This document shows positions 1 to 64,000 of a stretch of 64,000 bases of DNA, one piece after another. The notes under the pieces were generated by a model. It saw only the letters and a list, made by a program, of their open reading frames with translations. It did no database searches and was not told where the DNA came from. Made by a program: the position numbers and the translations under genes. Position 1 is the stretch's first letter, and every line of letters starts with the position of its first letter. Source of the stretch: Actinophytocola algeriensis (lineage in GTDB: Bacteria; Actinomycetota; Actinomycetes; Mycobacteriales; Pseudonocardiaceae). The stretch is taken from positions 791,326 through 855,325 of the forward strand of contig NZ_JACHJQ010000003.1 of the NCBI RefSeq assembly GCF_014203735.1, given 5' to 3'.

Positions 1-1
1 T

Positions 2-949
2 GCCTCGCCGTCGGATGCGAAGGGGGAGGCGGTCGCCGAACCGCCGCCGCCCGCGCCGGAGCTGGTGTCCGCGCTCGCCCAGCCGGTCGACGGGCTTGCC
101 ACCGCGCGGCCGGACGAGCCGCCCGAGCTGATGCCGGCCCCCGCGATCAAGAAGACGCGTGCCGTCGTGCGGACCAAGCCGAGCCGCAGGCTCGAACCGG
201 ACGACCTGGTGTGCGCTGCCTGCGGGGAGGGCAACGCGCCGTCGCGGAACTTCTGCAGCCGGTGCGGCGAGTCGCTGGCGGACGCGGGAGTCGTGCGCCT
301 GGTGTGGTGGCGCCGCGTCTTCCGGCGGCGGCGCAAGAAGTACCCGCTCGGCACGCGGCCGGGCGCGAAGGGCACCCGCAACCGCCGCTCGTGGCTGATG
401 CGGCTGACCTTCCGGCGGGTCCGGGCCGCGATCGTGATCCTCGGCCTGACCCTCGGCCTGGTGTACGCCCTCTACCCGCCGTTCCGCGCCGTGATCATCG
501 ACAACACGCGTGCGCTGTACCGCAAGATCGTGCCCACGATGGACCCGGTGCGGCCCGCCGCGCTGACCTCGCTCAGCGCTCTCCCTGGGCACGATCCCAG
601 ACTGCTCATCGACACCTACGACGACACCTACTGGGCCGCCGACCTGAGCGGCAACCGGCCGAAGATCACCGTCCGCTTCGACGAGAGCTACCTGCTGCGT
701 TCGATCATCATCCACTCCGGCGCGGCCGACGAGTTCACGGAGAACGGCCGCCCGTCGATCCTGCGGCTCACCTACAGCACCGGGAAGAGTGAGAACGTGC
801 TGCCGATCGACACCCGGGGCGAGCAGAACCTGCAGCTGTCCAACTCCACGCTGGTGACCTCGGTGACCATCGAGGTGGTCGACGTCTACAGCGGGACGGA
901 ACGGCAGACGGTGGCGATCAGCGAGCTGGAGTTCTTCGCGCTCAAGTGA
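2..949 (+). CDS. zinc-ribbon / single-TM / discoidin-like protein (5' partial)
   Basis: The reading frame is open from the first base, so the gene begins upstream of the window; an internal GTG at 65 exists but nothing marks it as the start. Visible order: Pro/Ala-rich N-terminus, a zinc ribbon with two CxxC pairs (CAAC and CSRC, about nt 212-275), a basic Arg-rich stretch, one membrane helix (about nt 425-490), then a C-terminal beta-rich domain resembling F5/8-type C (discoidin/NADase-type) carbohydrate-binding folds. This suggests a cytoplasmic zinc ribbon and an extracellular ligand-binding domain. Comparable proteins sit beside COG1470-type proteins and BTAD regulators in actinobacterial contractile-injection loci; that link is inferred from the neighbours. 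Function unknown. Confidence 0.75.
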   Translation, partial: ASPSDAKGEAVAEPPPPAPELVSALAQPVDGLATARPDEPPELMPAPAIKKTRAVVRTKPSRRLEPDDLVCAACGEGNAPSRNFCSRCGESLADAGVVRLVWWRRVFRRRRKKYPLGTRPGAKGTRNRRSWLMRLTFRRVRAAIVILGLTLGLVYALYPPFRAVIIDNTRALYRKIVPTMDPVRPAALTSLSALPGHDPRLLIDTYDDTYWAADLSGNRPKITVRFDESYLLRSIIIHSGAADEFTENGRPSILRLTYSTGKSENVLPIDTRGEQNLQLSNSTLVTSVTIEVVDVYSGTERQTVAISELEFFALK

Positions 950-964
950 AGGTTCCCCAGCCCC

Positions 965-3670
965 TCAGCCCTCAGCCAGCAGTGCGCGGTAGGCGTCGTG
1001 GGCCCGCGACGCCCCGTCGCCGTCCCCGAGCCGCGCGCGGGCGTCGGCGAGCACCGTCCACAGGCGGTGGTCGAGGTCGTCGATGGCGAGTGCCCGCTCG
1101 CACACCGCCGCCGCGGCGGCCGGGTCACCCGTGTCGAGCTCCATGCCGGCGAGGGCCACGGCCACCCCCATCGCCTCGCCACGCAACGACTCGCGCCTGG
1201 CGAGGAGCCACTCCGCGGAGCCCTCCTCGGCGAGGAGCTCACCCCGGTACAGGTCGAGCACCTTGGTGCCGACCTCGCGCACGTGGTGCGGGTCGCGCAG
1301 ATGCTGTCCGCGTCGCCACTCCCGCATCGCCGCGGCGAACTCCACCACGTCGACGGTCGAGCCGGCCGGTAATCGCAGCAGGTAGGCGCTGCCGTGCCGG
1401 ACGACTCCGCCGTGCCGGTCGCCCGGCAGGTACGTGCGGAACAGCGCACGCAGGCTGGAGATGGCGACCTGGAGTCTTCGTTTCGCCGGTTTGACGGCGG
1501 TGTCCGGCCACAGCACCGCCGCCAGCCGCTCCTCGTGGATCGGCTGGCCGTAGTGCACGGCGAGCACGCGCAGCACCCGGCGGGCCTGCGCGCGCAGCCC
1601 GTCGAGGGGCACCGGCTCGCCGTGCACGTCCACCTCGAACGTGACGAAACAGCGCACCGCGACCGGCGGTGTCCGCTCGGGCGGGGACGCGAGGGTCAGT
1701 CCCGACCTGTGCGTGGCGGCAGGCGGCGTGCTGAGGACCGCGACGATCGCCGGGCAGTTGTGGCCGAGCATGTCCTTGGCCCACGGCCGTGCCGGCGCGG
1801 TCGCGGCGAGCGCCGGGTCCCCGGCCTCCATCCGTTCGATCTCCGGACCCACCAGTGCCCGCAGCCACATCTCCAGCAACGGGGCGCGCATCCGGCGTAA
1901 TCGCACCAGGGTGCGCCGCAGCACACCGGGGTCGCGTGGCTGGCCGGCCCGCAGCTGGCCGATCAGCAGCACCAGGATCGCGATCAGGCAGCCCCAGTCG
2001 TCGCCGGCCGCCTCGAACTCCGCGAGCGCCGCCGCGGCGTCCGCGCACGCCGAGGGCTCCAGCACCGCGGTCGTCGCGCGCGCGATCCTGGCGAGCCACA
2101 ACCAGCCCTCCGCCTCCGCCTCTCCGGCCAGCGCGTAGAACTGCGCCACCGTGCCACTTCCGTACACGGCGGTTCTGATCGCGGTGGTCAGCAGCCGGGC
2201 CGCGAGCGAGGCGAACGGCGACGGCGCGCCGGCCAGCGGCTCGGCGAGTTCGACGGCCATGTCGATCCGCCCGTCGACCATGGCGGCCACCGCGCGGGCG
2301 AGGACCCACTCCGGGCTCGCGGACGGCACCGCGAGCGCCACCATCCTGGCCGGGTGCTCCCGCAGCGCCTCGGTCAGGTGGCCCACCACGTCGGACGCCA
2401 CCGGGACGCCCGCGTCCGGCTGGTCGCGCATCGAGTGCGAGGCCGCGATCCGTTCGTGTTCGCACTGCCAGCGCAGCGGGCCCTCCGGCAGCCGGGCGGC
2501 GGCCTCGGCGTAGCGCGCGTGGGCCTCGGCGAAGTGGCCTGCCGCACGCAGCCGCCGCGCCTCCGCGAGGACGACCCACGGATCGTCGAGACCGGTGGTG
2601 GGCAGGCCGTACTCGTGGGCGAGGCGGGCGGCGGTGACCCAGTCCTCGGCGCGGGCCGCGCAGCGGTAGGCGTCGGTCAGCTTGCCCGCGTCGGTCAGGA
2701 GCGCCACGGCCGTCTGGTAGGTCTGGCGGGTCAGGTGCGGGCCGCGGCGTTCGGCGAGCTGGAGTTCGAGCAGGCCGCGCAACAGGGCGTGGAACCGGAA
2801 CTCGGTCAACCCCACGTGGAACGTCAGTGCCTCCCGCGCGGCGAGCTCGGTCAGGCGCTCCTCGCTGTCCTCCGCGCCGAGCAGCGCGTCGCACAGCCTG
2901 CCGCTCAGCCTGCCGAGCGGGCTGACGTCGACCATGAAGTCCCGCAGGTCCCCCGGCAGCACGCCGAGCACGGCGCGGGTGAGGAACTCGCGCAGGCGTT
3001 CCGAGCCGTTCACCGGGTCGCGCAGCACCGCGTTCCGCTCCGCACCGGACATCCTGACCGTGTCCAGGTGCAGGTGCCGCAACGCGACGGGCAGTCCCTC
3101 GACCTGTTCGCACAACGCTTCCGGGTCGGGGACCGGCGCGTGGTAGACGGTGTCGAACAGCAGGGCGACGTCCTGCGCGGTGAACCTCAGCTGCTGGTAG
3201 CCCAGCCGGTGCACGGACCCCGGCACGTCGGAGAGGTCGAGCGGCCGGGCGTCCCGGATGGTGACGACGAACCGCACGTGGTCCGGTGCCTCGGTGAGCA
3301 ACCGGTTCAGGTCGCCGAGATCCGGCGTGGTGTGCAAGGCGTGGGCGTCGTCCACCACGACGGTCGTGGGGCGGTCGTCCCGGCCGAGGTCGGTGAGCAG
3401 GCCCTCGATGTCGCGTGCCTGCGAGTCGATGAGGGGGGCGAGCGCACGCACCAGGCCGGTCCTGGCCGGGTGCGTGCACCTGACCAGGAGATGACGCGGA
3501 CCGCCCGCGGCCGCGAGCTGGCCGGCCAGGACCGACTTGCCGGCGCCCGCGGGCCCGGTGAGCAGGCGGAGCCGCGTCCCGGCCGCGGCGTTGAGGTCGT
3601 CGAGCACCGCGTTCCGGTCGAGCAGGCCGCCGCGGGGTGTGGTGGCCTTGTGGGCGTCACTGTTGAGCAC
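965..3670 (-). CDS. AAA/STAND ATPase with C-terminal winged helix and BTAD domain (SARP-related regulator)
   Basis: About 901 aa from the GTG at 3670; the frame stays open upstream to 4963, but that part is antisense to the next gene. N-terminal NTPase with Walker A (TGPAGAGKS, residues ~36-44) and a Walker B-like hydrophobic run ending in VVVDDAH. A helical-repeat middle follows. The last ~230 residues hold an OmpR-like winged helix (from ~670) and a bacterial transcriptional activation domain ending in an ALAIDDLDHRLW helix. The order (ATPase first, DNA-binding BTAD last) is the inverse of classical AfsR. Probably a signal-responsive activator of the neighbouring membrane-protein genes. It converges on the zinc-ribbon gene with a 15-nt gap and diverges from the gene at 3893. 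Confidence 0.85.
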   Translation of the reverse strand: MLNSDAHKATTPRGGLLDRNAVLDDLNAAAGTRLRLLTGPAGAGKSVLAGQLAAAGGPRHLLVRCTHPARTGLVRALAPLIDSQARDIEGLLTDLGRDDRPTTVVVDDAHALHTTPDLGDLNRLLTEAPDHVRFVVTIRDARPLDLSDVPGSVHRLGYQQLRFTAQDVALLFDTVYHAPVPDPEALCEQVEGLPVALRHLHLDTVRMSGAERNAVLRDPVNGSERLREFLTRAVLGVLPGDLRDFMVDVSPLGRLSGRLCDALLGAEDSEERLTELAAREALTFHVGLTEFRFHALLRGLLELQLAERRGPHLTRQTYQTAVALLTDAGKLTDAYRCAARAEDWVTAARLAHEYGLPTTGLDDPWVVLAEARRLRAAGHFAEAHARYAEAAARLPEGPLRWQCEHERIAASHSMRDQPDAGVPVASDVVGHLTEALREHPARMVALAVPSASPEWVLARAVAAMVDGRIDMAVELAEPLAGAPSPFASLAARLLTTAIRTAVYGSGTVAQFYALAGEAEAEGWLWLARIARATTAVLEPSACADAAAALAEFEAAGDDWGCLIAILVLLIGQLRAGQPRDPGVLRRTLVRLRRMRAPLLEMWLRALVGPEIERMEAGDPALAATAPARPWAKDMLGHNCPAIVAVLSTPPAATHRSGLTLASPPERTPPVAVRCFVTFEVDVHGEPVPLDGLRAQARRVLRVLAVHYGQPIHEERLAAVLWPDTAVKPAKRRLQVAISSLRALFRTYLPGDRHGGVVRHGSAYLLRLPAGSTVDVVEFAAAMREWRRGQHLRDPHHVREVGTKVLDLYRGELLAEEGSAEWLLARRESLRGEAMGVAVALAGMELDTGDPAAAAAVCERALAIDDLDHRLWTVLADARARLGDGDGASRAHDAYRALLAEG

Positions 3671-3892
3671 ACCAGCGACTGTGCCTGTCGCGGCGGGACC
3701 GGTCAGCAGACGATCTGCCCACCGGAGCGGGTCGCCGTGGGCAACTCGCACATCGCGTGTGGCCACGCGCGATGCGCCGAACGGGTGCCTTCGCCGCTGG
3801 GCGGACGTGCCCGTCAGGTCAGCGGATCGTGTCCCGGCGACTGGTTCGGCGGCGGCTGCCCTGGCGCGCGGGCCGAGGACATGCTGTGACGC

Positions 3893-5152
3893 ATGGCTGT
3901 CAGCGCGCTCCTCCGCACCAGTGCGGTCGTGGTCGCCCCCGGCGGGGCCGCACGGTGCCATGTGCTGATCCGCAACAACTCCGCGGTGGTGGACCAGTTC
4001 GTCTTCACCGTCCGCGGCGCCCCCGCGGACTGGACCGAGATCAAGCCTGCCGTCGCCAACCTGATGCCGAGGCAGGAGGTCAGCGTCGAGCTGACCTTCC
4101 GGCCACCCCGGTCCCACGAGGTGCCCGCCGGCGAACACCCGTTCGCGCTGCGGATCGCCTCGCGGGAGGATCCGGCGGGCTCGGTCGTGCAGGAGGGCGT
4201 GGTCACCGTCGAGCCGTTCACCGAGGTCGCCGCCGGGGTGGTGCCGGAGACGTCGACGGCACGCCGGATCGGCAGGCACACCCTCGCGCTGGACAACCTG
4301 GGCAACCACCCCGTCAAGGTCGAGGTGGGCGCGGTCGACAAGGACGAGCGCCTCACCTTCCGGCACAAACCCGCGCGCCTCGAACTGCCGCTGGGCCACA
4401 CGACCTTCGCGCGCGTCGACGCCCGGCCGAGGAAGTACTTCTGGAAGGGCGAGAACGTCCCGCTGCCGTTCAAGATCGTCGTGGCGGTGCCGGACGCGCA
4501 GGAGATCGAGCTCGACGCCCGCCTCGACCAGAAGGCACTGATCCCGCGGCGGGTGTTCTGGCTGGTGTCCATCCTCTTCGGGCTGCTCATGGTCCTGGTG
4601 ATCATCGTGACGTTGCTGCTGCGCCAGCAGCCGGTCTCCATCGCGGGCCCCTCGCCGGAGCGGCCGTCCAGCTCGGCGGTGACCACCACCACCGGTTCCG
4701 CCGCGTCGACGACCGCCAGTTCCGCGCCGAGCTCGGCGCCGGGCACGAGCCGGGTGGCGGGTGGCGGCGGGCCGAGCGTGTCGGCGCCCACCGGGGGCAG
4801 GGCGGTGACCGGCCGGTTCCGCATCGAGACGCGGGCGTACCCGAACGTGGGCGGCGGGCCGCAGCTGTTCTCCTACGTGGTTCCGGCCGGGGTGCGGTAC
4901 CGCGTGCTGTCCGTTGTCCTGCGCAACCCCGCCGCCGACACCGGGCAGCTCCAGATCAGGCACGGCTCCTCGGTCGTCGGCACGGTGGACCTGGCCGTGA
5001 TCAACCGCGACGGCAACGACGAGCTGACCTTCGTGCCGGACGACCCGCCGCTGGTCGGCCCGGGGGAGCGGATCACGCTCGCGGTCGTGTGCACGAACCG
5101 CAGGGACCCGTGCACACCGACGGGCGACTTCACGGCGGCCCTCGTCCGGTGA
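3893..5152 (+). CDS. COG1470-type membrane protein ('hydrolytic protein' annotation family)
   Basis: 419 aa from ATG. The N-terminal ~210 residues look like two Ig-like beta domains (e.g. a segment on APADW and non-covalent 'NNSAVV' turns), as in COG1470-type proteins that are often labelled 'hydrolytic protein' without biochemical proof. One membrane helix follows at ~222-245, then a Ser/Thr/Pro-rich linker (~250-300) and a C-terminal beta domain with two Cys near the end. The topology implies N-terminal Ig domains inside and the C-terminal domain outside, or the reverse. Similar proteins cluster with phage-tail-like contractile injection genes in Streptomyces (SCO4256-4258 region); the functional link here is inferred. 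Confidence 0.7.
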   Translation: MAVSALLRTSAVVVAPGGAARCHVLIRNNSAVVDQFVFTVRGAPADWTEIKPAVANLMPRQEVSVELTFRPPRSHEVPAGEHPFALRIASREDPAGSVVQEGVVTVEPFTEVAAGVVPETSTARRIGRHTLALDNLGNHPVKVEVGAVDKDERLTFRHKPARLELPLGHTTFARVDARPRKYFWKGENVPLPFKIVVAVPDAQEIELDARLDQKALIPRRVFWLVSILFGLLMVLVIIVTLLLRQQPVSIAGPSPERPSSSAVTTTTGSAASTTASSAPSSAPGTSRVAGGGGPSVSAPTGGRAVTGRFRIETRAYPNVGGGPQLFSYVVPAGVRYRVLSVVLRNPAADTGQLQIRHGSSVVGTVDLAVINRDGNDELTFVPDDPPLVGPGERITLAVVCTNRRDPCTPTGDFTAALVR

Positions 5153-5250
5153 GTGAGCGCGGTGAGCGCGTGTGCAGCCGTGTTGAGCGCGTGTTGAGCA
5201 CCGTGTCGACAGTGGACGTGCACCGCTCCCCGTCGATCACGAGGTGAATC

Positions 5251-5871
5251 ATGGCTCTCCGAATCCCCGTTCACGTGACGTCGACCGACCCGATCCTGCG
5301 GACCGGGGTCGCCACACAGCTGCGCTCCCGCCCGGAGGTCGAGCTCGTCGCCGACCCGTCGCCCGCGGCGGTCTGCGTCGTCGTCCACGACATCGTCGAC
5401 GACCAGGTGCTCCAGCTGGCGCGGGAACTGCGGGCCCACGGCAACCGGCAGGTGATCCTCGTGGTGTCCACGATCGACGACGCCGCGCTGCTGTCGGTCA
5501 TCGAGACGGGTGCGTGCGGCGTGGTCGCGAGAGCGGACGCGACGCCGGAGAGACTCGTGACGGCGGTGACCCAGGCGTCGACCATGGGCGGGGTGCTCTC
5601 GCCGAAGCTCGTCGGTCGCCTCCTCGAGCAGGTCAACCGCCTGCAGCACCAGGTGCTGGCACCCAAGGGGCTGAAGTTCACCGGCCTGTCCGACCGCGAG
5701 GCCGCGGTGCTCCGGATGATCTCCCAGGGCATGGAGGTCCGCGAGATCGCCCAGGAGCTGTCCTATTCGGAACGCACGATCAAGAACGCGCTGCACGACG
5801 TGGTCAGCCGGTTCCACCTCCGCAACCGCACGCACGCGGTGGCGTTCGCGATGCGGGAAGGGCTGATCTGA
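5251..5871 (+). CDS. LuxR-type response regulator with degenerate receiver
   Basis: 206 aa from ATG, preceded by GAGGTG. The N-terminal ~120 residues have receiver-like alternation of strands and helices, but the usual phospho-acceptor Asp pocket is not evident; the third strand reads VCVVVHDIVDDQ. The C-terminal ~65 residues are a clear GerE/LuxR HTH (LSDREAAVLRMISQGM, then REIAQELSYSERTIKNALHD). No kinase gene is adjacent, so it may be an atypical phosphorylation-independent regulator. It lies 98 nt downstream of the COG1470-type gene on the same strand and may control that locus. Family confident; target unknown. Confidence 0.85.
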   Translation: MALRIPVHVTSTDPILRTGVATQLRSRPEVELVADPSPAAVCVVVHDIVDDQVLQLARELRAHGNRQVILVVSTIDDAALLSVIETGACGVVARADATPERLVTAVTQASTMGGVLSPKLVGRLLEQVNRLQHQVLAPKGLKFTGLSDREAAVLRMISQGMEVREIAQELSYSERTIKNALHDVVSRFHLRNRTHAVAFAMREGLI

Positions 5872-6213
5872 GTCGGCGCAACACCGTGTGGGCCACGAAA
5901 TCATCACGAATGAAGAAAGCAGTTGTTCCGATTACCGAAACCGTCGCGACACCGGCCCGTCGATTCCCGCGTCGATTCCGCGCAAAAGCGGCGGCGGGGT
6001 CCGTCACACCGGTGCGGGGCGTGCTGACCTGGGCGTGAGCGTAACCGCGCGCCTCGGTGCTCGTTATGCCGGACGTGTGATGATGATCCGCCGCTTTTCG
6101 AGTGCCGGAATGGTCGTGCGAACGGCTGATCCGGCGCTGGTCGGTGTTGCCCAGCGGTCGACATGACAATCGAATGACGCAGGGCGGATCGCGAGGAGTG
6201 AGGAGTCGCGGTC
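5872..6213. other. intergenic, no gene recognised
   Basis: About 340 nt between the LuxR regulator and the PucR-type gene. It contains short open frames on both strands without ribosome-binding sites or recognisable protein families. AT content rises slightly around 5,890-5,945. Presumably holds the promoter of the PucR-type gene. Confidence 0.5.
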
Positions 6214-7872
6214 GTGTCGATGACGCTCAGCAACCTGCTCGCGTTCGGTTTCCTTCCTGGGCACGAGGTGGTGACCACCGGCGACCTGGCGCACCGCGTC
6301 GTGCGCTCCGTCGTCGCGGTGAGCGCCCACGACGAGATCGCCGGGCTGCGGCCGGGGGAGTTCGCCGTCCTCGACCACACCCGGTTCGCCGCGTCCGACC
6401 CGAACCTGGCCGGGACGATCGTCCGCGCCGCGAGCCAGGGGGCCAGCGGCCTGCTGGTGAACGGATCCGCCGACCAGCTCCCGGCGACCACCCGGGAGCT
6501 GGTCGCGCGGTCCGGCCTGCCACTCGTCCTGACCGGGCAGAACGTCGACGTGCGAAGACTCGTGACCGCCATGGACCGGTTCGTGCGGTCCCCGGACCTG
6601 CCGGACGCGGCGTTGATCAACACGGTGTCCCACCGGTTGTGCTCGACGGTGTCGGACGCGGAGGGCATGGTGCGGGTCCTGTCCACCACCCTGCGCTGCC
6701 GGGTCGGCCTGCTCGACGCGGAGGGGCGGCTGGCCGTCGGCAACCTGCCCGCGGAGGTGGTGCGGTCGCAGGCGTTCCGGCGCGCGTGCGGGCCGTCGGC
6801 CGGGGGAGGCGGGCACACCCAGCAGGTGCGCGCGCTGGACGACGACTCGCTGTTGATCATCCAGCCAGTACGGCTCGGACCGACGGGCCCGCTGAACCTG
6901 CGGCTCGTGGCGGTGGTGCCCAACGGGCCGGTCGCCTACGCGCGCACCACCAGCGTGTCCCTCAGCGTCGCGGCGTGGGCGTTCGTCGCGCACCTCGCCA
7001 CCGTCGCCGTCGTACTGGAGCGGCAGCAGCAGCCCCGCGCTGGGCTGCTGGCCAGGCTGCTCGCCGAGGCGGACGCGCCGAGCTCCGAGGTGCTGGAGCA
7101 GGCGACCGCGGCAGGCTGGCGCCTGGGTGGCAGGCACACCGGCGTCCACGTCCGGGCGACGGGACACGAGCCGACCGGGATGGCGGTCCGGTACCGCCTG
7201 CGGGCCGCGCTCGAGGCCCGTGACCTGGCCGCGGACCCGGTGCCCCGCGACGACGGCTGGGTGGTGTGGTTCACCGACCTCGACCCGGACGAGGACGGCA
7301 CGCTGTTGCGGACGATGCGGGGTGTCCTGCTCGACGTCGAGCGGTCCTGCCCCGGTGTGCGGATGTGCGCGGGGGTCGGCGTGCCGGGAAACGGCACCGG
7401 GGGACTGCGCGACTCGCTGCAGGACGCGCGGCGGGCTTGCACGATGGCCGCCGCGCGCAACGTCGCGGGCGCGGTCGAACGCATCGGTGCGAGCAGCGTC
7501 AAGAGGTTGCTGTCCGACCAGCACGCGACCCCGTCGCAGGTCGACCTCGCCGAGCGGCTGCTGCTGCCACTCACGTCCGCGGACATGTCCGGGTACCTGA
7601 CGATCACCCTGTCCTGCTACCTGGACAACGAGTCGTCCGCGACCGCGACCGCGCTGAGCCTCGGGGTGCACCGCAACACCGTGCTGGCGCGCCTGGACCG
7701 GATCCGGACGCTGCTCGACGTCGAGATGAACGACCCGGACGAGCGGCTCGCGCTCCACCTCGCCACCCGGCTCGTGCACGGCGGCGCACCCACCGGTGGG
7801 TGGGAGGACGTGGTCGCGGCAGAGCACGGGGTCAGCTCGCCCTCGGACACCCCTCGGCGGGTCCGGGACTGA
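6214..7872 (+). CDS. PucR family transcriptional regulator
   Basis: About 552 aa from the GTG at 6214 (an ATG two codons later is possible; AGGAG-type sequence upstream serves both). The N-terminal ~130 residues match the purine-catabolism-regulator-like domain, the middle is a GGDEF-like degenerate fold, and the C-terminal ~70 residues are the PucR-type HTH (LSCYLDNESSATATALSLG, then HRNTVLARLDRI). Such proteins regulate purine, amino-acid or other catabolic genes; no catabolic operon is adjacent, so the target is unknown. It converges on the transglycosylase gene and the two coding regions overlap by 41 nt at their 3' ends. Confidence 0.9.
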   Translation: MSMTLSNLLAFGFLPGHEVVTTGDLAHRVVRSVVAVSAHDEIAGLRPGEFAVLDHTRFAASDPNLAGTIVRAASQGASGLLVNGSADQLPATTRELVARSGLPLVLTGQNVDVRRLVTAMDRFVRSPDLPDAALINTVSHRLCSTVSDAEGMVRVLSTTLRCRVGLLDAEGRLAVGNLPAEVVRSQAFRRACGPSAGGGGHTQQVRALDDDSLLIIQPVRLGPTGPLNLRLVAVVPNGPVAYARTTSVSLSVAAWAFVAHLATVAVVLERQQQPRAGLLARLLAEADAPSSEVLEQATAAGWRLGGRHTGVHVRATGHEPTGMAVRYRLRAALEARDLAADPVPRDDGWVVWFTDLDPDEDGTLLRTMRGVLLDVERSCPGVRMCAGVGVPGNGTGGLRDSLQDARRACTMAAARNVAGAVERIGASSVKRLLSDQHATPSQVDLAERLLLPLTSADMSGYLTITLSCYLDNESSATATALSLGVHRNTVLARLDRIRTLLDVEMNDPDERLALHLATRLVHGGAPTGGWEDVVAAEHGVSSPSDTPRRVRD

Positions 7873-8998
7873 CCGGCTGCCCGAGCAGGCCGCCCAGCAG
7901 GCTGGTGGTGGTCGTGGTCACCGACACCACGATCCCGTCGACCAGGCACAGGGTCCCTGCGACGACGTCGGTCACCGTGGTCGTGACCGGCCCGGCAGGG
8001 TCCGGGGACGGGGAAGGAGACGGGGACGGCGGCGGCGTGGCCGGGGTGGTGGGCGCGGGCTCCGGCGGCCCGGGACGCGTCGCCGGCGGCGTGGCGGGCC
8101 GCGGCGCCGGAGCCGTCACCGGGGTGCCGGTCGCCGAGCCGGGGCTGCCGGCACCCGCCTCGGGGGCCGACGGTCCGGCGGGCCCCACCGGTCCGATGAC
8201 GACGCCTCGCTCGTACACGGCCATCCAGCGCCGGATCAGGTGCAGGTAGGACTCCGACCGGTTGTAACTCAGCACGCCCGCCCGCAGCCCTTGCTCCGTG
8301 GACAGGTCGCGGCCGTCCGCGCACAGGTAGGCGCCGGCGGCGCGGGCCGCGTCGTGGACGTTGTGCGGGTCGGCCACGCCGTCGCCGTTCCCGTCGGCTG
8401 CCCAGCCGCGCCAGGTGCCGGGGATGAACTGCATGGGGCCCACCGCGCGGTCCCACACCGTGTCACCGTCGTAGCCCCCGCCGTCGGTGTCGGGGATGGC
8501 CGCCAGCGCCGGACCGCCGTCCAGCCGGGGGCCGAGGATCGGGGTGAGCGTCGTGCCCCGCGAGTCGACCCGGCCACCCCGTGCGTGTCCCGACTCCACG
8601 CGCCCGATCGCGGCCAGCAGGACCGAGGGCAGCCCGCAGTCCGGTTGTGTCGTCGCGAAGTGGGCCGCCGCCCGGGTGTACGCCGGGTAGACGCTCGCGG
8701 GAATCCCGGCCAGTCCCGAGTACGGTCCGGTGGCCGCGCTCCCGCCCGGACTGACCCTGCTGATCGGCAACGGGACGACCGCCTCCGGCGCGGTCGCGTT
8801 GGGCCATCCCGCCGTACCGTCCGGGACCGTACCGTCCGGGACTGTGCCGTCCGGGACCGCCGGGTTGTCGGCGGCCGAGGGTGGCGTGCCGGGCGCGGGC
8901 GGCGCCGTGACCGGGACGACGAGCACCGTGGCCGACAGCGCGAGCACGGCGGCCAGCGAGGGACCGGGGCGTAGTGGCGAGCGGTCGGCGCGTTCCAT
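7832..8998 (-). CDS. secreted lytic transglycosylase (MltB/SLT_2-like)
   Basis: 388 aa from the ATG at 8998. N-terminal signal peptide with hydrophobic core LAAVLALSATVLVVPV, then a low-complexity linker that includes a fivefold-like PDGTV tandem. The catalytic domain carries IGRVESGHARGG with the family's catalytic Glu, AVGPMQFIPGTW, and a Ca-like loop DGNGDGVADPHN; LSYNRSESYL closes the fold. The C-terminal ~120 residues are Pro/Ala/Thr-rich. It should cleave the MurNAc-GlcNAc bond of peptidoglycan outside the membrane. Its 3' end overlaps the PucR-type gene. No partner genes. Confidence 0.9.
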   Translation of the reverse strand: MERADRSPLRPGPSLAAVLALSATVLVVPVTAPPAPGTPPSAADNPAVPDGTVPDGTVPDGTAGWPNATAPEAVVPLPISRVSPGGSAATGPYSGLAGIPASVYPAYTRAAAHFATTQPDCGLPSVLLAAIGRVESGHARGGRVDSRGTTLTPILGPRLDGGPALAAIPDTDGGGYDGDTVWDRAVGPMQFIPGTWRGWAADGNGDGVADPHNVHDAARAAGAYLCADGRDLSTEQGLRAGVLSYNRSESYLHLIRRWMAVYERGVVIGPVGPAGPSAPEAGAGSPGSATGTPVTAPAPRPATPPATRPGPPEPAPTTPATPPPSPSPSPSPDPAGPVTTTVTDVVAGTLCLVDGIVVSVTTTTTSLLGGLLGQPVSPGPAEGCPRAS

Positions 8999-9153
8999 AT
9001 CGGCGAGTACAACACCGCGGCAGCGCGGTGCGAGGTCGCGTCGGGCGTTCGTGCACACGGGGGAACCACTTCCGGCGCGGACACGCTTCCCGTGGCTCCG
9101 CGCCGGGCAGCCGCCCTGCCCCGCAAGGCAGAACGTGGTGCTCGTGCGACCGT

Positions 9154-10380
9154 TCAGGACACCGAGGGCGCAGGCTCGGGTGTCGTCTTGGCAGGCAGGG
9201 TTTCCGGTGCGGGCAACCAGGCGAACGCGGCCACCGCGCACAACGACCCCGTCACCGCGAACGCCGCCCCGTACGACAGCCCGTCCGCCAGCAGGCCCGC
9301 CACGATCGGTCCCAGCACGGCACCGATGTCGGCCGTCATCTGGAACGTCGCCAGCACCGGACCGCCACGGCCCCTGGACCCGATCACGTCCGCGACCGTC
9401 GCCTGCAGCGGCGGCGACAACAGCCCGGCCCCGAGGCCCGCCACCACGGTCGCGATCAGGAACGTCGGCACGTCGGCCGTGAAACCGACCCAGATGGTGC
9501 CGCCCGCCGAGATGAGCAGCCCGAGCAGCACCGTCGGTTTGCGGCCCCACGAGTCGGCCATCCGGCCCGACACCAGCAGCATCAGCACGTTGCCCACGGC
9601 GAACACGGCCAGCGCGGTGCCCGCGAACGCACCGTCCCGCCGCAGGACCTCCTCCACGAACAGCGGCACCAGCGACACCCGCACGCCGAACACGGCCCAG
9701 CCGTTCGCGAACGACGAACCCAGCGCCGCCACGTACGCCCGGTGCCGCAGCGCCTCCCGCACCGTGAACGTCGACGACTCGGCGTCCGCCTTCGCCGCCA
9801 GGGTCGAGTTGCGCAGGAACCACCACACGATGAGTACCGCGAGCAGCAGCAACGCCGCGTACACGAGGAACGGGGCACGCAGGGAGATGGTCAGGAGGCC
9901 GCCGCCGAGCAACGGCCCGGCCACACTGCCCGTCAGGAACCCGGTGCCCCACAGCCCGGAGGCGCGGCCCCGCAGCGGCGTGGGCGTCAGCCGGATCAGC
10001 AGCGCGATCGCCGACACCGTGAACATGGTCGACCCGATCCCGCCCAGCGACCGGAACAGCAGCAGCTGCCAGTAGTTCGCGGCGAACGCGCACACACCGG
10101 TCGAGATGGCGACGATCGTGATTCCCGTCAGGTACACGCGACGTTCACCGAGCATCGAGACGAGCCGCCCGCTGGCAGGCGCGAAGATCAGCCGCGCCAC
10201 CGCGAACGCGCTGACGACCACCGACGCGGCGGTGACGCTGACGTCGAAGGACCTGGCGAACGTCGGCAGCGCCGGCGCGACCAGCCCGAACCCGGCGGCG
10301 ATGACGAAGTTGGCCGCGACGAGCACCCACACCTCGCTGGGCAGTCGCTCCTTCGGCGCGGAAACCGCCACCACCCCCAT
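9154..10380 (-). CDS. MFS transporter (drug-exporter type)
   Basis: 408 aa from the ATG at 10380, where MGVVAVSAPKERLPSEVW precedes the first helix; a further in-frame codon at 10443 would extend into the divergent promoter region. About 12 hydrophobic segments, a loop-2 motif like ASGRLVSMLGERRVYL and a loop-8 motif SGRMADSWGRKPTVLLG, typical of major facilitator proton antiporters of the DHA1/DHA2 drug-export type. Substrate unknown. Divergent from the Mce-associated-type gene at 10450, with 69 nt between them. Confidence 0.88.
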   Translation of the reverse strand: MGVVAVSAPKERLPSEVWVLVAANFVIAAGFGLVAPALPTFARSFDVSVTAASVVVSAFAVARLIFAPASGRLVSMLGERRVYLTGITIVAISTGVCAFAANYWQLLLFRSLGGIGSTMFTVSAIALLIRLTPTPLRGRASGLWGTGFLTGSVAGPLLGGGLLTISLRAPFLVYAALLLLAVLIVWWFLRNSTLAAKADAESSTFTVREALRHRAYVAALGSSFANGWAVFGVRVSLVPLFVEEVLRRDGAFAGTALAVFAVGNVLMLLVSGRMADSWGRKPTVLLGLLISAGGTIWVGFTADVPTFLIATVVAGLGAGLLSPPLQATVADVIGSRGRGGPVLATFQMTADIGAVLGPIVAGLLADGLSYGAAFAVTGSLCAVAAFAWLPAPETLPAKTTPEPAPSVS

Positions 10381-10449
10381 CAGCGTCGTCGTGACCCGAA
10401 CTGCGTCAACCGCCCAGGTCCGTGCTTCATTCCTGATATACAAGCTCGC

Positions 10450-10962
10450 ATGTCACGCTGGGGGATCAGTCGGTCGGCCGTGGTGTTGGCCGTCGTCCTT
10501 GGCACGTCGCCGATCGCTGCCGTGTCGAGCGCCGCACAGGAGGAGGACGTGGGGCCGGGCAACCGCGCCCTCATCGACGCGGCCGCCACCAGCGCGGCGA
10601 TCGACGCGGCGACCTCGATCAGCGAGGACCTGTTCTCGTACACCTACACCGACCTCGCGGCGCACGAGGCCACGTTCGGCCGCCTCACCACCGGCGCGTT
10701 CAGCAGCCGGTACGGCGAGCTGTTCTCGGCGGTCGGCACGCAGGCGACAGCACAGCAGCTGACCTTGACCAGCACGGTCGTCGAGTCGGCCGTGCAGGTG
10801 CTGAACGACGACAGCGCAGGGGTGCTCGTGTTCCTCGACCAGGAGGCCGGCAGCGCCGCCACCGGGCGGAAGACCGCGAGCACGGCGGCGTTCCGCGCCA
10901 CGATGCACCGCGTCGACGGCGAATGGAAGTTCGCCGGCATCGACCTCTACGAGGATCGATGA
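10450..10962 (+). CDS. secreted Mce-associated-type protein
   Basis: 170 aa from ATG. Signal peptide (SAVVLAVVLGTSPIAAVSSA). The body has the pattern of Mce-associated membrane proteins: FSYTYTDLAAHEATFGRLT, a TSTVVESAVQVLNDDSAGVLVFLDQ strand pair, and the terminal DGEWKFAGIDLYED. These SnoaL/NTF2-like proteins accompany Mce lipid importers in mycobacteria, but no mceA-F or yrbE genes are visible here. Its stop overlaps the next start (ATGA), so the two genes are co-translated. Confidence 0.7.
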   Translation: MSRWGISRSAVVLAVVLGTSPIAAVSSAAQEEDVGPGNRALIDAAATSAAIDAATSISEDLFSYTYTDLAAHEATFGRLTTGAFSSRYGELFSAVGTQATAQQLTLTSTVVESAVQVLNDDSAGVLVFLDQEAGSAATGRKTASTAAFRATMHRVDGEWKFAGIDLYEDR

Positions 10963-11507
10963 CCTACCCGCCGCCCAGGAAGAGCCGGGCGAACCTGTTC
11001 GCGATCATCGGTATCGCCGCGCTGCTCGTGGTCGGCGGCGTCCTGGCGATCGTCGTCGTGTCCACGAGGGAGAGCGGTACGAGCGAGCAGGCGCCGACGA
11101 CCTCGGCGGAGGCCGCCGACACCCGGTTCGCCGAGGAGCGGGACACCGCGCTGGCCGACGGCGAGGCGGCCGTCGAGGTGTTCAACACCCTCGACCACCG
11201 CGAGGTCGAGGCGGGCCTGGACCGCTGGGAGTCCGTCGCGACCGGCGAGCTGCTGACCGAGCTGCGGGACACCCGGGAGCAGAACGCCACCCGGATCGCG
11301 GACGCGAAGTCCACGTCCACCGCCGACGTGCTCGACGCGGGTCTCACCGAGCTCGACGAGCGGGCGGGCACCGCGCACCTGATCGCCGCCGTGTCCGTCG
11401 AGGTCACCGTCGACGGACAGCAGCCGACGAGGAAACAGACCCGCGTGACCGCCGACCTCGAGCGCACCGACGACGGCTGGAAGGTGAGCCGGATCGGCAC
11501 GGTGTGA
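10959..11507 (+). CDS. membrane-anchored Mce-associated-type protein
   Basis: 182 aa from the ATG at 10959 that overlaps the preceding stop. One N-terminal membrane helix (LFAIIGIAALLVVGGVLAIVVVS without a cleavage motif), a Thr/Ser/Ala spacer, then an NTF2-like domain ending in DDGWKVSRIGTV, paralogous in layout to the gene before it. Probably a pair of cell-envelope accessory proteins. Family resemblance rather than proven function. A hairpin at 11502-11538 overlaps its stop codon. Confidence 0.7.
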   Translation: MTYPPPRKSRANLFAIIGIAALLVVGGVLAIVVVSTRESGTSEQAPTTSAEAADTRFAEERDTALADGEAAVEVFNTLDHREVEAGLDRWESVATGELLTELRDTREQNATRIADAKSTSTADVLDAGLTELDERAGTAHLIAAVSVEVTVDGQQPTRKQTRVTADLERTDDGWKVSRIGTV

Positions 11508-11538
11508 AGGGGCCCGGCTCCCCGGGCCTCCTTCACAC
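11502..11538. terminator. bidirectional terminator hairpin
   Basis: GTGTGAAGG then GGCCCGG pairs with CCGGGCC and CCTTCACAC (one bulged T, loop CTCC). It lies between convergent genes ending at 11507 and 11542 and includes the stop codon of the first. Confidence 0.75.
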
Positions 11539-11541
11539 GGG

Positions 11542-13185
11542 TCAACCGACGTCCCGGCGGCGGAAGGCCGCCAGCCCGGCCGCGACCAGCGCCGCGGCCA
11601 CCACCGTCAGCCACACCAGCGGCGTGGCCGTGAACTCCGCGCCCGGCAGCTTCGGCGTGTGCGTGAACGGTGAGATGTCCATCGCCCACTGCGGCAGTTC
11701 GAAGATCGGCCCCAGCTGCCCCAGCAGCAGGAACGCCACGAGCGCGCCCCAGCCGGCCATGACGAGCCCCGGCGCGGCGCCGAACACCAGCACGGTGATC
11801 CCCGTCAGCACCCACACCGACGGCAGCTGCACCAGCGCGGCCACCACCACGCGGCCCATCGCCCCCATGTCACCGCTCGCGGCGCCGTGCGCGAACCCGC
11901 CGAACACGCCGACCGCGATCATCAGCAGGGTCGTCCCGGCGAGCGCCACGACCACGTGGCTCGCCGCCCAGCGGAACCTGCCGATCCTGGTCGCGAGGAT
12001 CGGCTCGACGCGCAGCGCGGTCTCCTCCGACCGCAGCCGCATGGCCGACGAGATCCCGAAGGCGGACACGACCACGGCGAGGATCCCCATCTCCGCCGAC
12101 AGGAACGCGTCGACGATCCCGCGCTCCCCGCCCAGCTTCATGATCATGTCGCGGGCCTGGTCGGTGTCGAGGAACTCGCCGACCTGCGACGCGATGCTGC
12201 CCAGCACCAGACCGCCGATGGCCATGCCGACCAGCCAGCCGACCACGCTGCCGCGCTGCAGCCGCACGGCCAGCGCCAGCGGGCTCGACAGCGACGGGCT
12301 CGCCGTCGCCCTGCCCGGCTTCTGCGCGAGCAGGCCCGCGCCGTGGTCGCGCCGGGCGGCCAGCGCGTACGCCCCGGCGGCCACCAGCACGGCGAACGCG
12401 ACGAGGTACATCAGCACCCACCAGCGGTCCCCGGCGAACGGCCGCACCTGCTGCGCCCAGCCGATCGGCGACACCCACGACAGCCAGGTCGACGTGTCGG
12501 TGCCGGTCGCGTCACCCGCCGCCCGCAGCAGGTAGGCCGCCGCGAGCACGGCCGCCGCGAGGCCGCGTGCGGTCCGCGCACTCTCGGTGACCTGCGCGGC
12601 CAGCGCACCGACCGCGGCGAACGCGATCCCGGCACCGGCCCAGGACAGCCCGAACGCGAGCGCACCCGCCGCCGGCAGGCCCGTGCCCATGAGGCTGAGC
12701 CCGGTCAGCAGCGCCAGCACCAGCGAGGTGCCGGTGGCCAGCAGCAGCGCGGCGGTCAGCGACGCGTACCGGCCGACCACGGCCGCGCCCAGCAGCTCCA
12801 GGCGGCCCGCTTCCTCTTCGGCGCGGGTGTGCCGCACCACCGTGAAGATCGCGACCAGTGCGACCAGCGCGGCCCCCATCGCGCCGAGCTTGATCAGCGA
12901 CACGGCGCCGAGCGAGGTCGGGTCGAACACCCGGCCGTACAGGGCGAGCGTGGCGGGGGTGTCGTTGACCGCGTTCGCGGCCCGCACCCGCGACTCGAGC
13001 GTGGTGTAGAGGTCCTGCGACGCCGACGACGAGCTGGCCGCCATGATCACGAACAGCAGGATCCAGATGCTCGCGACGATCCGGTCCCGGCGCAGCGCGA
13101 GCCGCAGCAGCGTGCCCGTGCCGGCGAACCCTTCGTGCTGCCGGGTCGCGGGCGCGGTGACGGGTGGGGCAAGGGTCGCGGTCAC
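11542..13185 (-). CDS. ABC-2 exporter permease (TnrB3/COG3559-like)
   Basis: 547 aa from the GTG at 13185, whose first four bases overlap the stop of the ATPase gene (GTGA). About 12 hydrophobic segments arranged in two halves, beginning with the conserved [16 protein letters not shown] entry of COG3559 'polyketide antibiotic exporter' permeases. Works with the ATPase encoded immediately upstream to export a lipophilic or antibiotic-like substrate, or for self-protection. Substrate cannot be read from the sequence. Confidence 0.88.
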
Positions 13186-14132
13186 TTCGCCACCCCTGTG
13201 TTGTTCTGGTCGCTCCGCGCTCCCCCGTGCCTGCCGTTCTCGGCGGCCATGTCCGCCTCGTAGTGGCGGAGGAACAGCTCCTCCAGCGTCGGCGGCTGAC
13301 TGGTCAGGCTGCGCACGCCGACCGAGGTCAACCGCTTGAGGACGCTGTCCAGCTCCTTGGTGTCCACGTCGAACCTCACCTGCGAGCCGTCGACCTTGAG
13401 GTCGTGCACGCCGGGGTGGTCGGCGATGCCGTTCGGGGCGGCCGCCAGTTCCGCGGCGATCGACGTGCGGGTGAGGTGGCGCAGCTCGGACAGCGTGCCG
13501 GTCTCGACCGTGCGCCCCAGCCGGATGATGCTCACCCGGTCGCACAGCGACTCGACCTCGGCGAGGATGTGGCTCGACAGCAGCACGGTGCGGCCGCGCT
13601 CGCGCTCCTCGGTGACGCAGTCCTGGAAGACGGCCTCCATCAGCGGGTCCAGCCCCGAGGTCGGCTCGTCGAGGATCAGCAGCTCCACGTTCGACGCGAG
13701 CGCCGCGACCAGGGCGACCTTCTGCCGGTTGCCCTTCGAGTAGGTCCGGCCCTTCTTGGTCGGGTCCAGGTCGAAGCGCTCGAGCAGGTCGGCCCTGCGC
13801 CGCGTGTCGAGGCCGCCGCGCAGGCGGCCCAGCAGGTCGATGACCTCACCGCCGGACAGGTTCGGCCACAGCGACACGTCACCCGGCACGTAGGCCAGGC
13901 GGCGGTGCAGGGAGGTGGCGTCCGCCCACGGGTCCCCGCCGAGCAGGCGGGTCTCGCCCGCGTCGGCACGGAGCAGGCCCAGCAGCACCCGGATGGTGGT
14001 GGACTTGCCTGACCCGTTGGGGCCGAGGAAGCCGTGTACCTCCCCGGTGCGCACCGTCAGATCGAGTCCGTCGAGCGCGCGCGTCCGGCCGAAGGTCTTG
14101 ACCAGACCGGACACGGAAATTGCGGTTGTCAT
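13182..14132 (-). CDS. ABC exporter ATP-binding protein
   Basis: 316 aa from ATG. Walker [11 protein letters not shown]-loop region, signature LSGGEV, Walker [15 protein letters not shown], and a switch His in [13 protein letters not shown]; the C-terminal ~90 residues form the DUF4162-like tail seen in drug-export ATPases. First gene of a two-gene operon with the permease. Divergent from the MarR/GbsR-like gene, with a perfect palindrome between them that probably binds that regulator. Confidence 0.93.
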
Positions 14133-14151
14133 GCTTCGGACCGTAGTGTTG

Positions 14152-14169
14152 CTTCACAAAGTTGTGAAG
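14152..14169. promoter_or_regulatory. operator palindrome between exporter and MarR/GbsR-like gene
   Basis: CTTCACAA-AG-TTGTGAAG, a perfect 8+8 inverted repeat. On the minus strand a TTCACA-17-TACGGT promoter-like pair for the exporter would place the -35 element inside the palindrome, as expected for repression by the divergently encoded regulator. Confidence 0.6.
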
Positions 14170-14216
14170 TTAAGAAAACGTATAAACTGATGGCGATCAC
14201 ACGGCCGGAGGAGAAG

Positions 14217-14711
14217 ATGCAGAACGTGACCAGTGCTCCCGAGGACCAGCCCAGCGACGTCGACCGGTTCGTCGAACGGTTCGCCCTGTTGCTGGCCGAC
14301 GCCGGTCTCGGGCGCATGCCGTCACGGGTCTTCGGCGCGCTGCTCGTGACCGACGACGGCAAGCTGACCGCGGGCGCGCTGGCCGACAACCTCCGGGTGA
14401 GCCCGGCCGCCATCTCGGGCGCTGTGCGTTACCTCGTGCAGGTCGGCCTGATCGTGCGCCGCCGCGACCCGGGCGAGCGGCGCGATCACTACGAGGTCAC
14501 CGAGGACCTCTGGTACGAGGCGTTCGCCAACCGGGACACGCAGATGAAGACGTGGGCCGAGGTCATGGCCGAGGGCGTGGCCGCGGTCGGCCACGACACG
14601 AATGCGGGCCGGCGGCTGGAGACCAGCCGCCAGTTCTTCGAGTTCCTCCGGGAGCAGATGCCGGAACTGATGCGGAAATGGCGGGAGTACCAGCAGGCCC
14701 CGCCCAGGTAG
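14217..14711 (+). CDS. MarR/GbsR-like transcriptional regulator
   Basis: 164 aa from the ATG at 14217, chosen because GGAGGAG lies just upstream; an in-frame ATG at 14190 has no such signal. Winged helix: LTAGALADNLRVSPAAISGAVRYLVQVGLIVRRRDPGERRDHYEV covers recognition helix and wing. Similar proteins (GbsR/MarR-type) control adjacent ABC exporters. Ends 1 nt before the next gene's start, so possibly co-transcribed with the DUF885 gene. Confidence 0.87.
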   Translation: MQNVTSAPEDQPSDVDRFVERFALLLADAGLGRMPSRVFGALLVTDDGKLTAGALADNLRVSPAAISGAVRYLVQVGLIVRRRDPGERRDHYEVTEDLWYEAFANRDTQMKTWAEVMAEGVAAVGHDTNAGRRLETSRQFFEFLREQMPELMRKWREYQQAPPR

Positions 14712-14712
14712 C

Positions 14713-16371
14713 GTGGCCGCCGTGACGAACACCGTGCCGCAGCTCGCTGACGAGCTCCTCCAGTTGGTCTTCCGCGCCGACCCGATGTACGCCTCCATCC
14801 TGGGCGTCCCCGGCCACGGCCGTGAGCTGGCCGACCGGTCCGCCGCCGCCCAGGACGACCTCCGTGTGCGGATCGAGGACGTCGCCGCCAGGACCACCGC
14901 CGTCGACCCGGCAGGCCTGTCCGTCGACGACGCCGTGACCAGGGCGATGGTCATCCACCACGCCGGCCAGATGATCGACGAGATCGACTCGCGCCAGATC
15001 GAGTTCACGATCAGCGACCTGTTCATCGCGCCGGCGGCCGAGCTGATCATGACGCTGCCGATGGTGCCGCTGAACGACGACGAGGCCCGCGACGACTACC
15101 TCGCGCGGCTGCGCGCGGTGCCCGCGTACCTCGAGTCCGTGGCCGCGCGGCACCGCGAGGGCGTGGCCGCCGGACGCGTGCCGGTCGAGCGGCTGGTCCG
15201 CAACGCGATCGCGCACCTGGACCGCTACCTCGCCGCGCCGGAGACCGACCCGCTCGCGCGCCAGGAGGTGCCGGAGGCGTTCGCGGCCGCGCGCGAGGAG
15301 GTGCTCGCGACGGTCGTGCGCCCGGCGTTCGCCGCGTACAAGCAGGCGCTGGCCGACGAGTTCCTGCAGCACGGCAGGCCGGACGACAAGGTCGGCGTGT
15401 GCCACCTGCCCGGCGGCGACGAGCTGTACCGCACGCTCGCCCGCGTGCACACGACCACCGACCGCACGCCAGACGACCTGCACCAGACCGGTCTCGACAT
15501 CATCGAGCGGCTCACCGAGGAGTACGCCGAGGTCGGTGAGCGGGTGTTCGGCACCCGCGACCGCACGGAGATCTTCGCGCGCATGACCACCGACCCGGCC
15601 ATGCGCTGGCGCGACGCGGACGAGCTGCTGGCCTCGGCCCAGGAGGCCGTCTCCCGCGCGGAGGCCGCGGTGCCCGGCTGGTTCGGGCGCCTCGCGTCGC
15701 AGCAGTGCAAGATCGAAGCGGTCCCGGCGGCCGACGCACCCGGTGCGCCCGCCGCGTTCTACCTGTGGCCGTCGATGGACGGGCAGCGGCCGGGCATCTA
15801 CTTCGCGAACACCCACAAGGCCGAGGAACGCGACCGGTTCGTGTCCGAGGTGATGGCGTTCCACGAGGCCGTGCCGGGGCACCACTTCCAGATCCAGCTC
15901 GCGCAGGAGCTGACCCACCTGCCGATGTTCCGCCGCGTGGTCAACCCGAACGCGTACGCCGAGGGCTGGGGCCTGTACACCGAGCGGCTGGCCGAGGAGA
16001 TGGGCCTGTACTCGTCGGACACCTACCGGCTCGGCATGCTCGCCATGGACTCGATGCGCGCCGGCCGGCTCGTCGTCGACACCGGTATGCACGCCCTTGG
16101 CTGGAGCCGTCAGCAGGCCGTGGACTTCCTGCGGGAGAACACCCCGATGTCCGGCCTCGACATCGCCAACGAGATCGACCGGTACATCGCGTACCCGGGG
16201 CAGGCGCTGTCGTACATGGTGGGGCGCCTGGAGATCCAGCGCCTGCGCGGTGTCGCGGAGGAGGCGCTCGGCGACCGGTTCGACATCCGCGCGTTCCACG
16301 ACGTGGTGCTCGGCAACGGTTCGCTGCCGCTGGCGGTGCTGGCCGACGTGGTGACGGCCTGGGCGGTGTGA
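14713..16371 (+). CDS. DUF885 family metallohydrolase
   Basis: 552 aa from the GTG at 14713 (another GTG lies three codons in). The key motif [11 protein letters not shown] (residues ~383-393) resembles an HExxH-type zinc site, and [13 protein letters not shown] and [15 protein letters not shown] are conserved in this family. DUF885 proteins are predicted metallo-carboxypeptidases; no signal peptide is present, so it should be cytoplasmic. Substrate unknown. It follows the regulator without a gap. Confidence 0.9.
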
Positions 16372-16386
16372 CGCCATGAAGGCGCC

Positions 16387-16411
16387 CTTCGGGATGTCGA
16401 GCGTCCCGAAG
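16387..16411. terminator. bidirectional terminator hairpin
   Basis: CTTCGGGA pairs with TCCCGAAG around a 9-nt loop; each arm is embedded in a copy of GAAGGCGCCCTTC (16378-16390, 16408-16420). It separates the convergent genes ending at 16371 and 16419. Confidence 0.75.
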
Positions 16412-16418
16412 GCGCCCT

Positions 16419-17438
16419 TCAGCCCGCGCTGACCGTCTTCAGGATCTCCTGCGTCACCGAGCCGTCCAGCGGCTTCGGGTCGTCGGGGCCACCGTCCAGG
16501 TCGTTCACCACGACCAGCATGGCGACACCGTTGGGCTGGCCCTCCGACTCGAGCAGCACGCCCACGATCCCGACCTCGCCCGCCGTCGCCTGGCAGTCGG
16601 GCTTGGTGGTGTTCGGCGTGACCGTCGCGGTCAGCGTCATCGCGGTCTTGTCCCCGACGGCGACCTCGGTCGGCGCGGGCGCGTCCACCTTGGCGTCGGC
16701 ACCGTAGTAGGTCGTCGCGAACGACTTGGCGAAGTCGCTCACCGTGGCCGCGAGGTCGAGGTCCTTGCCGTTCTTGCCCTGCACGTCACCGCTCGCGGCG
16801 AACGTGCGGACGTAGCTGGCGCCGCCGCAGTCGTACACGCCGTAGTCGGCGTCCCCGGTGAAGTCCACGTCCAGGCCGCTCGCGCGGGTGGCCGGGGACT
16901 CCTTCCACTCCGGTGGCACCTGGTAGGTCAGCCCGGCGTCTGCGGTGTTGTCGATGGTGATCCAGTCGTCGTGCGTGCCGCCCGTGGTGGGTGGCGGCTC
17001 CTCGGACGACGACGTGGACTCCTTCGACGACGGCCCGGGGTCCTCCTTCGAGGTGCTCGTCGGCTGTGGCTCCGCGGTCTGGGTGTCCTTGCGGTTCACC
17101 AGCACGATGGCCACGACCGCGCCGATGATGATCACGATGGCCACGAGGCTCAGGATCATCGGCAGCTTGGACCGCTTCGGCGGTGGTGGTGGCGGGTAGC
17201 CCTGCGCCGGGAACCCGCCCGTCGGCGGGTAGCCCTGGGCCGGGAAGCCGCCGGTCTGGTAGCCGGGCTGCTGGTACTGGGCGTAGGGGTCGGCCTGGGC
17301 GTACGGATCGTTGTACGGGTCGGAGCCGTACTGGTTCACGTACGGGTCGGTGCCGTACTTGTTCGTCCCCGGATCGGGTCCGAATGACTGGGGGTTCCAG
17401 CCGCCCTGACCACCGTCATTCCCTTGCCATCCGGTCAC
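16419..17438 (-). CDS. Pro/Tyr/Gly-rich single-TM protein with extracellular domain
   Basis: 339 aa from the GTG at 17438 (no strong ribosome-binding site; start uncertain). The cytoplasmic N-terminus is rich in Gln/Gly/Tyr/Pro with repeats such as TGGFPAQGYPP, then a Lys-bounded membrane helix (LPMILSLVAIVIIIGAVVAIVLV), an acidic Ser/Thr linker, and a ~190-residue extracellular domain containing two Cys that could form a disulfide. The layout is common among actinobacterial envelope proteins. No function assigned. Confidence 0.8.
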   Translation of the reverse strand: MTGWQGNDGGQGGWNPQSFGPDPGTNKYGTDPYVNQYGSDPYNDPYAQADPYAQYQQPGYQTGGFPAQGYPPTGGFPAQGYPPPPPPKRSKLPMILSLVAIVIIIGAVVAIVLVNRKDTQTAEPQPTSTSKEDPGPSSKESTSSSEEPPPTTGGTHDDWITIDNTADAGLTYQVPPEWKESPATRASGLDVDFTGDADYGVYDCGGASYVRTFAASGDVQGKNGKDLDLAATVSDFAKSFATTYYGADAKVDAPAPTEVAVGDKTAMTLTATVTPNTTKPDCQATAGEVGIVGVLLESEGQPNGVAMLVVVNDLDGGPDDPKPLDGSVTQEILKTVSAG

Positions 17439-17551
17439 AGCCAGGACGATAGCCGGAACACCGTGTGCTCGGGCAGATATCCCGCCGAAACAATCCGCTG
17501 CCGGAAGTCGCGAAAGTATGCCCCGGCACAAGGTATAGCCACCCCCCGTAG

Positions 17552-17579
17552 TTGGGGAATTACAACCCCTGAGTAGAGT
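17552..17579 (+). promoter_or_regulatory. candidate sigma-A-type promoter for the thioester surface protein
   Basis: TTGGGG (17552-17557), 16-nt spacer, TAGAGT (17574-17579), about 80 nt upstream of the ATG at 17662. Fits a weak housekeeping promoter; the local AT content is higher than in the flanking genes. Confidence 0.35.
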
Positions 17580-17661
17580 GCGCCCTCGCCTGATCGACTC
17601 TCCTGTCACCGAGATGGGTGAGAGGCCTGAGCCAAGTGTCGTTCGGACGAGAAGGAGTGTC

Positions 17662-18867
17662 ATGGCCAGTCGGTTGAAGTACGCGCGCGCCGGAGCCGCG
17701 GTCGCGGGCGCCTCAGTTGCGTTGATGATGACGGCGGCCATCCCGGCCGGCGCCGAATCCGCCACGGGCAAGGTGGACCCGGAGAACTACGTCCACGGCC
17801 ACCACGTCAACGTGGGTGGCGAGAACACGGACATCAACGCGAGCCTGATCAGCTTCAAGCTCACCGACGGCACAGAGCTTCAGATGTACTGCGTCGAGAT
17901 CGAGACGCCCATCGACAACAAGCACCAGATGACCGAGCGGCCGTGGGACCAGTACCCGAACGAGGACTCCCCGTTCCACGAGAACCGCGACAAGATCAAC
18001 TGGGTGCTGCACAACGGCTTCCCGGTGGTCGACGCCGAGCAGCTCACCGAGGTCCTCACCGAGCAGGGCGCGACGCTCAAGAACGGGATCGACGAGAAGG
18101 AGGCCATCTCCGCGACGCAGGCCGCGGTGTGGCACTTCAGCGACGGCACCGACCTCGACCGGGACACCCCGCTGCCGAAGGGCCCGTTCGACTCCAAGGC
18201 GGACGTGCTCGCGCTGTACGACTACCTGACCGGTGACGCGAACGTCGGTATCGGCGACCAGCCGACCCCGGCCCTCCAGGTCGCGCCGAACGACCTGTCC
18301 GGCGTGGCGGGCTCCCGCGTTGGCCCGTTCACCGTGAACACCACCGGTGACATCGAGAAGCTGACGACGAACCTGCCGGAGGGCGTCAAGGTCACCGACG
18401 TCGACGGCGTCGAGTTCACCGCCGAGAAGATCAAGAACGGCGCGCAGCTGTACCTGGACGTGCCCGCGGGCACCGCGCCGGGCGACGGCACGTTCGAGCT
18501 GACCGCGACGGCGGGCGTCGACACCGGCCGCCTGTTCGTCGGCGAGCAGTACGGAAAGACGAAGAAGACGCAGTCGCTGATCGTGGCGACCTCCGAGAAG
18601 AGCGAGATCGTCGCGGCCGCGGGTGGCAAGTGGACCGAGGCGCCCACGACGCCGCCGAGCTCGACGACCGAGGTGCCGCCGTCGACCACGGAGGCCGCGC
18701 CGACGACCGAGACCACCTCGGACACCCCGGCCCCGCAGCCGAAGAACGCCAGCGACGACCTGGCCGAGACCGGCGCGTCGATCTTCGCGCCGATCATGAT
18801 CGGTGTGGTGCTCGTCGGTGCCGGCATCGGCGCCCTGCTGTTCCAGCGTCACCGCAAGCGCGCCTGA
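17662..18867 (+). CDS. LAETG-anchored thioester-domain surface protein
   Basis: 401 aa from the ATG at 17662 with GAAGGAG upstream. Signal peptide to about residue 33 (AAIPAGAES). The N-terminal domain has the Cys (LQMYCVEIETP) and Gln (ATQAAVWHFSDG) of the Cys-Gln thioester domain family, in which an internal bond forms covalent attachments to targets. Then an Ig-like region (~205-320), a Thr/Pro/Ser linker, LAETG sortase motif, membrane helix and QRHRKRA tail. It is thus a wall-anchored adhesin-like protein, substrate of an actinobacterial class E sortase not encoded nearby. No cognate binding partner visible. Confidence 0.88.
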   Translation: MASRLKYARAGAAVAGASVALMMTAAIPAGAESATGKVDPENYVHGHHVNVGGENTDINASLISFKLTDGTELQMYCVEIETPIDNKHQMTERPWDQYPNEDSPFHENRDKINWVLHNGFPVVDAEQLTEVLTEQGATLKNGIDEKEAISATQAAVWHFSDGTDLDRDTPLPKGPFDSKADVLALYDYLTGDANVGIGDQPTPALQVAPNDLSGVAGSRVGPFTVNTTGDIEKLTTNLPEGVKVTDVDGVEFTAEKIKNGAQLYLDVPAGTAPGDGTFELTATAGVDTGRLFVGEQYGKTKKTQSLIVATSEKSEIVAAAGGKWTEAPTTPPSSTTEVPPSTTEAAPTTETTSDTPAPQPKNASDDLAETGASIFAPIMIGVVLVGAGIGALLFQRHRKRA

Positions 18868-18889
18868 TCCGCGCGACGTAGGGTCCTCG

Positions 18890-18923
18890 GTTGGTGGCCG
18901 CTTTTGTGGAAGCGGCCACCAAC
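18890..18923 (+). terminator. terminator hairpin
   Basis: A perfect 14-bp stem (GTTGGTGGCCGCTT with AAGCGGCCACCAAC, 6-nt loop) 23 nt after the surface-protein stop. Confidence 0.8.
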
Positions 18924-18965
18924 AGCCGTATAGGTTGGACCGAGTGCGTGGAAGGAGGGCCAGTC

Positions 18966-19157
18966 GTGGGGATTGACTTCGACGCCCTGAAGAACAAGGC
19001 GGCGGACCTCGTCGAGCAGCATGGCGACAAGATCGAGGCCGGCGTGGAGAAGGCCGGCGAGTTCGCCAAGAACAAGTTCGGCCACGACGAGCAGGTGGAC
19101 AAGGTCGTGGACAAGATCCAGGACGCCATCCCGGAGAAGCCGAGCAGCCAGCAGTGA
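18966..19157 (+). CDS. MT0933/Rv0909-like antitoxin-family protein
   Basis: 63 aa from the GTG at 18966; AAGGAGG lies upstream at good spacing. Begins VGIDFDALKNKAADLVEQHG and is an amphipathic Lys/Glu-rich helix throughout, matching the antitoxin MT0933-like family. No toxin gene of the usual partner type (Rv0910) follows; the next gene encodes a different domain and overlaps by GTGA. It may act on that neighbour or be an orphan. Confidence 0.8.
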   Translation: MGIDFDALKNKAADLVEQHGDKIEAGVEKAGEFAKNKFGHDEQVDKVVDKIQDAIPEKPSSQQ

Positions 19158-19747
19158 CGACGACGCCGCCCGGCTCACGCAAGCCGATCATCGTGACATG
19201 GCAGGGGACGAACCGGACTAGCCTCGAGTCGGTCCGGCTGTTCGTGTCCGATGGCAGACTGCGCGCGTCCGGGCGGCTCATCGTCGCCACCGAGACGCCC
19301 TACAGCGCGTCGTTCGAGTTCACGGCCGCCCGCTCCGGCGACGTCGGCCGCGGCCTGCTGCGCACCACGGCCGCCGACACCGAACGCTCCATCTCGGTCG
19401 GCCGCACCGAAGACGGGATCTGGCTGATCGACGACGGCAACGGCGCGACGGCCCGCGACGAGTTCGAAGGTGCCGTCGACGTGGACGTCGCGGGCTCGGT
19501 CACCTTCACCGCGCTCCCCATCCGCCGCCTCGGCCTCCACCGCAGGGCCGCGGAAGTGGAACTCCCGGTCCTGTACGTGTCGATGCCGGACCTCACGATC
19601 ACCCTGGTCCGCCAGACCTACCGCACGGTGTCCATCACCGACACCGGCGCGATCATCAACTACACGGACACCCACCGCAGCGCCGACATCGCCGTCGACA
19701 AGGACGGCCTCCCGGTCACATACCCGGACGTCGCACAGCGCCTCTGA
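19154..19747 (+). CDS. putative glycolipid-binding domain protein (DUF1089/PF06475)
   Basis: 197 aa from the GTG at 19154, overlapping the antitoxin-type stop by 4 nt. Features of the family: IVTWQGTNRTSLESVRLFV at the start, ASGRLIVATETPYSASFEF, a GIWLIDDGNG strand and the conserved DLTITLVRQTYRTV near the end. The all-beta fold resembles LolA/LolB-type lipid carriers. No signal peptide. Co-translated with the small antitoxin-like gene. Confidence 0.82.
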   Translation: MTTTPPGSRKPIIVTWQGTNRTSLESVRLFVSDGRLRASGRLIVATETPYSASFEFTAARSGDVGRGLLRTTAADTERSISVGRTEDGIWLIDDGNGATARDEFEGAVDVDVAGSVTFTALPIRRLGLHRRAAEVELPVLYVSMPDLTITLVRQTYRTVSITDTGAIINYTDTHRSADIAVDKDGLPVTYPDVAQRL

Positions 19748-19748
19748 G

Positions 19749-19776
19749 TTGTCCACAGGGCACCGAGTTATCCACA
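19749..19776. promoter_or_regulatory. two DnaA-box-like sites
   Basis: TTGTCCACA (19749-19757) and the perfect consensus TTATCCACA (19768-19776), same orientation, 19 nt apart, at the 3' end of the glycolipid-binding gene. Sequence match is direct; binding by DnaA is inferred. Confidence 0.5.
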
Positions 19777-19833
19777 GTTCGCCCCACACCCCTTGAATCG
19801 TGACCTCCACCTGGTAGACTGGCAAGGCGGGAC

Positions 19834-19862
19834 GCCCCCGGGACAGGGTGGGGGTTGGGTAC
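19834..19862 (+). repeat. G-rich 29-nt repeat, copy 1
   Basis: 28 of 29 bases identical to 54502-54530. With the following GGG at 19863 it forms five G-runs with 1-3-nt loops, a G-quadruplex-capable pattern on the plus strand. It is intergenic, 230 nt upstream of the SIR2-domain gene. Confidence 0.7.
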
Positions 19863-20094
19863 GGGCGGTTCGCGTGCGGGCGAGCGGGTTCGGTCGGTGA
19901 TTCGGTGGCACTGCCCGGGTCTTGCCGCAGGCCTCCCATTGCGCTATATGTGGAAGGTGGGCGTACTGTGTGCGCCCTTTCCCAGGTCGGTTATGTGATG
20001 GTCAGTTACGTGACAGAATCTGCCATCGCCGCCATCGGGTGCGTCCGGGTGTTATTCTGAATTGTTTGCTGTACGCCGGACGATGAGGTAATTG
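19863..20094 (+). other. leader region of the SIR2-domain gene
   Basis: No supportable gene. AT content rises towards the SIR2-domain gene. CGTCCGG (20042-20048) pairs with CCGGACG (20076-20082), placing a stem-loop immediately before the GAGG ribosome-binding site; it could limit translation. Confidence 0.45.
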
Positions 20095-21747
20095 ATGTCG
20101 AACATTGTCGACCCCAGTACCTTCGTTGACGGGCACACCTTCTCATTTCAGTCGCAGCCCTACCTGCGGGATCTGTTCGAGGCGGTCGCGAGCGGCAGGT
20201 TACCGCTGGTTCTCGTACTGGGGGCCGGGGTCTCGATGAACGCCAGCCTCCCATCCTGGCGTTCGCTGATCACCAAGATGGCAGGCGCCATCGACGACGA
20301 GGCCCTGCGGAGGATGGCCGTGCGCGATTCCTCCGATCCCATGCGCAAAGCCGAGATCGTCCTGAACCTCGTGAAACAGGGCAACGTGAACGTGCAGGAC
20401 CACGAGGTGATCCGGGACGCCCTGTACCACAAGAACGCCACCGTCGTGCCAGGTCAGCTCGCGAACTCGCTGGCACGCCTCATCTACACGCACCGAAGCC
20501 ACGTCAAAGTACTGACCACGAACTTCGACGACATCATCGAAAAGGCGCTGTACGGGTATTTCGACATTTCCCGCGTGGGTTCCTATTCGATTTCCCAGGT
20601 GGACGCGTGGGCGGAATGGGGCCGCACGAACGGGAACATCGGGGTCATGCACCTCCACGGCCTTGTCCGGCAGGGGAAGGACCCGGAGGAACCGATAATC
20701 CTGACCGAGTCGCAGTTCCTCAAGTACGGCTCCCGCGTGCGCGCCGCGATATCCGACACCATCGACGGCGCCTGCACGATCTTCGTCGGCCTGAGCATGT
20801 CCGACCCGAACCTGATCGGCCCGCTGTACCAGAGCGCGAAGTCCTCGTCGCCGCGGTTCGCGCTGGTGGTGCCTGGCCTGGAGGCCGGCGCGTCGGTCGA
20901 GGAGTCCGCGCGGTACGCGATCGGGTCGGCGCGGTACCTCGAGGAGAAGCTGAACCTGCGGCCGATCTTCCTGCGGTCCTACTCGCAGCTCAACCAGGTG
21001 ATCTCCGACCTCGCGCTCGCCTCGGTGGAACCCGACCGGTACCTGACCGACGGTTCGCTGGTGTACAACGAGCGGCTCAGCCGCGCGCTCGACATGTGCT
21101 ACACCGCGATCGGCTGTGGCCCGGACGACTGGGTGCCCTACGGCGAGGCGGGCGTCGCCTTCAACGACCGGCTCTACCAGGCGTTGAACGCCCCCGGCGG
21201 CCCACTCGACGTGCTCAAACGCCTGAGCCCGCTCTACCGGAACACGAAACTCGGCGGACCGGGCGGCGAGAACTTCGGCCTCTCGTTGTGGTTGCGGACC
21301 CGCGAATCACTGGCGACCAGGGAGTCCTACTCACTGTGCATGGTCGGCACGTCCGCGTTCACGCACCGTGAGGAGTGGTCGATGCGGCGCGAAGTGCCCG
21401 TCTCGGCCGACACGCCGTTCAGCGCCGCGCAGGCCATCTTCCAGGGCAGCAGGCAGGTGGCGAACGTCGTGCCCTCACCGACCTCGCAGATCTGGCGGGG
21501 CGTGGTGGCGGCGCCGGTGCTCCTGGTCGCGAGCGGCAGCGACAAGAACATCAACGGCGAACCGGCCGACATCCTGACCATCGGCGCCATCACGCTCAAC
21601 TCGACGCATCTGGTGACCGACCTCGAGGACGGCAAGGAACCCGATCCCGAGGAGGTCTCCATCATCAAGCGCCTGAAGGCGGCGCACTACGACGAACTGA
21701 TCGGCAGCCTGCAGAAAGCGGCCGAGTTCGTCCTAGACCCTGGCTGA
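20095..21747 (+). CDS. SIR2-domain protein with GAF-like C-terminal domain (candidate defence effector)
   Basis: 550 aa from the ATG at 20095 (a TTG sits just before it); GAGG upstream. N-terminal SIR2-type domain with VLVLGAGVSM (GAGxS), VLTTNFDDIIEKAL (TTNxDxxxE), the catalytic-type His in MHLHGLV, and FVGLSMSDPNL (GxSxxD), residues ~35-240. The C-terminal ~220 residues end in a beta-rich segment (QIWRGVVAAPVLLVA, ILTIGAITLNS) that looks like a GAF-type sensor. SIR2 NADases are effectors of several abortive-infection systems. No partner gene lies on either side and flanking DNA is relatively AT-rich, so this is a single-gene islet. Function inferred from family only. Confidence 0.8.
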   Translation: MSNIVDPSTFVDGHTFSFQSQPYLRDLFEAVASGRLPLVLVLGAGVSMNASLPSWRSLITKMAGAIDDEALRRMAVRDSSDPMRKAEIVLNLVKQGNVNVQDHEVIRDALYHKNATVVPGQLANSLARLIYTHRSHVKVLTTNFDDIIEKALYGYFDISRVGSYSISQVDAWAEWGRTNGNIGVMHLHGLVRQGKDPEEPIILTESQFLKYGSRVRAAISDTIDGACTIFVGLSMSDPNLIGPLYQSAKSSSPRFALVVPGLEAGASVEESARYAIGSARYLEEKLNLRPIFLRSYSQLNQVISDLALASVEPDRYLTDGSLVYNERLSRALDMCYTAIGCGPDDWVPYGEAGVAFNDRLYQALNAPGGPLDVLKRLSPLYRNTKLGGPGGENFGLSLWLRTRESLATRESYSLCMVGTSAFTHREEWSMRREVPVSADTPFSAAQAIFQGSRQVANVVPSPTSQIWRGVVAAPVLLVASGSDKNINGEPADILTIGAITLNSTHLVTDLEDGKEPDPEEVSIIKRLKAAHYDELIGSLQKAAEFVLDPG

Positions 21748-22016
21748 CCGCCGCTTTTTCACGCGCACCATCGGCACCGGCCCGGGAACCGAGACATAAA
21801 CTCGATCTCCGACGACTCGTTTCGGTGACTGATCGATTACCGATTCGTTCTGCTCGGCCTCTGTCATCGTCGCCTCGGAACTCGTGTGCATTGCTCGCGT
21901 CCCTCCGCCGATGTGTCACCTGGCGAATTATCGATGTTACGGGTCGTGCTGACCCGTAGCAATCGCCGGATGTGTTGTTCTTCGCGACTCCAGCGATCCT
22001 GTTACGTGCTTCGAGT
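21748..22016. other. AT-richer intergenic between convergent genes
   Basis: About 270 nt separating the SIR2-domain gene from tyrA, lower in GC than both neighbours' surroundings, with no clear gene, hairpin or repeat. Consistent with DNA brought in with the SIR2-domain gene. Confidence 0.4.
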
Positions 22017-22982
22017 TTAGGCCGGAAGTGCGCCAATCGCAGTGTCTCCTTCCACACGGAGTACCCGCCCGCCCGCCGTGCCGAGGTCACGGAGAGTTTC
22101 AAAGGCTTCCGGATCCGTCAGGTCGATCGGAATTTCCTCCTGGTCCGCGTTCCGCAGGTCTTCGAGCGCCTGCCTGCCTTCGTGACCGGCCCGGACCGTG
22201 GCGGCCAGGCCACCCGTCGACGCCAGCGCGCCCCGGGCCGCGCCCAGCCGGCCCAGCGCCTCGTCCACCGCCTCGAGCAGCGGGCCCCGGTTCCCCTCGC
22301 ACATGGCGAGCACCAGCTCCGGCCGCGTCGACATCACCCTCGTCCCGTCGCGGAAGGAGCCCGCGGCCAGCGCCAGCGCCAATGACCCGCCGTCCGCGCC
22401 CGTCGACGCCAGCACCGCGGCCAGGATGTGCGGCAGGTGCGAGATCCGGGCGACCGCCGCGTCGTGCTCCCTGGTCGTGGTCGGGACCACGTGCGCGCCG
22501 CACGCCAGCGCCAGCTCCACGGCCGCCCGCCACGCGTCCTGCGGCGTGTCCTCGTCGGTCGTGACCACCCACGCGGCCCCGTCGAACAGCGTCTCCGTGG
22601 CAGCGGCCCAGCCCGACGCCGACTTGCCGGCCATCGGGTGCCCGCCCGCGTACCGCGTGTCCGGGAGGCGTCTCGCCACCGCGTCGGCCACCGGCTGCTT
22701 CACGCTCACGACGTCGGTGAGCAGGCAGTCCGGGGCGTGCGCCGCCACTTCGCGCAGCACGTCCTCGACGGCGGGCAGCGGCACGGCCACGACGATCAGC
22801 GCGTCGGTCGCCGCGGCGCGCTCGAGCGCCGCGGCCACGCTCGGTTCGACGCGCGGATCCGACACCGGCTCCGTGGTCGCGCCGAACGCGTCCCGGCCGG
22901 CTCTCGTCGCCGCCTTCAGCACCGAGCCACCGATCAGGCCGAGGCCGAGCACACATACAGGTCGCACGTGTCCATCCTTCAC
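22017..22982 (-). CDS. tyrA: prephenate dehydrogenase
   Basis: 321 aa from the GTG at 22982, overlapping the M20 gene's stop by 4 nt (GTGA). NAD-binding GLGLIGGSVLKAA, then VSVKQPVADAV, GGHPMAGKSASGW (family substrate motif) and REHDAAVARISHLPHI are hallmark segments. Converts prephenate to 4-hydroxyphenylpyruvate for tyrosine synthesis. Residue set and length fit TyrA; no ACT domain is evident at the C-terminus. Confidence 0.92.
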   Translation of the reverse strand: MKDGHVRPVCVLGLGLIGGSVLKAATRAGRDAFGATTEPVSDPRVEPSVAAALERAAATDALIVVAVPLPAVEDVLREVAAHAPDCLLTDVVSVKQPVADAVARRLPDTRYAGGHPMAGKSASGWAAATETLFDGAAWVVTTDEDTPQDAWRAAVELALACGAHVVPTTTREHDAAVARISHLPHILAAVLASTGADGGSLALALAAGSFRDGTRVMSTRPELVLAMCEGNRGPLLEAVDEALGRLGAARGALASTGGLAATVRAGHEGRQALEDLRNADQEEIPIDLTDPEAFETLRDLGTAGGRVLRVEGDTAIGALPA

Positions 22983-24199
22983 CGCAGTGCGTCCAGCGCG
23001 AACGCCGCGTACAGCGCCACCCCGTGGGCGAACGCGGACTCGTCGAAGTGAACGCGGTTCGAGTGGTTCGGGGCCGCCTCGTCCGGGGTCACTCCCGGCG
23101 GGCACGCGCCGAGGAACGCCAGCGCGCCGGGGACCTGCTGCAGCACGTAGGAGAAGTCCTCGGACGCCATCAGCGGTTCCGGCATGAGCGCGCTGTTCCT
23201 GCTGCCCAGCACCACGCTGGCCAGGTCGAGGACCCGGCCGGCGACCGTGCCGTCGTTGTTCGTGGGCGGGTAACCGGTGTTGATCTTGAAGGTGGCCGTG
23301 CAGCCGTGCGCGGCCGCGATGTGCCCGCACACCTTCGGGATCTCCGCCTGCACGAGCTTGCGGGTCTGGTCGGACAGCGTGCGCACGGTGCCTTCCAGCT
23401 CGGCGGTCTCCGGGATGATGTTGGACGTCGTGCCCGCCGTGATCCGGCCGACCGTCAGCACCGCGGGGTCGAAGACGCTGAACCGGCGGGTCACCATGGT
23501 CTGCAGCGCACCGACCATCGCCGCCGCGGCCGGCACCGGGTCGATCGCGCGGTCGGGCATCGCGCCGTGGCCACCCTTGCCGGTGACCGTCACCGTGTAC
23601 GCGTCGGCGCTCGCCATCATCGGACCAGGGCGGCACATCACCACCCCGGACTGCGCCGTCGACGTGATGTGCAGCGCGAACGCCTGCTCCACCGGCCGAC
23701 CGCCCGCCTCCAGCACGCCCTCCTCCAGCATGTACCTGGCGCCGTGCTGACCCTCCTCTCCTGGCTGGAACATGAACACGACCTTGCCCGCCAGCGCGTC
23801 CCGCCTGCTGTTCAGCAGCCGGGCGGCCGACACGAGCATCGCCGTGTGCGTGTCGTGACCGCACGCGTGCATCGACCCGTCGGTCTCCGACGCGAACGCC
23901 AGGCCGCTGTCCTCCCGCAACGGCAGCGCGTCCATGTCGCCGCGCAGCAGCACGGTCGGCCCCGACTTCTCGCCGTTCATCACCGCGATCACCGAACTGC
24001 ACGCCTCACCGGTGCTGATGTGCAGGCCGAGGCCCTCGAGCGCGTGCAGCACCGCGGCCTGCGTCTTCGGCAGGTCGAGGCCCTCTTCCGGGTGTTTGTG
24101 CAGCTGCCTGCGCAGCGACACCGTCCTCGGCTGCAGTGCACGGGCGGCCTCGAACAGGCCGGTGAACCTCGGGTCGTCGGAGAGCGTCGCGGTGGTCAT
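22979..24199 (-). CDS. M20 family amidohydrolase/aminoacylase
   Basis: 406 aa from the ATG at 24199. HACGHDTHTAMLV with the Asp-flanked metal His, MFQPGEEGQHGA with the catalytic Glu pair, HSNRVHFDESAFAHGVALY near the end, and a dimerisation domain in between. Belongs to hippurate hydrolase/N-acyl amino-acid amidohydrolases with a di-metal centre. Cytoplasmic. Operon with tyrA. Divergent from the TadA partner gene. Confidence 0.92.
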   Translation of the reverse strand: MTTATLSDDPRFTGLFEAARALQPRTVSLRRQLHKHPEEGLDLPKTQAAVLHALEGLGLHISTGEACSSVIAVMNGEKSGPTVLLRGDMDALPLREDSGLAFASETDGSMHACGHDTHTAMLVSAARLLNSRRDALAGKVVFMFQPGEEGQHGARYMLEEGVLEAGGRPVEQAFALHITSTAQSGVVMCRPGPMMASADAYTVTVTGKGGHGAMPDRAIDPVPAAAAMVGALQTMVTRRFSVFDPAVLTVGRITAGTTSNIIPETAELEGTVRTLSDQTRKLVQAEIPKVCGHIAAAHGCTATFKINTGYPPTNNDGTVAGRVLDLASVVLGSRNSALMPEPLMASEDFSYVLQQVPGALAFLGACPPGVTPDEAAPNHSNRVHFDESAFAHGVALYAAFALDALR

Positions 24200-24262
24200 C
24201 CATTGATGATCGCGCAACACTCCGGCTACTGCTTCTTCCTGCGGCCGAACTTGAGGAATACC

Positions 24263-24772
24263 GTGTCCACCATGTCCGAGCAGGACCCGGTTACGGGCTT
24301 CGCGATCGCTGTCGTTCGCGAAGAAGGAAAGTGGCGTTGCACGACCATGGAGAGCGCGGCGTTGTCCGAGCTCGACACGGCGATCACCGCGCTGCGCAAG
24401 ACCAGGTCAACCGGGGCGGTGTTCGGCCTGTTCGACGTGGATGACCAGTTCTTCCTCATCGTGCGCCCGAGCCCGGGCGGCGTGCAGCTGCTGCTGTCCG
24501 ACTCGGCCGCGGCACTCGACTACGACATCGCCGCGGACGCGCTGGACCTGCTGCGCGTGGACCCGCCCACCGACTACGACGACGACGAGGTCTGGCCGGA
24601 GGGCGCGCTGGACGTCCTCGCCGACATCGGCCTGCCCGCCGCCGAGCTGCAGGTGATCATCGGCGAGGTGGACCTCTACCCCGACGAGCAGCTGCAGATG
24701 ATCGCGCAGCGGTGTGGCTTCGCCGACGAGCTGGGCAAGCTCCTCGACACCATGGACAGCATCACCCAGTGA
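24263..24772 (+). CDS. tRNA adenosine deaminase-associated protein
   Basis: About 169 aa from the GTG at 24263, which has GAGG six bases upstream; an in-frame ATG at 24272 is the alternative. GFAIAVVREEGKWRC at the start and an acidic middle (PPTDYDDDEVWPEG) match the actinobacterial protein encoded next to tadA. Function not established; the constant neighbourhood suggests a role with the deaminase. Ends 64 nt before tadA. Confidence 0.85.
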   Translation: MSTMSEQDPVTGFAIAVVREEGKWRCTTMESAALSELDTAITALRKTRSTGAVFGLFDVDDQFFLIVRPSPGGVQLLLSDSAAALDYDIAADALDLLRVDPPTDYDDDEVWPEGALDVLADIGLPAAELQVIIGEVDLYPDEQLQMIAQRCGFADELGKLLDTMDSITQ

Positions 24773-24827
24773 CCCCAGGACCGACCCCAGGACCGAGCCC
24801 CGGAACGCACCCCGGACCGAGCCCGGA
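24773..24827 (+). repeat. degenerate 12-nt tandem repeat before tadA
   Basis: Four to five copies of a unit like GACCGASCCCMG fill the gap between the two genes. It contains no ribosome-binding site and leads into the tadA start. Confidence 0.55.
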
Positions 24828-24836
24828 GCCCACCGG

Positions 24837-25313
24837 ATGAGCCCCGCGCGCCTCGCCGCCGACGAGGACCTGGTCCGCGCGGCCATCGAGGTCGCGAGAG
24901 GTGCCTCCGCGAGCGGCGACGTGCCGATCGGCGCGCTCGTGCTCGCCCCGGACGGCACCGAGCTGGCCGCCGCCCGCAACGCCCGCGAGGCCCTCGGCGA
25001 CCCCACCGCACATGCCGAGGTCCTCGCGCTGCGCGAGGCGGCCGCCCGCCACGGCGACGGCTGGCGCCTCACCGGCTGCACGCTCGTCGTCACGGTCGAG
25101 CCGTGCACCATGTGCGCGGGCGCGCTCGTGCTCGCCCGCGTCGCCCGCGTCGTGTTCGGCGCGTGGGAGCCGAAGACGGGCGCGGTCGGGTCCTTGTGGG
25201 ACGTGGTGCGTGACCGCAGGCTGACACACCGCCCTGAGGTGGTGGGCGGGGTGCTGGCCGACGAGTGCGCCGCGCTGCTGGACGAGTTCTTCGCCACCCA
25301 CCGGTCCGGCTAG
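24837..25313 (+). CDS. tadA: tRNA-specific adenosine deaminase
   Basis: 158 aa from the ATG at 24837. Zinc ligands and proton shuttle in AHAEVLAL (His, Glu) and EPCTMCAGA (two Cys) are those of the cytidine/deoxycytidylate deaminase fold; the remainder matches TadA in length. Deaminates A34 to inosine in tRNA-Arg(ACG). Its TAG stop shares the palindromic CTAG with the convergent GNAT gene's stop. Confidence 0.93.
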   Translation: MSPARLAADEDLVRAAIEVARGASASGDVPIGALVLAPDGTELAAARNAREALGDPTAHAEVLALREAAARHGDGWRLTGCTLVVTVEPCTMCAGALVLARVARVVFGAWEPKTGAVGSLWDVVRDRRLTHRPEVVGGVLADECAALLDEFFATHRSG

Positions 25314-25816
25314 CCGGACCAGTCGACCGCCGTCACCGTGCCGGTCTGCCAGTCCTGGCGCAGGATCGCGTAGCCGACCGAGGCGTACCAGCGATCAGGG
25401 CCCGGCCAGGCGTCCCGGTAATGGGCCTCCTTGGCGTACCCGGCCTTGGTGAAGATCCGCCGCATGGCGTGGTTGTCCTCCCGTGTCGTCCCTTCGATCC
25501 GGTTGGTGTCGTGGTTGGTGAAGACGTGCGAGGTCAGCCACCGCACCGCGGCGGTCCCGGCCCCACGCCCGCGTGCCGACGCACGCACACGTAAGTCGAA
25601 CAGGGGAGTCCCGTCGTCGAGGTCCAGTAACCGGACGAGCCCCAGCCGGTCCGGTCCTTCACTGATCCAGAAGGCGTCGTCGTACGCCCCACCGGCGACC
25701 CGGGCGTGCACGGCGGCACCGTCGGTCTTCGGCTCGGTGTGGAACGGCCACTCCTCGGCGGTCAGGAAGGCGACGACCTCGTCGGCTTCGTGTCGCTGGA
25801 TCCGGGGGAACTCCAT
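25310..25816 (-). CDS. GNAT family N-acetyltransferase
   Basis: 168 aa from the ATG at 25816. LVRLLDLDDGTPLFDLRV then SARGRGAGTAAVRWLTSHVF (acetyl-CoA loop R/QxxGxG/A) and TREDNHAMRRIFTKAGY are typical of RimJ/RimL-like acetyltransferases. Acceptor unknown. Stop shared with tadA as a CTAG overlap. Confidence 0.88.
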   Translation of the reverse strand: MEFPRIQRHEADEVVAFLTAEEWPFHTEPKTDGAAVHARVAGGAYDDAFWISEGPDRLGLVRLLDLDDGTPLFDLRVRASARGRGAGTAAVRWLTSHVFTNHDTNRIEGTTREDNHAMRRIFTKAGYAKEAHYRDAWPGPDRWYASVGYAILRQDWQTGTVTAVDWSG

Positions 25817-25911
25817 GGCGGCGAAGCTAGCAAGGGGCACCGACAAAAGCCGGGGGGTTTCCGCCACCCCATCGGGTGAACCGCAGCGGGGCGGCACCTG
25901 ACGGCACCGGG

Positions 25912-26772
25912 TCAGGTCAGTGCCAGGCGCATGCCCACGGTGAGCCGCTCCGGCAGCTCCGTGACCCGGCAGATGAACACGCGACGCCCGCCGACGTCGG
26001 TGTAGCCGTCGACCGACATCCGGTGGTCGGGCGGTGTGAAGCCGACCGGCTCGTAGACGGCGTCGAAGCCGGACGGCAACGTGACGTGGTATTCCAGGTG
26101 CCGGATGCGCAGCAGATCGGTGGTGCGGAAGACGAACTGTTCCGCCGCGCCGCGGCGCATGAGCGGCAGGCATTTGGCGGGCCAGAAACGCGTCATCTCC
26201 ATTCGGATGACCTGACCCATGCGCACTGGCGAATGAAAGTGCACTATCGATGTCAGCCGGGCGGCTGTGAGCCACGAGTTCGTTATACTCCAATGCCTGG
26301 TCGACCGCCCGTCGATCTCGATGTTGTCGGCATTCACCAGGACATTCCGGCGGTACTTCTCCGGCTGGTCCCACTCGCTGCCGAGGTGGAACCTGATGAA
26401 ATACAACTCGTCCCGTTCGGCGACGGCCTCGAGCACGACGATCTCGCGCACGTCGCCGTTGGGCAGGATGTGCACCTTCTGGTGCCAGATCTCCACGGAG
26501 GCCAGCAACCCCTGCCGGGCAGCGGACTCGTTGCCCACCACGAAGTCGCAGTACCGCGTGACCAGCTGACCGCAGTCCCGCGCGGCCAGCCGGGCCGCCC
26601 GGGACTCGACGAGGAACGCGCCGACGACCCCGGCCGCGCACACAATGGCGACGACAGTTGCCGCGACCCGCGGTCCGCCATTTCCGAGAAGTGCCATCAA
26701 TATGGCGGCAACTGTCAGCGCCGTGATCCCGGCAATCACCCACGGCCGGAAAGAGAGGTAATCTGTAACCAT
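25912..26772 (-). CDS. two-helix membrane protein of unknown function
   Basis: 286 aa from the ATG at 26772, preceded by GGGGAGGAG at ten bases. Two hydrophobic segments near the N-terminus (WVIAGITALTVAAILMALL, and VAATVVAIVCAAGVVGAFLV) are followed by a ~210-residue soluble domain with a VEIWHQKVHILPNGDVREI segment and many charged residues. No family recognised. A stem-loop lies in its upstream region. Confidence 0.75.
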   Translation of the reverse strand: MVTDYLSFRPWVIAGITALTVAAILMALLGNGGPRVAATVVAIVCAAGVVGAFLVESRAARLAARDCGQLVTRYCDFVVGNESAARQGLLASVEIWHQKVHILPNGDVREIVVLEAVAERDELYFIRFHLGSEWDQPEKYRRNVLVNADNIEIDGRSTRHWSITNSWLTAARLTSIVHFHSPVRMGQVIRMEMTRFWPAKCLPLMRRGAAEQFVFRTTDLLRIRHLEYHVTLPSGFDAVYEPVGFTPPDHRMSVDGYTDVGGRRVFICRVTELPERLTVGMRLALT

Positions 26773-26810
26773 GGATTCCACACTCCTCCCCGCGCTCTGA
26801 GGAAAGCGCG

Positions 26811-26843
26811 ACCGCCTGCCGGTGAGCCGGCACGACAGGCGGT
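26811..26843. promoter_or_regulatory. stem-loop upstream of the membrane-protein gene
   Basis: ACCGCCTG (26811-26818) pairs with CAGGCGGT (26836-26843), with an inner CCGG/CCGG extension. It sits 38 nt ahead of the minus-strand start at 26772, in its likely 5' leader; terminator or leader control cannot be told apart. Confidence 0.45.
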
Positions 26844-26956
26844 CCACACCAGGATAAGGGAGAAAACAACCACCCTGATTACGTCATTCAGGCGTATTTT
26901 ACCCGCGAAAGAGTAACCATCAATTGAGGCCGCGTGAGAACGCCAGGGTATGTCCA

Positions 26957-27005
26957 AAGCGTGATGCCGGGTACATCGAAGATCGATGTACCCGGCATCA
27001 CGCTT
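26957..27005 (-). terminator. tRNA-Ser(CGA) terminator, 23-bp perfect stem
   Basis: Arms at 26957-26979 and 26983-27005 are exact reverse complements around a 3-nt loop (AGA). It begins 9 nt past the 3' end of the tRNA gene. No T-run follows on the minus strand. Confidence 0.8.
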
Positions 27006-27013
27006 GTTCAGAG

Positions 27014-27100
27014 CGGTAGCGGTGGGATTTGAACCCACGGAGGGCGTGAACCCTCACGCGCTTTCGAGGCGCGCTCCTTCGGCCGCTCGGACACGCTACC
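27014..27100 (-). tRNA. serX-like tRNA: tRNA-Ser (anticodon CGA)
   Basis: 87 nt including discriminator G. Acceptor GGTAGCG/CGCTACC, anticodon loop CTCGAAA (CGA, reads UCG), long variable arm typical of serine tRNAs (GAGGGTTCACGCCCTC), and T-loop GGTTCAAATCC. CCA is not encoded. Confidence 0.95.
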
Positions 27101-27259
27101 GACGGGAACGATACCGGACGGCTCGCGGCGGTCTGCACAGAGGCGGCGGGGCGTGTGCGTCCGCACCGAGTGTGCTCGTGAACCCTTCTCTCGTTCACCC
27201 GATCAGGGGAGTATGCCCCGTGTCCCGAACTCGGGGGTTCAGGAACGGAAGGCGGATTG

Positions 27260-29032
27260 GTGAGGCGAGAAGGGTTGGTTCTGGTCGGGGCGACCGCCCT
27301 GGCGCTGTGTGCGCCACCCGCGGCGCACGCGGTAGCGGATGACCTGCGGATTCACGACATCCAGGGCACGACGAGACTGTCGCCGTACGACGGGCAGCAG
27401 GTGTCCGAGGTCCGGGGGATCGTCACCGCGGTGCGGGCGTTCGGCTCGGCGCGCGGGTTCTGGATTCAGGATCCGACTCCGGACAGTAGTTCAGCGACCA
27501 GCGAAGGTCTGCTGGTCTTCACCGGTTCGGTGTCGCCGACGGTTGCGGTGGGTGACCAGGTTTCGGTGGCTGGGACGGTCGACGAGTACTACCCGGACGG
27601 CCCGCCGGACACCGCCGTGCACCAGTCGACGACCGAGCTGGTGCGTGCCACGTGGACGGTCGAGTCGAGCGGGCACGCGCTGCCGGACGCCGAGGTGCTG
27701 GACGTGCCGCGCGACCTCACCGCGAACGGCGACATCGAGCGCACGCCGCTGCGGCCGCGCCGGTACGCGCTGGACTACTACGAGTCGCTCGAGGGCATGC
27801 GGGTGCGGCTCGACGACGCGCCGGTGGTCGGCCCGACGACGCAGTACAACGAGGTGTGGCTGACCAGCAGGCCGCGCGAGAACCGGACCGCGCGCGGCGG
27901 GGTGCTGTACTGGGGCTACCGCGCGGACAACACCGGCCGGATCAAGGTCGAGTCGCTGATCCCGTTCTCGCAGCACCCGTTCCCGCAGGCCAACGTGCGG
28001 GACACGCTCGCGGGTGAGACGTCCGGGCCGCTCGACTACGACGAGTTCGGCGGGTACGTCATCCAGGCGACGGCGATCGGGGAGCTCCAGCCGGGCGGGT
28101 TGCGGCCGGAGGTCACGCGCCGCCAGCGGGACGGTGAGCTGGCGGTCGGCACGTACAACGTGGAGAACCTGTCGCCGACGGACCCGGCCTCGAAGTTCCA
28201 GCGGCTCGCGCAGGGTGTGGTCGACCACCTGGCGAGCCCGGACATCCTGTCGCTCGAGGAGATCCAGGACGACAACGGCGCCACGGACGACCAGGTCGTG
28301 ACGGCCGGGCAGACGCTGCGGCGGTTCGTCGACGCGGTCGTCGCGGCGGGCGGGCCGAGGTACGAGTGGCGGCAGATCGACCCGGTGGACGGTGCCGATG
28401 GCGGCCAGCCGGGCGGCAACATCCGGGTCGCGTTCCTGTTCGACCCGTCGCGGGTGTCGTTCGTGGACCGGCCCGGCGGCGACGCGACCACGCCGGTCGA
28501 GGTGGTCGACGGGCACCTGTCGGTGTCACCGGGCCGGATCGACCCGGGGAGCGAGGCGTGGGCGGACAGCCGCAAGCCGCTGGCGGGCGAGTTCACGTTC
28601 CGCGGGCGCACGGTGTTCGTGGTGGCGAACCACTTCAACTCCAAGGGCGGCGATGAGCCTCTCTACGGGCGGCACCAGCCCCCGACGCGGTCGAGCGAGA
28701 CGCAGCGGCTCGCGCAGGCGAAGGAGGTCCGCGAGTTCGTGAAGGAGCTGCCACGCCGGGCCAATACGGTCGTTCTGGGCGGTTTGAACGATTTCCAGTT
28801 CTCGCAGGCCCTCGATGAGCTGTCGCCGCCGCTGCTGGACCTGATCAACCTGCTGCCGAGGGACGAGCGGTACAGCTACATCTATGAAGGAAACTCGCAA
28901 ACGCTGGACCACGTGCTGGTCGGCGGCCGGATCGCGGGGCTGGACTACGACGTCGTGCACGTCAACGCGGAGTTCGCGAACCAGGCCAGCGATCACGACC
29001 CGCAGGTGGTGCGGCTGAGCCTCGCGGAATGA
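27260..29032 (+). CDS. secreted endonuclease/exonuclease/phosphatase-family protein (ExeM/NucH-like)
   Basis: 590 aa from the GTG at 27260 (GGAAGG upstream; a TTG immediately before is less likely). Signal peptide to about residue 24 (APPAAHA). The N-terminal half carries OB-like extracellular-nuclease domains (VSEVRGIVTAV, GFWIQDP), the C-terminal half the EEP nuclease fold: ELAVGTYNVENL, LSLEEIQDDNG, VVANHFNSKGG, and NQASDHDPQVV with the catalytic Asp-His pair. The normally GDxN motif reads GGLN (residues 507-510), lacking the metal-binding Asp, so activity is doubtful. Monocistronic. Confidence 0.87.
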   Translation: MRREGLVLVGATALALCAPPAAHAVADDLRIHDIQGTTRLSPYDGQQVSEVRGIVTAVRAFGSARGFWIQDPTPDSSSATSEGLLVFTGSVSPTVAVGDQVSVAGTVDEYYPDGPPDTAVHQSTTELVRATWTVESSGHALPDAEVLDVPRDLTANGDIERTPLRPRRYALDYYESLEGMRVRLDDAPVVGPTTQYNEVWLTSRPRENRTARGGVLYWGYRADNTGRIKVESLIPFSQHPFPQANVRDTLAGETSGPLDYDEFGGYVIQATAIGELQPGGLRPEVTRRQRDGELAVGTYNVENLSPTDPASKFQRLAQGVVDHLASPDILSLEEIQDDNGATDDQVVTAGQTLRRFVDAVVAAGGPRYEWRQIDPVDGADGGQPGGNIRVAFLFDPSRVSFVDRPGGDATTPVEVVDGHLSVSPGRIDPGSEAWADSRKPLAGEFTFRGRTVFVVANHFNSKGGDEPLYGRHQPPTRSSETQRLAQAKEVREFVKELPRRANTVVLGGLNDFQFSQALDELSPPLLDLINLLPRDERYSYIYEGNSQTLDHVLVGGRIAGLDYDVVHVNAEFANQASDHDPQVVRLSLAE

Positions 29033-29075
29033 GCGATACTGCCTGGGCTGACGTGGGAGAAACGAGGAGGACGTC

Positions 29076-29213
29076 ATGCCCGACCAGCAGCAACCTGAGC
29101 AGAGGCAGGGGAGGCACGCGGCGCCGGAGGGGGCGGAGCGGCACCCACTGATCAACCTGGATCGCGATCCGACCCCAGGCCAGGCAGACCACGCCCGCCC
29201 GGAAGAGGACTGA
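29076..29213 (+). CDS. small hydrophilic protein, 45 aa
   Basis: Starts MPDQQQPEQRQGRHA and ends QADHARPEED. A perfect AGGAGG lies six bases before the ATG, and a strong terminator follows the stop by 9 nt, so this is a compact, probably expressed transcription unit although no family is known. Gln/Arg/Glu/Pro-rich, no membrane segment. Confidence 0.55.
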   Translation: MPDQQQPEQRQGRHAAPEGAERHPLINLDRDPTPGQADHARPEED

Positions 29214-29222
29214 ACAAAGATC

Positions 29223-29260
29223 GCGAGAGCGCCGGCCACCTTGGTGGCCGGCGCTCTCGC
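29223..29260 (+). terminator. terminator hairpin, 18-bp perfect stem
   Basis: Arms 29223-29240 and 29243-29260 pair perfectly around TT. Serves the small gene at 29076 and perhaps the nuclease gene before it. Confidence 0.85.
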
Positions 29261-30002
29261 ATGTGCGGCCCCCGCCCACCCGAGCGAATGGGACTCTCGC
29301 TCGACCACACCAAACCAAACGCTTAGACGAAACCCCTCCCAGAGGTAGATTAGAAGTCAACCGAACCGCAAACCAGAGCAGAGCCTCCCAAGCCAGCAAC
29401 CGAAGCAAGTAGACGAGCACAAACAACAGGAAGCCTGACAAACACACGAGAGACAACGACCAACCACGAACCGAGAGCAGCGGAAACCCAGCCAGATACC
29501 CAAAGCGGCAAGGAGTCAGGCCAAGGACGAGCGCCAACAGCAAGGCGCGGGAAAGCTGGGAAGGTGCAGCCGGAAAGGCAGAGTGGAGACGCAACGGGGA
29601 CATACAACAGGAAGGCGCAGCGGGACGAGCAGGCGAGTGGGAAGCGAGCCGAGAGCGAGACGAGAAAAAGAAACGGCTCGACCGGACGAGAACCGGAAGA
29701 GGACCAGGAGGACGCACAGCGAAAGGTCAAGAGAAACCGGGCGAGAAACCGCGAGCGACAAGAAGCGAGCAGCCCGAGCTGAGGGCAGAACTCTCCGACG
29801 GGGGTCACCCACGAAGGCGAAGCGAAGCGAGCCGAGCGCGCGGAGCACCGAAGTCGAGCGGCGACGCGAGAGATCAGCGGCACCAAACGCGGGGGTCCGG
29901 GGGGCGAAGCCCAGCCGGGCGGGGCTTGGGGGTTGCACCCCCAAGAGGATGGCCAGGCGACGAGGCCCACGCTCTCCGTGGGCACACGCCACCCATCGCC
30001 TG
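29261..30002 (-). other. A-depleted tract 3' of the original tRNA-Ser(GGA)
   Basis: About 740 nt without a supportable gene. From ~29,330 to ~29,830 the plus strand has very few T, so the minus-strand transcript would be A-poor and C/U-rich, which removes stop codons and creates long spurious minus-strand frames. Before the ICE inserted, this tract lay directly downstream of tRNA-Ser(GGA). Hairpins at 29925-29945 (CTTGGGGGT/ACCCCCAAG) and around 29951-29999 (GCCAGGCGA/TCGCCTGGC) lie next to the att site. A Rho-type termination zone is one explanation. Confidence 0.55.
29925..29945 (-). terminator. G/C-run hairpin, former tRNA-Ser terminator
   Basis: CTTGGGGGT-TGC-ACCCCCAAG, perfect. The 12-mer GGGGCTTGGGGG that starts it recurs at the hairpin downstream of the SRP RNA (57221). 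Confidence 0.6.
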
Positions 30003-30059
30003 GCGGAGGATGCGGGATTTGAACCCGCGAGGGCTTTAACACCCAACACGATTTCCAAT
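30003..30059. repeat. attL: 57-bp tRNA-Ser(GGA) 3' fragment
   Basis: Identical to 52475-52531; runs from the tRNA 3' end into the anticodon loop, then diverges (TCCGC versus TCGTG). It is the displaced 3' end of the original tRNA gene and is no longer functional. Confidence 0.93.
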
Positions 30060-30275
30060 TCCGCTTCGACTCGTCCAGAGGGGTTCAGTCACGTCGTTTC
30101 GGCAGGTCAACGCGAGCGTGGCATCCGTTTGGAACCCTGCCGGATCGAACGGAACTGAGACCCGAACTGAGACCCAAAAGAAGCTGAACCATCAGCAGAG
30201 GTCACCGACGAACCTCGTCCGCCGGTGACGATGGCGTTGCGGTTTGTGGCTGCTCGACGGTACCGCCCTACATGC
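30060..30275. promoter_or_regulatory. left-end arm-site region
   Basis: Two copies of AACTGAGACCC at 30153-30163 and 30165-30175, 12 nt apart, match a 12-nt-spaced pair near the right att core (52383, 52395) and are candidate integrase/Xis arm sites. GTCACCG (30201) with CGGTGAC (30223) may be the hsdR terminator. No gene. Confidence 0.5.
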
Positions 30276-33200
30276 TCACTCGTCCGTTCCCTGGCCGATC
30301 GCGGCCTCGTAGAAGGCGTCCGCGAGCGCCATGATGACGGCGCTGACAGCGGGGCCGTCGCTGAAGAAGTAGTCGGCCATGGTGTTGTGGGCTTCCTGGT
30401 TCTCGACGACTGCTTCAGTGACCGCGGTTTGAAAGTCCTGTGATTCCATGAACTGCTTCTTCGAGTTCACCTTGGTCTGGTTGACTAGGTCCGGGTAGGC
30501 GAGCAGTCGCTGCACCAGGCCCTGCACGAACTCCCGGACCTGCGACGCTGTGAACGATTCGGCGCCGAAGAGATCGTTCATCTTGTCGATGACGACTTGG
30601 AGCGCGACGTACTTCGGTTCCTTTCGCGCCCCGGTGCCCGCTGCGCCGATCCCCTTCAGTTCACCGTCGCCGGTCAGCGAGATGTCGACCGCGGTCCCCT
30701 TGGTGTGCTTGACGCCGACCAGGACCACGTCGGAGAGGTCGACTTCCGCGGCCCACGACGAGTCTGCGATGACCTTCTCCAGAAGTCGCAGGAAGATCGA
30801 CAGCATCTCCATGTACGGGTCGCCGTAGTCGATGATCTGGCTCATGAAGTCGTAGAGCCGGACATAGGTGGAGACGTCCTTGCGGAACAGGTCGAGGGTG
30901 GTGAGAGTGACCCTGTCGTCGGCCTCGATCGCAGCCGCGTAGCGGCGGGCGAACTCGTTCTTGGCCGGACTGATCGCGGCGGAGAGCGCGTTGTTGCCTT
31001 TACGGCCGACCCACAGTCCGGCAACCTCACGCACCTGCTCAGGCGTGTAGATCCCCGCCTGGGCGAGCTTGTTGGTGAGGTGGACGACGACGTACGGGTC
31101 GGTCTCGGTCTCGAGGGTGGCGTTGGTGAAGTAAGGCTCGAACGCGCTCCGGATGTCCTCGGGCTTGTTCACGAAATCGATGACGAACGTCTTGCGCTTC
31201 TGCTCGCCGCCCGCAGTGCGATGGGTGCGGTTGAGCCGGGAGAGCGTCTGCACGGCAGTGACCCCGGAGAGCTTCTTGTCGACGTACATTGCCGAGAGCA
31301 GCGGCTGGTCGAACCCTGTCTGAAACTTGTTGGCGACCAGCATGATCTTGTACGTCTCGCCCTTGAAGGCGGCGGCCAGGTCCGAGCCGGCACCGGGGTT
31401 CAGGTTGGCCTCGGTGAACTCGTCGTCCTTGCCCGGGTGCGGCCCCCAGTCCGAGGCCCACTCCTCGTCCTCAGCCATCGTCACTGAGCCGGAGAAGGCG
31501 ACCAGGGTGCGGTAGTTGTACGAGGCGTCCTTGGCGGCGCGTTTGGCGATGTAGGCGTCAATCGCCTTCTTGTACTTCACCGCGGCCTTACGAGAGTCGG
31601 TCACGACCATCGCCTTCGCCTTGCCTTCCAGCAGACGGGCGACGTTGACATGGAAGTGCTCGACGATGATCTGCACCTTCTGGCTGATGTTGGTCGGGTG
31701 CAGCTTCACCCACCGCATCAGCCCTTTCCTCGCTGCGGCCTCCTCCACCACCTCACTACCGTCGCTGCTTTCGGCCTGTCCGGCGATCTTTAGCGCGGTG
31801 TCGTAGGTCTGGTAGCCCTTGAGCACATCGAGGATGTAGCCCTCCTCGATGGCCTGCCGCATCGAGTAGAGGTGGAACTCGACAGGCTTGCCGTCAGGCC
31901 CCTTGCGGCCGAAGAGTTCCAACGTCTTGTTCTTCGGCGTCGCGGTGAATGCAAAGTAGGAGATGTTCTTTGACTCGGCCCGTTCGGTCATCTCCGAGGC
32001 CAGGATCGTCTCGGCGTCGATCTCACCGCCCTCCTCGATCTCCTTGACCTCCTCCGCGGTCAGCACGGCCTTGAGCTTCGAAGAGGTTTGTCCAGACTGT
32101 GAGGAGTGCGCCTCGTCGGCGATCACTGCGAACCGCTTACCCTTCAGACCCTTGTCGGCCCGGATCTCGTCGAGTGCGAACGGGAAGGTCTGCACCGTCA
32201 CCGCGATGATTAGTTCCCCGGCCTTCAACGCGGTCGCCAGCAGCCCGGACTTCGACTTGGCCCCCGACTTGCGCACGTCCTCCGGGCTGATCGTGGCCAC
32301 GATCTTTCCCGACCCGTCGATCTGACGGATCGCCTCCTGGAGCTGTCCGTCGAGCACAGTGCGGTCCACGACCACGATTACCGAGTCGAAAAGCTTCTTG
32401 TCGTTCACGTGCAGCCGCGCCAGCCGGTGCGCGGTCCAGGCGATGGTATTCGTCTTCCCCGAGCCCGCCGAGTGCTCGATCAGGTAGCGCTGACCCACGC
32501 CCTCCTCGCGCACCGCAGCCACGATGTTTGTCACGGCCTCCCACTGGTGGAAGCGTGGGAAGAGCATGCTCGTATGCCGCACCGACGTGCCGGTGGCGAC
32601 GTTCCATTCCTCCTTGGTCTCCACGATCATCAGCCGGCCGATGATGTTGAGCCAGGCATGTCTCTCCCAGACTCGCTCCCACAAGTACGCCGTCGCCGAC
32701 CGCCCATCCTTACCCGGTGGGTTTCCCTCGCCACTGTCGTGGCCCATGTTGAACGGCAGGAAGTGCGTTGTATCGCCTTCGAGTCGAGTGGTCATGGCGG
32801 CCAGATCGTTGGAGACGGCAAAGTGCACCAAAGCCCGGTGCCCGAACGACAGCAGCGGCTCCGGCCGCCCGTTGGTCAGCGGGTGCCGGTTCTTTCGGTA
32901 CTGGTTGATCGCCTGGTCCAGCGACTGGGTGAAGTCGGTCTTCAGCTCCACGGTGGCGACCGGGAGCCCGTTGACGAAGAGGACCAGGTCGATGCTGCGC
33001 TGGTCAGCGGTGGAGAAGTGTACTTGCCGCATCACCCGCACTCGCATCGCCGCGTACTGCTCGTTGGTCGTCGCATTCAGGCTGGTTTCGGGACGGAACT
33101 GTGCCATCTTCAAGCGGCCACCACCGATGTACTGCACCCCGTTGCGCAGGATGTTCAACGTCCCGCCGCCATGTTCAAGAGGTTTGTCGAGCGCCGTGGT

Positions 33201-33416
33201 CAGCACGTCGAGGAACTTCGCCACCGACCCCGCGGCCTTTAACGCCTTCTCGTAGGCTGCCTGCTGGGTCTCCTCTAGCCAGGCGAACAGATCCTCTGGA
33301 ACGAGTGCTCGCTCCCGGTCGTATCCGGAGTCATCGGCTGAGTAGAGCCACCCATGGCCGGACAGGTACTCGCAAATTTCGGTCTCGAAGACACCCTCGT
33401 GGTGGTCCGCCGTCAC
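30276..33416 (-). CDS. hsdR: type I restriction endonuclease subunit R
   Basis: 1046 aa from the GTG at 33416, overlapping the hsdS stop (GTGA). N-terminal nuclease domain with VATVELKTDFTQSLDQAI, the PD-(D/E)xK-type ELKT. Helicase motor: Walker A SAGSGKT (~319), DEAH box VIADEAHSS (~437), FTATPKNKTLELFG (motif III), and QTLSRLNRTH (motif VI). Translocates DNA and cleaves remote from unmodified recognition sites. Last gene of hsdM-hsdS-hsdR. Full length, with no interruptions. Confidence 0.95.
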   Translation of the reverse strand: MTADHHEGVFETEICEYLSGHGWLYSADDSGYDRERALVPEDLFAWLEETQQAAYEKALKAAGSVAKFLDVLTTALDKPLEHGGGTLNILRNGVQYIGGGRLKMAQFRPETSLNATTNEQYAAMRVRVMRQVHFSTADQRSIDLVLFVNGLPVATVELKTDFTQSLDQAINQYRKNRHPLTNGRPEPLLSFGHRALVHFAVSNDLAAMTTRLEGDTTHFLPFNMGHDSGEGNPPGKDGRSATAYLWERVWERHAWLNIIGRLMIVETKEEWNVATGTSVRHTSMLFPRFHQWEAVTNIVAAVREEGVGQRYLIEHSAGSGKTNTIAWTAHRLARLHVNDKKLFDSVIVVVDRTVLDGQLQEAIRQIDGSGKIVATISPEDVRKSGAKSKSGLLATALKAGELIIAVTVQTFPFALDEIRADKGLKGKRFAVIADEAHSSQSGQTSSKLKAVLTAEEVKEIEEGGEIDAETILASEMTERAESKNISYFAFTATPKNKTLELFGRKGPDGKPVEFHLYSMRQAIEEGYILDVLKGYQTYDTALKIAGQAESSDGSEVVEEAAARKGLMRWVKLHPTNISQKVQIIVEHFHVNVARLLEGKAKAMVVTDSRKAAVKYKKAIDAYIAKRAAKDASYNYRTLVAFSGSVTMAEDEEWASDWGPHPGKDDEFTEANLNPGAGSDLAAAFKGETYKIMLVANKFQTGFDQPLLSAMYVDKKLSGVTAVQTLSRLNRTHRTAGGEQKRKTFVIDFVNKPEDIRSAFEPYFTNATLETETDPYVVVHLTNKLAQAGIYTPEQVREVAGLWVGRKGNNALSAAISPAKNEFARRYAAAIEADDRVTLTTLDLFRKDVSTYVRLYDFMSQIIDYGDPYMEMLSIFLRLLEKVIADSSWAAEVDLSDVVLVGVKHTKGTAVDISLTGDGELKGIGAAGTGARKEPKYVALQVVIDKMNDLFGAESFTASQVREFVQGLVQRLLAYPDLVNQTKVNSKKQFMESQDFQTAVTEAVVENQEAHNTMADYFFSDGPAVSAVIMALADAFYEAAIGQGTDE

Positions 33417-34675
33417 AACATCTCCCGTACGTCGATCTGCCCCGTCACCGCCGCCGTGATCAGCGCTGCCCGCCGCTCGCGTGATAGTTCAACGAACAGT
33501 TCCGACTCTGTGATTAGCGTGTCAATCTTCGAGGTCTGCTTAGCCAGATACGCAGCGATCCTTCGCTGCTCGTCGACGTCGTCGGGTGCAGAAACCCGGA
33601 GCCCCATCAGTGCTCCGGCGGTCAACTTGGGCTGCGCCGCTCCAGAAACGACGGTAGTGACATCGAGCGCCTCCAGTCGCTGGGCCCAGAAGTCGACGTC
33701 ACCATCGCTCAGGGGGCGAAGGACGTGGGCGTGGTTGTTCACCCAATAGCGCCCCTTGGCAGCAAAGGCTATCGGCGTGGAGCGCATCAAGAGATTGGCG
33801 CCGTCCTCAGAGACCAACACGAGCGGTTCATCGAACAAGTAGTCGTTGACCCGATCGATCACTCCGGATGCTCCGTAGTAATCGAAGTCACCGCGACGGT
33901 CGGCACGCTCCTCGCCGCTCAGTGGGATGCGTCGTCCGTCGAGACTCTCCAGCCAGTATCGGACGGCCTTGACCGTCCAATGGCGCGGTACCAGACCGAC
34001 CACAGGGTCACCACTGTCGCGGAGTTCGACATCCTCGTCCACCCCGAAGCAGACGGCGCGGGTCGCCAGCACACGACGGCGCTCGCGGAGCATCTCGATC
34101 AGGCGCTGCTGCTCCTCGATGAGCGTGTCGATGCGCGCGGTCTCGCGGTCGAGGTAATCGGCGATGGCCCGCTGCTCGTCCAGCGGGGGAACCAGCCACG
34201 GTGCATCGGCCAACTCCTCGCGGTTGACCTTTGGCATCTTGACGCGCGTCGAGATGATCGTCGCAAACGTGTGGAACGGCCGCGCCAAAAGGTAGTAGAG
34301 CGCGAATCGGGGCTCGACCCTGTCACTGAATGACATCGCGTACATATCCGCGCTGCATAGCGCTTGCGTCTCAGCGATCACCGCCTTATTCAGCGCGGGT
34401 CGAATTTTCGAATACACGATTTGGCCCTGCTTGACAAGATATTTACCGCTATCGGCGCCCTGCTCGTCTGCCGTTTCGACGCTGACGATCCGTCCTGTGT
34501 TGCTCTCGATGTGGTTAGGAGCGATCAGTGTCATCCCGCTCCAAGGCTCTTCGCGAGGATCGACCTGTCCGCCGTTGATCACCGCCTCATAGCGGAAACG
34601 ACTGAGGTCCCAATGTGCTGGCACCTCGTCCAGCCACGGGGAGTTTGCTGTCGTCATCTCGGCGTAGGACTGCAT
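33413..34675 (-). CDS. hsdS: type I restriction-modification specificity subunit
   Basis: 420 aa from the ATG at 34675, overlapping the hsdM stop by one base. Two target-recognition domains separated by the long conserved helix (LDRETARIDTLIEEQQRLIEMLRERR); the second copy of that helix ends the protein (AAYLAKQTSKIDTLITESELF). Both halves are intact, predicting a bipartite recognition sequence, which is not readable from sequence. Confidence 0.93.
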   Translation of the reverse strand: MQSYAEMTTANSPWLDEVPAHWDLSRFRYEAVINGGQVDPREEPWSGMTLIAPNHIESNTGRIVSVETADEQGADSGKYLVKQGQIVYSKIRPALNKAVIAETQALCSADMYAMSFSDRVEPRFALYYLLARPFHTFATIISTRVKMPKVNREELADAPWLVPPLDEQRAIADYLDRETARIDTLIEEQQRLIEMLRERRRVLATRAVCFGVDEDVELRDSGDPVVGLVPRHWTVKAVRYWLESLDGRRIPLSGEERADRRGDFDYYGASGVIDRVNDYLFDEPLVLVSEDGANLLMRSTPIAFAAKGRYWVNNHAHVLRPLSDGDVDFWAQRLEALDVTTVVSGAAQPKLTAGALMGLRVSAPDDVDEQRRIAAYLAKQTSKIDTLITESELFVELSRERRAALITAAVTGQIDVREML

Positions 34676-36420
34676 CAGTCCTCGACCTCCTGCAGGAGGT
34701 CGAGGATCTTGACGACCTGCTTCTCCAGGTCGGCATCGATCTCGGCGAGGGGACGCGGTGGGACGTACTTGTAGAACTGGCGGGTGAAGGGGATCTCGTA
34801 GCCCATCTTGACCTTGGCCCAGTCGATCCAGGCGTCGGGGACGTGCGGCTTCACCTCGGCGTCGAAATACGCCTGGATGACCTCGACCTTGCAGGCAGGG
34901 CCGGCGGTCGAGCCGCCGTAGGTGAACGGGACGTTCTCGGTGTCACGCTTCTTCGTATCCGGCTTGGGCTTGCCCTTGCGGTCGACCACAGGGCTGCCGG
35001 ATCCATCGAGCAGCGGACGCTCGATGGTGATGGCCCAGTAGCCGAACGCGTCGTTGCGCAGCACCTTGGAGTAGTCGGGGTCGGCATCGAGGAAGTCGGC
35101 ATACAACTTCACCACATTGGCCCGGTCCGCCTCGCTGAGCTCACGATTCTTCGACCCGAGACTCTTGCGCATCTTGGTCCAGAACGAGGTGCCGTCGATG
35201 AGCTGGACCAAGCCTTTGCGATCGGGGTGCTTGGTGTTGTCGAGGATCCAGATGTAGGTGGCAATGCCGGTGTTGAAGAACATGTTCGTCGGTAGCGCGA
35301 CGATGGCATCGACCAGGTCGTTCTCCAGCAGCCACTTGCGGATATTGGAGGGCCCAGACTCGGCGCCTCCATTGAAGAGCGGCGAGCCGTTCATCACGAT
35401 CCCGACGCGGCCGCCGCCGTCCTCCGGCGCCCGCATCTTGTGGACCAGGTGGAGCAGGAAGAGCATCTGCCCATCCGAAGTTGCCGGGAGGCCGGGAGCG
35501 AACCGGCCGTAAGGGCCCGCTTCGTCGCGCTCTTTCGTGACCGCCTTCGCGTATTGCTTCCAGTCGACGCCGTATGGCGGGTTGGACATGCAGAAGTCGA
35601 ACTGGCGGCCCTTGAACGCGTCATCGGTCAGGGTGTTGCCGAAGGCGATGTTGGTCGCGTCGTGGCCCTTGGCCAGCAGGTCGGACTTGCAGATCGCATA
35701 CGACTGGGGGTTGTACTCCTGGCCGTACAGGTTCAGCTTCGCGTCGGGGTTCTGCCCGAGCAGGTGCTCCTCGGCCAAGGCGAGCATGCCGCCAGTGCCG
35801 GCAGTGGGGTCGTACAGCGTGCGGACGATGCCGGCCTCGGTCAGGTCGACGTTCTTCTCGGCGAAGAGCAGATCGACTAGCAGCCGGATCGCGTCTCGCG
35901 GCGTGTAATGGTCACCGGAAGTCTCGTTCGCGGCCTCATTGAACTTGCGGATGATGTACTCAAACGCATCGCCCATATCGGCGTTGGAGACGGCGTCCGG
36001 ATGCAGGTTGACGGCCTTGAAAGACGTGATGACTTCGCGCAGGAGCGCTGCCTTCTCCAGGGCGAGGATCTCATTTCTGAAGTCGAAGTACTCGAACACG
36101 TCGACATCGGGCGAGAACCGGTCGATGTAGTCGGTCAGGTTGTCCGCCAGCCCGTCGGCGTCAGCCAGCAGGTTGGCGAAGGAGTAGTTCGAGGTGTTGT
36201 AGAACGGCCTGCCGGTCGCCTTCTTGATCTCGATCCTGAGCCGGTTCGGATTGTCGTACTTCGCCGCCAGATTGCGCACCGTCTCACGGTCGGGCTCAAG
36301 GATGCAGTCGAGGCGGCGCAGGATCGTGAGTGGGAGGATCACGTTGCCGTACTGGTTGGGGCGGTAGGGACCTCGAAGCTGGTCGGCGATCGACCAGATG
36401 AAACTACCGAGGGTGCTCAC
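34675..36420 (-). CDS. hsdM: type I restriction-modification N6-adenine methyltransferase
   Basis: 581 aa from the GTG at 36420, chosen for AAGGAG seven bases before it; the frame runs on to 36504 without one. N-terminal helical HsdM domain, SAM-binding DPTAGTGGML (~205), catalytic NPPYGVDW (~280), and a C-terminal helix that matches the conserved M-S contact. Methylates adenine in the target and pairs with HsdS. First gene of the operon; regulated region 36421-36847. Confidence 0.94.
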   Translation of the reverse strand: MSTLGSFIWSIADQLRGPYRPNQYGNVILPLTILRRLDCILEPDRETVRNLAAKYDNPNRLRIEIKKATGRPFYNTSNYSFANLLADADGLADNLTDYIDRFSPDVDVFEYFDFRNEILALEKAALLREVITSFKAVNLHPDAVSNADMGDAFEYIIRKFNEAANETSGDHYTPRDAIRLLVDLLFAEKNVDLTEAGIVRTLYDPTAGTGGMLALAEEHLLGQNPDAKLNLYGQEYNPQSYAICKSDLLAKGHDATNIAFGNTLTDDAFKGRQFDFCMSNPPYGVDWKQYAKAVTKERDEAGPYGRFAPGLPATSDGQMLFLLHLVHKMRAPEDGGGRVGIVMNGSPLFNGGAESGPSNIRKWLLENDLVDAIVALPTNMFFNTGIATYIWILDNTKHPDRKGLVQLIDGTSFWTKMRKSLGSKNRELSEADRANVVKLYADFLDADPDYSKVLRNDAFGYWAITIERPLLDGSGSPVVDRKGKPKPDTKKRDTENVPFTYGGSTAGPACKVEVIQAYFDAEVKPHVPDAWIDWAKVKMGYEIPFTRQFYKYVPPRPLAEIDADLEKQVVKILDLLQEVED

Positions 36421-36847
36421 AAGGCTCCTTAGGCTCGTTCGAGGATGAATGTTGGACGCCGGGCGCGAGTTCGCCCGTGCGCGCAGTTCCAATAGGCGGC
36501 GCACAGTCTGCAGCAGCCGGTGGCATTAGGGCCATCTGGAGCCCTCCGATGAAGATGGTTCAGCCTTGCTCTGTGATGCCTCCAGTGACATAGAGAGTGG
36601 AAGGCGACACCTGCGAACGTGTCACTCGGCTGTCACGACAGTCTTTGCAGGTCAGATGATCTGTCGTGACAGAGTGGCAGGTGTTACACGGGCGGCCTGT
36701 CTTCGTCGGCTCGCGCGCCGACTGTGAACTAGGGCCGTGGATGCACCCCACGCGGGGACCTGCGCAGGGAGTGAAGGAGTTGAGTCTGATTACGCGCCGA
36801 ACCGCAAGCCCCCGGGACCGGTTCCGGGGGCTTCTCGCGCCGCGCTG
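36421..36847. promoter_or_regulatory. upstream control region of the hsd operon
   Basis: 427 nt with no gene. Contains an inverted repeat (36630-36641 CTGTCACGACAG and 36661-36672 CTGTCGTGACAG, 19-nt spacer) whose flanks continue the symmetry (ACACCTGC and CACTC on both sides), spanning ~36607-36687, plus a terminator at 36806-36833. The repeat is a good candidate operator for hsd expression or an element-specific site. Confidence 0.6.
36806..36833 (-). terminator. terminator of the XRE-DUF397 operon
   Basis: AAGCCCCCGG pairs with CCGGGGGCTT around an 8-nt loop, 15 nt past the DUF397 stop at 36848. Confidence 0.8.
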
Positions 36848-37042
36848 CTACTTCGTCACGATCTCTAGGAGAGAGTCCAGCGCGGATGTCGGCAGGTTCA
36901 GCGCGGAGCCAGCCGCGTTCTTCGAGTCGCGTACGGCGGCCTGGTCGGAGCTGCGCCACAACTCCACGCAGTTCTCTCCCTGGTCACTCCTCGTGCTCTT
37001 TCGCCACTGTGCGTTGTCAGGCATTGGGGCGGGTGACTGCAT
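36848..37042 (-). CDS. DUF397 domain protein
   Basis: 64 aa. The DUF397 pattern is clear: AQWRKSTRSDQGENCVELW, AVRDSKN, and a C-terminal strand with LEIVTK. These small proteins are encoded next to XRE/DUF5753 regulators in actinobacteria, as here, with 11 nt between the genes. They are thought to modulate the partner regulator. Terminator follows. Confidence 0.9.
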   Translation of the reverse strand: MQSPAPMPDNAQWRKSTRSDQGENCVELWRSSDQAAVRDSKNAAGSALNLPTSALDSLLEIVTK

Positions 37043-37053
37043 CGGTGGTACTC

Positions 37054-37923
37054 CTACAGCTCTGCGATCCGACGGTTGATCAGCTCGATTGTCCCCTGAG
37101 GGCTGAGCGCGTCGGCTCGTAGCTTGTCGAAGACCAGGTCATATACCCGCTGGTGCTCGCGGCCGAGGTAGTCGGACGTGGTCAGTCCGGCCACGTAGAC
37201 GAGGCCCGGTCGGCCTTCCATCAGGTTGACGATGGAGAAGGACACGCCGTGTGACGCGTGCGCTCCCGCGCTGAACGGCATCACCTGGACGGACACGTTC
37301 TCTAGCTCGGCGAGGTCGCGGACCTGTTCGAGCTGCCCGCGCAGCGTCTCGGGGCCGCCGATGGAGCGGTGCAGCGCCTCCTCGCCGACGACGAGCCACA
37401 GCCGCGGAGCACCTGGCGCACGCAGGCGCTCGACTCGCTTCGCGCGGTCCTGTGCCATCGGCTCGACGTCGGCCGGCCGCACGGTGACCACGCGTTCAAG
37501 CTGGGCACGGGCGTAGTCGGCCGTCTGCACCGTGCCTGGGAACGCGTCCGCGTTCCACAGCTTCAGCTCGCGGGCCGCCGCGACGAGGTGCACGTACTTG
37601 GCTGCCCACTCGGCGACGCGACTCGGCGGGAGCTTGCGGCGGGCGAGGCTCGCGAGCCGTTGCAGCTCGCCGGCCTCCTTCGGGCCGATCTTGAACGCGC
37701 GGATCGCCGCCGCCAGATCCTTGTCGCTCGTCGGGACGTCGCCCTGCTCGATCTTGGACAGCTTGCCTGCGTACCAGCCGAGGGCCTTGGTCGCCTCGGT
37801 GCTGCTCAGCTCGATCGACTCGCGGGCGGCGCGCAGCCGGGCACCCAGCAAGATCCGCTGAACGAACGGACCCAGGTCCGCCTCTGCGCCGGGGTTGTTG
37901 TCGCCCTCGTCCGCTGTGGTCAT
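37054..37923 (-). CDS. XRE family regulator with DUF5753 domain
   Basis: 289 aa from the ATG at 37923; an in-frame ATG at 37932 is the alternative. N-terminal HTH (LGARLRAARESIELSSTEATKALGWYAGKLSKIEQG), then the DUF5753 sensor (ALHRSIGGPETLRGQLEQV, VMPFSAGAHASHGVSFSI, VYVAGLTTSDYLG). Forms an operon with the DUF397 gene. Its divergent promoter region holds a 15-bp palindrome. Such pairs control development or defence-type genes; the target is unknown. Confidence 0.9.
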   Translation of the reverse strand: MTTADEGDNNPGAEADLGPFVQRILLGARLRAARESIELSSTEATKALGWYAGKLSKIEQGDVPTSDKDLAAAIRAFKIGPKEAGELQRLASLARRKLPPSRVAEWAAKYVHLVAAARELKLWNADAFPGTVQTADYARAQLERVVTVRPADVEPMAQDRAKRVERLRAPGAPRLWLVVGEEALHRSIGGPETLRGQLEQVRDLAELENVSVQVMPFSAGAHASHGVSFSIVNLMEGRPGLVYVAGLTTSDYLGREHQRVYDLVFDKLRADALSPQGTIELINRRIAEL

Positions 37924-38004
37924 GGCGGGCATTCTCCCGTGGTGCTCACTCACCGTGTACCGCAAGTACTCCGTTCGGTGCAACTTTAGTTCTTGCCAAC
38001 TCCA

Positions 38005-38019
38005 ACCGGAAATTCCGGT
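38005..38019. promoter_or_regulatory. palindromic operator ACCGGAAATTCCGGT
   Basis: Perfect 7+1+7 palindrome with AACT/AGTT outside it, between the divergent XRE gene and the gene at 38138. Probable binding site for the XRE regulator. Confidence 0.55.
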
Positions 38020-38137
38020 GTAGTTTCCTGTCTGTCGGTGGGGCAGGGTTCGGGTGCTCCCGCTGAGGGGCGCTCCGCGATTCGACGGTTAACGAGCGCC
38101 TCTCTGCTGTCCCACCGGCCCGAACAAGGGAGTGGCC

Positions 38138-38584
38138 ATGGACGTGCCGCAGGTCGGGGACATCGAGATCCGCCTTCTGCTGGACAAGATGACGCGTCGA
38201 GGGTGGACGTTGTACGAGTGGGGCCACAGCTCCGGCTCCGAACCTGAGGTGCGCGGTGCCGCGTTCTTCTGGGACGACGGTGCCGCTGACGTCGTTCTCG
38301 TGCGCAGGACGGGTGCCGTTGCCTACCGGACGCCGCCGTGTCGGGACGTGTTCGTGCCCGAGTTAGTCACCGAGTGGGACAGCGGCGTACCGGTGCACGC
38401 GCTCAGGGCCGCGCTCACCTGGGACGAATACGGCAAGGAACGGGTACAGCGGCCGCTGGTGACGCCTCCGCCTGGTTGCGCGCTACCGCCCGCGTTTCGG
38501 CACGGCCTCACAGAGAGCGTGCGCACGCCGAACAACCCGAACCTCGTGATTCGGCCGGCCATGAGAACCCCACACCGGCATTAG
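38138..38584 (+). CDS. hypothetical protein, 148 aa
   Basis: From the ATG at 38138, with AAGGGAG upstream at good spacing (a GTG at 38132 lacks spacing). Two halves: an N-terminal region on DIEIRLLLDKMTRRGWTLYEWG, then strands around VRGAAFFWDDGAADVVLVRR, and a Pro/Arg tail. Not recognised. Divergent from the XRE regulator and followed by two tandem hairpins. Confidence 0.65.
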   Translation: MDVPQVGDIEIRLLLDKMTRRGWTLYEWGHSSGSEPEVRGAAFFWDDGAADVVLVRRTGAVAYRTPPCRDVFVPELVTEWDSGVPVHALRAALTWDEYGKERVQRPLVTPPPGCALPPAFRHGLTESVRTPNNPNLVIRPAMRTPHRH

Positions 38585-38596
38585 CTCCCCTGATCA

Positions 38597-38679
38597 CCCA
38601 GCTACGGGTGCCTCCTTCCCCGCGTAGCTGGGCGCGGTCCGCCTCCCGTCCCCCTACGCCATCCCGGGAGGCGGACCGC
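38597..38679 (+). terminator. two tandem hairpins
   Basis: First: CCCAGCTACG (38597) with CGTAGCTGGG (38623). Second: a 15-bp perfect stem, 38634-38648 with 38665-38679. They lie between the hypothetical gene and the leader ORF at 38712. Confidence 0.65.
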
Positions 38680-38711
38680 AACCATCGCCATAGGAACCCC
38701 GTCCGGGGTAC

Positions 38712-38783
38712 ATGAGCCGGAGACGCTGGCTTTGGCGGACACTAGACATCGGCTGGTTCAGCGAAAGGGATCGCAGACATTGA
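38712..38783 (+). CDS. 23-aa leader ORF coupled to the phosphotransferase gene
   Basis: ATG to TGA encoding an Arg/Trp-rich peptide (MSRRRWLWRTLDIGW, then FSERDRRH). Its stop overlaps the TTG start of the next gene (TTGA), so ribosomes finishing it could initiate there. No recognised family. Confidence 0.4.
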   Translation: MSRRRWLWRTLDIGWFSERDRRH

Positions 38784-39673
38784 GCAGCAGAGCGGCTCTG
38801 ACCGAAGAGACGGCGCACGACTTCCTGGTGAAAGCCTGCGAACAGGTCAGGGTGGACCCGACCGACGCGAAGCTCGTCCGGCTGGGGTCGAACGCGGTGT
38901 ACCGGCTCGCCGAACCAGTCATCGTGCGGATCAGTCGCGACGCGGACACGGTGGAGAACGTCACGCGGCAAGTCCAGGTGGCGCGATGGTTGGAGCAGGC
39001 TGGCTACCCGGCCACTCGCGCGCTCGACGTCGATCAGCCCGTTGACGCCGACGGGCACCCTGCCACCTTCTGGGTCTCGGTCTCCGAGAGCGAGAAGTAC
39101 GCGCCGATCCGGCAGGTTGCCGATCTGATCCGGCGACTGCATGACCTCGAACCGCCGAGTTTCACGCTCCCAGCCGCGCAACCGTTCGCCGACCTGGACA
39201 ACCGTCTGTCCGTGCTCGCGAACCTCGACACCGCGGACGCCGACTTCCTCCGCGAGCTGATCGGAGAGCTGCGGAACCGGTACGACACCTTGGAGTTCCC
39301 GCTGCCGCCGGGCGTGATTCACGGTGACGCGAACGTTGGCAACGTGATCCTGAGCCGCGACGGTGACCCCGTGCTGATCGATCTCGACGGTTTCGCTGTC
39401 GGCCCGCGCGAGTGGGATCTGGTGCAGACGGCCCTGTTCTACGAGCGGTTCGGGTGGCACACGGAAGAGGAGTACCGGACATTCGTCGACGTGTACGGGT
39501 TCGACATCATGTCGTGGTCCGGGTACCGCGTCCTGGCCGGCTACCGCGAGATCTCGATGACGTTGTGGCTCGCAGGCAAGGCCGACGCCGACGAGAAGGC
39601 GGCCGCCGAGGTACACAAGCGCGTGGAGTCGATCAGGTCTGGCGGAAGTCGTCGGGACTGGGCACCGTTCTAG
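38780..39673 (+). CDS. aminoglycoside phosphotransferase-fold protein
   Basis: 297 aa from the TTG at 38780, which overlaps the leader stop; no ATG/GTG start fits the conserved N-terminus (LTEETAHDFLVKAC). Kinase-fold motifs: VYRLAEPVIVRISR, Brenner motif VIHGDANVGNVIL with the catalytic Asp, and VLIDLDGFAVGPREWDL with the metal-binding Asp. Small-molecule kinase; could inactivate an antibiotic, but substrate unknown. Its 3' end overlaps the convergent TPR gene by 41 nt. Confidence 0.85.
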   Translation: MSSRAALTEETAHDFLVKACEQVRVDPTDAKLVRLGSNAVYRLAEPVIVRISRDADTVENVTRQVQVARWLEQAGYPATRALDVDQPVDADGHPATFWVSVSESEKYAPIRQVADLIRRLHDLEPPSFTLPAAQPFADLDNRLSVLANLDTADADFLRELIGELRNRYDTLEFPLPPGVIHGDANVGNVILSRDGDPVLIDLDGFAVGPREWDLVQTALFYERFGWHTEEEYRTFVDVYGFDIMSWSGYRVLAGYREISMTLWLAGKADADEKAAAEVHKRVESIRSGGSRRDWAPF

Positions 39674-41039
39674 CGTCCTGGGGAGTCCAGAGGCGAGTAC
39701 CGGACGCCTGCTCCTCGAACTCCCTGACGGTTGCCGTGTCACCGACGCGCGTGAGCCGTTCTCGGAACTCCTTCACGTAGGCACCGCAGCGGGCGGACTT
39801 CAGTTGCTCGCCGATCTCCAGCGCGCTCAGCGCCACTCGGCAGGCTTCCTCTAGTTCGCCCTGCTCAAGGTACGAATCCGCGAGGACCATCGTCGCGAAG
39901 AAGTCGCTGCGGACATAGCCGCTGGGAGTCAGTCCGAGCGACTGCGTGGCGTACGTGCTGGCGTCCACGGCGCGCCCGAGGTCGCGGTTGCAGTGGCCAA
40001 GCTCCGCCGCCAGCTCCGCGTCGTTGAAGTAGGCGAACCACTCGGCGGGGTCGCTCTTGGTGTTCCGTCGTTCGAACTCGCGAACCGCGCCCGACATGGC
40101 CTCGTCGCATGCCGCCGCGTCACCGAGACGTGCCAGGGCGCGAGCCTCCATCGCGTAGAAGTGCGCCGCGGCGCTCGCCGATCCGGCCGTCGTCGTACCC
40201 AGTCGAGCGGCTCGCGCCAGGTTGGCCGCCTCACGGTACCGGCCGAGGAACGTGGCCTGGTGGCTCATGGCGTCGAGGATGCTCGCGCCGAGCAGCCGGT
40301 CACCGGACGACTCGGCGAGTCGTAGCGCCTGAATGAAGTACCGCTGGGCCAGGCCGTGAAGCCCGGCGTCATAGGACATCCACGCGCCAAGAAGCGTCGC
40401 CTGTGCTGCGGCCTTGAACAGCTCGCGGCCGATCTCGTCGCTGTACGCCCCGCGCAGCAGGCCGGCCAGGTCGGTACGCAGGAACTGGATCAGCGCTGTT
40501 CGCGCGTGGCCGCCGCCATGCTGGCCGTCGAGGTGGTCGAACATGTCGGTCGTGCTGCGGACACCTGCGATGTCCCCCGGCCCGACTCGGCGACTCCCGG
40601 TGCTGTGCGTCTCGTCGTGCCTGGCCGACACCAGCCAGGACAGCGACGCGTCGTTCCACGCTCCGACGTTCGCGGGTGCCGTGACGAGCGTCGACGCGCC
40701 AGCGAGATCCGCCTGCCACAGGTCGGTGACCGCGGCGATTCCGTCTGCCGCTTTGTCCGGGTAGGACAGACCCAGGTCGGCAGGCACCTTCTTGGACTTG
40801 CCGAATCCGACCTCGTCGAGGCTGACCGGCCGGCCGAGCTTCTCGCCGAGGGCCTGCATGATGGCGCGGCGCACCTTCTCCTCCCGCGGCACCATCCCGT
40901 TGAGCCAGCGGCGTACGTACGTGTGGTTGAGGTCCCGGCCTGCGTGACGGCTCACCGCGCGGCCGAAGACCTTGAGGCCGACCGTGCCGTCTTCTCGCAG
41001 GAAACCGGCCGCCAACATCACCGCTTCGAGGGTGCTCAT
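39633..41039 (-). CDS. XRE-like regulator with TPR repeats
   Basis: 468 aa. N-terminal helical DNA-binding region (FGRAVSRHAGRDLNHTYVRRWLNG), a variable middle, then tetratricopeptide-type helices rich in Ala/Leu (AAAQATLLGAWMSYDAG, LAQRYFIQALRLAE, EAANLARAAR) to the end. Found in AICEs and plasmids of actinomycetes, where it is thought to sense a peptide or state signal. Upstream sits a triple TGTGCCC repeat. 3' overlap with the phosphotransferase-fold gene. Confidence 0.8.
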   Translation of the reverse strand: MSTLEAVMLAAGFLREDGTVGLKVFGRAVSRHAGRDLNHTYVRRWLNGMVPREEKVRRAIMQALGEKLGRPVSLDEVGFGKSKKVPADLGLSYPDKAADGIAAVTDLWQADLAGASTLVTAPANVGAWNDASLSWLVSARHDETHSTGSRRVGPGDIAGVRSTTDMFDHLDGQHGGGHARTALIQFLRTDLAGLLRGAYSDEIGRELFKAAAQATLLGAWMSYDAGLHGLAQRYFIQALRLAESSGDRLLGASILDAMSHQATFLGRYREAANLARAARLGTTTAGSASAAAHFYAMEARALARLGDAAACDEAMSGAVREFERRNTKSDPAEWFAYFNDAELAAELGHCNRDLGRAVDASTYATQSLGLTPSGYVRSDFFATMVLADSYLEQGELEEACRVALSALEIGEQLKSARCGAYVKEFRERLTRVGDTATVREFEEQASGTRLWTPQDARTVPSPDDFRQT

Positions 41040-41062
41040 TACCCGCCATCACGTCCCCCGAC

Positions 41063-41100
41063 TGTGCCCCGACTGATCAAGTGTGCCCCCTAGTGTGCCC
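41063..41100. repeat. triple TGTGCCC direct repeat
   Basis: Copies begin at 41063, 41082 and 41094, spaced 19 and 12 nt, between the TPR-regulator gene start (41039) and the small membrane-protein gene (41176). Likely operator half-sites for the TPR regulator. Confidence 0.5.
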
Positions 41101-41175
41101 TGTTTGCGCAGGTCAGGTGGCGGTTTCATAGAGCCATGGCACACACGGCGACAACCGGACACACAGGAGGAAGCC

Positions 41176-41373
41176 ATGGCCAAGACCCACATGCCGCTGC
41201 CGACCGGCGGCAAGACCCTGCCCAAGTTGGTCAGTGCGTTTGTCGCTGTCGCGCTTCTCGTGATCGCGGTGAAGCACCCGAGCGAGGCGGCCGCCATGGT
41301 CAAGGCACTCGGGGGCGCACTCGTCGATGTGATCGAGCGACTGTGGACCTTCGTTTGGCAGTTCGGCGGCTGA
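41176..41373 (+). CDS. small single-TM protein, 65 aa
   Basis: From the ATG at 41176 with AGGAGGAAGCC upstream. One membrane helix (LVSAFVAVALLVIAVKH), then an amphipathic helix ending WTFVWQFGG. Resembles the tiny membrane proteins of AICE and plasmid spread modules. Function unknown. Confidence 0.75.
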   Translation: MAKTHMPLPTGGKTLPKLVSAFVAVALLVIAVKHPSEAAAMVKALGGALVDVIERLWTFVWQFGG

Positions 41374-41384
41374 CGCTCGCACTG

Positions 41385-41738
41385 TCAGGTCCTCAGTTTG
41401 TCCAGCGCGTTCGAGAGCCGTTCGGTCACGTCGTCGAGCCGCTGTTGTACGTCGGCCACGTCTCCGCGGAGCGCCAGCAGCTCCGCCCGCACATCCGCAA
41501 GGCGGGACTCGGGAGTCTCGTCCGTTGCCTCGGGGGAGCGCACCACGGCGGTGCTCTTGTCCTTGAGGGTCAGGAAACCCTCGTCCGCGAGCAAGTGCAG
41601 GGCAGCGCTGGTCGTCGCTCGCGAGCCGCCGAGTTCGGTCGTGATCTCGCGCGTGCTCGGCATCTTGCTCCCGACCGGGTACTCACCGGCTCGGATCCGG
41701 TCTCTGAGCGTCGCGGCAATGTCCTTGCGACCAGGCAT
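41385..41738 (-). CDS. GntR family regulator (KorSA-like transfer repressor)
   Basis: 117 aa from the ATG at 41738, with AAGGGGGA upstream; longer frames to 41783 lack it. Short GntR winged helix (IAATLRDRIRAGEYPVGSKM, PSTREITTELGGSRATTSAAL, HLLADEGFL) without the large effector domain and with a C-terminal coiled coil. Such proteins repress transfer genes of AICEs and pSAM2-type elements. Divergent from the transfer operon; palindromes in between are its probable operators. Confidence 0.85.
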   Translation of the reverse strand: MPGRKDIAATLRDRIRAGEYPVGSKMPSTREITTELGGSRATTSAALHLLADEGFLTLKDKSTAVVRSPEATDETPESRLADVRAELLALRGDVADVQQRLDDVTERLSNALDKLRT

Positions 41739-41793
41739 TAGTCCCCCTTCGCCGGCATCTCCACGCCGTCCCCTAGTCAACACCCGATCTTAG

Positions 41794-41870
41794 CTGGCCT
41801 AGGCCAGAACTTGACATCTCGTATCTGGACTACTTACTGCCTCATTATTCCAATCTGGCCTAGTCCAGAT
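41794..41870 (+). promoter_or_regulatory. GntR operator array and transfer promoter
   Basis: CTGGCCTAGGCCAG (41794-41807, perfect palindrome), half-site ATCTGGACTA (41823-41832) and ATCTGGCCTAGTCCAGAT (41853-41870). TTGACA (41811-41816), 17-nt spacer, then TTACTG (41834-41839) forms a promoter reading into the transfer operon, with the sites overlapping or flanking it. Confidence 0.7.
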
Positions 41871-41887
41871 GTGACCTGAGGAGACCG

Positions 41888-42190
41888 ATGTTTTCGCTGA
41901 AGATCACCGACAGGCGAGTCACCGAAGCGCTGATCCCGCAGCTGGACGCCGACATTGCCGCCGTCGCGGAAGAGGAAGCCGCAGCGGCCGAGGTTGCCGA
42001 GATCGACGCCCTCGTCGAGGAAGCCGAGCGCGAGTGGGCTGCCGCCGAGCAGCGCGAGACCGTGCGGCTCACGCGAGTGTTCACCGACCAGACGCGGGCA
42101 CGTCGGGCACGTCGCCGGGAGGACCGGACGGTGCTGCGGACGTTGCCGACCCGCTTCGGCATCTCCGACGTGACCGGAGAGGTGGCGTGA
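41888..42190 (+). CDS. coiled-coil protein heading the transfer operon
   Basis: 100 aa, Glu/Ala/Arg-rich, mostly one long helix (VAEEEAAAAEVAEIDALVEE, AEREWAAAEQRETVRL) followed by a basic tail RARRARRRED. GAGG before the ATG. No family recognised. Stop overlaps the next start (ATGA). Confidence 0.7.
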   Translation: MFSLKITDRRVTEALIPQLDADIAAVAEEEAAAAEVAEIDALVEEAEREWAAAEQRETVRLTRVFTDQTRARRARRREDRTVLRTLPTRFGISDVTGEVA

Positions 42191-43389
42191 TGACGCCCCA
42201 ACACCAGTTCAACCCCGGCCCGGTGGTGACGTCGGCAAGCAACCCCCACCGGGTCGGGTCTCCCAACCACCTGCAAGGAAGTGGAGAGGCCCCAATCGTA
42301 GGCACCAGCTACATCCCGGGCTACGCGCCCGATCGGCGGGAACAGCGCCGGTTGGACGAGGCCGCGCGAGCCGAGGAAGCGCGCAGGAACGCGCGGGTGC
42401 TCGCGGAGATCGAGACCGCGAAGGACGCCGCGCGAGCAGAGCGAGAGCGCGCAGACGCGGAACACCGTGTCCGGCTGCGTCAGCAGGCCCGCGCGGAGAA
42501 GAACGCCCGACGTGCGACGGCACGCGCTCGGCGCACTGCTCGCGTTGCGGCCATGCGTGGCTGGGCCAGTGCACACGTGGTGGATCTGCTGATCTACCCG
42601 CTGGCGCTGGTGTCCGCCGTGATGGCGGTACCTGCCATGGCCGCCTACGGGTACAGCCTGTACGACTCCGCGACCGGGCTCGCGCTGTTCTTCATCACCG
42701 AGCTGGGCATGTGGGCCTTCTCGATCGCGGTGCACGTGACCCGCCACCGACACCCGGAGCGTCCGGTGTGGGCATTGCAGGTCGGCGTGTGGACGTTCAC
42801 CGCGGCCGGTTTCGGCGTGAACTTCGGCCACGGCTGGCAGGCCACCGGCAGCGTGTTCGACGGCATCGTGATGGGCCTGGCAAGCGTGGCCGGAGTGATC
42901 GCGCACCAGTTGGTGACCGCGTCGCCGCGCCGGTCCCGCAGCGAGCGGGACGCCGCGAGGATGGCCGCACGGGTGGCGCGCAAGGTGGCCCGTGTTCAGC
43001 GGGTAGCCGTGCGTACGGCCGTGGCCCGGATCGAGGAGGACGGAACGGCGCGGCTGGTGTTCACGACCGGCACGTTCACGCTCAGCCGTAGGCACGGGCT
43101 GGAGCCGGTGCCCGAGACGGCCGACACGGTTACGTCGGAGCCCGCCAAGTCCGAGCGCAAGCGCTCTGCTGGCCGCAAGGTGCGCAAGGCGAGCCGGAAG
43201 CTGCTCGCGGACTACGTGAACGACGCGCGGGCCTCGTGGTCGCCGGGCGTCGAGATCACTCCGGCATGGGCACGCCGCGCCAGCGGCTGTTCCGCGGGCC
43301 TGTCTCCGAAGGTGGCTGCCGCGCTCCGCGACGAGATCACCACGACGCACCCCGCTGTGCGGTCCGCCGACGGGCAGGAGGCCGCCTGA
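42190..43389 (+). CDS. membrane protein of the transfer module (DUF2637/Spd-like)
   Basis: 399 aa from the ATG at 42190, which overlaps the preceding stop. Charged coiled-coil N-terminus (~45-125), four hydrophobic segments in the middle (LLIYPLALVSAVMAVPAMAA, GLALFFITELGMWAFSIAV, WALQVGVWTFTAAGFGVNF, IVMGLASVAGVIAHQL), then a basic C-terminus. This matches the DUF2637-type proteins that accompany TraB in AICEs and spread DNA within mycelium. Next gene overlaps by ATGA. Confidence 0.7.
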   Translation: MTPQHQFNPGPVVTSASNPHRVGSPNHLQGSGEAPIVGTSYIPGYAPDRREQRRLDEAARAEEARRNARVLAEIETAKDAARAERERADAEHRVRLRQQARAEKNARRATARARRTARVAAMRGWASAHVVDLLIYPLALVSAVMAVPAMAAYGYSLYDSATGLALFFITELGMWAFSIAVHVTRHRHPERPVWALQVGVWTFTAAGFGVNFGHGWQATGSVFDGIVMGLASVAGVIAHQLVTASPRRSRSERDAARMAARVARKVARVQRVAVRTAVARIEEDGTARLVFTTGTFTLSRRHGLEPVPETADTVTSEPAKSERKRSAGRKVRKASRKLLADYVNDARASWSPGVEITPAWARRASGCSAGLSPKVAAALRDEITTTHPAVRSADGQEAA

Positions 43390-45641
43390 TGAAGATCCCA
43401 ACATCCGACGGCGGCCCGCGCCGTGACGTTCACGAACACGTTCACGGCGGCATTCACGAGACCGACACGGGGGAGTTCATGAACAACGCAAAGGACGTTC
43501 ACGAGCACCAGCCCGTGAACGGCAACGTGATCCCGTTGCAGTCGCGCAGGATCGTCAACGGTGAAGCCCGGACCGGGGGAGCGGACACCGCTTACGAGGT
43601 CGAGCTGGACGAGTCGCGGCCAGCCGCCACGCCGCTGCCGGTCGACATCGCGTCGGCCGTGCCGGTGCAGGCCGCGGACGGGAAGCGTCGTCCGATCATC
43701 CCGCCGCAGCTACGGCCGCAGAATCTCAAGGCCACGGCCCGCCGCGCGGGTGGCCGCGCCGCGCACGTGTCCGCGTTCCACGCGGTTCGCTTGCCTTGGT
43801 ACGTCGTGAGGCTGGCCTACTACGCGGCACGCGGTGTGCTGCGAGTGGCGGGTGGTCAGATCCGGTGGTGGTGGGTGCCGGGCGCGTACTCGATGGAGCA
43901 GCACGCCGCGAACACCAACCAACTGCTGGAGTGGCAGCGGGTGCACCGGGAGGTTAAGGCTACCCGCATGTGGCGCGGCATCGTCCTGGCCGCCGAGACG
44001 CTGGCGCTGGTGATCGGTCTGCCGATCATGCTGGCGCTGGTGCCCGCCGCGTGGCTGCTGCTCGTCGGCACGGGTGCGGTTGCCGGGCTGGCGCACTACG
44101 GCCGTCCGGCTGGCCGGACGCTGATCGGCACGGCGGTGGTGGCACCGCGGTTCCGCAAGCTCAACTCGGACATCGTGCTGCGCGCCTACTACGCCGCCGG
44201 TCTGGGCAACCTCAGCAAGCCAGAACAGCAGATCCAGTTCGGTTCACCAATGTCGCGCGATGCGCGGAACACCGGTTCCCAGGTCGTGATCGATCTGCCG
44301 TACGGCAAGGGCTGGTCGGACGTGATGAACGCGCGGGAGAAGATCGCGTCCGGTTTGGACGTGCACGTCAACCAGGTGTTCCTCTCGCCGGACAAGACGT
44401 CCAGCCGCCGGCACATGCTGTTCGTGGCGGACCGCGATCCGCTGGCGGTGCCTGCCGGTCGGACGGACATGCTGGACTGCAAGCCGCGCTCGATCTGGCG
44501 GCCGTTGCGGTTCGGCAAGGACGAGCGCGGGAACCTCGTCGAGCTGGCGCTGATGTGGGTGTCCATCCTGATCGGCGCGCAGCCGCGCAAGGGCAAGACG
44601 TTCACCGCGCGCCTGATCGCGCTGCACGCCGCGCTGGACCCTTACGTGAAGCTGATCGTGGTCGACGGGAAGAACTCGCCGGACTGGGCGAAGTTCCGGC
44701 TGGTTGCGCACCGGATCATCTTCGGCACGCACCCCAACCCGAACGACGACGACCCGATCGGGCACCTGCTGGCGGTGCTGGACGAGGTGCTCGCGCACAT
44801 CGAGCGGGTGAACCAGATCCTCGCGAGCCTGCCGGTCTCCGTCTGTCCAGAAGGGAAGCTGACCGAGGAGCTTGCGCGCGATCCGCGGTACCCGGACCTG
44901 CGGGTGCTGGTGCTGGTCATGGAGGAGTTTCAGGTCTACTTCGAGACCGAGGACCAGGCCGTGAACAAGGAGATCGCGGCCAAGCTGTCGAGGATTCAGG
45001 CAGTCGGACCGTCGGCCGGTGTGGTCATCCTGTCCAGCTCGCAGAAGCCGTCCGGGGTCGGTGCGGGTGACGTGGGCCGGTTGTTCAACCGCTACCGCGA
45101 CAACCACGCGGTTCGCTTCGCGCTCAAGTGCGGCAACCGCACCGTCAGTGAGGCGGTGCTGGGTGGTGATGCGTACGCCGAGGGCTACGACGCGTCCAGC
45201 CTGCCGGTAGGCGAGGAGTACCTGGGCCTGGGCCTGCTGTACGGACAGTCCGACCACACTCCGACGACCAGCACGTTCCTGGCCGACCACACCGACGCGG
45301 AGAAGATCCTGCTGGCGGCCCGCAAGCACCGTGAACGAGTCGGCACGCTCACCGGGCAGGCCGCCGGCGAGGAGATCGCACGCGAGGTGCGGGACGTCCT
45401 GGCGGACGCGTTGGCCGTGTTCAACGGCTCCGGCCGCCTGCCCTGGCAGATCCTCGCCGGCCGCCTGGTCGAGCACGCGCCAGAGCACTACGGCGACATC
45501 ACGGCCGACGCGATCAGTGCCCAACTCCGTGCGCTGGGCGTGTCGAGCGTGAACGTCAAGTGGGACGGCCAGGTGCTCAAGGGCGCGAAGGCCGACGACA
45601 TCCACGCGGCCATGACGCGCCGCGAATCTCACACACGGTAA
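43389..45641 (+). CDS. traB-like: FtsK/SpoIIIE-type DNA translocase (TraB-like)
   Basis: 750 aa from the ATG at 43389. The first ~40 residues contain repeated VHEH units; two membrane helices lie at ~200-240 (IVLAAETLALVIGLPIMLAL, VPAAWLLLVGTGAVAGL). Motor domain with Walker A GAQPRKGKTF (~395) and Walker B VLVLVMEEF, then HAVRFALKCGNRTVSEAVLG typical of FtsK motors; the C-terminal ~90 residues resemble a winged-helix tail for site recognition. Moves double-stranded DNA between hyphae. Confidence 0.9.
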   Translation: MKIPTSDGGPRRDVHEHVHGGIHETDTGEFMNNAKDVHEHQPVNGNVIPLQSRRIVNGEARTGGADTAYEVELDESRPAATPLPVDIASAVPVQAADGKRRPIIPPQLRPQNLKATARRAGGRAAHVSAFHAVRLPWYVVRLAYYAARGVLRVAGGQIRWWWVPGAYSMEQHAANTNQLLEWQRVHREVKATRMWRGIVLAAETLALVIGLPIMLALVPAAWLLLVGTGAVAGLAHYGRPAGRTLIGTAVVAPRFRKLNSDIVLRAYYAAGLGNLSKPEQQIQFGSPMSRDARNTGSQVVIDLPYGKGWSDVMNAREKIASGLDVHVNQVFLSPDKTSSRRHMLFVADRDPLAVPAGRTDMLDCKPRSIWRPLRFGKDERGNLVELALMWVSILIGAQPRKGKTFTARLIALHAALDPYVKLIVVDGKNSPDWAKFRLVAHRIIFGTHPNPNDDDPIGHLLAVLDEVLAHIERVNQILASLPVSVCPEGKLTEELARDPRYPDLRVLVLVMEEFQVYFETEDQAVNKEIAAKLSRIQAVGPSAGVVILSSSQKPSGVGAGDVGRLFNRYRDNHAVRFALKCGNRTVSEAVLGGDAYAEGYDASSLPVGEEYLGLGLLYGQSDHTPTTSTFLADHTDAEKILLAARKHRERVGTLTGQAAGEEIAREVRDVLADALAVFNGSGRLPWQILAGRLVEHAPEHYGDITADAISAQLRALGVSSVNVKWDGQVLKGAKADDIHAAMTRRESHTR
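43428..43519 (+). repeat. GTTCACG repeat cluster inside traB 5' end
   Basis: GTTCACG at 43428, 43440 and 43497, GTTCATG at 43475, and inverted CGTGAAC at 43513. They underlie the VHEH-type peptide repeats and could double as DNA sites. Confidence 0.4.
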
Positions 45642-45669
45642 CCGTCGCGAGTGATCCGAGCGGATCGGT

Positions 45670-45836
45670 GGGGTAGCGGCTGTCGCGCTACCGGTAGCGG
45701 CACCGCTACCCCACCCCGCTACCACTCACAACACATCTGATCAGGCGCTATTTCCGCAGGTAGCGGATAGCGGCCCTGGTCGACGCTGCCCAAAACAGGC
45801 TCTCTGGAGACACCTATGTCCACGCTTGCCGCTACC
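45670..45836. repeat. GGTAGCGG/CCGCTACC iteron-like array (candidate origin)
   Basis: GGTAGCGG at 45672, 45693, 45759; CCGCTACC at 45703, 45716, 45829; a degenerate copy at 45767. The outer pair GGGGTAGCGG (45670) and CCGCTACCCC (45703) can form a 10-bp stem. Sits between traB and the replication genes. Likely replication origin or operator. Confidence 0.6.
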
Positions 45837-46076
45837 GGCATTCCCGACGCTGCTACCCAGGATCACAGCATTGCTGGTCTGGTCTCGGTCGTGGTGGTCG
45901 CCCTGGCGATCGTCACCGCTGGCTACTTCGTCCGCTGCTGGCTCTTCCCCTTCACCTCCTGCCGCCACTCCGACGCCCGGCGTCTCTGGCGCTGCCGACG
46001 TTGCGACGGCACCGGCCGTCGTCTGCGTGTCGGCCGCCGACTGATCAACCACCTGCGCGCCATGCGCCGCCACTGA
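45816..46076 (+). CDS. small membrane protein with Cys-rich basic tail
   Basis: 86 aa from the ATG at 45816 (GGAGA upstream). One membrane helix (GLVSVVVVALAIVTAGYFV), then a tail with CWLF, CRHS and WRCRRCDGTGRR, a single zinc-knuckle-like cluster rich in Arg. Common beside AICE prim-pol genes. Function unknown. Confidence 0.7.
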   Translation: MSTLAATGIPDAATQDHSIAGLVSVVVVALAIVTAGYFVRCWLFPFTSCRHSDARRLWRCRRCDGTGRRLRVGRRLINHLRAMRRH

Positions 46077-46099
46077 CCGTCTACTTCGGAGGGATCACC

Positions 46100-47035
46100 A
46101 TGGCTACTGACTCAGACATGTTGACGGCCGCGCTCACGGCCGCGGCCCGCGGTTGGCACGTCTTCCCGCTCCGTCCAGGCAGCAAGGTCCCGGCCCTGCA
46201 CCGCAAGGCCCGCTGCCCGCGCACCGACGCTTGCCGCGACGGTCACCGGGGATGGGAGCAGCGCGCCACTACAGACTCCGACCGCATCCGGTCCGCGTGG
46301 TCGGCCGGCCGCTTCAACGTCGGCACCGCAACCGGTCCGTCCGGTCTCGTGGTGCTCGATCTCGACACCCCCAAGCCCGAAGACGACCCCTGCCCGGCCG
46401 ACTGGGACATGCCAGGTGTCCGGGATGGACAGGACGTGCTCGCGGTGCTTGCCGACCGTGCTGGTGAGCCGGTACCGGTCGACACGTTCACCGTGGCCAC
46501 CCCGTCCGGTGGCCTGCACCTGTACTACCGCGCGCCGGACGGCGTCGAGCTGCGGAACACGGCGGGCACGCTCGGGTGGAAAGTGGACACCCGCGCGCAC
46601 GGCGGCTATGTCGTCGCGCCAGAGTCGGCAGTGGACGGCCGCCGCTACCGCGTGCTGCTCGATCTGCCCGTCGCGCCGTTGCCTGCCTGGCTCGTGATGC
46701 TGCTCCGGCCCGCGCCACGTTCGGTGGTGCCGGACCATCCGGTGCGGGTGGCTGCTGGCCGCCGGTCTCGGTACGTGGATGCGGCCGTGAGCCTGGAGTG
46801 CGCGCAGGTCGAGCAGGCCCGCGAAGGGCAGCGCAATGCGCGCCTGTTCGTCGCGGCCAAGTCGCTCGGTCAGCTCGTGGCCGGTGGCGCGCTGCGCGAG
46901 GACCAGGCGGTCAACGAGCTGTTCGCCGCTGCGTGGACACACATCTCGGTCGGTGCGTACAGCCAGGGCCAGGCCATGGCCACCATCCGCTCCGGTCTGG
47001 ACGCAGGTGCACAGCAGCCCCGGCAGGTGGCCTGA
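46100..47035 (+). CDS. bifunctional DNA primase/polymerase (prim-pol) domain protein
   Basis: 311 aa from the ATG at 46100 with GGAGGG upstream. Prim-pol hallmarks: GWHVFPLRPGSKVPAL at the start, GLVVLDLDTPK (metal Asp), SGGLHLYYRAP with the conserved His, and GGYVVAPES. Length indicates the primase/polymerase domain without a helicase tail. The RecA-fold ATPase two genes downstream may supply the helicase. Starts the AICE replication operon. Confidence 0.85.
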   Translation: MATDSDMLTAALTAAARGWHVFPLRPGSKVPALHRKARCPRTDACRDGHRGWEQRATTDSDRIRSAWSAGRFNVGTATGPSGLVVLDLDTPKPEDDPCPADWDMPGVRDGQDVLAVLADRAGEPVPVDTFTVATPSGGLHLYYRAPDGVELRNTAGTLGWKVDTRAHGGYVVAPESAVDGRRYRVLLDLPVAPLPAWLVMLLRPAPRSVVPDHPVRVAAGRRSRYVDAAVSLECAQVEQAREGQRNARLFVAAKSLGQLVAGGALREDQAVNELFAAAWTHISVGAYSQGQAMATIRSGLDAGAQQPRQVA

Positions 47036-47301
47036 TGAGCGCTGACACGCGTCTGGAGCGGACAGACGGCCTGCACGGTGGCGGAACGGTCGCCTACCGC
47101 GTGCTGGTCGCGGGTCGGTGGGTCGGCTGGGTCGGTGACGGCCGACCGTGGCGCGGCTGGCGCTACGGCGGCCGACGTTGGTGGGCCTGCTGGCGAGAGG
47201 ACGGCGACAGCGCCGCGCGCTGGAGCACAGATCTCGACTACCCCAGCCGCCGGACCGCGCTTACCGCTCTTCTTAGCCACGCCATTCGGGAGGCCGCGTG
47301 A
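47035..47301 (+). CDS. small Trp/Arg-rich hypothetical protein
   Basis: 88 aa from the ATG at 47035, overlapping the prim-pol stop; its own stop overlaps the next start (ATGA both sides), so translation is coupled through the operon. Trp-rich core (GRWVGWVGDGRPWRGWRYGG). No family recognised. Confidence 0.7.
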   Translation: MSADTRLERTDGLHGGGTVAYRVLVAGRWVGWVGDGRPWRGWRYGGRRWWACWREDGDSAARWSTDLDYPSRRTALTALLSHAIREAA

Positions 47302-48365
47302 TGAACACGGCACCAGCTCGTGCCCTGCATGCGGTCCCGGCCTCGCCGGAACGGCGGACGCGGTGGACCGACGACCAGCTGTTGAACCAGGAGTTCCCGC
47401 CGCCGCGGTGGGCCGTACCCGGGCTACTGTGCGAAGGACTCAACCTGCTGGCCGGTGCGCCGAAGCTGGGCAAGTCCTGGCTCTCGCTCGGCATCGGCGC
47501 GTCCATCGCGAACGGTGATCCGGCGTTGGGCGGGATCGAGGTCGAGCGCGGCCCGGTCCTGTACTGCGCGTTGGAGGACACCGGCCGCCGGTTGCAGTCC
47601 CGCCGCCGGCAGATGCTCGCTGCTGGCGGTCGGGCCGCGCCGTTGCTGACGCTGGAGACGGCCTGCCCGACCATGCCGAACGGCGGTGACGCGGTCATCG
47701 TCGAGTGGATCGAGGAGAACCCGAACGCCCGGCTGATCATCGTCGACACCTTCGAGAAGATGCGCGGTCGCAACCCGCAGGGCGTGTCCGCGTACGCGGC
47801 CGACTACGCCGCGGCTGGCCGGTTCAAGACCATCGCGGACAACTACGGCGTGCCGATCCTGCTGATCCACCACGTCCGCAAGCAGGCCGCCGAGGACTGG
47901 CAGGACCTCGTGTCCGGCACCAACGGCCTGACCGGTGCGGTGGACGCCACGCTCGTACTCGAGCGTTCGCGCGGGCAGGCGGACGGCGTCCTGCACGTCA
48001 CCGGCCGCGACGTGGTGGAGAGCGACTACGCCATGACGTTCGACGGGACGTTCTGGAGCAAGCTCGACGGCCCCGCGTCGGACTACGAGATGCGCGACAC
48101 GCGCGCCCTGCTGATGCGGTTGGTGCGCGAGTGCCCCGGCAGCAAGCCCGCCGACCTGGCGAAGGCCCTCGACAAGCCACCGGCCACGGTGCGCAAGACC
48201 CTCTCGCGGATGGCCGAACAGGGCCAACTCCGCGTCGCGCCTGGTGGGGCCTACTACCCACCCGAACCGGGCGACCAGTCGAGTGACCAGGCCCGTGACA
48301 CGTCACCGCTGTCACACCTGTCACTCAGTCACTCCACCCCTTCTGAACAGGAGGAATCGCTGTGA
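47301..48365 (+). CDS. RecA-fold AAA ATPase (RepA/RSF1010-like helicase type)
   Basis: 354 aa from the ATG at 47301. Walker A GAPKLGKSWLS, strand GPVLYCALEDTGRRL, Walker B RLIIVDTFEKMRG, and the sensor LLIHHVRKQAAEDW match the AAA_25 family of replicative helicase-like ATPases in phages and AICEs; the C-terminal ~90 residues hold a winged helix (KPADLAKALDKPPATVRKTL). Probably unwinds the element for replication. Ends overlapping the xis frame. Confidence 0.87.
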   Translation: MNTAPARALHAVPASPERRTRWTDDQLLNQEFPPPRWAVPGLLCEGLNLLAGAPKLGKSWLSLGIGASIANGDPALGGIEVERGPVLYCALEDTGRRLQSRRRQMLAAGGRAAPLLTLETACPTMPNGGDAVIVEWIEENPNARLIIVDTFEKMRGRNPQGVSAYAADYAAAGRFKTIADNYGVPILLIHHVRKQAAEDWQDLVSGTNGLTGAVDATLVLERSRGQADGVLHVTGRDVVESDYAMTFDGTFWSKLDGPASDYEMRDTRALLMRLVRECPGSKPADLAKALDKPPATVRKTLSRMAEQGQLRVAPGGAYYPPEPGDQSSDQARDTSPLSHLSLSHSTPSEQEESL

Positions 48366-48637
48366 CAACGCCAGTGACACCCACGAGGACCGGTCACGTC
48401 GACACGAGGGGAGAGGTGCCCACCATGGTTACCCCGACAGGCGACAGCGAGCCGCCGCGGCTGCTGATCACCGTCGAGGCAGCGGCTGAGCTGCTCTCCA
48501 TCAGCCGCACCCGCATGTACGCGCTCATCAAGGCCGGAGAGGTCATGTCGGTGCGCGTCGGCCGACTCCGCCGCATCCCGGTAGGCGCACTGGACGCGTT
48601 CATGACGCGCTTGCTCACCGACCAGAACGCCGCCTGA
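48362..48637 (+). CDS. xis: excisionase (Xis)
   Basis: 91 aa from the GTG at 48362, overlapping the previous stop by 4 nt; an internal ATG at 48425 with GAGAGG upstream is an alternative that removes a disordered 21 residues. MerR-like winged helix of the excisionase family: LITVEAAAELLSISRTRMYA, LIKAGEVMSVRVGRLRRIP. Directs excision with the integrase gene that follows. Confidence 0.9.
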   Translation: MTTPVTPTRTGHVDTRGEVPTMVTPTGDSEPPRLLITVEAAAELLSISRTRMYALIKAGEVMSVRVGRLRRIPVGALDAFMTRLLTDQNAA

Positions 48638-48694
48638 CCAGCCGGTTTACCGCAAACGCAAACCGCTCGGGCGGAGCCATGCCCAAAAGCAGCG

Positions 48695-50050
48695 ATGAGA
48701 GGAACCACAGAAGTGGCACGCAGGAAGCGCGCAGAGGGAACCCGTAACCCCAACGGGGCATCGTCCATCTACCTCGGCAGTGACGGGAAGTGGCACGGCC
48801 GCGTGACGATGGGCGTCCGCGACGACGGCCGGCCGGACCGTCGTCACGTCAAGCGCAACACCGAAGCGGACGCGATCCGCGCTGTCCGCGAGCTGGAGAA
48901 GCAGCGCGACGCGGGCAAGGTGCGGAAACCGGGTCGCGGGTGGACGGTGGAGAAGTGGCTGCGGCACTGGGTCGAGAACATCGCGGCCCCGACCGTGCGC
49001 CGGACCACGATGGTGGGCTACCGCTCGTCGGTCTACAACCACCTGATCCCGGGGGTCGGTGCGCACCGGCTGGACAAGCTGGAGCCGGAACACCTCGAAA
49101 GGCTGTACGCGAAGCTGCAAGTCCCGAAGGACAAGGGAGGGAAGGGACTCGCGGCAGGGACGGTGCACCTGGCGCATCGGACCGTGCGGGTTGCGCTCGG
49201 TGAGGCGGTCAAGCGTCGGCACGTCGTCGAGAACGTGGCGAAGGTCGCGAAGCCGCCGAAGGTCGAAGAAGACGAGATCGTGCCGTTCACCGTGGAGGAA
49301 GCGCGCCGAATTCTCGCCACGGCCGCGGACGTGCGCAACGGTGCACGGTTCGTGGTCGCGCTGACACTCGGCCTACGGCGCGGCGAGGCTCTCGGGCTGA
49401 AGTGGTCGGACCTGGACATCAAGTGGCAGCACGGCTGCGAGAAGGACAGCGAGTGCCGCGGAGCGGCCGCGCAACTCTGCCCAGACCGTCAACTGAAGAC
49501 CGCCACGATGACCATCCGACGCGCAGTCCAGCAGTTCGTCTGGCAGCACGGCTGCGCAGACGCCAAACCGTGCGGCCGAAGGTACGGCGCGCACTGCCCG
49601 CAACGGCACAGCGGGGGAGTGGTCACCACGGACGTGAAGTCCCGCGCCGGTCGCCGCACGGTCGGCATCCCCGCGCCGTTGGTACACGAGATCGAGCGGC
49701 ACCGGGAACAGCAAGCCGTCGAACGCGCGCACGCTGCGAACCTGTGGCGCGAGGAAGGATGGGTGTTCACCAGCCGACTCGGCGGCCCGGTCCACCCGAC
49801 CGTGGACCACGAAGCGTGGAAAGCCCTACTGCGCGCGGCGAAAGTACGGGACGCGCGATTGCACGACGCCCGGCACACGGCCGCGACCATGCTCCTGGTG
49901 CTCAAGGTGCCGTTGCCAGCCGTTATGGAGATCATGGGTTGGTCGGATGCCTCAATCGCGAAGCGTTACATGCACGTGCCGAGTGAGTTCTTGAGTGCTA
50001 TCGCGAACCAAGTGGGTGGGTTGATGTGGGCCAACTTTTACGACGACTAG
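48695..50050 (+). CDS. int: tyrosine-type site-specific integrase
   Basis: 451 aa from the ATG at 48695 (a GTG at 48713 is possible). N-terminal arm-binding region (GASSIYLGSDGKWHGRV), SAM-like core-binding domain (VEKWLRHWVENIA), and catalytic domain with Arg in LGLRRGEALGL (~226), HxxR in HDARHTAA (~392) and nucleophile Tyr in KRYMHV (~425). A Cys-rich insertion has two similar WQHGC...CP units and may bind zinc. Catalyses recombination at tRNA-Ser(GGA); attR is 2.4 kb to the right, past three cargo genes. Confidence 0.95.
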   Translation: MRGTTEVARRKRAEGTRNPNGASSIYLGSDGKWHGRVTMGVRDDGRPDRRHVKRNTEADAIRAVRELEKQRDAGKVRKPGRGWTVEKWLRHWVENIAAPTVRRTTMVGYRSSVYNHLIPGVGAHRLDKLEPEHLERLYAKLQVPKDKGGKGLAAGTVHLAHRTVRVALGEAVKRRHVVENVAKVAKPPKVEEDEIVPFTVEEARRILATAADVRNGARFVVALTLGLRRGEALGLKWSDLDIKWQHGCEKDSECRGAAAQLCPDRQLKTATMTIRRAVQQFVWQHGCADAKPCGRRYGAHCPQRHSGGVVTTDVKSRAGRRTVGIPAPLVHEIERHREQQAVERAHAANLWREEGWVFTSRLGGPVHPTVDHEAWKALLRAAKVRDARLHDARHTAATMLLVLKVPLPAVMEIMGWSDASIAKRYMHVPSEFLSAIANQVGGLMWANFYDD

Positions 50051-50219
50051 ATGGGCATTGTGCCTGCGCTGGAGAAGGGTTTGGAGCGCTCGTGTTACGG
50101 GTATTATTGACCGGTTGTTAGCAAGTTACCACAATTGGATCCGTGGTGATCCGGTTTGCGATCAGGAAAAAAAATCCGTGTGTCCGTGAATGGTCTCGCA
50201 AGTCCTCTTGGTGGTATAA
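50051..50219. other. AT-rich non-coding after int
   Basis: No gene. Lower GC than the element backbone, with an A8 run near 50168; separates int from the convergent cargo gene and could hold part of a recombination or termination region. Confidence 0.4.
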
Positions 50220-50786
50220 CTATGCGCGCGAGGACTTCATCTGCCTGTCTGCTGGCAGCGCTCTCAGTGCGGCCATCACAAATTCCGTTTTTGCCATAGT
50301 GTAGGCTTTGCGATCGTATTTATGCTGTTCCGCGAGTCGAACCTTGAGGTCTTCATATCGCCTCGCAAGAACATGGTCATGGCGAAGTGCGTCTCTGAAA
50401 CTAATCATCTCTACCCACTTCGACCCTCCGGCCTGGACAATGTGCAGATGAGATTGGCGATGGCGGCCGGATGTGTCCGTTTTGATGAAGAACCGGCGCC
50501 AAGGCTGTGCGTCGAACTCCGGGTCCACATACGTCCAACCCTCTGCCGTAAGTCTTCCTGAGGCGACGAGGGAAATGTTCGACAAGTCGCGCACCGATGC
50601 GATTAAGTCAATAATTGGCTTCGCGATGAGTCCGACCACCGCAGTGGAGCCGATATGCTGGACGCCATCAACAAGCCAAGGCTCCAATAATTCTTCAACC
50701 CGGTCGTTTTCCGTCCTTGCGCGGTCAATCCAGCGAGGATCGTACGGCTGCAGTACGACCTTTTCGGATGTCCACGGTGGCATCAT
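50220..50786 (-). CDS. GrpB-family (UPF0157) nucleotidyltransferase-fold protein
   Basis: 188 aa (ATG at 50786 or 50783). VVLQPYDPRWIDRARTENDR at the start and HIGSTAVVGLIAKPIIDLIASV mark the GrpB family, which has the GSx(10)DxD-type nucleotidyltransferase core; HLHIVQ and FRDALRHDHVLARRYEDLK follow. Activity of these proteins is not settled. Lower GC and minus strand like the two genes to its right, suggesting cargo gained together. Confidence 0.87.
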   Translation of the reverse strand: MMPPWTSEKVVLQPYDPRWIDRARTENDRVEELLEPWLVDGVQHIGSTAVVGLIAKPIIDLIASVRDLSNISLVASGRLTAEGWTYVDPEFDAQPWRRFFIKTDTSGRHRQSHLHIVQAGGSKWVEMISFRDALRHDHVLARRYEDLKVRLAEQHKYDRKAYTMAKTEFVMAALRALPADRQMKSSRA

Positions 50787-50949
50787 GTCAACCTCGCTTA
50801 ACAGATTGGATAATTACAGTGCGGCGGTAGGCGGTTGACGCGGATGTCCGGTTAGGGAGCTATGGGTTGCGATGTTTAGGAACTGCTTCAGAGCGTGGTT
50901 ATTCAACCAACCTTGACGCGTCCAAAGCTCGCCCAAATGACGAGTTGAG

Positions 50950-51411
50950 CTACCTTCCCAACCTTGGCGACGCGCTCTGGTGCGCAAGGCAGCCGCGAAC
51001 CTGTTCCATGTGAACAAGATCTTTTGGCCGGTTGAGTACCCATTTATACGTCAGTACACACTCAAGTCGGACGAATCGGAATCCGCTGAGCCACTCGGAC
51101 TGATCAATGAGAAAGTCCGTGTCCCAGATCCTTGGTAGCCACTCGCTGAATATCTCGATCTTCCCGCCCCAGAACTGGATGATCGGAATGCTGCGTAGCG
51201 GCCCGAATGCGGACGTGCCCAACTGGCGAGCCTTGTTCCATGCAGCGCCTCGGGCAATGATATCCAAATCGCTGATTTGTGAGATCATGCCTCGCGCGTA
51301 CAGTGGTGCACTGCCAAAAATGGCAAAGTTCTCACGGTCGAGGTCAAGTTCGGCGAGTCGACTGAACAACGGATGTGAACTCGGATCAAACAAGATTCTG
51401 CTCGGCGGCAT
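50950..51411 (-). CDS. nucleotidyltransferase-like protein
   Basis: 153 aa from the ATG at 51411; a TTG at 51432 would extend it by seven residues. FAIFGSAPLYARGMISQISD then LDIIARG has the spacing of the GSx(n)DxD motif of MNT/DNA-polymerase-beta-type nucleotidyltransferases, followed by GGKIEIFSEWLPRIW with a third acidic candidate. Could act as a nucleotide-transferring toxin or modifying enzyme; nothing in the sequence decides. 31 nt from the Crp-type gene on the same strand. Confidence 0.65.
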   Translation of the reverse strand: MPPSRILFDPSSHPLFSRLAELDLDRENFAIFGSAPLYARGMISQISDLDIIARGAAWNKARQLGTSAFGPLRSIPIIQFWGGKIEIFSEWLPRIWDTDFLIDQSEWLSGFRFVRLECVLTYKWVLNRPKDLVHMEQVRGCLAHQSASPRLGR

Positions 51412-51442
51412 GATTCCGGCTCCCTGTGGCAAACCTTATACC

Positions 51443-52117
51443 TTATGAGGTCGGAGTGTCGCCTCTGGCGATAGACTCCAGTTTTGCTAGATCAAGTACC
51501 GTGATGGTTTGACGCCCTACGGACAAGATTCCTTTTTCGCGTAGCGGCCGAACGATCTTCTTGACTGAGTCAGTCGATATGCCAGCGAGTTCGGCGAGGT
51601 CGACCTGGCTGAACCCGAGGGTCGTCTTCCCGGCGGAGGTAACCCCCAGTCCTTTCGTGCACAGATCGACAAGCGCTTTTGCAAGCTTTTGTGCTCCAGC
51701 TAGCTGGGATTCAACCGTCAAATGCGTGGACTCCGCCAAGCGTTCTTGCACCGTGTATATCAGGGCCAACGTCGCGCGGAAATTGGTCTCTAGGAAGCTG
51801 AACCACTTGCTGGCGGAAAGGTGGAGCGCTTCAACATCTTCAAGTGCAAAGACACTGGCCGACCGGGGCTTGTTTCGGATTGCCGCCATCTCGCCAATCA
51901 AGTCACCTGGACCACGTATGGCAACCACTCGACGGGGAGTGCCGGCAACCACCTTGACGTGCCCCTTGCGGATTAGAAGCACAAACGTGGTCGTCTCCCC
52001 TTCGCCCATGAGGATGTTGCCTTTTGGGAAGCGGATGACATCTCCCATCGCTTCCAAGGTGGCGATCTCGCCCTCGGTAAGGCGAACGTGCAGCTGGTAC
52101 TGAGTCCCGTCGTCCAC
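51443..52117 (-). CDS. Crp/Fnr family transcriptional regulator
   Basis: 224 aa from the GTG at 52117. Cyclic-nucleotide-binding beta-roll (FPKGNILMGEGETTTFVLLI, GDLIGEMAAIRNKPRSASV), long dimer helix (~110-140) and HTH_Crp (LGFSQVDLAELAGISTDSVK, KIVRPLREKGIL). No Fnr cysteines. May sense a nucleotide made by its neighbours; that link is speculative. First gene of the right-end cargo unit. Confidence 0.9.
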   Translation of the reverse strand: MDDGTQYQLHVRLTEGEIATLEAMGDVIRFPKGNILMGEGETTTFVLLIRKGHVKVVAGTPRRVVAIRGPGDLIGEMAAIRNKPRSASVFALEDVEALHLSASKWFSFLETNFRATLALIYTVQERLAESTHLTVESQLAGAQKLAKALVDLCTKGLGVTSAGKTTLGFSQVDLAELAGISTDSVKKIVRPLREKGILSVGRQTITVLDLAKLESIARGDTPTS

Positions 52118-52474
52118 GATCCTGAGTGTAATCTGGCACCTGGCAAGGCGCCATACCCCATCTGGGGGGGAGGCGGAGAGCGCAACGCTTGGGCGAAGGT
52201 CGATCGACAGGCTGCTTCAGGGTGGTTGTGCCCGCCTACCGCGGGGTCGAACCAGGGGCTGAGGTTCCACGCACTGGAGGTGCCTGGCTGCCTCGCCGGC
52301 GGCAAGGTGTTACGCCTGTGGAGAGAACTGCAGTCCCGCTGTTTGGCGCGGACCGAGCAGGGTGAGTCGACCTCAAGGGCGACTGAGACCCAAACCGAGA
52401 CCCAGCACCCCTGTGAGACGACGAACGCCCGGTGTCCATGATCACGGACACCGGGCGTTCTGCCTGTTCAGAGC
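52118..52474. promoter_or_regulatory. right-end arm-site region
   Basis: No gene. CTGAGACCC (52383-52391) and CCGAGACCC (52395-52403) repeat with the same 12-nt spacing and orientation as at the left end; a partial TGTGAGAC follows at 52412. A 15-bp perfect hairpin (52423-52437 with 52446-52460) ends the tRNA transcript before the att core. Confidence 0.55.
52423..52460 (-). terminator. tRNA-Ser(GGA) terminator carried by the element
   Basis: GAACGCCCGGTGTCC pairs with GGACACCGGGCGTTC around 8 nt. Supplies termination for the tRNA restored by integration. Confidence 0.75.
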
Positions 52475-52531
52475 GCGGAGGATGCGGGATTTGAACCCGC
52501 GAGGGCTTTAACACCCAACACGATTTCCAAT
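52475..52531. repeat. attR: 57-bp core within tRNA-Ser(GGA)
   Basis: Identical to 30003-30059. Here it continues into chromosomal DNA that completes the tRNA 5' half, so this is the functional attachment site junction. Confidence 0.93.
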
Positions 52532-52562
52532 CGTGCGCACTAGGCCACTATGCGAATCCTCC
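52476..52562 (-). tRNA. serU-like tRNA: tRNA-Ser (anticodon GGA)
   Basis: 87 nt with discriminator G. Acceptor GGAGGAT/ATCCTCC, anticodon stem CACGA/TCGTG with loop TTGGAAA (GGA, reads UCC/UCU), long variable arm, T-loop GGTTCAAATCC. Its 3' half is supplied by the integrated element. Confidence 0.95.
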
Positions 52563-52686
52563 GCCGGTGAGGGTACCGGAGGGGGTCGGGTGGGCCCAAA
52601 GCGGCTGGGTGGGGTGACCTGGGCCACACCGGAGTAACCATCTGTGGGCTGGGGCGTGTCCTGAGCATGAGATCACGGGGACCGGC

Positions 52687-53220
52687 ATGGCCGCGGACGT
52701 GAACGTGCGGCCGGTCGTGCCGCCGCCGTCGCTCGTTGCTGTGCTCGAGGAGCAGTGGATGCCGCTCGTGCGGCTGGCGGCGCTGCTGACCGGGGACGCG
52801 GACGCGGCGCGGGACGTCGTGCAGGACTGTCTCGAGGGTGTGCTTCGGCTGCGGCCGGACGTCGACGACACCGCGCACCTCGTCGCCTACCTGCGCAAGG
52901 CGGTCATCAACCGGGCGCGGTCGCGGCTGCGGCGGCAGCGGACGGTCAACCGGTACCTCATGGGGCTGACCAAACCCCGGGACGTGCCGTCCGCTGAGCG
53001 GGAGCTGCTGGCCGCCGAGCGGCACCGGGAGCTGCTGCGCCACGTCGACCTGCTGCCCGCCCGCCAGCGCGAGGTGATCGTCCTCCGCTACTACTGCGAG
53101 TTGTCCGAAGCCGAGACCGCCGCGACCCTGGGCGTTTCCGCCGGCACCGTGAAGGCCGCCGCCCACCGAGCCCTGAACACCCTGCGCCGCCGCATGAAGG
53201 ACACCAACGATGAGCACTGA
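52687..53220 (+). CDS. SigE-family ECF RNA polymerase sigma factor
   Basis: 177 aa from ATG. Region 2 (MPLVRLAALLTGDADAARDV, VQDCLEGVLRLRP) and region 4 (LPARQREVIVLRYYCELSEA, ETAATLGVSAGTVKAAAHRA) in the SigE-family arrangement. Its stop lies 11 nt inside the next gene, a coupling usual for sigma/anti-sigma pairs. Confidence 0.92.
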   Translation: MAADVNVRPVVPPPSLVAVLEEQWMPLVRLAALLTGDADAARDVVQDCLEGVLRLRPDVDDTAHLVAYLRKAVINRARSRLRRQRTVNRYLMGLTKPRDVPSAERELLAAERHRELLRHVDLLPARQREVIVLRYYCELSEAETAATLGVSAGTVKAAAHRALNTLRRRMKDTNDEH

Positions 53221-54130
53221 CCTCGAGAAGGACCTCGCCGCCGCCCTGCGGCGTCGCGCGGGCGAGGTGCCCGACGTGCCGTGCCCGCCGCTGACCGCTG
53301 CCGCGCCGACGCCGCGGCGGGGCTGGGTCATGCCGGTGACTGCCGCCGCGGCCGCGGTCGTCGGGCTGGTGGTGGCCGGTGTCGTGCTCTTGCCGGGTGA
53401 CGGTGGGCCGCAGCGGCAGGACGCCGTCGTCGGGCAGGCACCGGAGGTGTACTACTCGCGGGTGGTGAGCGGTGTGCCCGGCGAGAACCTCGCGGAAGTC
53501 GAGCTGTGGCAGGGGAAGGCACGCACGGACGCGTGGCGGCAGAAGATCGTCGGCGGCCTGAAGGTCGTGGATGGCCGGGTCGTGCCCGACAGCTCCATGA
53601 CGGTCCTGGCGCCCGAGTCGGGGGTCTGCTACCCGGCTGTGACGGCGTCCGACGAGAAGTGCACGGCGCCCGGGTCGTGGTTCAACCCGACGCTGGACTT
53701 CCTCGCGAACGCGCCACGTGACCCTGAGGCGATCGTGCAGCAGTTGCACGACGAGGCGGTCGCCGAGGAGGCGCGGCGGACCGGTCCGGGCGGCGACTTC
53801 TCGGCCGACGACAAGACGTTCTCCGCGGGGAACCTCGCCTACCTGGAGCTGAACTTCCTGCGGCGGCTGCTGACCGGCAACGGTGTGCCCGCGGACCTGG
53901 AGGTCGCGCTCGAGGAGGCGGTGAAGTTGCTGCCGGGCATCCAGACCCAGCCGGACACGGCGAACGTGCTCGGCGAGAAGGGCACCGGCTACAGCCTCCC
54001 GGACTACGAAGGCAGGCTGTTCACGGTCATCTTCGACGCGGACGGCCACTACATCGGCGCCCCGGACCAGGCCGTCGTGCACGGCTTGGCGCCGGCGCTC
54101 GGTGAGCCGCCGTCCCGGCTGATCGACTGA
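53210..54130 (+). CDS. membrane protein, probable partner of the ECF sigma factor
   Basis: 306 aa from the ATG at 53210, overlapping the sigma gene by 11 nt. N-terminal ~40 residues (LEKDLAAALRRRAGEVPDVP) in the cytoplasm, one membrane helix (~42-65), and a ~240-residue exterior domain. Probably binds and restrains the sigma factor, though no zinc anti-sigma motif is present. Confidence 0.82.
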   Translation: MSTDLEKDLAAALRRRAGEVPDVPCPPLTAAAPTPRRGWVMPVTAAAAAVVGLVVAGVVLLPGDGGPQRQDAVVGQAPEVYYSRVVSGVPGENLAEVELWQGKARTDAWRQKIVGGLKVVDGRVVPDSSMTVLAPESGVCYPAVTASDEKCTAPGSWFNPTLDFLANAPRDPEAIVQQLHDEAVAEEARRTGPGGDFSADDKTFSAGNLAYLELNFLRRLLTGNGVPADLEVALEEAVKLLPGIQTQPDTANVLGEKGTGYSLPDYEGRLFTVIFDADGHYIGAPDQAVVHGLAPALGEPPSRLID

Positions 54131-54507
54131 CGGCGGGCGGTCCGGGCGGCGCGCAGCGTCAGGTAGCGCTGCTCGGGCACGCTCGTGGTGCGGCTCGCGG
54201 CGATCCGGTACTCCTCGGCCGCCGCGGTGTGGTCGTCGGCCATCTCCAGCAGGTGCGCGCGGACCGCGTGAGCCGGTGGTGGCCCGCGATCCGCTTGTCG
54301 GCGGCGATGGTGGTGAGCAGGTCGAGCCCGGCGGCCGGGCCGTGGATCATCGCGAACGCGACGGCGTGGTTGAGCGCGACCATCAGGTTCTCTGAGATGC
54401 CGCGCAGCACCCCGTACAGGGCGAGGAGCTGCGGCCAGTCGGTGTCGTCGGCGGTCTTCGCCTCGTCGTGGACGGCGTTGACCGCGGCCTGGTCCCAGCG
54501 CGCCCCC
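54131..54507 (-). pseudogene. remnant of a SigJ/DUF6596-type sigma factor (C-terminal part)
   Basis: Reading the minus strand gives NAVHDEAKTADDTDWPQLLA, then NLMVALNHAVAFAMIHGPAA and DKRIAGHHRL, the C-terminal domain of large ECF sigma factors. After HHRL a one-base deletion near 54270 shifts the frame, and the match resumes with AVRAHLLEMADDHTAAAEEY and TSVPEQRYLTLRAAR. The N-terminal two thirds is missing; the 5' break point coincides with the G-rich repeat at 54502. Confidence 0.75.
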
Positions 54508-54530
54508 GGGGCAGGGTGGGGGTTGGGTAC
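54502..54530 (+). repeat. G-rich 29-nt repeat, copy 2
   Basis: 28 of 29 bases identical to 19834-19862. It abuts the 5' break of the sigma-factor remnant; ~100 further non-coding bases run to the geosmin synthase stop at 54634, with only weak further similarity to copy 1. Confidence 0.7.
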
Positions 54531-54633
54531 CGGCCGGTTTCGGTTCGGGGGTTGCTGTTCACCACTCTACGTGGCCGTAGGTCGTGCCCTTTCGGTACTG
54601 CGTCACCCCAGCTGCCGTCCAGCGCGACCACGT

Positions 54634-57309
<2,676 letters not shown>

Positions 57310-57395
57310 GGACCCCACGCACCCGTCAGAGCTCGCTTATCCTTGCTGCCTTCCGGCCCTGGGGAGGTTCACGAGATGAACGCCGCATGGGGTCC
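57310..57395 (-). ncRNA. ffs: SRP RNA (4.5S/scRNA-like, small bacterial type)
   Basis: The minus strand carries the conserved apical hairpin (CAGGGCCGGAAGGCAGCAAG, with the GGAA tetraloop and symmetric loop) and closing stems GGACCCCATGC with GCGTGGGGTCC. Binds Ffh for co-translational targeting. Location beside dnaX is typical of actinobacteria. Confidence 0.9.
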
Positions 57396-57458
57396 GCGTT
57401 CAGTGTACCGGGCGGCCTTGGGGGCCGGCCTGTCGGTGGTGGCGGGTATGGTCCTGGC

Positions 57459-59489
57459 GTGGCGCTCGCCCTTTACCGCAAGTACCGGCCGGCTACCTTC
57501 GCCGAGGTCGTCGGGCAGGAACACGTCACCGATCCGCTTCGGACGGCGCTGGCCGCGAAGCGGGTGAACCACGCCTACCTGTTCTCCGGGCCGCGTGGGT
57601 GTGGCAAGACGTCGTCCGCCCGGATTCTTGCCCGTTCGCTGAACTGTGAGCAGGGGCCGACGCCGGATCCGTGCGGCGAGTGTGACTCGTGCATCTCGCT
57701 GGCGCCCGAGGGGCCGGGCAACGTCGATGTGGTGGAGCTGGACGCCGCCAGTCACGGTGGTGTGGACGACGCCCGTGAGCTGCGGGACCGCGCGTTCTAC
57801 GCACCGGCGTCGTCGCGTTATCGGGTGTTCATCATCGATGAGGCGCACATGGTCACCACGCAGGGTTTCAACGCTCTGCTGAAGATCGTGGAGGAGCCGC
57901 CGGAGCACCTCGTCTTCATCTTCGCGACGACCGAGCCGGAGAAGGTGCTGGGGACGATCCGGTCCCGGACGCACCACTACCCGTTCCGGTTGATCCCGCC
58001 GAGCGCGATGCGGGAGCTGCTCGAACGGAACGTCGCCGACGAGGGCGCCACTGTCGCTCCTCCGGTGTATCCGCTGGTCATCCGGGCTGGTGGGGGGTCG
58101 GCCCGGGACACGCAGTCGATCCTTGACCAGTTGCTGGCCGGGGCGGGAGCCGAGGGCGTCACGTATGAGCGTGCGGTCGCCCTGCTCGGGGTCACCGACG
58201 TCGCGTTGATCGACGACATGGTCGACGGGCTCGCCGCCGACGACGCGGCCGCCGTGTACGGGACCGTGGACAGGCTGGTGGACGCCGGGCACGACCCCCG
58301 GCGGTTCGCTTCCGACCTGCTCGACCGGCTGCGTGACCTGGTGTTGCTGCGTGCGGTGCCCGACGCCGGGGCGCGTGGGCTGGTGGCGGTGCCCGGGGAC
58401 GAGCTGGAGCGCATGCAGGAGCAGGCGCAGCGGCTCGGGCCCGCCACGTTGACGCGGTACGCGGAGATCGTGCACACCGGGTTGATCGACATGCGTGGCG
58501 CCACCGCGCCTCGGCTGCTGCTCGAGTTGCTGTGCGCGCGGATGTTGCTGCCGGGTGCGGTGCCCACCGACGCGGCCGCCGACTCGGCGGTGCTCCAGCG
58601 GCTCGAGCGCATGGAGCGGCGGGTGACCGCCGGGCAGACGGCCGCGGCACCCGCGCCCGCCCAGGCTCCGCCCGCCGCACCGCAGGCGGCCCCCGCGCCA
58701 CAGGCGGCCCCCGCCACACCGGCACAGGCCGCACCGGCACCTGCCGCGCCGCCGCCCGCCGAGTGGCCAGAGGCTCGGACGCCCGCCGCGAGTCAGCCCG
58801 CTCCTACGCCCGCCGACCGGGCACCGGTGGCGCCGCCGCCTCCGGTCACCACCTCGGCACCGGCACCCGCGCCCGCGGCTGCCCCCGCGCCCGCGCCCGC
58901 CGCGAGTGGGGCCATCGACGCGACCGCGGTGCGCAGGCTGTGGTCGGAGCTGCTCGGTGCGGTTCGCAAGAACAGCCGCAGCACCGAGGCCATGCTGACC
59001 AACGCGACCGTGCAGTCCATCGAGGGCGACACGGTCACGATCGCGCACACCGCTGCGCCGCTGGCCCGGCGGCTGGGTGAGCCACGCAACGTGGACGCCA
59101 TCGCCAAGGCGCTCGGAGAGGTGCTCGGCGGGCAGTGGCAGGTCAAGTGCGTGCACGCCGCGCAGAACACCGCCACCCAGTCGGTGCAGCAGAAGCCGCG
59201 CAACGATCCGCCCACGTTCACGCGGCCCAACCAGCCCGCCGCCGCGCCGCAGCAACAGCAACCGGCGCCGCAACAGCACCAGGAACCGCCGCCGCCCCGG
59301 CCCGCCGTGCCGGCTCCGCCGCCGCCCGCTGACGAGCCACCGCTGCCGGAGCCACCGGACGACGACTACTACGAGGACGACGGCGTCCCGACGACCGCCG
59401 CGCCGCCCGAGCCGGAGAGCAACCCGGAAGAGGACATGGTCAAGCTCCTCACCGACAAGCTCGGTGCGCGCCCGATCATCAAGCGCTAG
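57459..59489 (+). CDS. dnaX: DNA polymerase III subunits gamma and tau
   Basis: 676 aa from the GTG at 57459. Walker [10 protein letters not shown] (~47), Cys4 zinc module ([17 protein letters not shown]), DEAH-like [10 protein letters not shown], and [19 protein letters not shown] typify the clamp-loader motor. The middle is Ala/Pro-rich (~400-500) and the C-terminus binds the alpha subunit. No obvious programmed frameshift signal. Stop overlaps the convergent amidase stop region by four nt. Confidence 0.96.
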
Positions 59490-60328
59490 TTCAGGTACGC
59501 CAGGACCCCGGCCGCGATGGCCGTCGCGTACGACGCCCGGCCGTCCGGGGTGCTGAACGCGGCCGCCTCGGTGGCGTTGCGCATGTTGCCGCACTCCACG
59601 AGCACCGCGGGGCGCTCCGACAGGTTGAGACCGCCCAGGTCGTCACGGGGCGACAGGCCCGCCGACCCGATGTAGGTGGACGTCGCGAAACCCTTGGCCA
59701 CCAACGTGTCCCGCATGGTCGTGGCCAGGCGCATGGACGGCTCGCCCTGCGCGTCGTTCAGCGGCGGGGCCGAGTAGGCGATGTGGAAGCCGTGCGCGGA
59801 CGGGTTCGTCGAGCCGTCCGCGTGGATCGACACGACGGCCGCCGCGCCCGACTCGTTGCCGATGGCCGCGCGGCGGTCGACGCACGGGCCGACGCCGTCG
59901 TCGTCCGGCCTGGTCAGCACGACCCGCACGCCCTGCGCGGTGAGCTGGTCGCGGACCCGCACCGCCACGTCCCACGTGAACGCGTGCTCCGGGTAGCCGG
60001 CGTTGGTGGCGGTGCCGGTCGTGTTGCAGGCCTTCACGCGGCCGCGGCCTGCGGGGACCTGGCGGTTGATCTCGCCGGGGTTCGCCGCGTTCGCGCCGTT
60101 GTGGCCGGGGTCGAGGACCACCACCGGTGCGGGCTTCCCGGGTGGCGCCGTCGTGGCCGGCGCAGTGGTGGTGGTCGTCGTCGTGGTGACCGGCGGCGGT
60201 GGCGACGTCGTGGTCGTGCTGGCGGAGGTGACCGTCGTGGTCGTCGTCGTGGACGGGGCGGCCGGTGGCTGGTCGCCGCACGCGGCGAGCGCCAGCAGGG
60301 CGATCACCGCGAGTACAGGTCTCCGCAC
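59486..60328 (-). CDS. N-acetylmuramoyl-L-alanine amidase lipoprotein
   Basis: 280 aa from the GTG at 60328 (AGGG eight bases before; another GTG at 60337). Lipoprotein signal with lipobox LAAC, a Thr/Pro-rich spacer, then Amidase_3 with zinc His/Glu at [26 protein letters not shown] and the catalytic Glu in LVECGNMRN. Cleaves peptide stems from MurNAc on the cell surface. Convergent with dnaX. Confidence 0.92.
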
Positions 60329-60388
60329 GGCGCTCACCCTGCCACAGGGAAGCGCGACTACGCTGGGAGCAACCGACGAGAGGACACC

Positions 60389-60727
60389 ATGGTGCAACCC
60401 GGTGGTGGCATGCCCGACATGCAGCAGATCCTGCAGCAGGCGCAGAAGATGCAGGAACAGCTCATGTCCGCGCAGGAGGAGCTGGCCAACGCGGAGGCGA
60501 CCGGCTCGGCCGGCGGTGGTCTCGTCACGGCGGTCGTGTCCGGTTCCGGTGAGCTGAAGTCCCTCACGATCGACCCGAAGGTCGTCGACCCGGACGACGT
60601 GGAGACGCTGGCCGACCTGGTGGTCGCCGCGGTCCGCGACGCGAGTGGCAAGGCGCAGCAGCTGGCCGCCGACGCGATGGGGCCGCTCGCGGGTGGCATG
60701 GGCGGGCTCGGCCTGCCCGGTATGTGA
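60389..60727 (+). CDS. ybaB: YbaB/EbfC nucleoid-associated protein
   Basis: 112 aa from the ATG at 60389 (GAGAGGACACC upstream). [20 protein letters not shown] coiled coil, then [20 protein letters not shown] and [17 protein letters not shown]. Gene order ybaB-recR is conserved in bacteria. Eight-base gap before recR. Confidence 0.93.
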
Positions 60728-60734
60728 TCCCGGC

Positions 60735-61331
60735 ATGTACGAGGGACCGGTCCAGGACCTGATCGACGAGCTGGGGCGACTCCCCGGCGTCGGTCCGAAG
60801 AGCGCGCAGCGCATCGCGTTCCACCTGCTCGGCGCCGACCCCGCCGACATCGCCCGGCTGCAGCTCGCGCTGCAGAAGGTGAAGGAGGGCGTGGTCTTCT
60901 GCGACATCTGCGGCAACGTCTCCGAGGAGCCGACCTGCCGCATCTGCCGCGACGCGCGCCGCGACCCGTCCGCGGTGTGCGTGGTCGAGGAGCCCAAGGA
61001 CGTCCTGGCCATCGAGAAGACCCGCGAGTTCAAGGGCCGCTACCACGTGCTGGGTGGCGCCCTGGACCCGTTGTCCGGCATCGGTCCCGACCAGCTGCGG
61101 GTGCGTGAGCTGCTGCAGCGCATCGGCGGGCAGGAGATCACCGAGGTCATCCTGGCGACCGACCCGAACACCGAGGGCGAGGCGACCGCCACCTACCTGG
61201 TGCGGATGCTGCGCGACTTCCCCGGACTCACGGTCACCCGGCTCGCGTCGGGCCTGCCGATGGGCGGCGACCTCGAGTTCGCCGACGAGCTGACGCTGGG
61301 CCGGGCGCTGACCGGGCGTCGCGCGGTCTGA
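60735..61331 (+). CDS. recR: recombination mediator RecR
   Basis: 198 aa from the ATG at 60735. HhH ([20 protein letters not shown]), Cys4 zinc ([16 protein letters not shown]), and Toprim domain ([14 protein letters not shown] to [19 protein letters not shown]). Acts with RecF/RecO in loading RecA at gaps. Follows ybaB in the same operon. Confidence 0.96.
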
Positions 61332-61355
61332 GCGGAGCGAACAGCGGAGCGAGCG

Positions 61356-61871
61356 TTGGATCACCGTGTGCGGCCGCCGCGCCTCGGCCGCACCACGTTG
61401 ATCGCGGTCGACGGGCCGTCCGGTTCCGGCAAGACCCACTACGCGGCACGGCTGGCGGCAGAGCTTGGCGCGACGGTCGTGAGCACCGACGACTTCGCGA
61501 CCTGGGAACAGCCCGTGTCGTGGTGGCCACGCCTGGTACAAGACGTCCTCATTCCCATAAAACTGGGAAAAACCGCCACCTATCGGCGGACGGAGTGGGC
61601 GGACGGCAAGCCCTTCCTCGGCGCGGAACGCCGGATCGAAGTACCGGAAGTGCTGGTCATCGAGGGTGTTTCGGCCGGTCGCGGATCGATCTCCGACACG
61701 CTGTCCCTGCTGGTCTGGTGTGAGCTTCCTGACGAGACCACTCGACTGGAACGGGCGGTGGCCCGGGACGGGGAACAGGTCAGGAAACACCTGCTGACCT
61801 GGCAGGCGTTTGAGCGCGGCTGGTTCGCGGTGGACCAGACCAAAGCGCGTGCGGACGTGGTGAACAGCTGA
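61356..61871 (+). CDS. uridine kinase-like P-loop protein
   Basis: 171 aa from a TTG at 61356 with GGAG six bases before; a GTG at 61368 lacks suitable spacing. Walker A VDGPSGSGKTHYA, then TDDFATWEQP, VLVIEGVSAG and an RDGEQVRKHLLTWQ helix as in (d)NMP and uridine kinases. Small-molecule kinase of undefined substrate. 25 nt after recR. Confidence 0.75.
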   Translation: MDHRVRPPRLGRTTLIAVDGPSGSGKTHYAARLAAELGATVVSTDDFATWEQPVSWWPRLVQDVLIPIKLGKTATYRRTEWADGKPFLGAERRIEVPEVLVIEGVSAGRGSISDTLSLLVWCELPDETTRLERAVARDGEQVRKHLLTWQAFERGWFAVDQTKARADVVNS

Positions 61872-61971
61872 TCGGATACCGAGTCGTTACAGAGCAGGAC
61901 TTCACGTCCGAGCACCCCGAGGGGATAAGGTCGGCGACCAAAGTGTGAGACACAACCCTCTGAGGTGCGTA

Positions 61972-63636
61972 ATGGTCAACCCCCGCACGGTCCGCTTGGC
62001 GGCACTCGGCTTCGCCGCCGCTGTCGCGCTGACCGCGTGCGCTGAATCCCAGCGCGACTCCCAGGACGAAGGTGGCGGCCAGACCGGCGGCACACTGACC
62101 TTCGCGACCGAGGGTGCGCCGAAGCTGTTCGACCCCTTCTTCGCCACCGACGGTGCCACCTTCCGCACCTCACAGCAGATCTTCGAGGGTCTGATCGAGT
62201 TCAAGGCAGGCACCGCCGATGCCGAGCCCGCGCTGGCGACCAAGTGGGACCACAGCGAGGACGGCCTCACCTGGAACTTCGAGCTCCGCGAGGGCGTGAA
62301 GTTCCACGACGGCTCCGAGTTCAACGCCGAGGCCGTCTGCGCCAACTTCGACCGCTGGTACAACCAGAAGGGCGCGGGCCAGAGCCCGGCCGTGTCCGGC
62401 TACTGGCAGGACAACTTCGGTGGCTTCTCCGACGGTGCGACCCCGTCGCTGTTCAAGTCGTGCGTCGCGGAGGGCAACAAGGCCGTCGTGACGCTGACCC
62501 GCTCCACCTCGAAGTTCCCGGACATCCTGGGCCTGCCGTCGTTCGCGATGCAGAGCCCGACGGCGCTCGAGCAGTACAAGGCCGACGACGTCCAGGCGCA
62601 GGGTGACTCGTTCGTGTACCCCGAGTACGCGACCGACCACCCGACCGGCACCGGCGCGTTCAAGTTCTCGAAGTACGACGAGGCGAACGGCACCGTCGAG
62701 CTGGTCCGCAACGAGGACTACTGGGGCGAGAAGGCCAAGCTGGACAAGCTGATCCTGCGCGCCATCCCGGACGAGACCGCCCGCAAGCAGGCGCTGCAGT
62801 CCGGTGACGTCGACGGCTACGACCTCCCGTCGCCCGCCGACTGGCAGGGCCTCAAGGACGACGGCTACAACGTCATGATCCGCCCGGCGTTCAACGTCTT
62901 CTACCTGGGCATCGGCCAGAAGAACGTGCCCGCGCTGCGCGACCTGAAGGTCCGCCAGGCGATCGCCCACGCGATCGACCGCGAGGGCCTGGTCAAGCAG
63001 CAGCTGCCCGAGGGTTCCGAGGTCGCGGAGAACTTCTACCCGAAGACGGTCGACGGCTGGACCGACGACGTCGAGAAGTACGACTACGACCCGGAGAAGG
63101 CCAAGCAGCTGCTCGCCGACGCGGGCCAGTCGAACCTGACGGTCAACATCTACTGGCCGACCGAGGTCACCCGTCCGTACATGCCGAACCCGCAGGACAT
63201 GTTCGGCTTCATCCGGGGCAACCTGGAGGCCGTCGGCATCAAGCTGAACGTGGTCAGCAAGCCGTGGAACGGTGGCTACCTGGAGGACGTGGACTCCGGC
63301 AAGGCCGACCTGTTCCTGCTCGGCTGGAACGGTGACTACAACACGGCGGACAACTTCATCGGCAACTTCTTCTCCGACCCGAACAACCGCTTCGGCACCG
63401 GCAACTCGCCGTGGGGCGCGACGTTGTCCCAGGAGATCCAGGCCGCCGACTCGGAGCCCGACGAGGAGAAGCGCAACGGCATGTACGAGGAGCTGAACAA
63501 GAAGCTGAAGGCGGAGTACCTGCCTGCCATCCCGATCTCGCACGGTCCGCCTGCGATCGTCGTCGCCGAGAACGTGAAGGGGCTGGTCGCCAGCCCGCTC
63601 ACCGACGAGCGCTTCGACTCCGTCAGCCTCGGCTGA
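61972..63636 (+). CDS. ABC importer substrate-binding lipoprotein (SBP family 5, peptide type)
   Basis: 554 aa from the ATG at 61972 (GAGG upstream). Lipobox LTAC at ~22. Family-5 markers: TLTFATEGAPKLFDPF, GLTWNFELREGVKFHDG, DVDGYDLPSP, LRDLKVRQAIAHAIDREGLV and LFLLGWNGDYN. Binds oligopeptides, nickel or similar outside the membrane and passes them to the permease downstream. First gene of the importer operon. Confidence 0.95.
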   Translation: MVNPRTVRLAALGFAAAVALTACAESQRDSQDEGGGQTGGTLTFATEGAPKLFDPFFATDGATFRTSQQIFEGLIEFKAGTADAEPALATKWDHSEDGLTWNFELREGVKFHDGSEFNAEAVCANFDRWYNQKGAGQSPAVSGYWQDNFGGFSDGATPSLFKSCVAEGNKAVVTLTRSTSKFPDILGLPSFAMQSPTALEQYKADDVQAQGDSFVYPEYATDHPTGTGAFKFSKYDEANGTVELVRNEDYWGEKAKLDKLILRAIPDETARKQALQSGDVDGYDLPSPADWQGLKDDGYNVMIRPAFNVFYLGIGQKNVPALRDLKVRQAIAHAIDREGLVKQQLPEGSEVAENFYPKTVDGWTDDVEKYDYDPEKAKQLLADAGQSNLTVNIYWPTEVTRPYMPNPQDMFGFIRGNLEAVGIKLNVVSKPWNGGYLEDVDSGKADLFLLGWNGDYNTADNFIGNFFSDPNNRFGTGNSPWGATLSQEIQAADSEPDEEKRNGMYEELNKKLKAEYLPAIPISHGPPAIVVAENVKGLVASPLTDERFDSVSLG

Positions 63637-63672
63637 CGAAGTCCAGCTCCCACCACCACAGGACAAAGTTAG

Positions 63673-64000
63673 GTGCTTCGCTACACGGTTCGGCGGTTGC
63701 TGCAGCTCGTAATCGTCGTCGGGGTGCTGTCGCTGCTGCTGTTCGCGTGGCTCCGCTCGCTCCCAGGAGGGCCGGTCTCGGCCCTCCTGGGCGAGCGGGC
63801 GACCGCTGCGAGCCGGGCCCGGCTCACCCAAGAGCTGGGTCTGGACCAGCCGATATTCGTCCAGTACTGGAAGTTCCTCACGCGTGCCGCGTCGGGGGAC
63901 TTCGGGGTGTCGACGGGCGTGCAGCCCGGTGACACCGCGTCCGAGATCTTCCTCCAGCGGTTCCCCGCGACGCTGGAGCTGTCGTTCCTGGCGATCGTCA
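63673..64000 (+). CDS. ABC importer permease (DppB/OppB type), 3' partial
   Basis: Starts GTG at 63673 and runs out of the window; the visible 109 residues include LRYTVRRLLQLVIVVGVLSL as the first helix and RLTQELGLDQPIFVQYWKF, both conserved in DppB-type permeases. Partner of the binding protein 37 nt upstream. Confidence 0.92.
   Translation, partial: MLRYTVRRLLQLVIVVGVLSLLLFAWLRSLPGGPVSALLGERATAASRARLTQELGLDQPIFVQYWKFLTRAASGDFGVSTGVQPGDTASEIFLQRFPATLELSFLAIV

Follow-up and report, generated by a model that had tools for sequence, protein, structure and literature searches.

Ends of the element and their tRNA target

Is the stretch from position 30003 to position 52531 of the window (the whole 64,000 nucleotides of Actinophytocola algeriensis DNA analysed here) an AICE inserted in tRNA-Ser(GGA), and by what means would it move? 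A sequence-only reading had placed exact ends in this tRNA gene, marked by a 57-bp repeat and some 22.5 kb apart, and both ends held. The direct repeat at 30003-30059 and 52475-52531, each a copy of the tRNA-Ser(GGA) 3' half, is exact and maximal, encloses 22.5 kb and, at the settings used, is the sole direct repeat of at least 25 bp reported within 28-54 kb. The far attachment core (30003-30059, minus strand) and the near one (52475-52531, minus strand) are identical and are spanned by a single contig, and the near core lies inside a complete tRNA-Ser(GGA) gene (52475-52562, minus strand), intact at the right end as had been claimed. With the tRNA as query, the 9.73-Mb genome returned 4 matches, namely the intact gene, the 57-bp copy and two poorer ones (73% over 88 bp; 27 bp at 93%), with no third copy of the core in the whole genome. 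This geometry fits a tRNA 3' half supplied by the element.

Empty and occupied sites in related genomes

We compared 6 genomes of the genus (G000 and five congeners), scoring 40 core candidates per congener. Among the candidates scored, the genomes with two core copies (G000, G003 and G004) all encode an Int of at least 83% identity (83-85% in the two occupied congeners, G003 and G004), while those with one full core copy (G001, G002 and G005) encode none above 50%, so that core copy number agrees with the presence of a near Int in 6/6 genomes. An AICE is expected to insert at the 3' end of a tRNA gene and to be flanked by a direct repeat, as is seen here, with unoccupied as well as occupied sites among the congeners. 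In the order of the locus in G001 and G005, tRNA-Ser(CGA) is followed by a small gene and tRNA-Ser(GGA), the two tRNAs being spaced by 324 bp and 887 bp, respectively; G002 has a lone tRNA in inverted orientation, next to different genes. The G002 genome also gave an additional 41-bp match at 88%. Comparison with relatives, one of the checks proposed earlier, came out in favour of the earlier reading. One detail of it was not borne out: the tract 29261-30002 had been expected directly next to the tRNA of an element-free relative, and blastn found this tract at 0/5 congener loci, so that the tRNA of the empty relatives is not followed by it. The two core copies of G003 and G004 stand on separate contigs, such that their elements are not seen whole. 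An imported tRNA 3' half was weighed for these two genomes, whose core shares variable-arm letters with a Kibdelosporangium element; with both copies identical within each genome, no direction is readable.

Outside the genus, extra core copies were present in 6 of the best 9 Int-bearing genomes, enclosing an Int in 6/6. The remaining 3/9 family genomes with a near Int gave a single core match; in one (G248) the Int faces tRNA-Ser(CGA) (L100), and in the two others (G039 and G084) it lies near a contig end. Genomes without such an Int had one core copy in 16/17 cases; a control (G007) carries an additional, diverged copy with no Int close by. Where a locus has a tRNA within 4 kb and an Int of at least 64% identity, it faces tRNA-Ser in 14/14 cases (11 GGA, 3 CGA).

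Core gene set

The gene set proposed earlier (int/xis, Prim-Pol, RecA-fold ATPase, TraB-like motor, GntR regulator and type I RM) was recovered in full by domain or profile matches. The site-specific recombinase and excisionase expected of an AICE are encoded on the plus strand by int (48695-50050; tyrosine recombinase, PF00589) and xis (48362-48637; excisionase-type HTH, excise domain TIGR01764). Its replication module consists of a Prim-Pol bifunctional primase/polymerase (plus strand, 46001-47035, the coordinates being those of the listed open reading frame, whose real start is probably further downstream; PF09250, 1.3e-47), then an AAA_25 RecA-fold ATPase (47298-48365, plus strand; family match), the presumed replication partner. 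The FtsK/SpoIIIE-type Tra protein corresponds to an FtsK/TraB-like DNA translocase (43386-45641, plus strand, with a start picked by eye inside the open reading frame 43236-45641), recognised by PHROG FtsK/SpoIIIE-like (1.9e-15), by its profile against a solved FtsK structure (3.3e-12) and by the fold match of its predicted model to the FtsK motor (8.6e-12). Taken alone, the motor sequence matched no solved structure by phmmer and, at E up to 1, gave no family with PF01580 (FtsK_SpoIIIE), the Pfam model named for the AICE Tra protein in PMC3218068; this model matches 7/11 aligned motor proteins at the same limit.

Upstream of the motor lies a membrane protein (42190-43389, plus strand; start codon not fixed), possibly of Spd type as judged by eye, with no Pfam or NCBIfam match and with a partial relative at the same place in the Actinophytocola xanthii element described below. 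Direct repeats inside this Spd-like gene and inside prim-pol were attributed to the coding sequence. A GntR-family regulator (41385-41783, minus strand; PF00392, 3.9e-13) precedes this block. No relaxase, VirB4 or VirD4 family appeared in the Pfam results for the scanned proteins of the element, which include part of its small open reading frames.

As Int, Xis and Prim-Pol also match phage protein families, the locus might be taken for a satellite or prophage-like island in the tRNA, spread by phage rather than by conjugation. The scanned proteins (10 with PHROGs, and with Pfam) include no capsid, terminase or portal family, an FtsK/TraB-type motor is present, and pCM32, a related element, is listed as a plasmid, all of which make a phage island very unlikely.

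Proposed arm sites, hairpin and octamer repeats

Comparison added to the AICE an arm-site pair, a terminator-like hairpin and candidate clt octamers. The arm-site pair consists of two TGAG[A/C]C words spaced by 12 bp and is present on each arm. On the left it is formed by two ACTGAGAC sites (30154-30173, plus strand; 94 bp inside the core), and on the right by ACTGAGACC and ACCGAGACC (52382-52402, plus strand), again at 12 bp, the second right-arm site being a variant. Both pairs are proposed arm-type sites of Int. Over 54 loci (983,399 bases) such pairs numbered 53 against 0.29 expected, the strict pair being absent from 10/56 loci; in 13/15 elements examined, one is found no more than 250 bp inward of the far core, at a nearly constant distance from it. 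A further pair near 36281 (minus strand), within hsdM, lacks a core in its vicinity and was put down to chance.

These data also bear on whether the 57-bp repeat could be a tRNA-gene duplication or an assembly artefact, unrelated to the genes that it encloses. Partial copies of a tRNA do occur with no Int close by, for instance 0.8 kb apart in the control genome mentioned above; against this, the two copies share one contig, their number tracks Int throughout the genus, and the arm-site pair keeps its place inside the far copy, so that we regard such an origin as hardly conceivable.

The hairpin (52423-52460, minus strand; ends set by eye) is situated on the element side, downstream of the tRNA, with a dG of -37.3 and z of -6.9 and -6.0 in two runs. 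Its position on the tRNA-side arm means that integration would restore a terminated tRNA; a literature search combining tRNA, terminator and attachment site returned no match. Directly after ftsK stand six CCGCTACC octamers in both orientations (45640-45870), a tract equalled in repetitiveness by 0/300 random windows, and the A. xanthii element shares the cluster, with seven octamers of the same type at the same place (L096). We consider these octamers a candidate transfer site (clt); they may possibly be replication iterons instead.

Cargo and regulators

The left part of the element holds, on the minus strand, a type I restriction-modification system composed of hsdR (restriction subunit, 30276-33416), hsdS (specificity subunit, 33413-34675) and hsdM (methyltransferase subunit, 34675-36504). 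Also on this strand are a DUF397 protein (36848-37042), an HTH_31/DUF5753 regulator (37054-37983) and an NsdA-family TPR regulator (39633-41039; NF053720, 419.8 bits against a cut-off of 75), the last overlapped by a convergent APH-superfamily kinase (38732-39673, plus strand). The kinase scores 20 bits against the APH(3') model (cut-off 205), and its relatives adjoin an NsdA relative in L067, L098/L196 and L193. The NsdA-like regulator with its APH kinase and the HTH/DUF5753-DUF397 pair were missing from the earlier gene list.

Three further genes had been noted between int and the tRNA, and they are indeed there, all on the minus strand: a GrpB-family protein (50220-50786; PF04229, 2.3e-42), a small nucleotidyltransferase-like protein of 160 aa without a Pfam or NCBIfam family (50950-51432), and its upstream partner, a Crp-like cNMP-binding regulator (51443-52117). 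Their location, described as unusual, turned out to be a recurrent minority pattern, the interval exceeding 500 bp in 13/56 loci and in 7 of the 14 closest. The int-to-tRNA interval is a recurrent cargo pocket. Adjacency of the Crp and NTase genes was found in 10/13 other loci of the order, 1/9 of the class and 0/109 control loci. The NTase reading draws on aligned motif residues (GS-DxD ... K ... RxKD) only, because the single-sequence model was unusable (mean pLDDT 35.8). A plasmid search with the 160-aa protein gave no match, and a literature search on nucleotidyltransferase with Crp Fnr pairing found nothing related. In this Int family the pocket may be a preferred entry for small defence-type modules, and its occupant here may be an undescribed two-gene system in which a cNMP-binding Crp-type sensor would control a minimal NTase. 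The contents of other int-att pockets, AbiV plus PIN and an HTH-IrrE peptidase, point the same way. We put this forward tentatively, as a somewhat doubtful reading.

Comparison with known elements

An Actinophytocola xanthii element (L096, with its far end from L065) uses the same tRNA, and its best segments are 84% (Int), 86% (AAA), 84% (FtsK) and 67% (Prim-Pol) identical to those of the window. The stretches compared contained no match to the RM, NsdA-APH or Crp-NTase-GrpB genes, and the int-tRNA pocket is filled by other open reading frames.

Plasmid pCM32 of Saccharopolyspora endophytica YIM 61095 (NZ_KM260754.1; circular, 14.6 kb) encodes an Int 70% identical to that of the window and has the same tRNA-Ser half as its single core, at 89% to that of the window. 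Like the window, it has arm-site pairs to either side and, as judged by eye, an int-side hairpin, and its gene order is GntR ... motor - Prim-Pol - next gene - xis - int; unlike the window, its annotation has no type I RM. By tblastn it matches Int, Xis and Prim-Pol, with no relative of the window's FtsK, AAA and GntR, so that these three genes are exchanged or very diverged in pCM32, although a GntR-family gene and a P-loop ATPase occupy corresponding places. This plasmid also matches a contig of another genome (G216:C22) in which it is integrated, with junctions on contigs C13 and C20.

SLP1 of Streptomyces coelicolor, a Prim-Pol type AICE, resembles the window in that its Prim-Pol gene precedes another replication gene (SCO4617-SCO4618; PMC3218068), a likeness by description only. 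For pACPL, a core flanked by 21-nt arm repeats similar to the pSAM2 sites bound by Int is described (PMC3364876), so that in both elements, as in the window, arm repeats flank the core. Read by eye, the printed pACPL repeat contains a 9-base word that returns every 12 bases; the pSAM2/pACPL word differs from that of the window, and pACPL also differs in its tRNA-Pro target and repSA replication (PMC3364876). Literature searches gave, among the titles listed, none about the plasmid for pCM32 or Saccharopolyspora endophytica, no match for Actinophytocola with 'integrative and conjugative', and no record with such a term in title or abstract for AICE, Pseudonocardiaceae and tRNA-Ser.

Proposed mode of action

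Overall, we are highly confident that 30003-52531 is an AICE in tRNA-Ser(GGA) that would be excised by Int/Xis, replicated by Prim-Pol/AAA and moved by the FtsK-type motor. It is ordinary in kind, another AICE with well-defined ends, defence-type cargo and an int-side cargo pocket. Its ends, the empty and occupied sites, the gene identities and the conservation of the cis motifs are observed; for the copy in the window, we infer the following course and the roles of cis motifs and cargo in it. Int would bind the 57-bp core together with the TGAG[A/C]C pairs of the two arms and, assisted by Xis, would cut the element out as a circle that retains a single core, to be replicated by Prim-Pol and the AAA ATPase. 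The motor would assemble on the CCGCTACC repeats and move double-stranded DNA into a recipient, where Int would insert the element in tRNA-Ser, its core and hairpin rebuilding a full, terminated tRNA gene. Control would be exerted by GntR, and probably by the NsdA- and DUF5753-type regulators, with the type I RM and the Crp-NTase-GrpB genes presumably travelling as cargo.

An element of the AICE kind that is now immobile, kept as a relic for its restriction system and other cargo, would likewise explain the locus. Long vertical residence fits the similar DNA identity of element (76.9-78.4%) and backbone (77.7%) to G004, identities that do not separate vertical descent from independent gain in G000, G003 and G004, and the related int of G003 was counted with one in-frame TAA. 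Conversely, int, xis, Prim-Pol, AAA and motor are all open reading frames with domains, and identical core copies, both arms and the candidate clt are present. We consider a relic unlikely, and favour a mobile AICE.

For AICE biology, the arm-site word common to both ends across the integrase family, and the octamer as a candidate transfer site, provide testable handles. The hairpin beside the core, a third such handle, may account for the persistence of tRNA function after integration. The cargo pocket by int is a place to look for uncharacterised modules such as the Crp-NTase pair.

Element boundaries and site occupancy in the genus

The window covers positions 791326-855325 of contig 3 in a genome that totals 9.73 Mb on 23 contigs, and the sequence-only reading had placed in it an identical 57-bp repeat bounding about 22.5 kb. 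Measurement bore this out: a 57-bp direct repeat (the core), exact and maximal, occupies 30003-30059 and 52475-52531, and the element spans 22,472 bp from core to core. The repeat is the 3' half of an intact tRNA-Ser(GGA) at 52475-52562 (minus strand), and a search with this tRNA found no third copy of the 57-bp stretch in the whole genome.

The site was then compared in five congeners (G001 to G005), scoring the best 40 core candidates per genome. G001, G002 and G005 have a single full core copy and no tyrosine recombinase (Int) above 50% identity, G002 showing an additional 41-bp core match at 88%; G003 and G004 have two core copies and Ints that are 83% and 85% identical to that of the window. 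Among these best 40 candidates, core copy number agrees with the presence of a near Int in all six genus genomes, the window's included. The G001 site reads tRNA-Ser(CGA), a small gene (likeness judged by eye), a hairpin and tRNA-Ser(GGA), with 324 bp between the two tRNAs and the window flanks matched on both sides by blastn. G005 has the same order with an inter-tRNA distance of 887 bp, and in G002 the tRNA is inverted and surrounded by other genes. In the window, 2,903 bp separate tRNA-Ser(CGA) from the far core and contain a 591-aa gene and a T-poor tract (29261-30002), neither of which was found by blastn at the five congener loci. An empty site had been predicted to carry the tRNA followed directly by this tract; the gene order of that prediction held, the tract did not. 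The tract measures 742 bp with 5.7% T, and its matches in the rest of its own genome are all short (58-93 bp); the window has further T-poor stretches, among them 9401-10100 and 12201-12800. In G005 the neighbouring tRNA-Ser(CGA) also harbors a related element, whose Int is 49% identical and whose far copy, of 65 bp, is found roughly 19 kb away; this sister element (L066 with L067) has an int-tRNA gap of 2.5 kb.

tRNA targets across the family

An Int at an E value of 1e-100 or better occurs in 40 of 249 family genomes, including the window's own and three congeners. We compared the nine best Int genomes outside the genus with 17 controls listed without such an Int. Extra core copies were present in six of the nine, every set enclosing an Int; of the other three, G248 has its Int facing tRNA-Ser(CGA) (locus L100), and in G039 and G084 the Int lies near a contig end. 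Sixteen controls showed one core copy, the exception being G007 with a second, diverged partial copy. Such diverged partial copies, at 2429-2485 of L197 (G007) and 1122-1174 of L189 (G216, contig C20), lie about 0.8 kb and 1 kb from another copy and are possibly scars of lost elements.

A survey of 63 Int loci, duplicates dropped by eye, left 7 for which no tRNA was found and 56 with a tRNA within 4 kb. In a separate listing, unfiltered for strand, every nearest downstream tRNA listed runs opposite to int. Of the 56 loci, 14 have an Int at least 64% identical (a partial match in one, L134), and all of these face tRNA-Ser, 11 with anticodon GGA and 3 with CGA. The tRNAs faced by more distant Ints are those for Pro, Arg, Thr, Phe, Val, Ala or Ser.

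A circular relative

The 14,611-bp circular plasmid record pCM32 from Saccharopolyspora endophytica encodes an Int 70% identical to that of the window element and contains one core copy. It matches contig C22 of genome G216 at 99.99% identity over 14,196 bp and at 100% over the other 473 bp. C22 has a 56-bp core at both its start and end, and contigs C13 and C20 of G216 start with 127 bp of one or the other C22 end before continuing into different sequence, which we take to be chromosome; the whole tRNA is on C13. The pCM32 element is therefore recorded in both circular and inserted form. A search of the available literature found no publication on pCM32.

Proposed arm sites and a hairpin beside the tRNA

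Just inside the cores, each arm of the window element bears the word ACTGAGAC twice with a period of 12 bp, the left pair lying 94 bp from the core and the second right-arm copy being the variant ACCGAGAC. Under the strict definition of two TGAG[A/C]C words 12 bp apart, the tRNA-side arm has the pair in 46/56 loci, those missed being the window, L192 (13 bp), L099, L073, L131, L116, L120, L090, L092 and L141. At the far end, a pair lies within 250 bp of the core in 13 of 15 elements (not L114 or L194). Altogether 53 pairs occur in 983,399 bases of 54 loci, against 0.29 expected were the single motifs independent, and none in the loci of G001 and G002. For pACPL, 21-nt arm repeats similar to the pSAM2 repeats bound by Int are described (PMC3364876); the pACPL repeat as printed there, in our reading, is a different word with the same 12-base period.

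The 60 nt adjoining the tRNA on its element side folded with z < -3 against 60 shuffles each in 44 of the 56 loci (L098, z -3.0, scored as a miss), compared with 13 of 300 random 60-mers (40 shuffles each). The window hairpin (52423-52460) scored z -6.9 in one run and -6.0 in another; on the inner side of the far core there is no hairpin (z 1.0). Empty-site tRNAs have native hairpins in G001 (z -8.2) and G002 (-5.0), weaker in G005 (-2.1). Where the far core borders the chromosome, a hairpin is retained in the window (z -2.9), in G003 (-4.0) and in G004 (-7.4). The arm landing by the tRNA would thus replace its terminator.

Gene content and a candidate transfer site

From the far end, the gene order is hsdR, hsdS, hsdM, DUF397, an HTH/DUF5753 regulator, an APH-superfamily kinase whose gene overlaps that of a convergent NsdA-family TPR regulator, GntR, a membrane protein of uncertain family, an FtsK-like motor, Prim-Pol, an AAA_25 ATPase, xis and int, followed beyond int by GrpB, a 160-aa protein and a Crp-like regulator. 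The kinase scored 20 bits on the APH(3') model, whose cut-off is 205, and for this reason is not named a resistance gene. The overlapping NsdA-kinase pair (38732-41039) recurs in related elements (L067, inside the G005 sister element; L098/L196; L193) at 75-78% and 66-69% identity.

The motor alone had no match in Pfam, PF01580 included. It matched phrog_1358 (FtsK/SpoIIIE-like) at 1.9e-15, and a profile built from 11 aligned proteins found a solved FtsK at 3.3e-12. The best matches of its structure model (mean pLDDT 74.8) were FtsK motor structures (E 8.6e-12; TM 0.35 by query and 0.62 by target). The 230 bp that follow the motor gene contain six CCGCTACC octamers, and 0 of 300 random windows were as repetitive. 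The cluster recurs in L096, a close congener element (seven copies; 1/300), L139 (five; 1/300) and L123 (six; 10/300), and is absent from the remaining eight of 12 loci examined: L112 has three CCGCTACC copies (35/300), a different octamer is repeated five times in pCM32 (2/300) and six times in L129 (14/300), and no repeat stands out in L100, L127, L130, L137 and L140 (40/300 to 298/300). Streptomyces TraB is said to recognise 8-bp repeats at the transfer site clt (PMC4170104).

The int-tRNA pocket and its cargo

The interval between int and the tRNA is below 500 bp in 43/56 loci, above it in 13 and over 1 kb in 9; it exceeds 500 bp in 7 of the 14 closest loci. In the window, arm sites and hairpin adjoin the tRNA, and the extra genes stand between those and int. 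Pocket G+C is 56.1% here, against 68.7% in the tra-to-int core, and was lower than that of its own locus in seven of eight other pockets measured (equal in L192). Ten ORFs chosen from seven of these eight pockets included AbiV and PIN proteins (both in L130, 11341-14362, from a Propionibacteriales MAG), an HTH protein with an IrrE-type peptidase (L127) and a pentapeptide-repeat protein (L192); the other six matched no family up to an E value of 0.05.

The 160-aa protein (50950..51432, minus strand) has no match in Pfam or NCBIfam. Ten aligned members share G40-S41, D55-x-D57, W98, K130 and R135-x-K137-D138, residues consistent with a minimal nucleotidyltransferase (NTase). Relatives occur in 12 of 298 genomes of the order (the window's own included), with a Crp relative within about 1.5 kb in 10 of 13 other loci (not L176, L185 or L186); GrpB was seen in no order locus except the window's. 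A class search with alignment A2, scoring the best 9 candidates per genome, found the NTase in 10 of 394 genomes including the window's own, with a Crp relative near it in one of nine other loci (L205). Judged by eye, the gene just upstream instead encodes a membrane protein in five of these nine (L199, L200, L201, L202 and L204), and the NTase follows a NUDIX-like gene in L206 and L207. Among 112 control loci of similar length, which are not random, having originally been fetched for tRNA or Int matches, the only three hits were the window's own gene, leaving 0/109. The Crp-NTase pairing is strong in the order and not general. A Crp-like regulator near a small NTase is seen in the window (50950-52117), L174, L175, L177-L184 and L205.

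Discussion

The ends, the sites, the gene identities and the conserved motifs are what was observed directly. The element has the AICE features that were tested following PMC3218068, whose description of tRNA targeting it matches, although PF01580 fails on its motor. RM systems and aminoglycoside phosphotransferase genes are listed as AICE cargo in PMC9513070, and the putative cargo roles here are drawn from protein families. A literature search, not in depth, found no prior description of the TGAG[A/C]C arm word, the family-wide hairpin, the CCGCTACC tract or the Crp-NTase pairing.

We propose that Int and Xis would excise the element across the cores, assisted by the arm sites, that Prim-Pol and the ATPase may replicate it, and that the motor would transfer double-stranded DNA starting from the octamer tract; re-entry would then rebuild a terminated tRNA.
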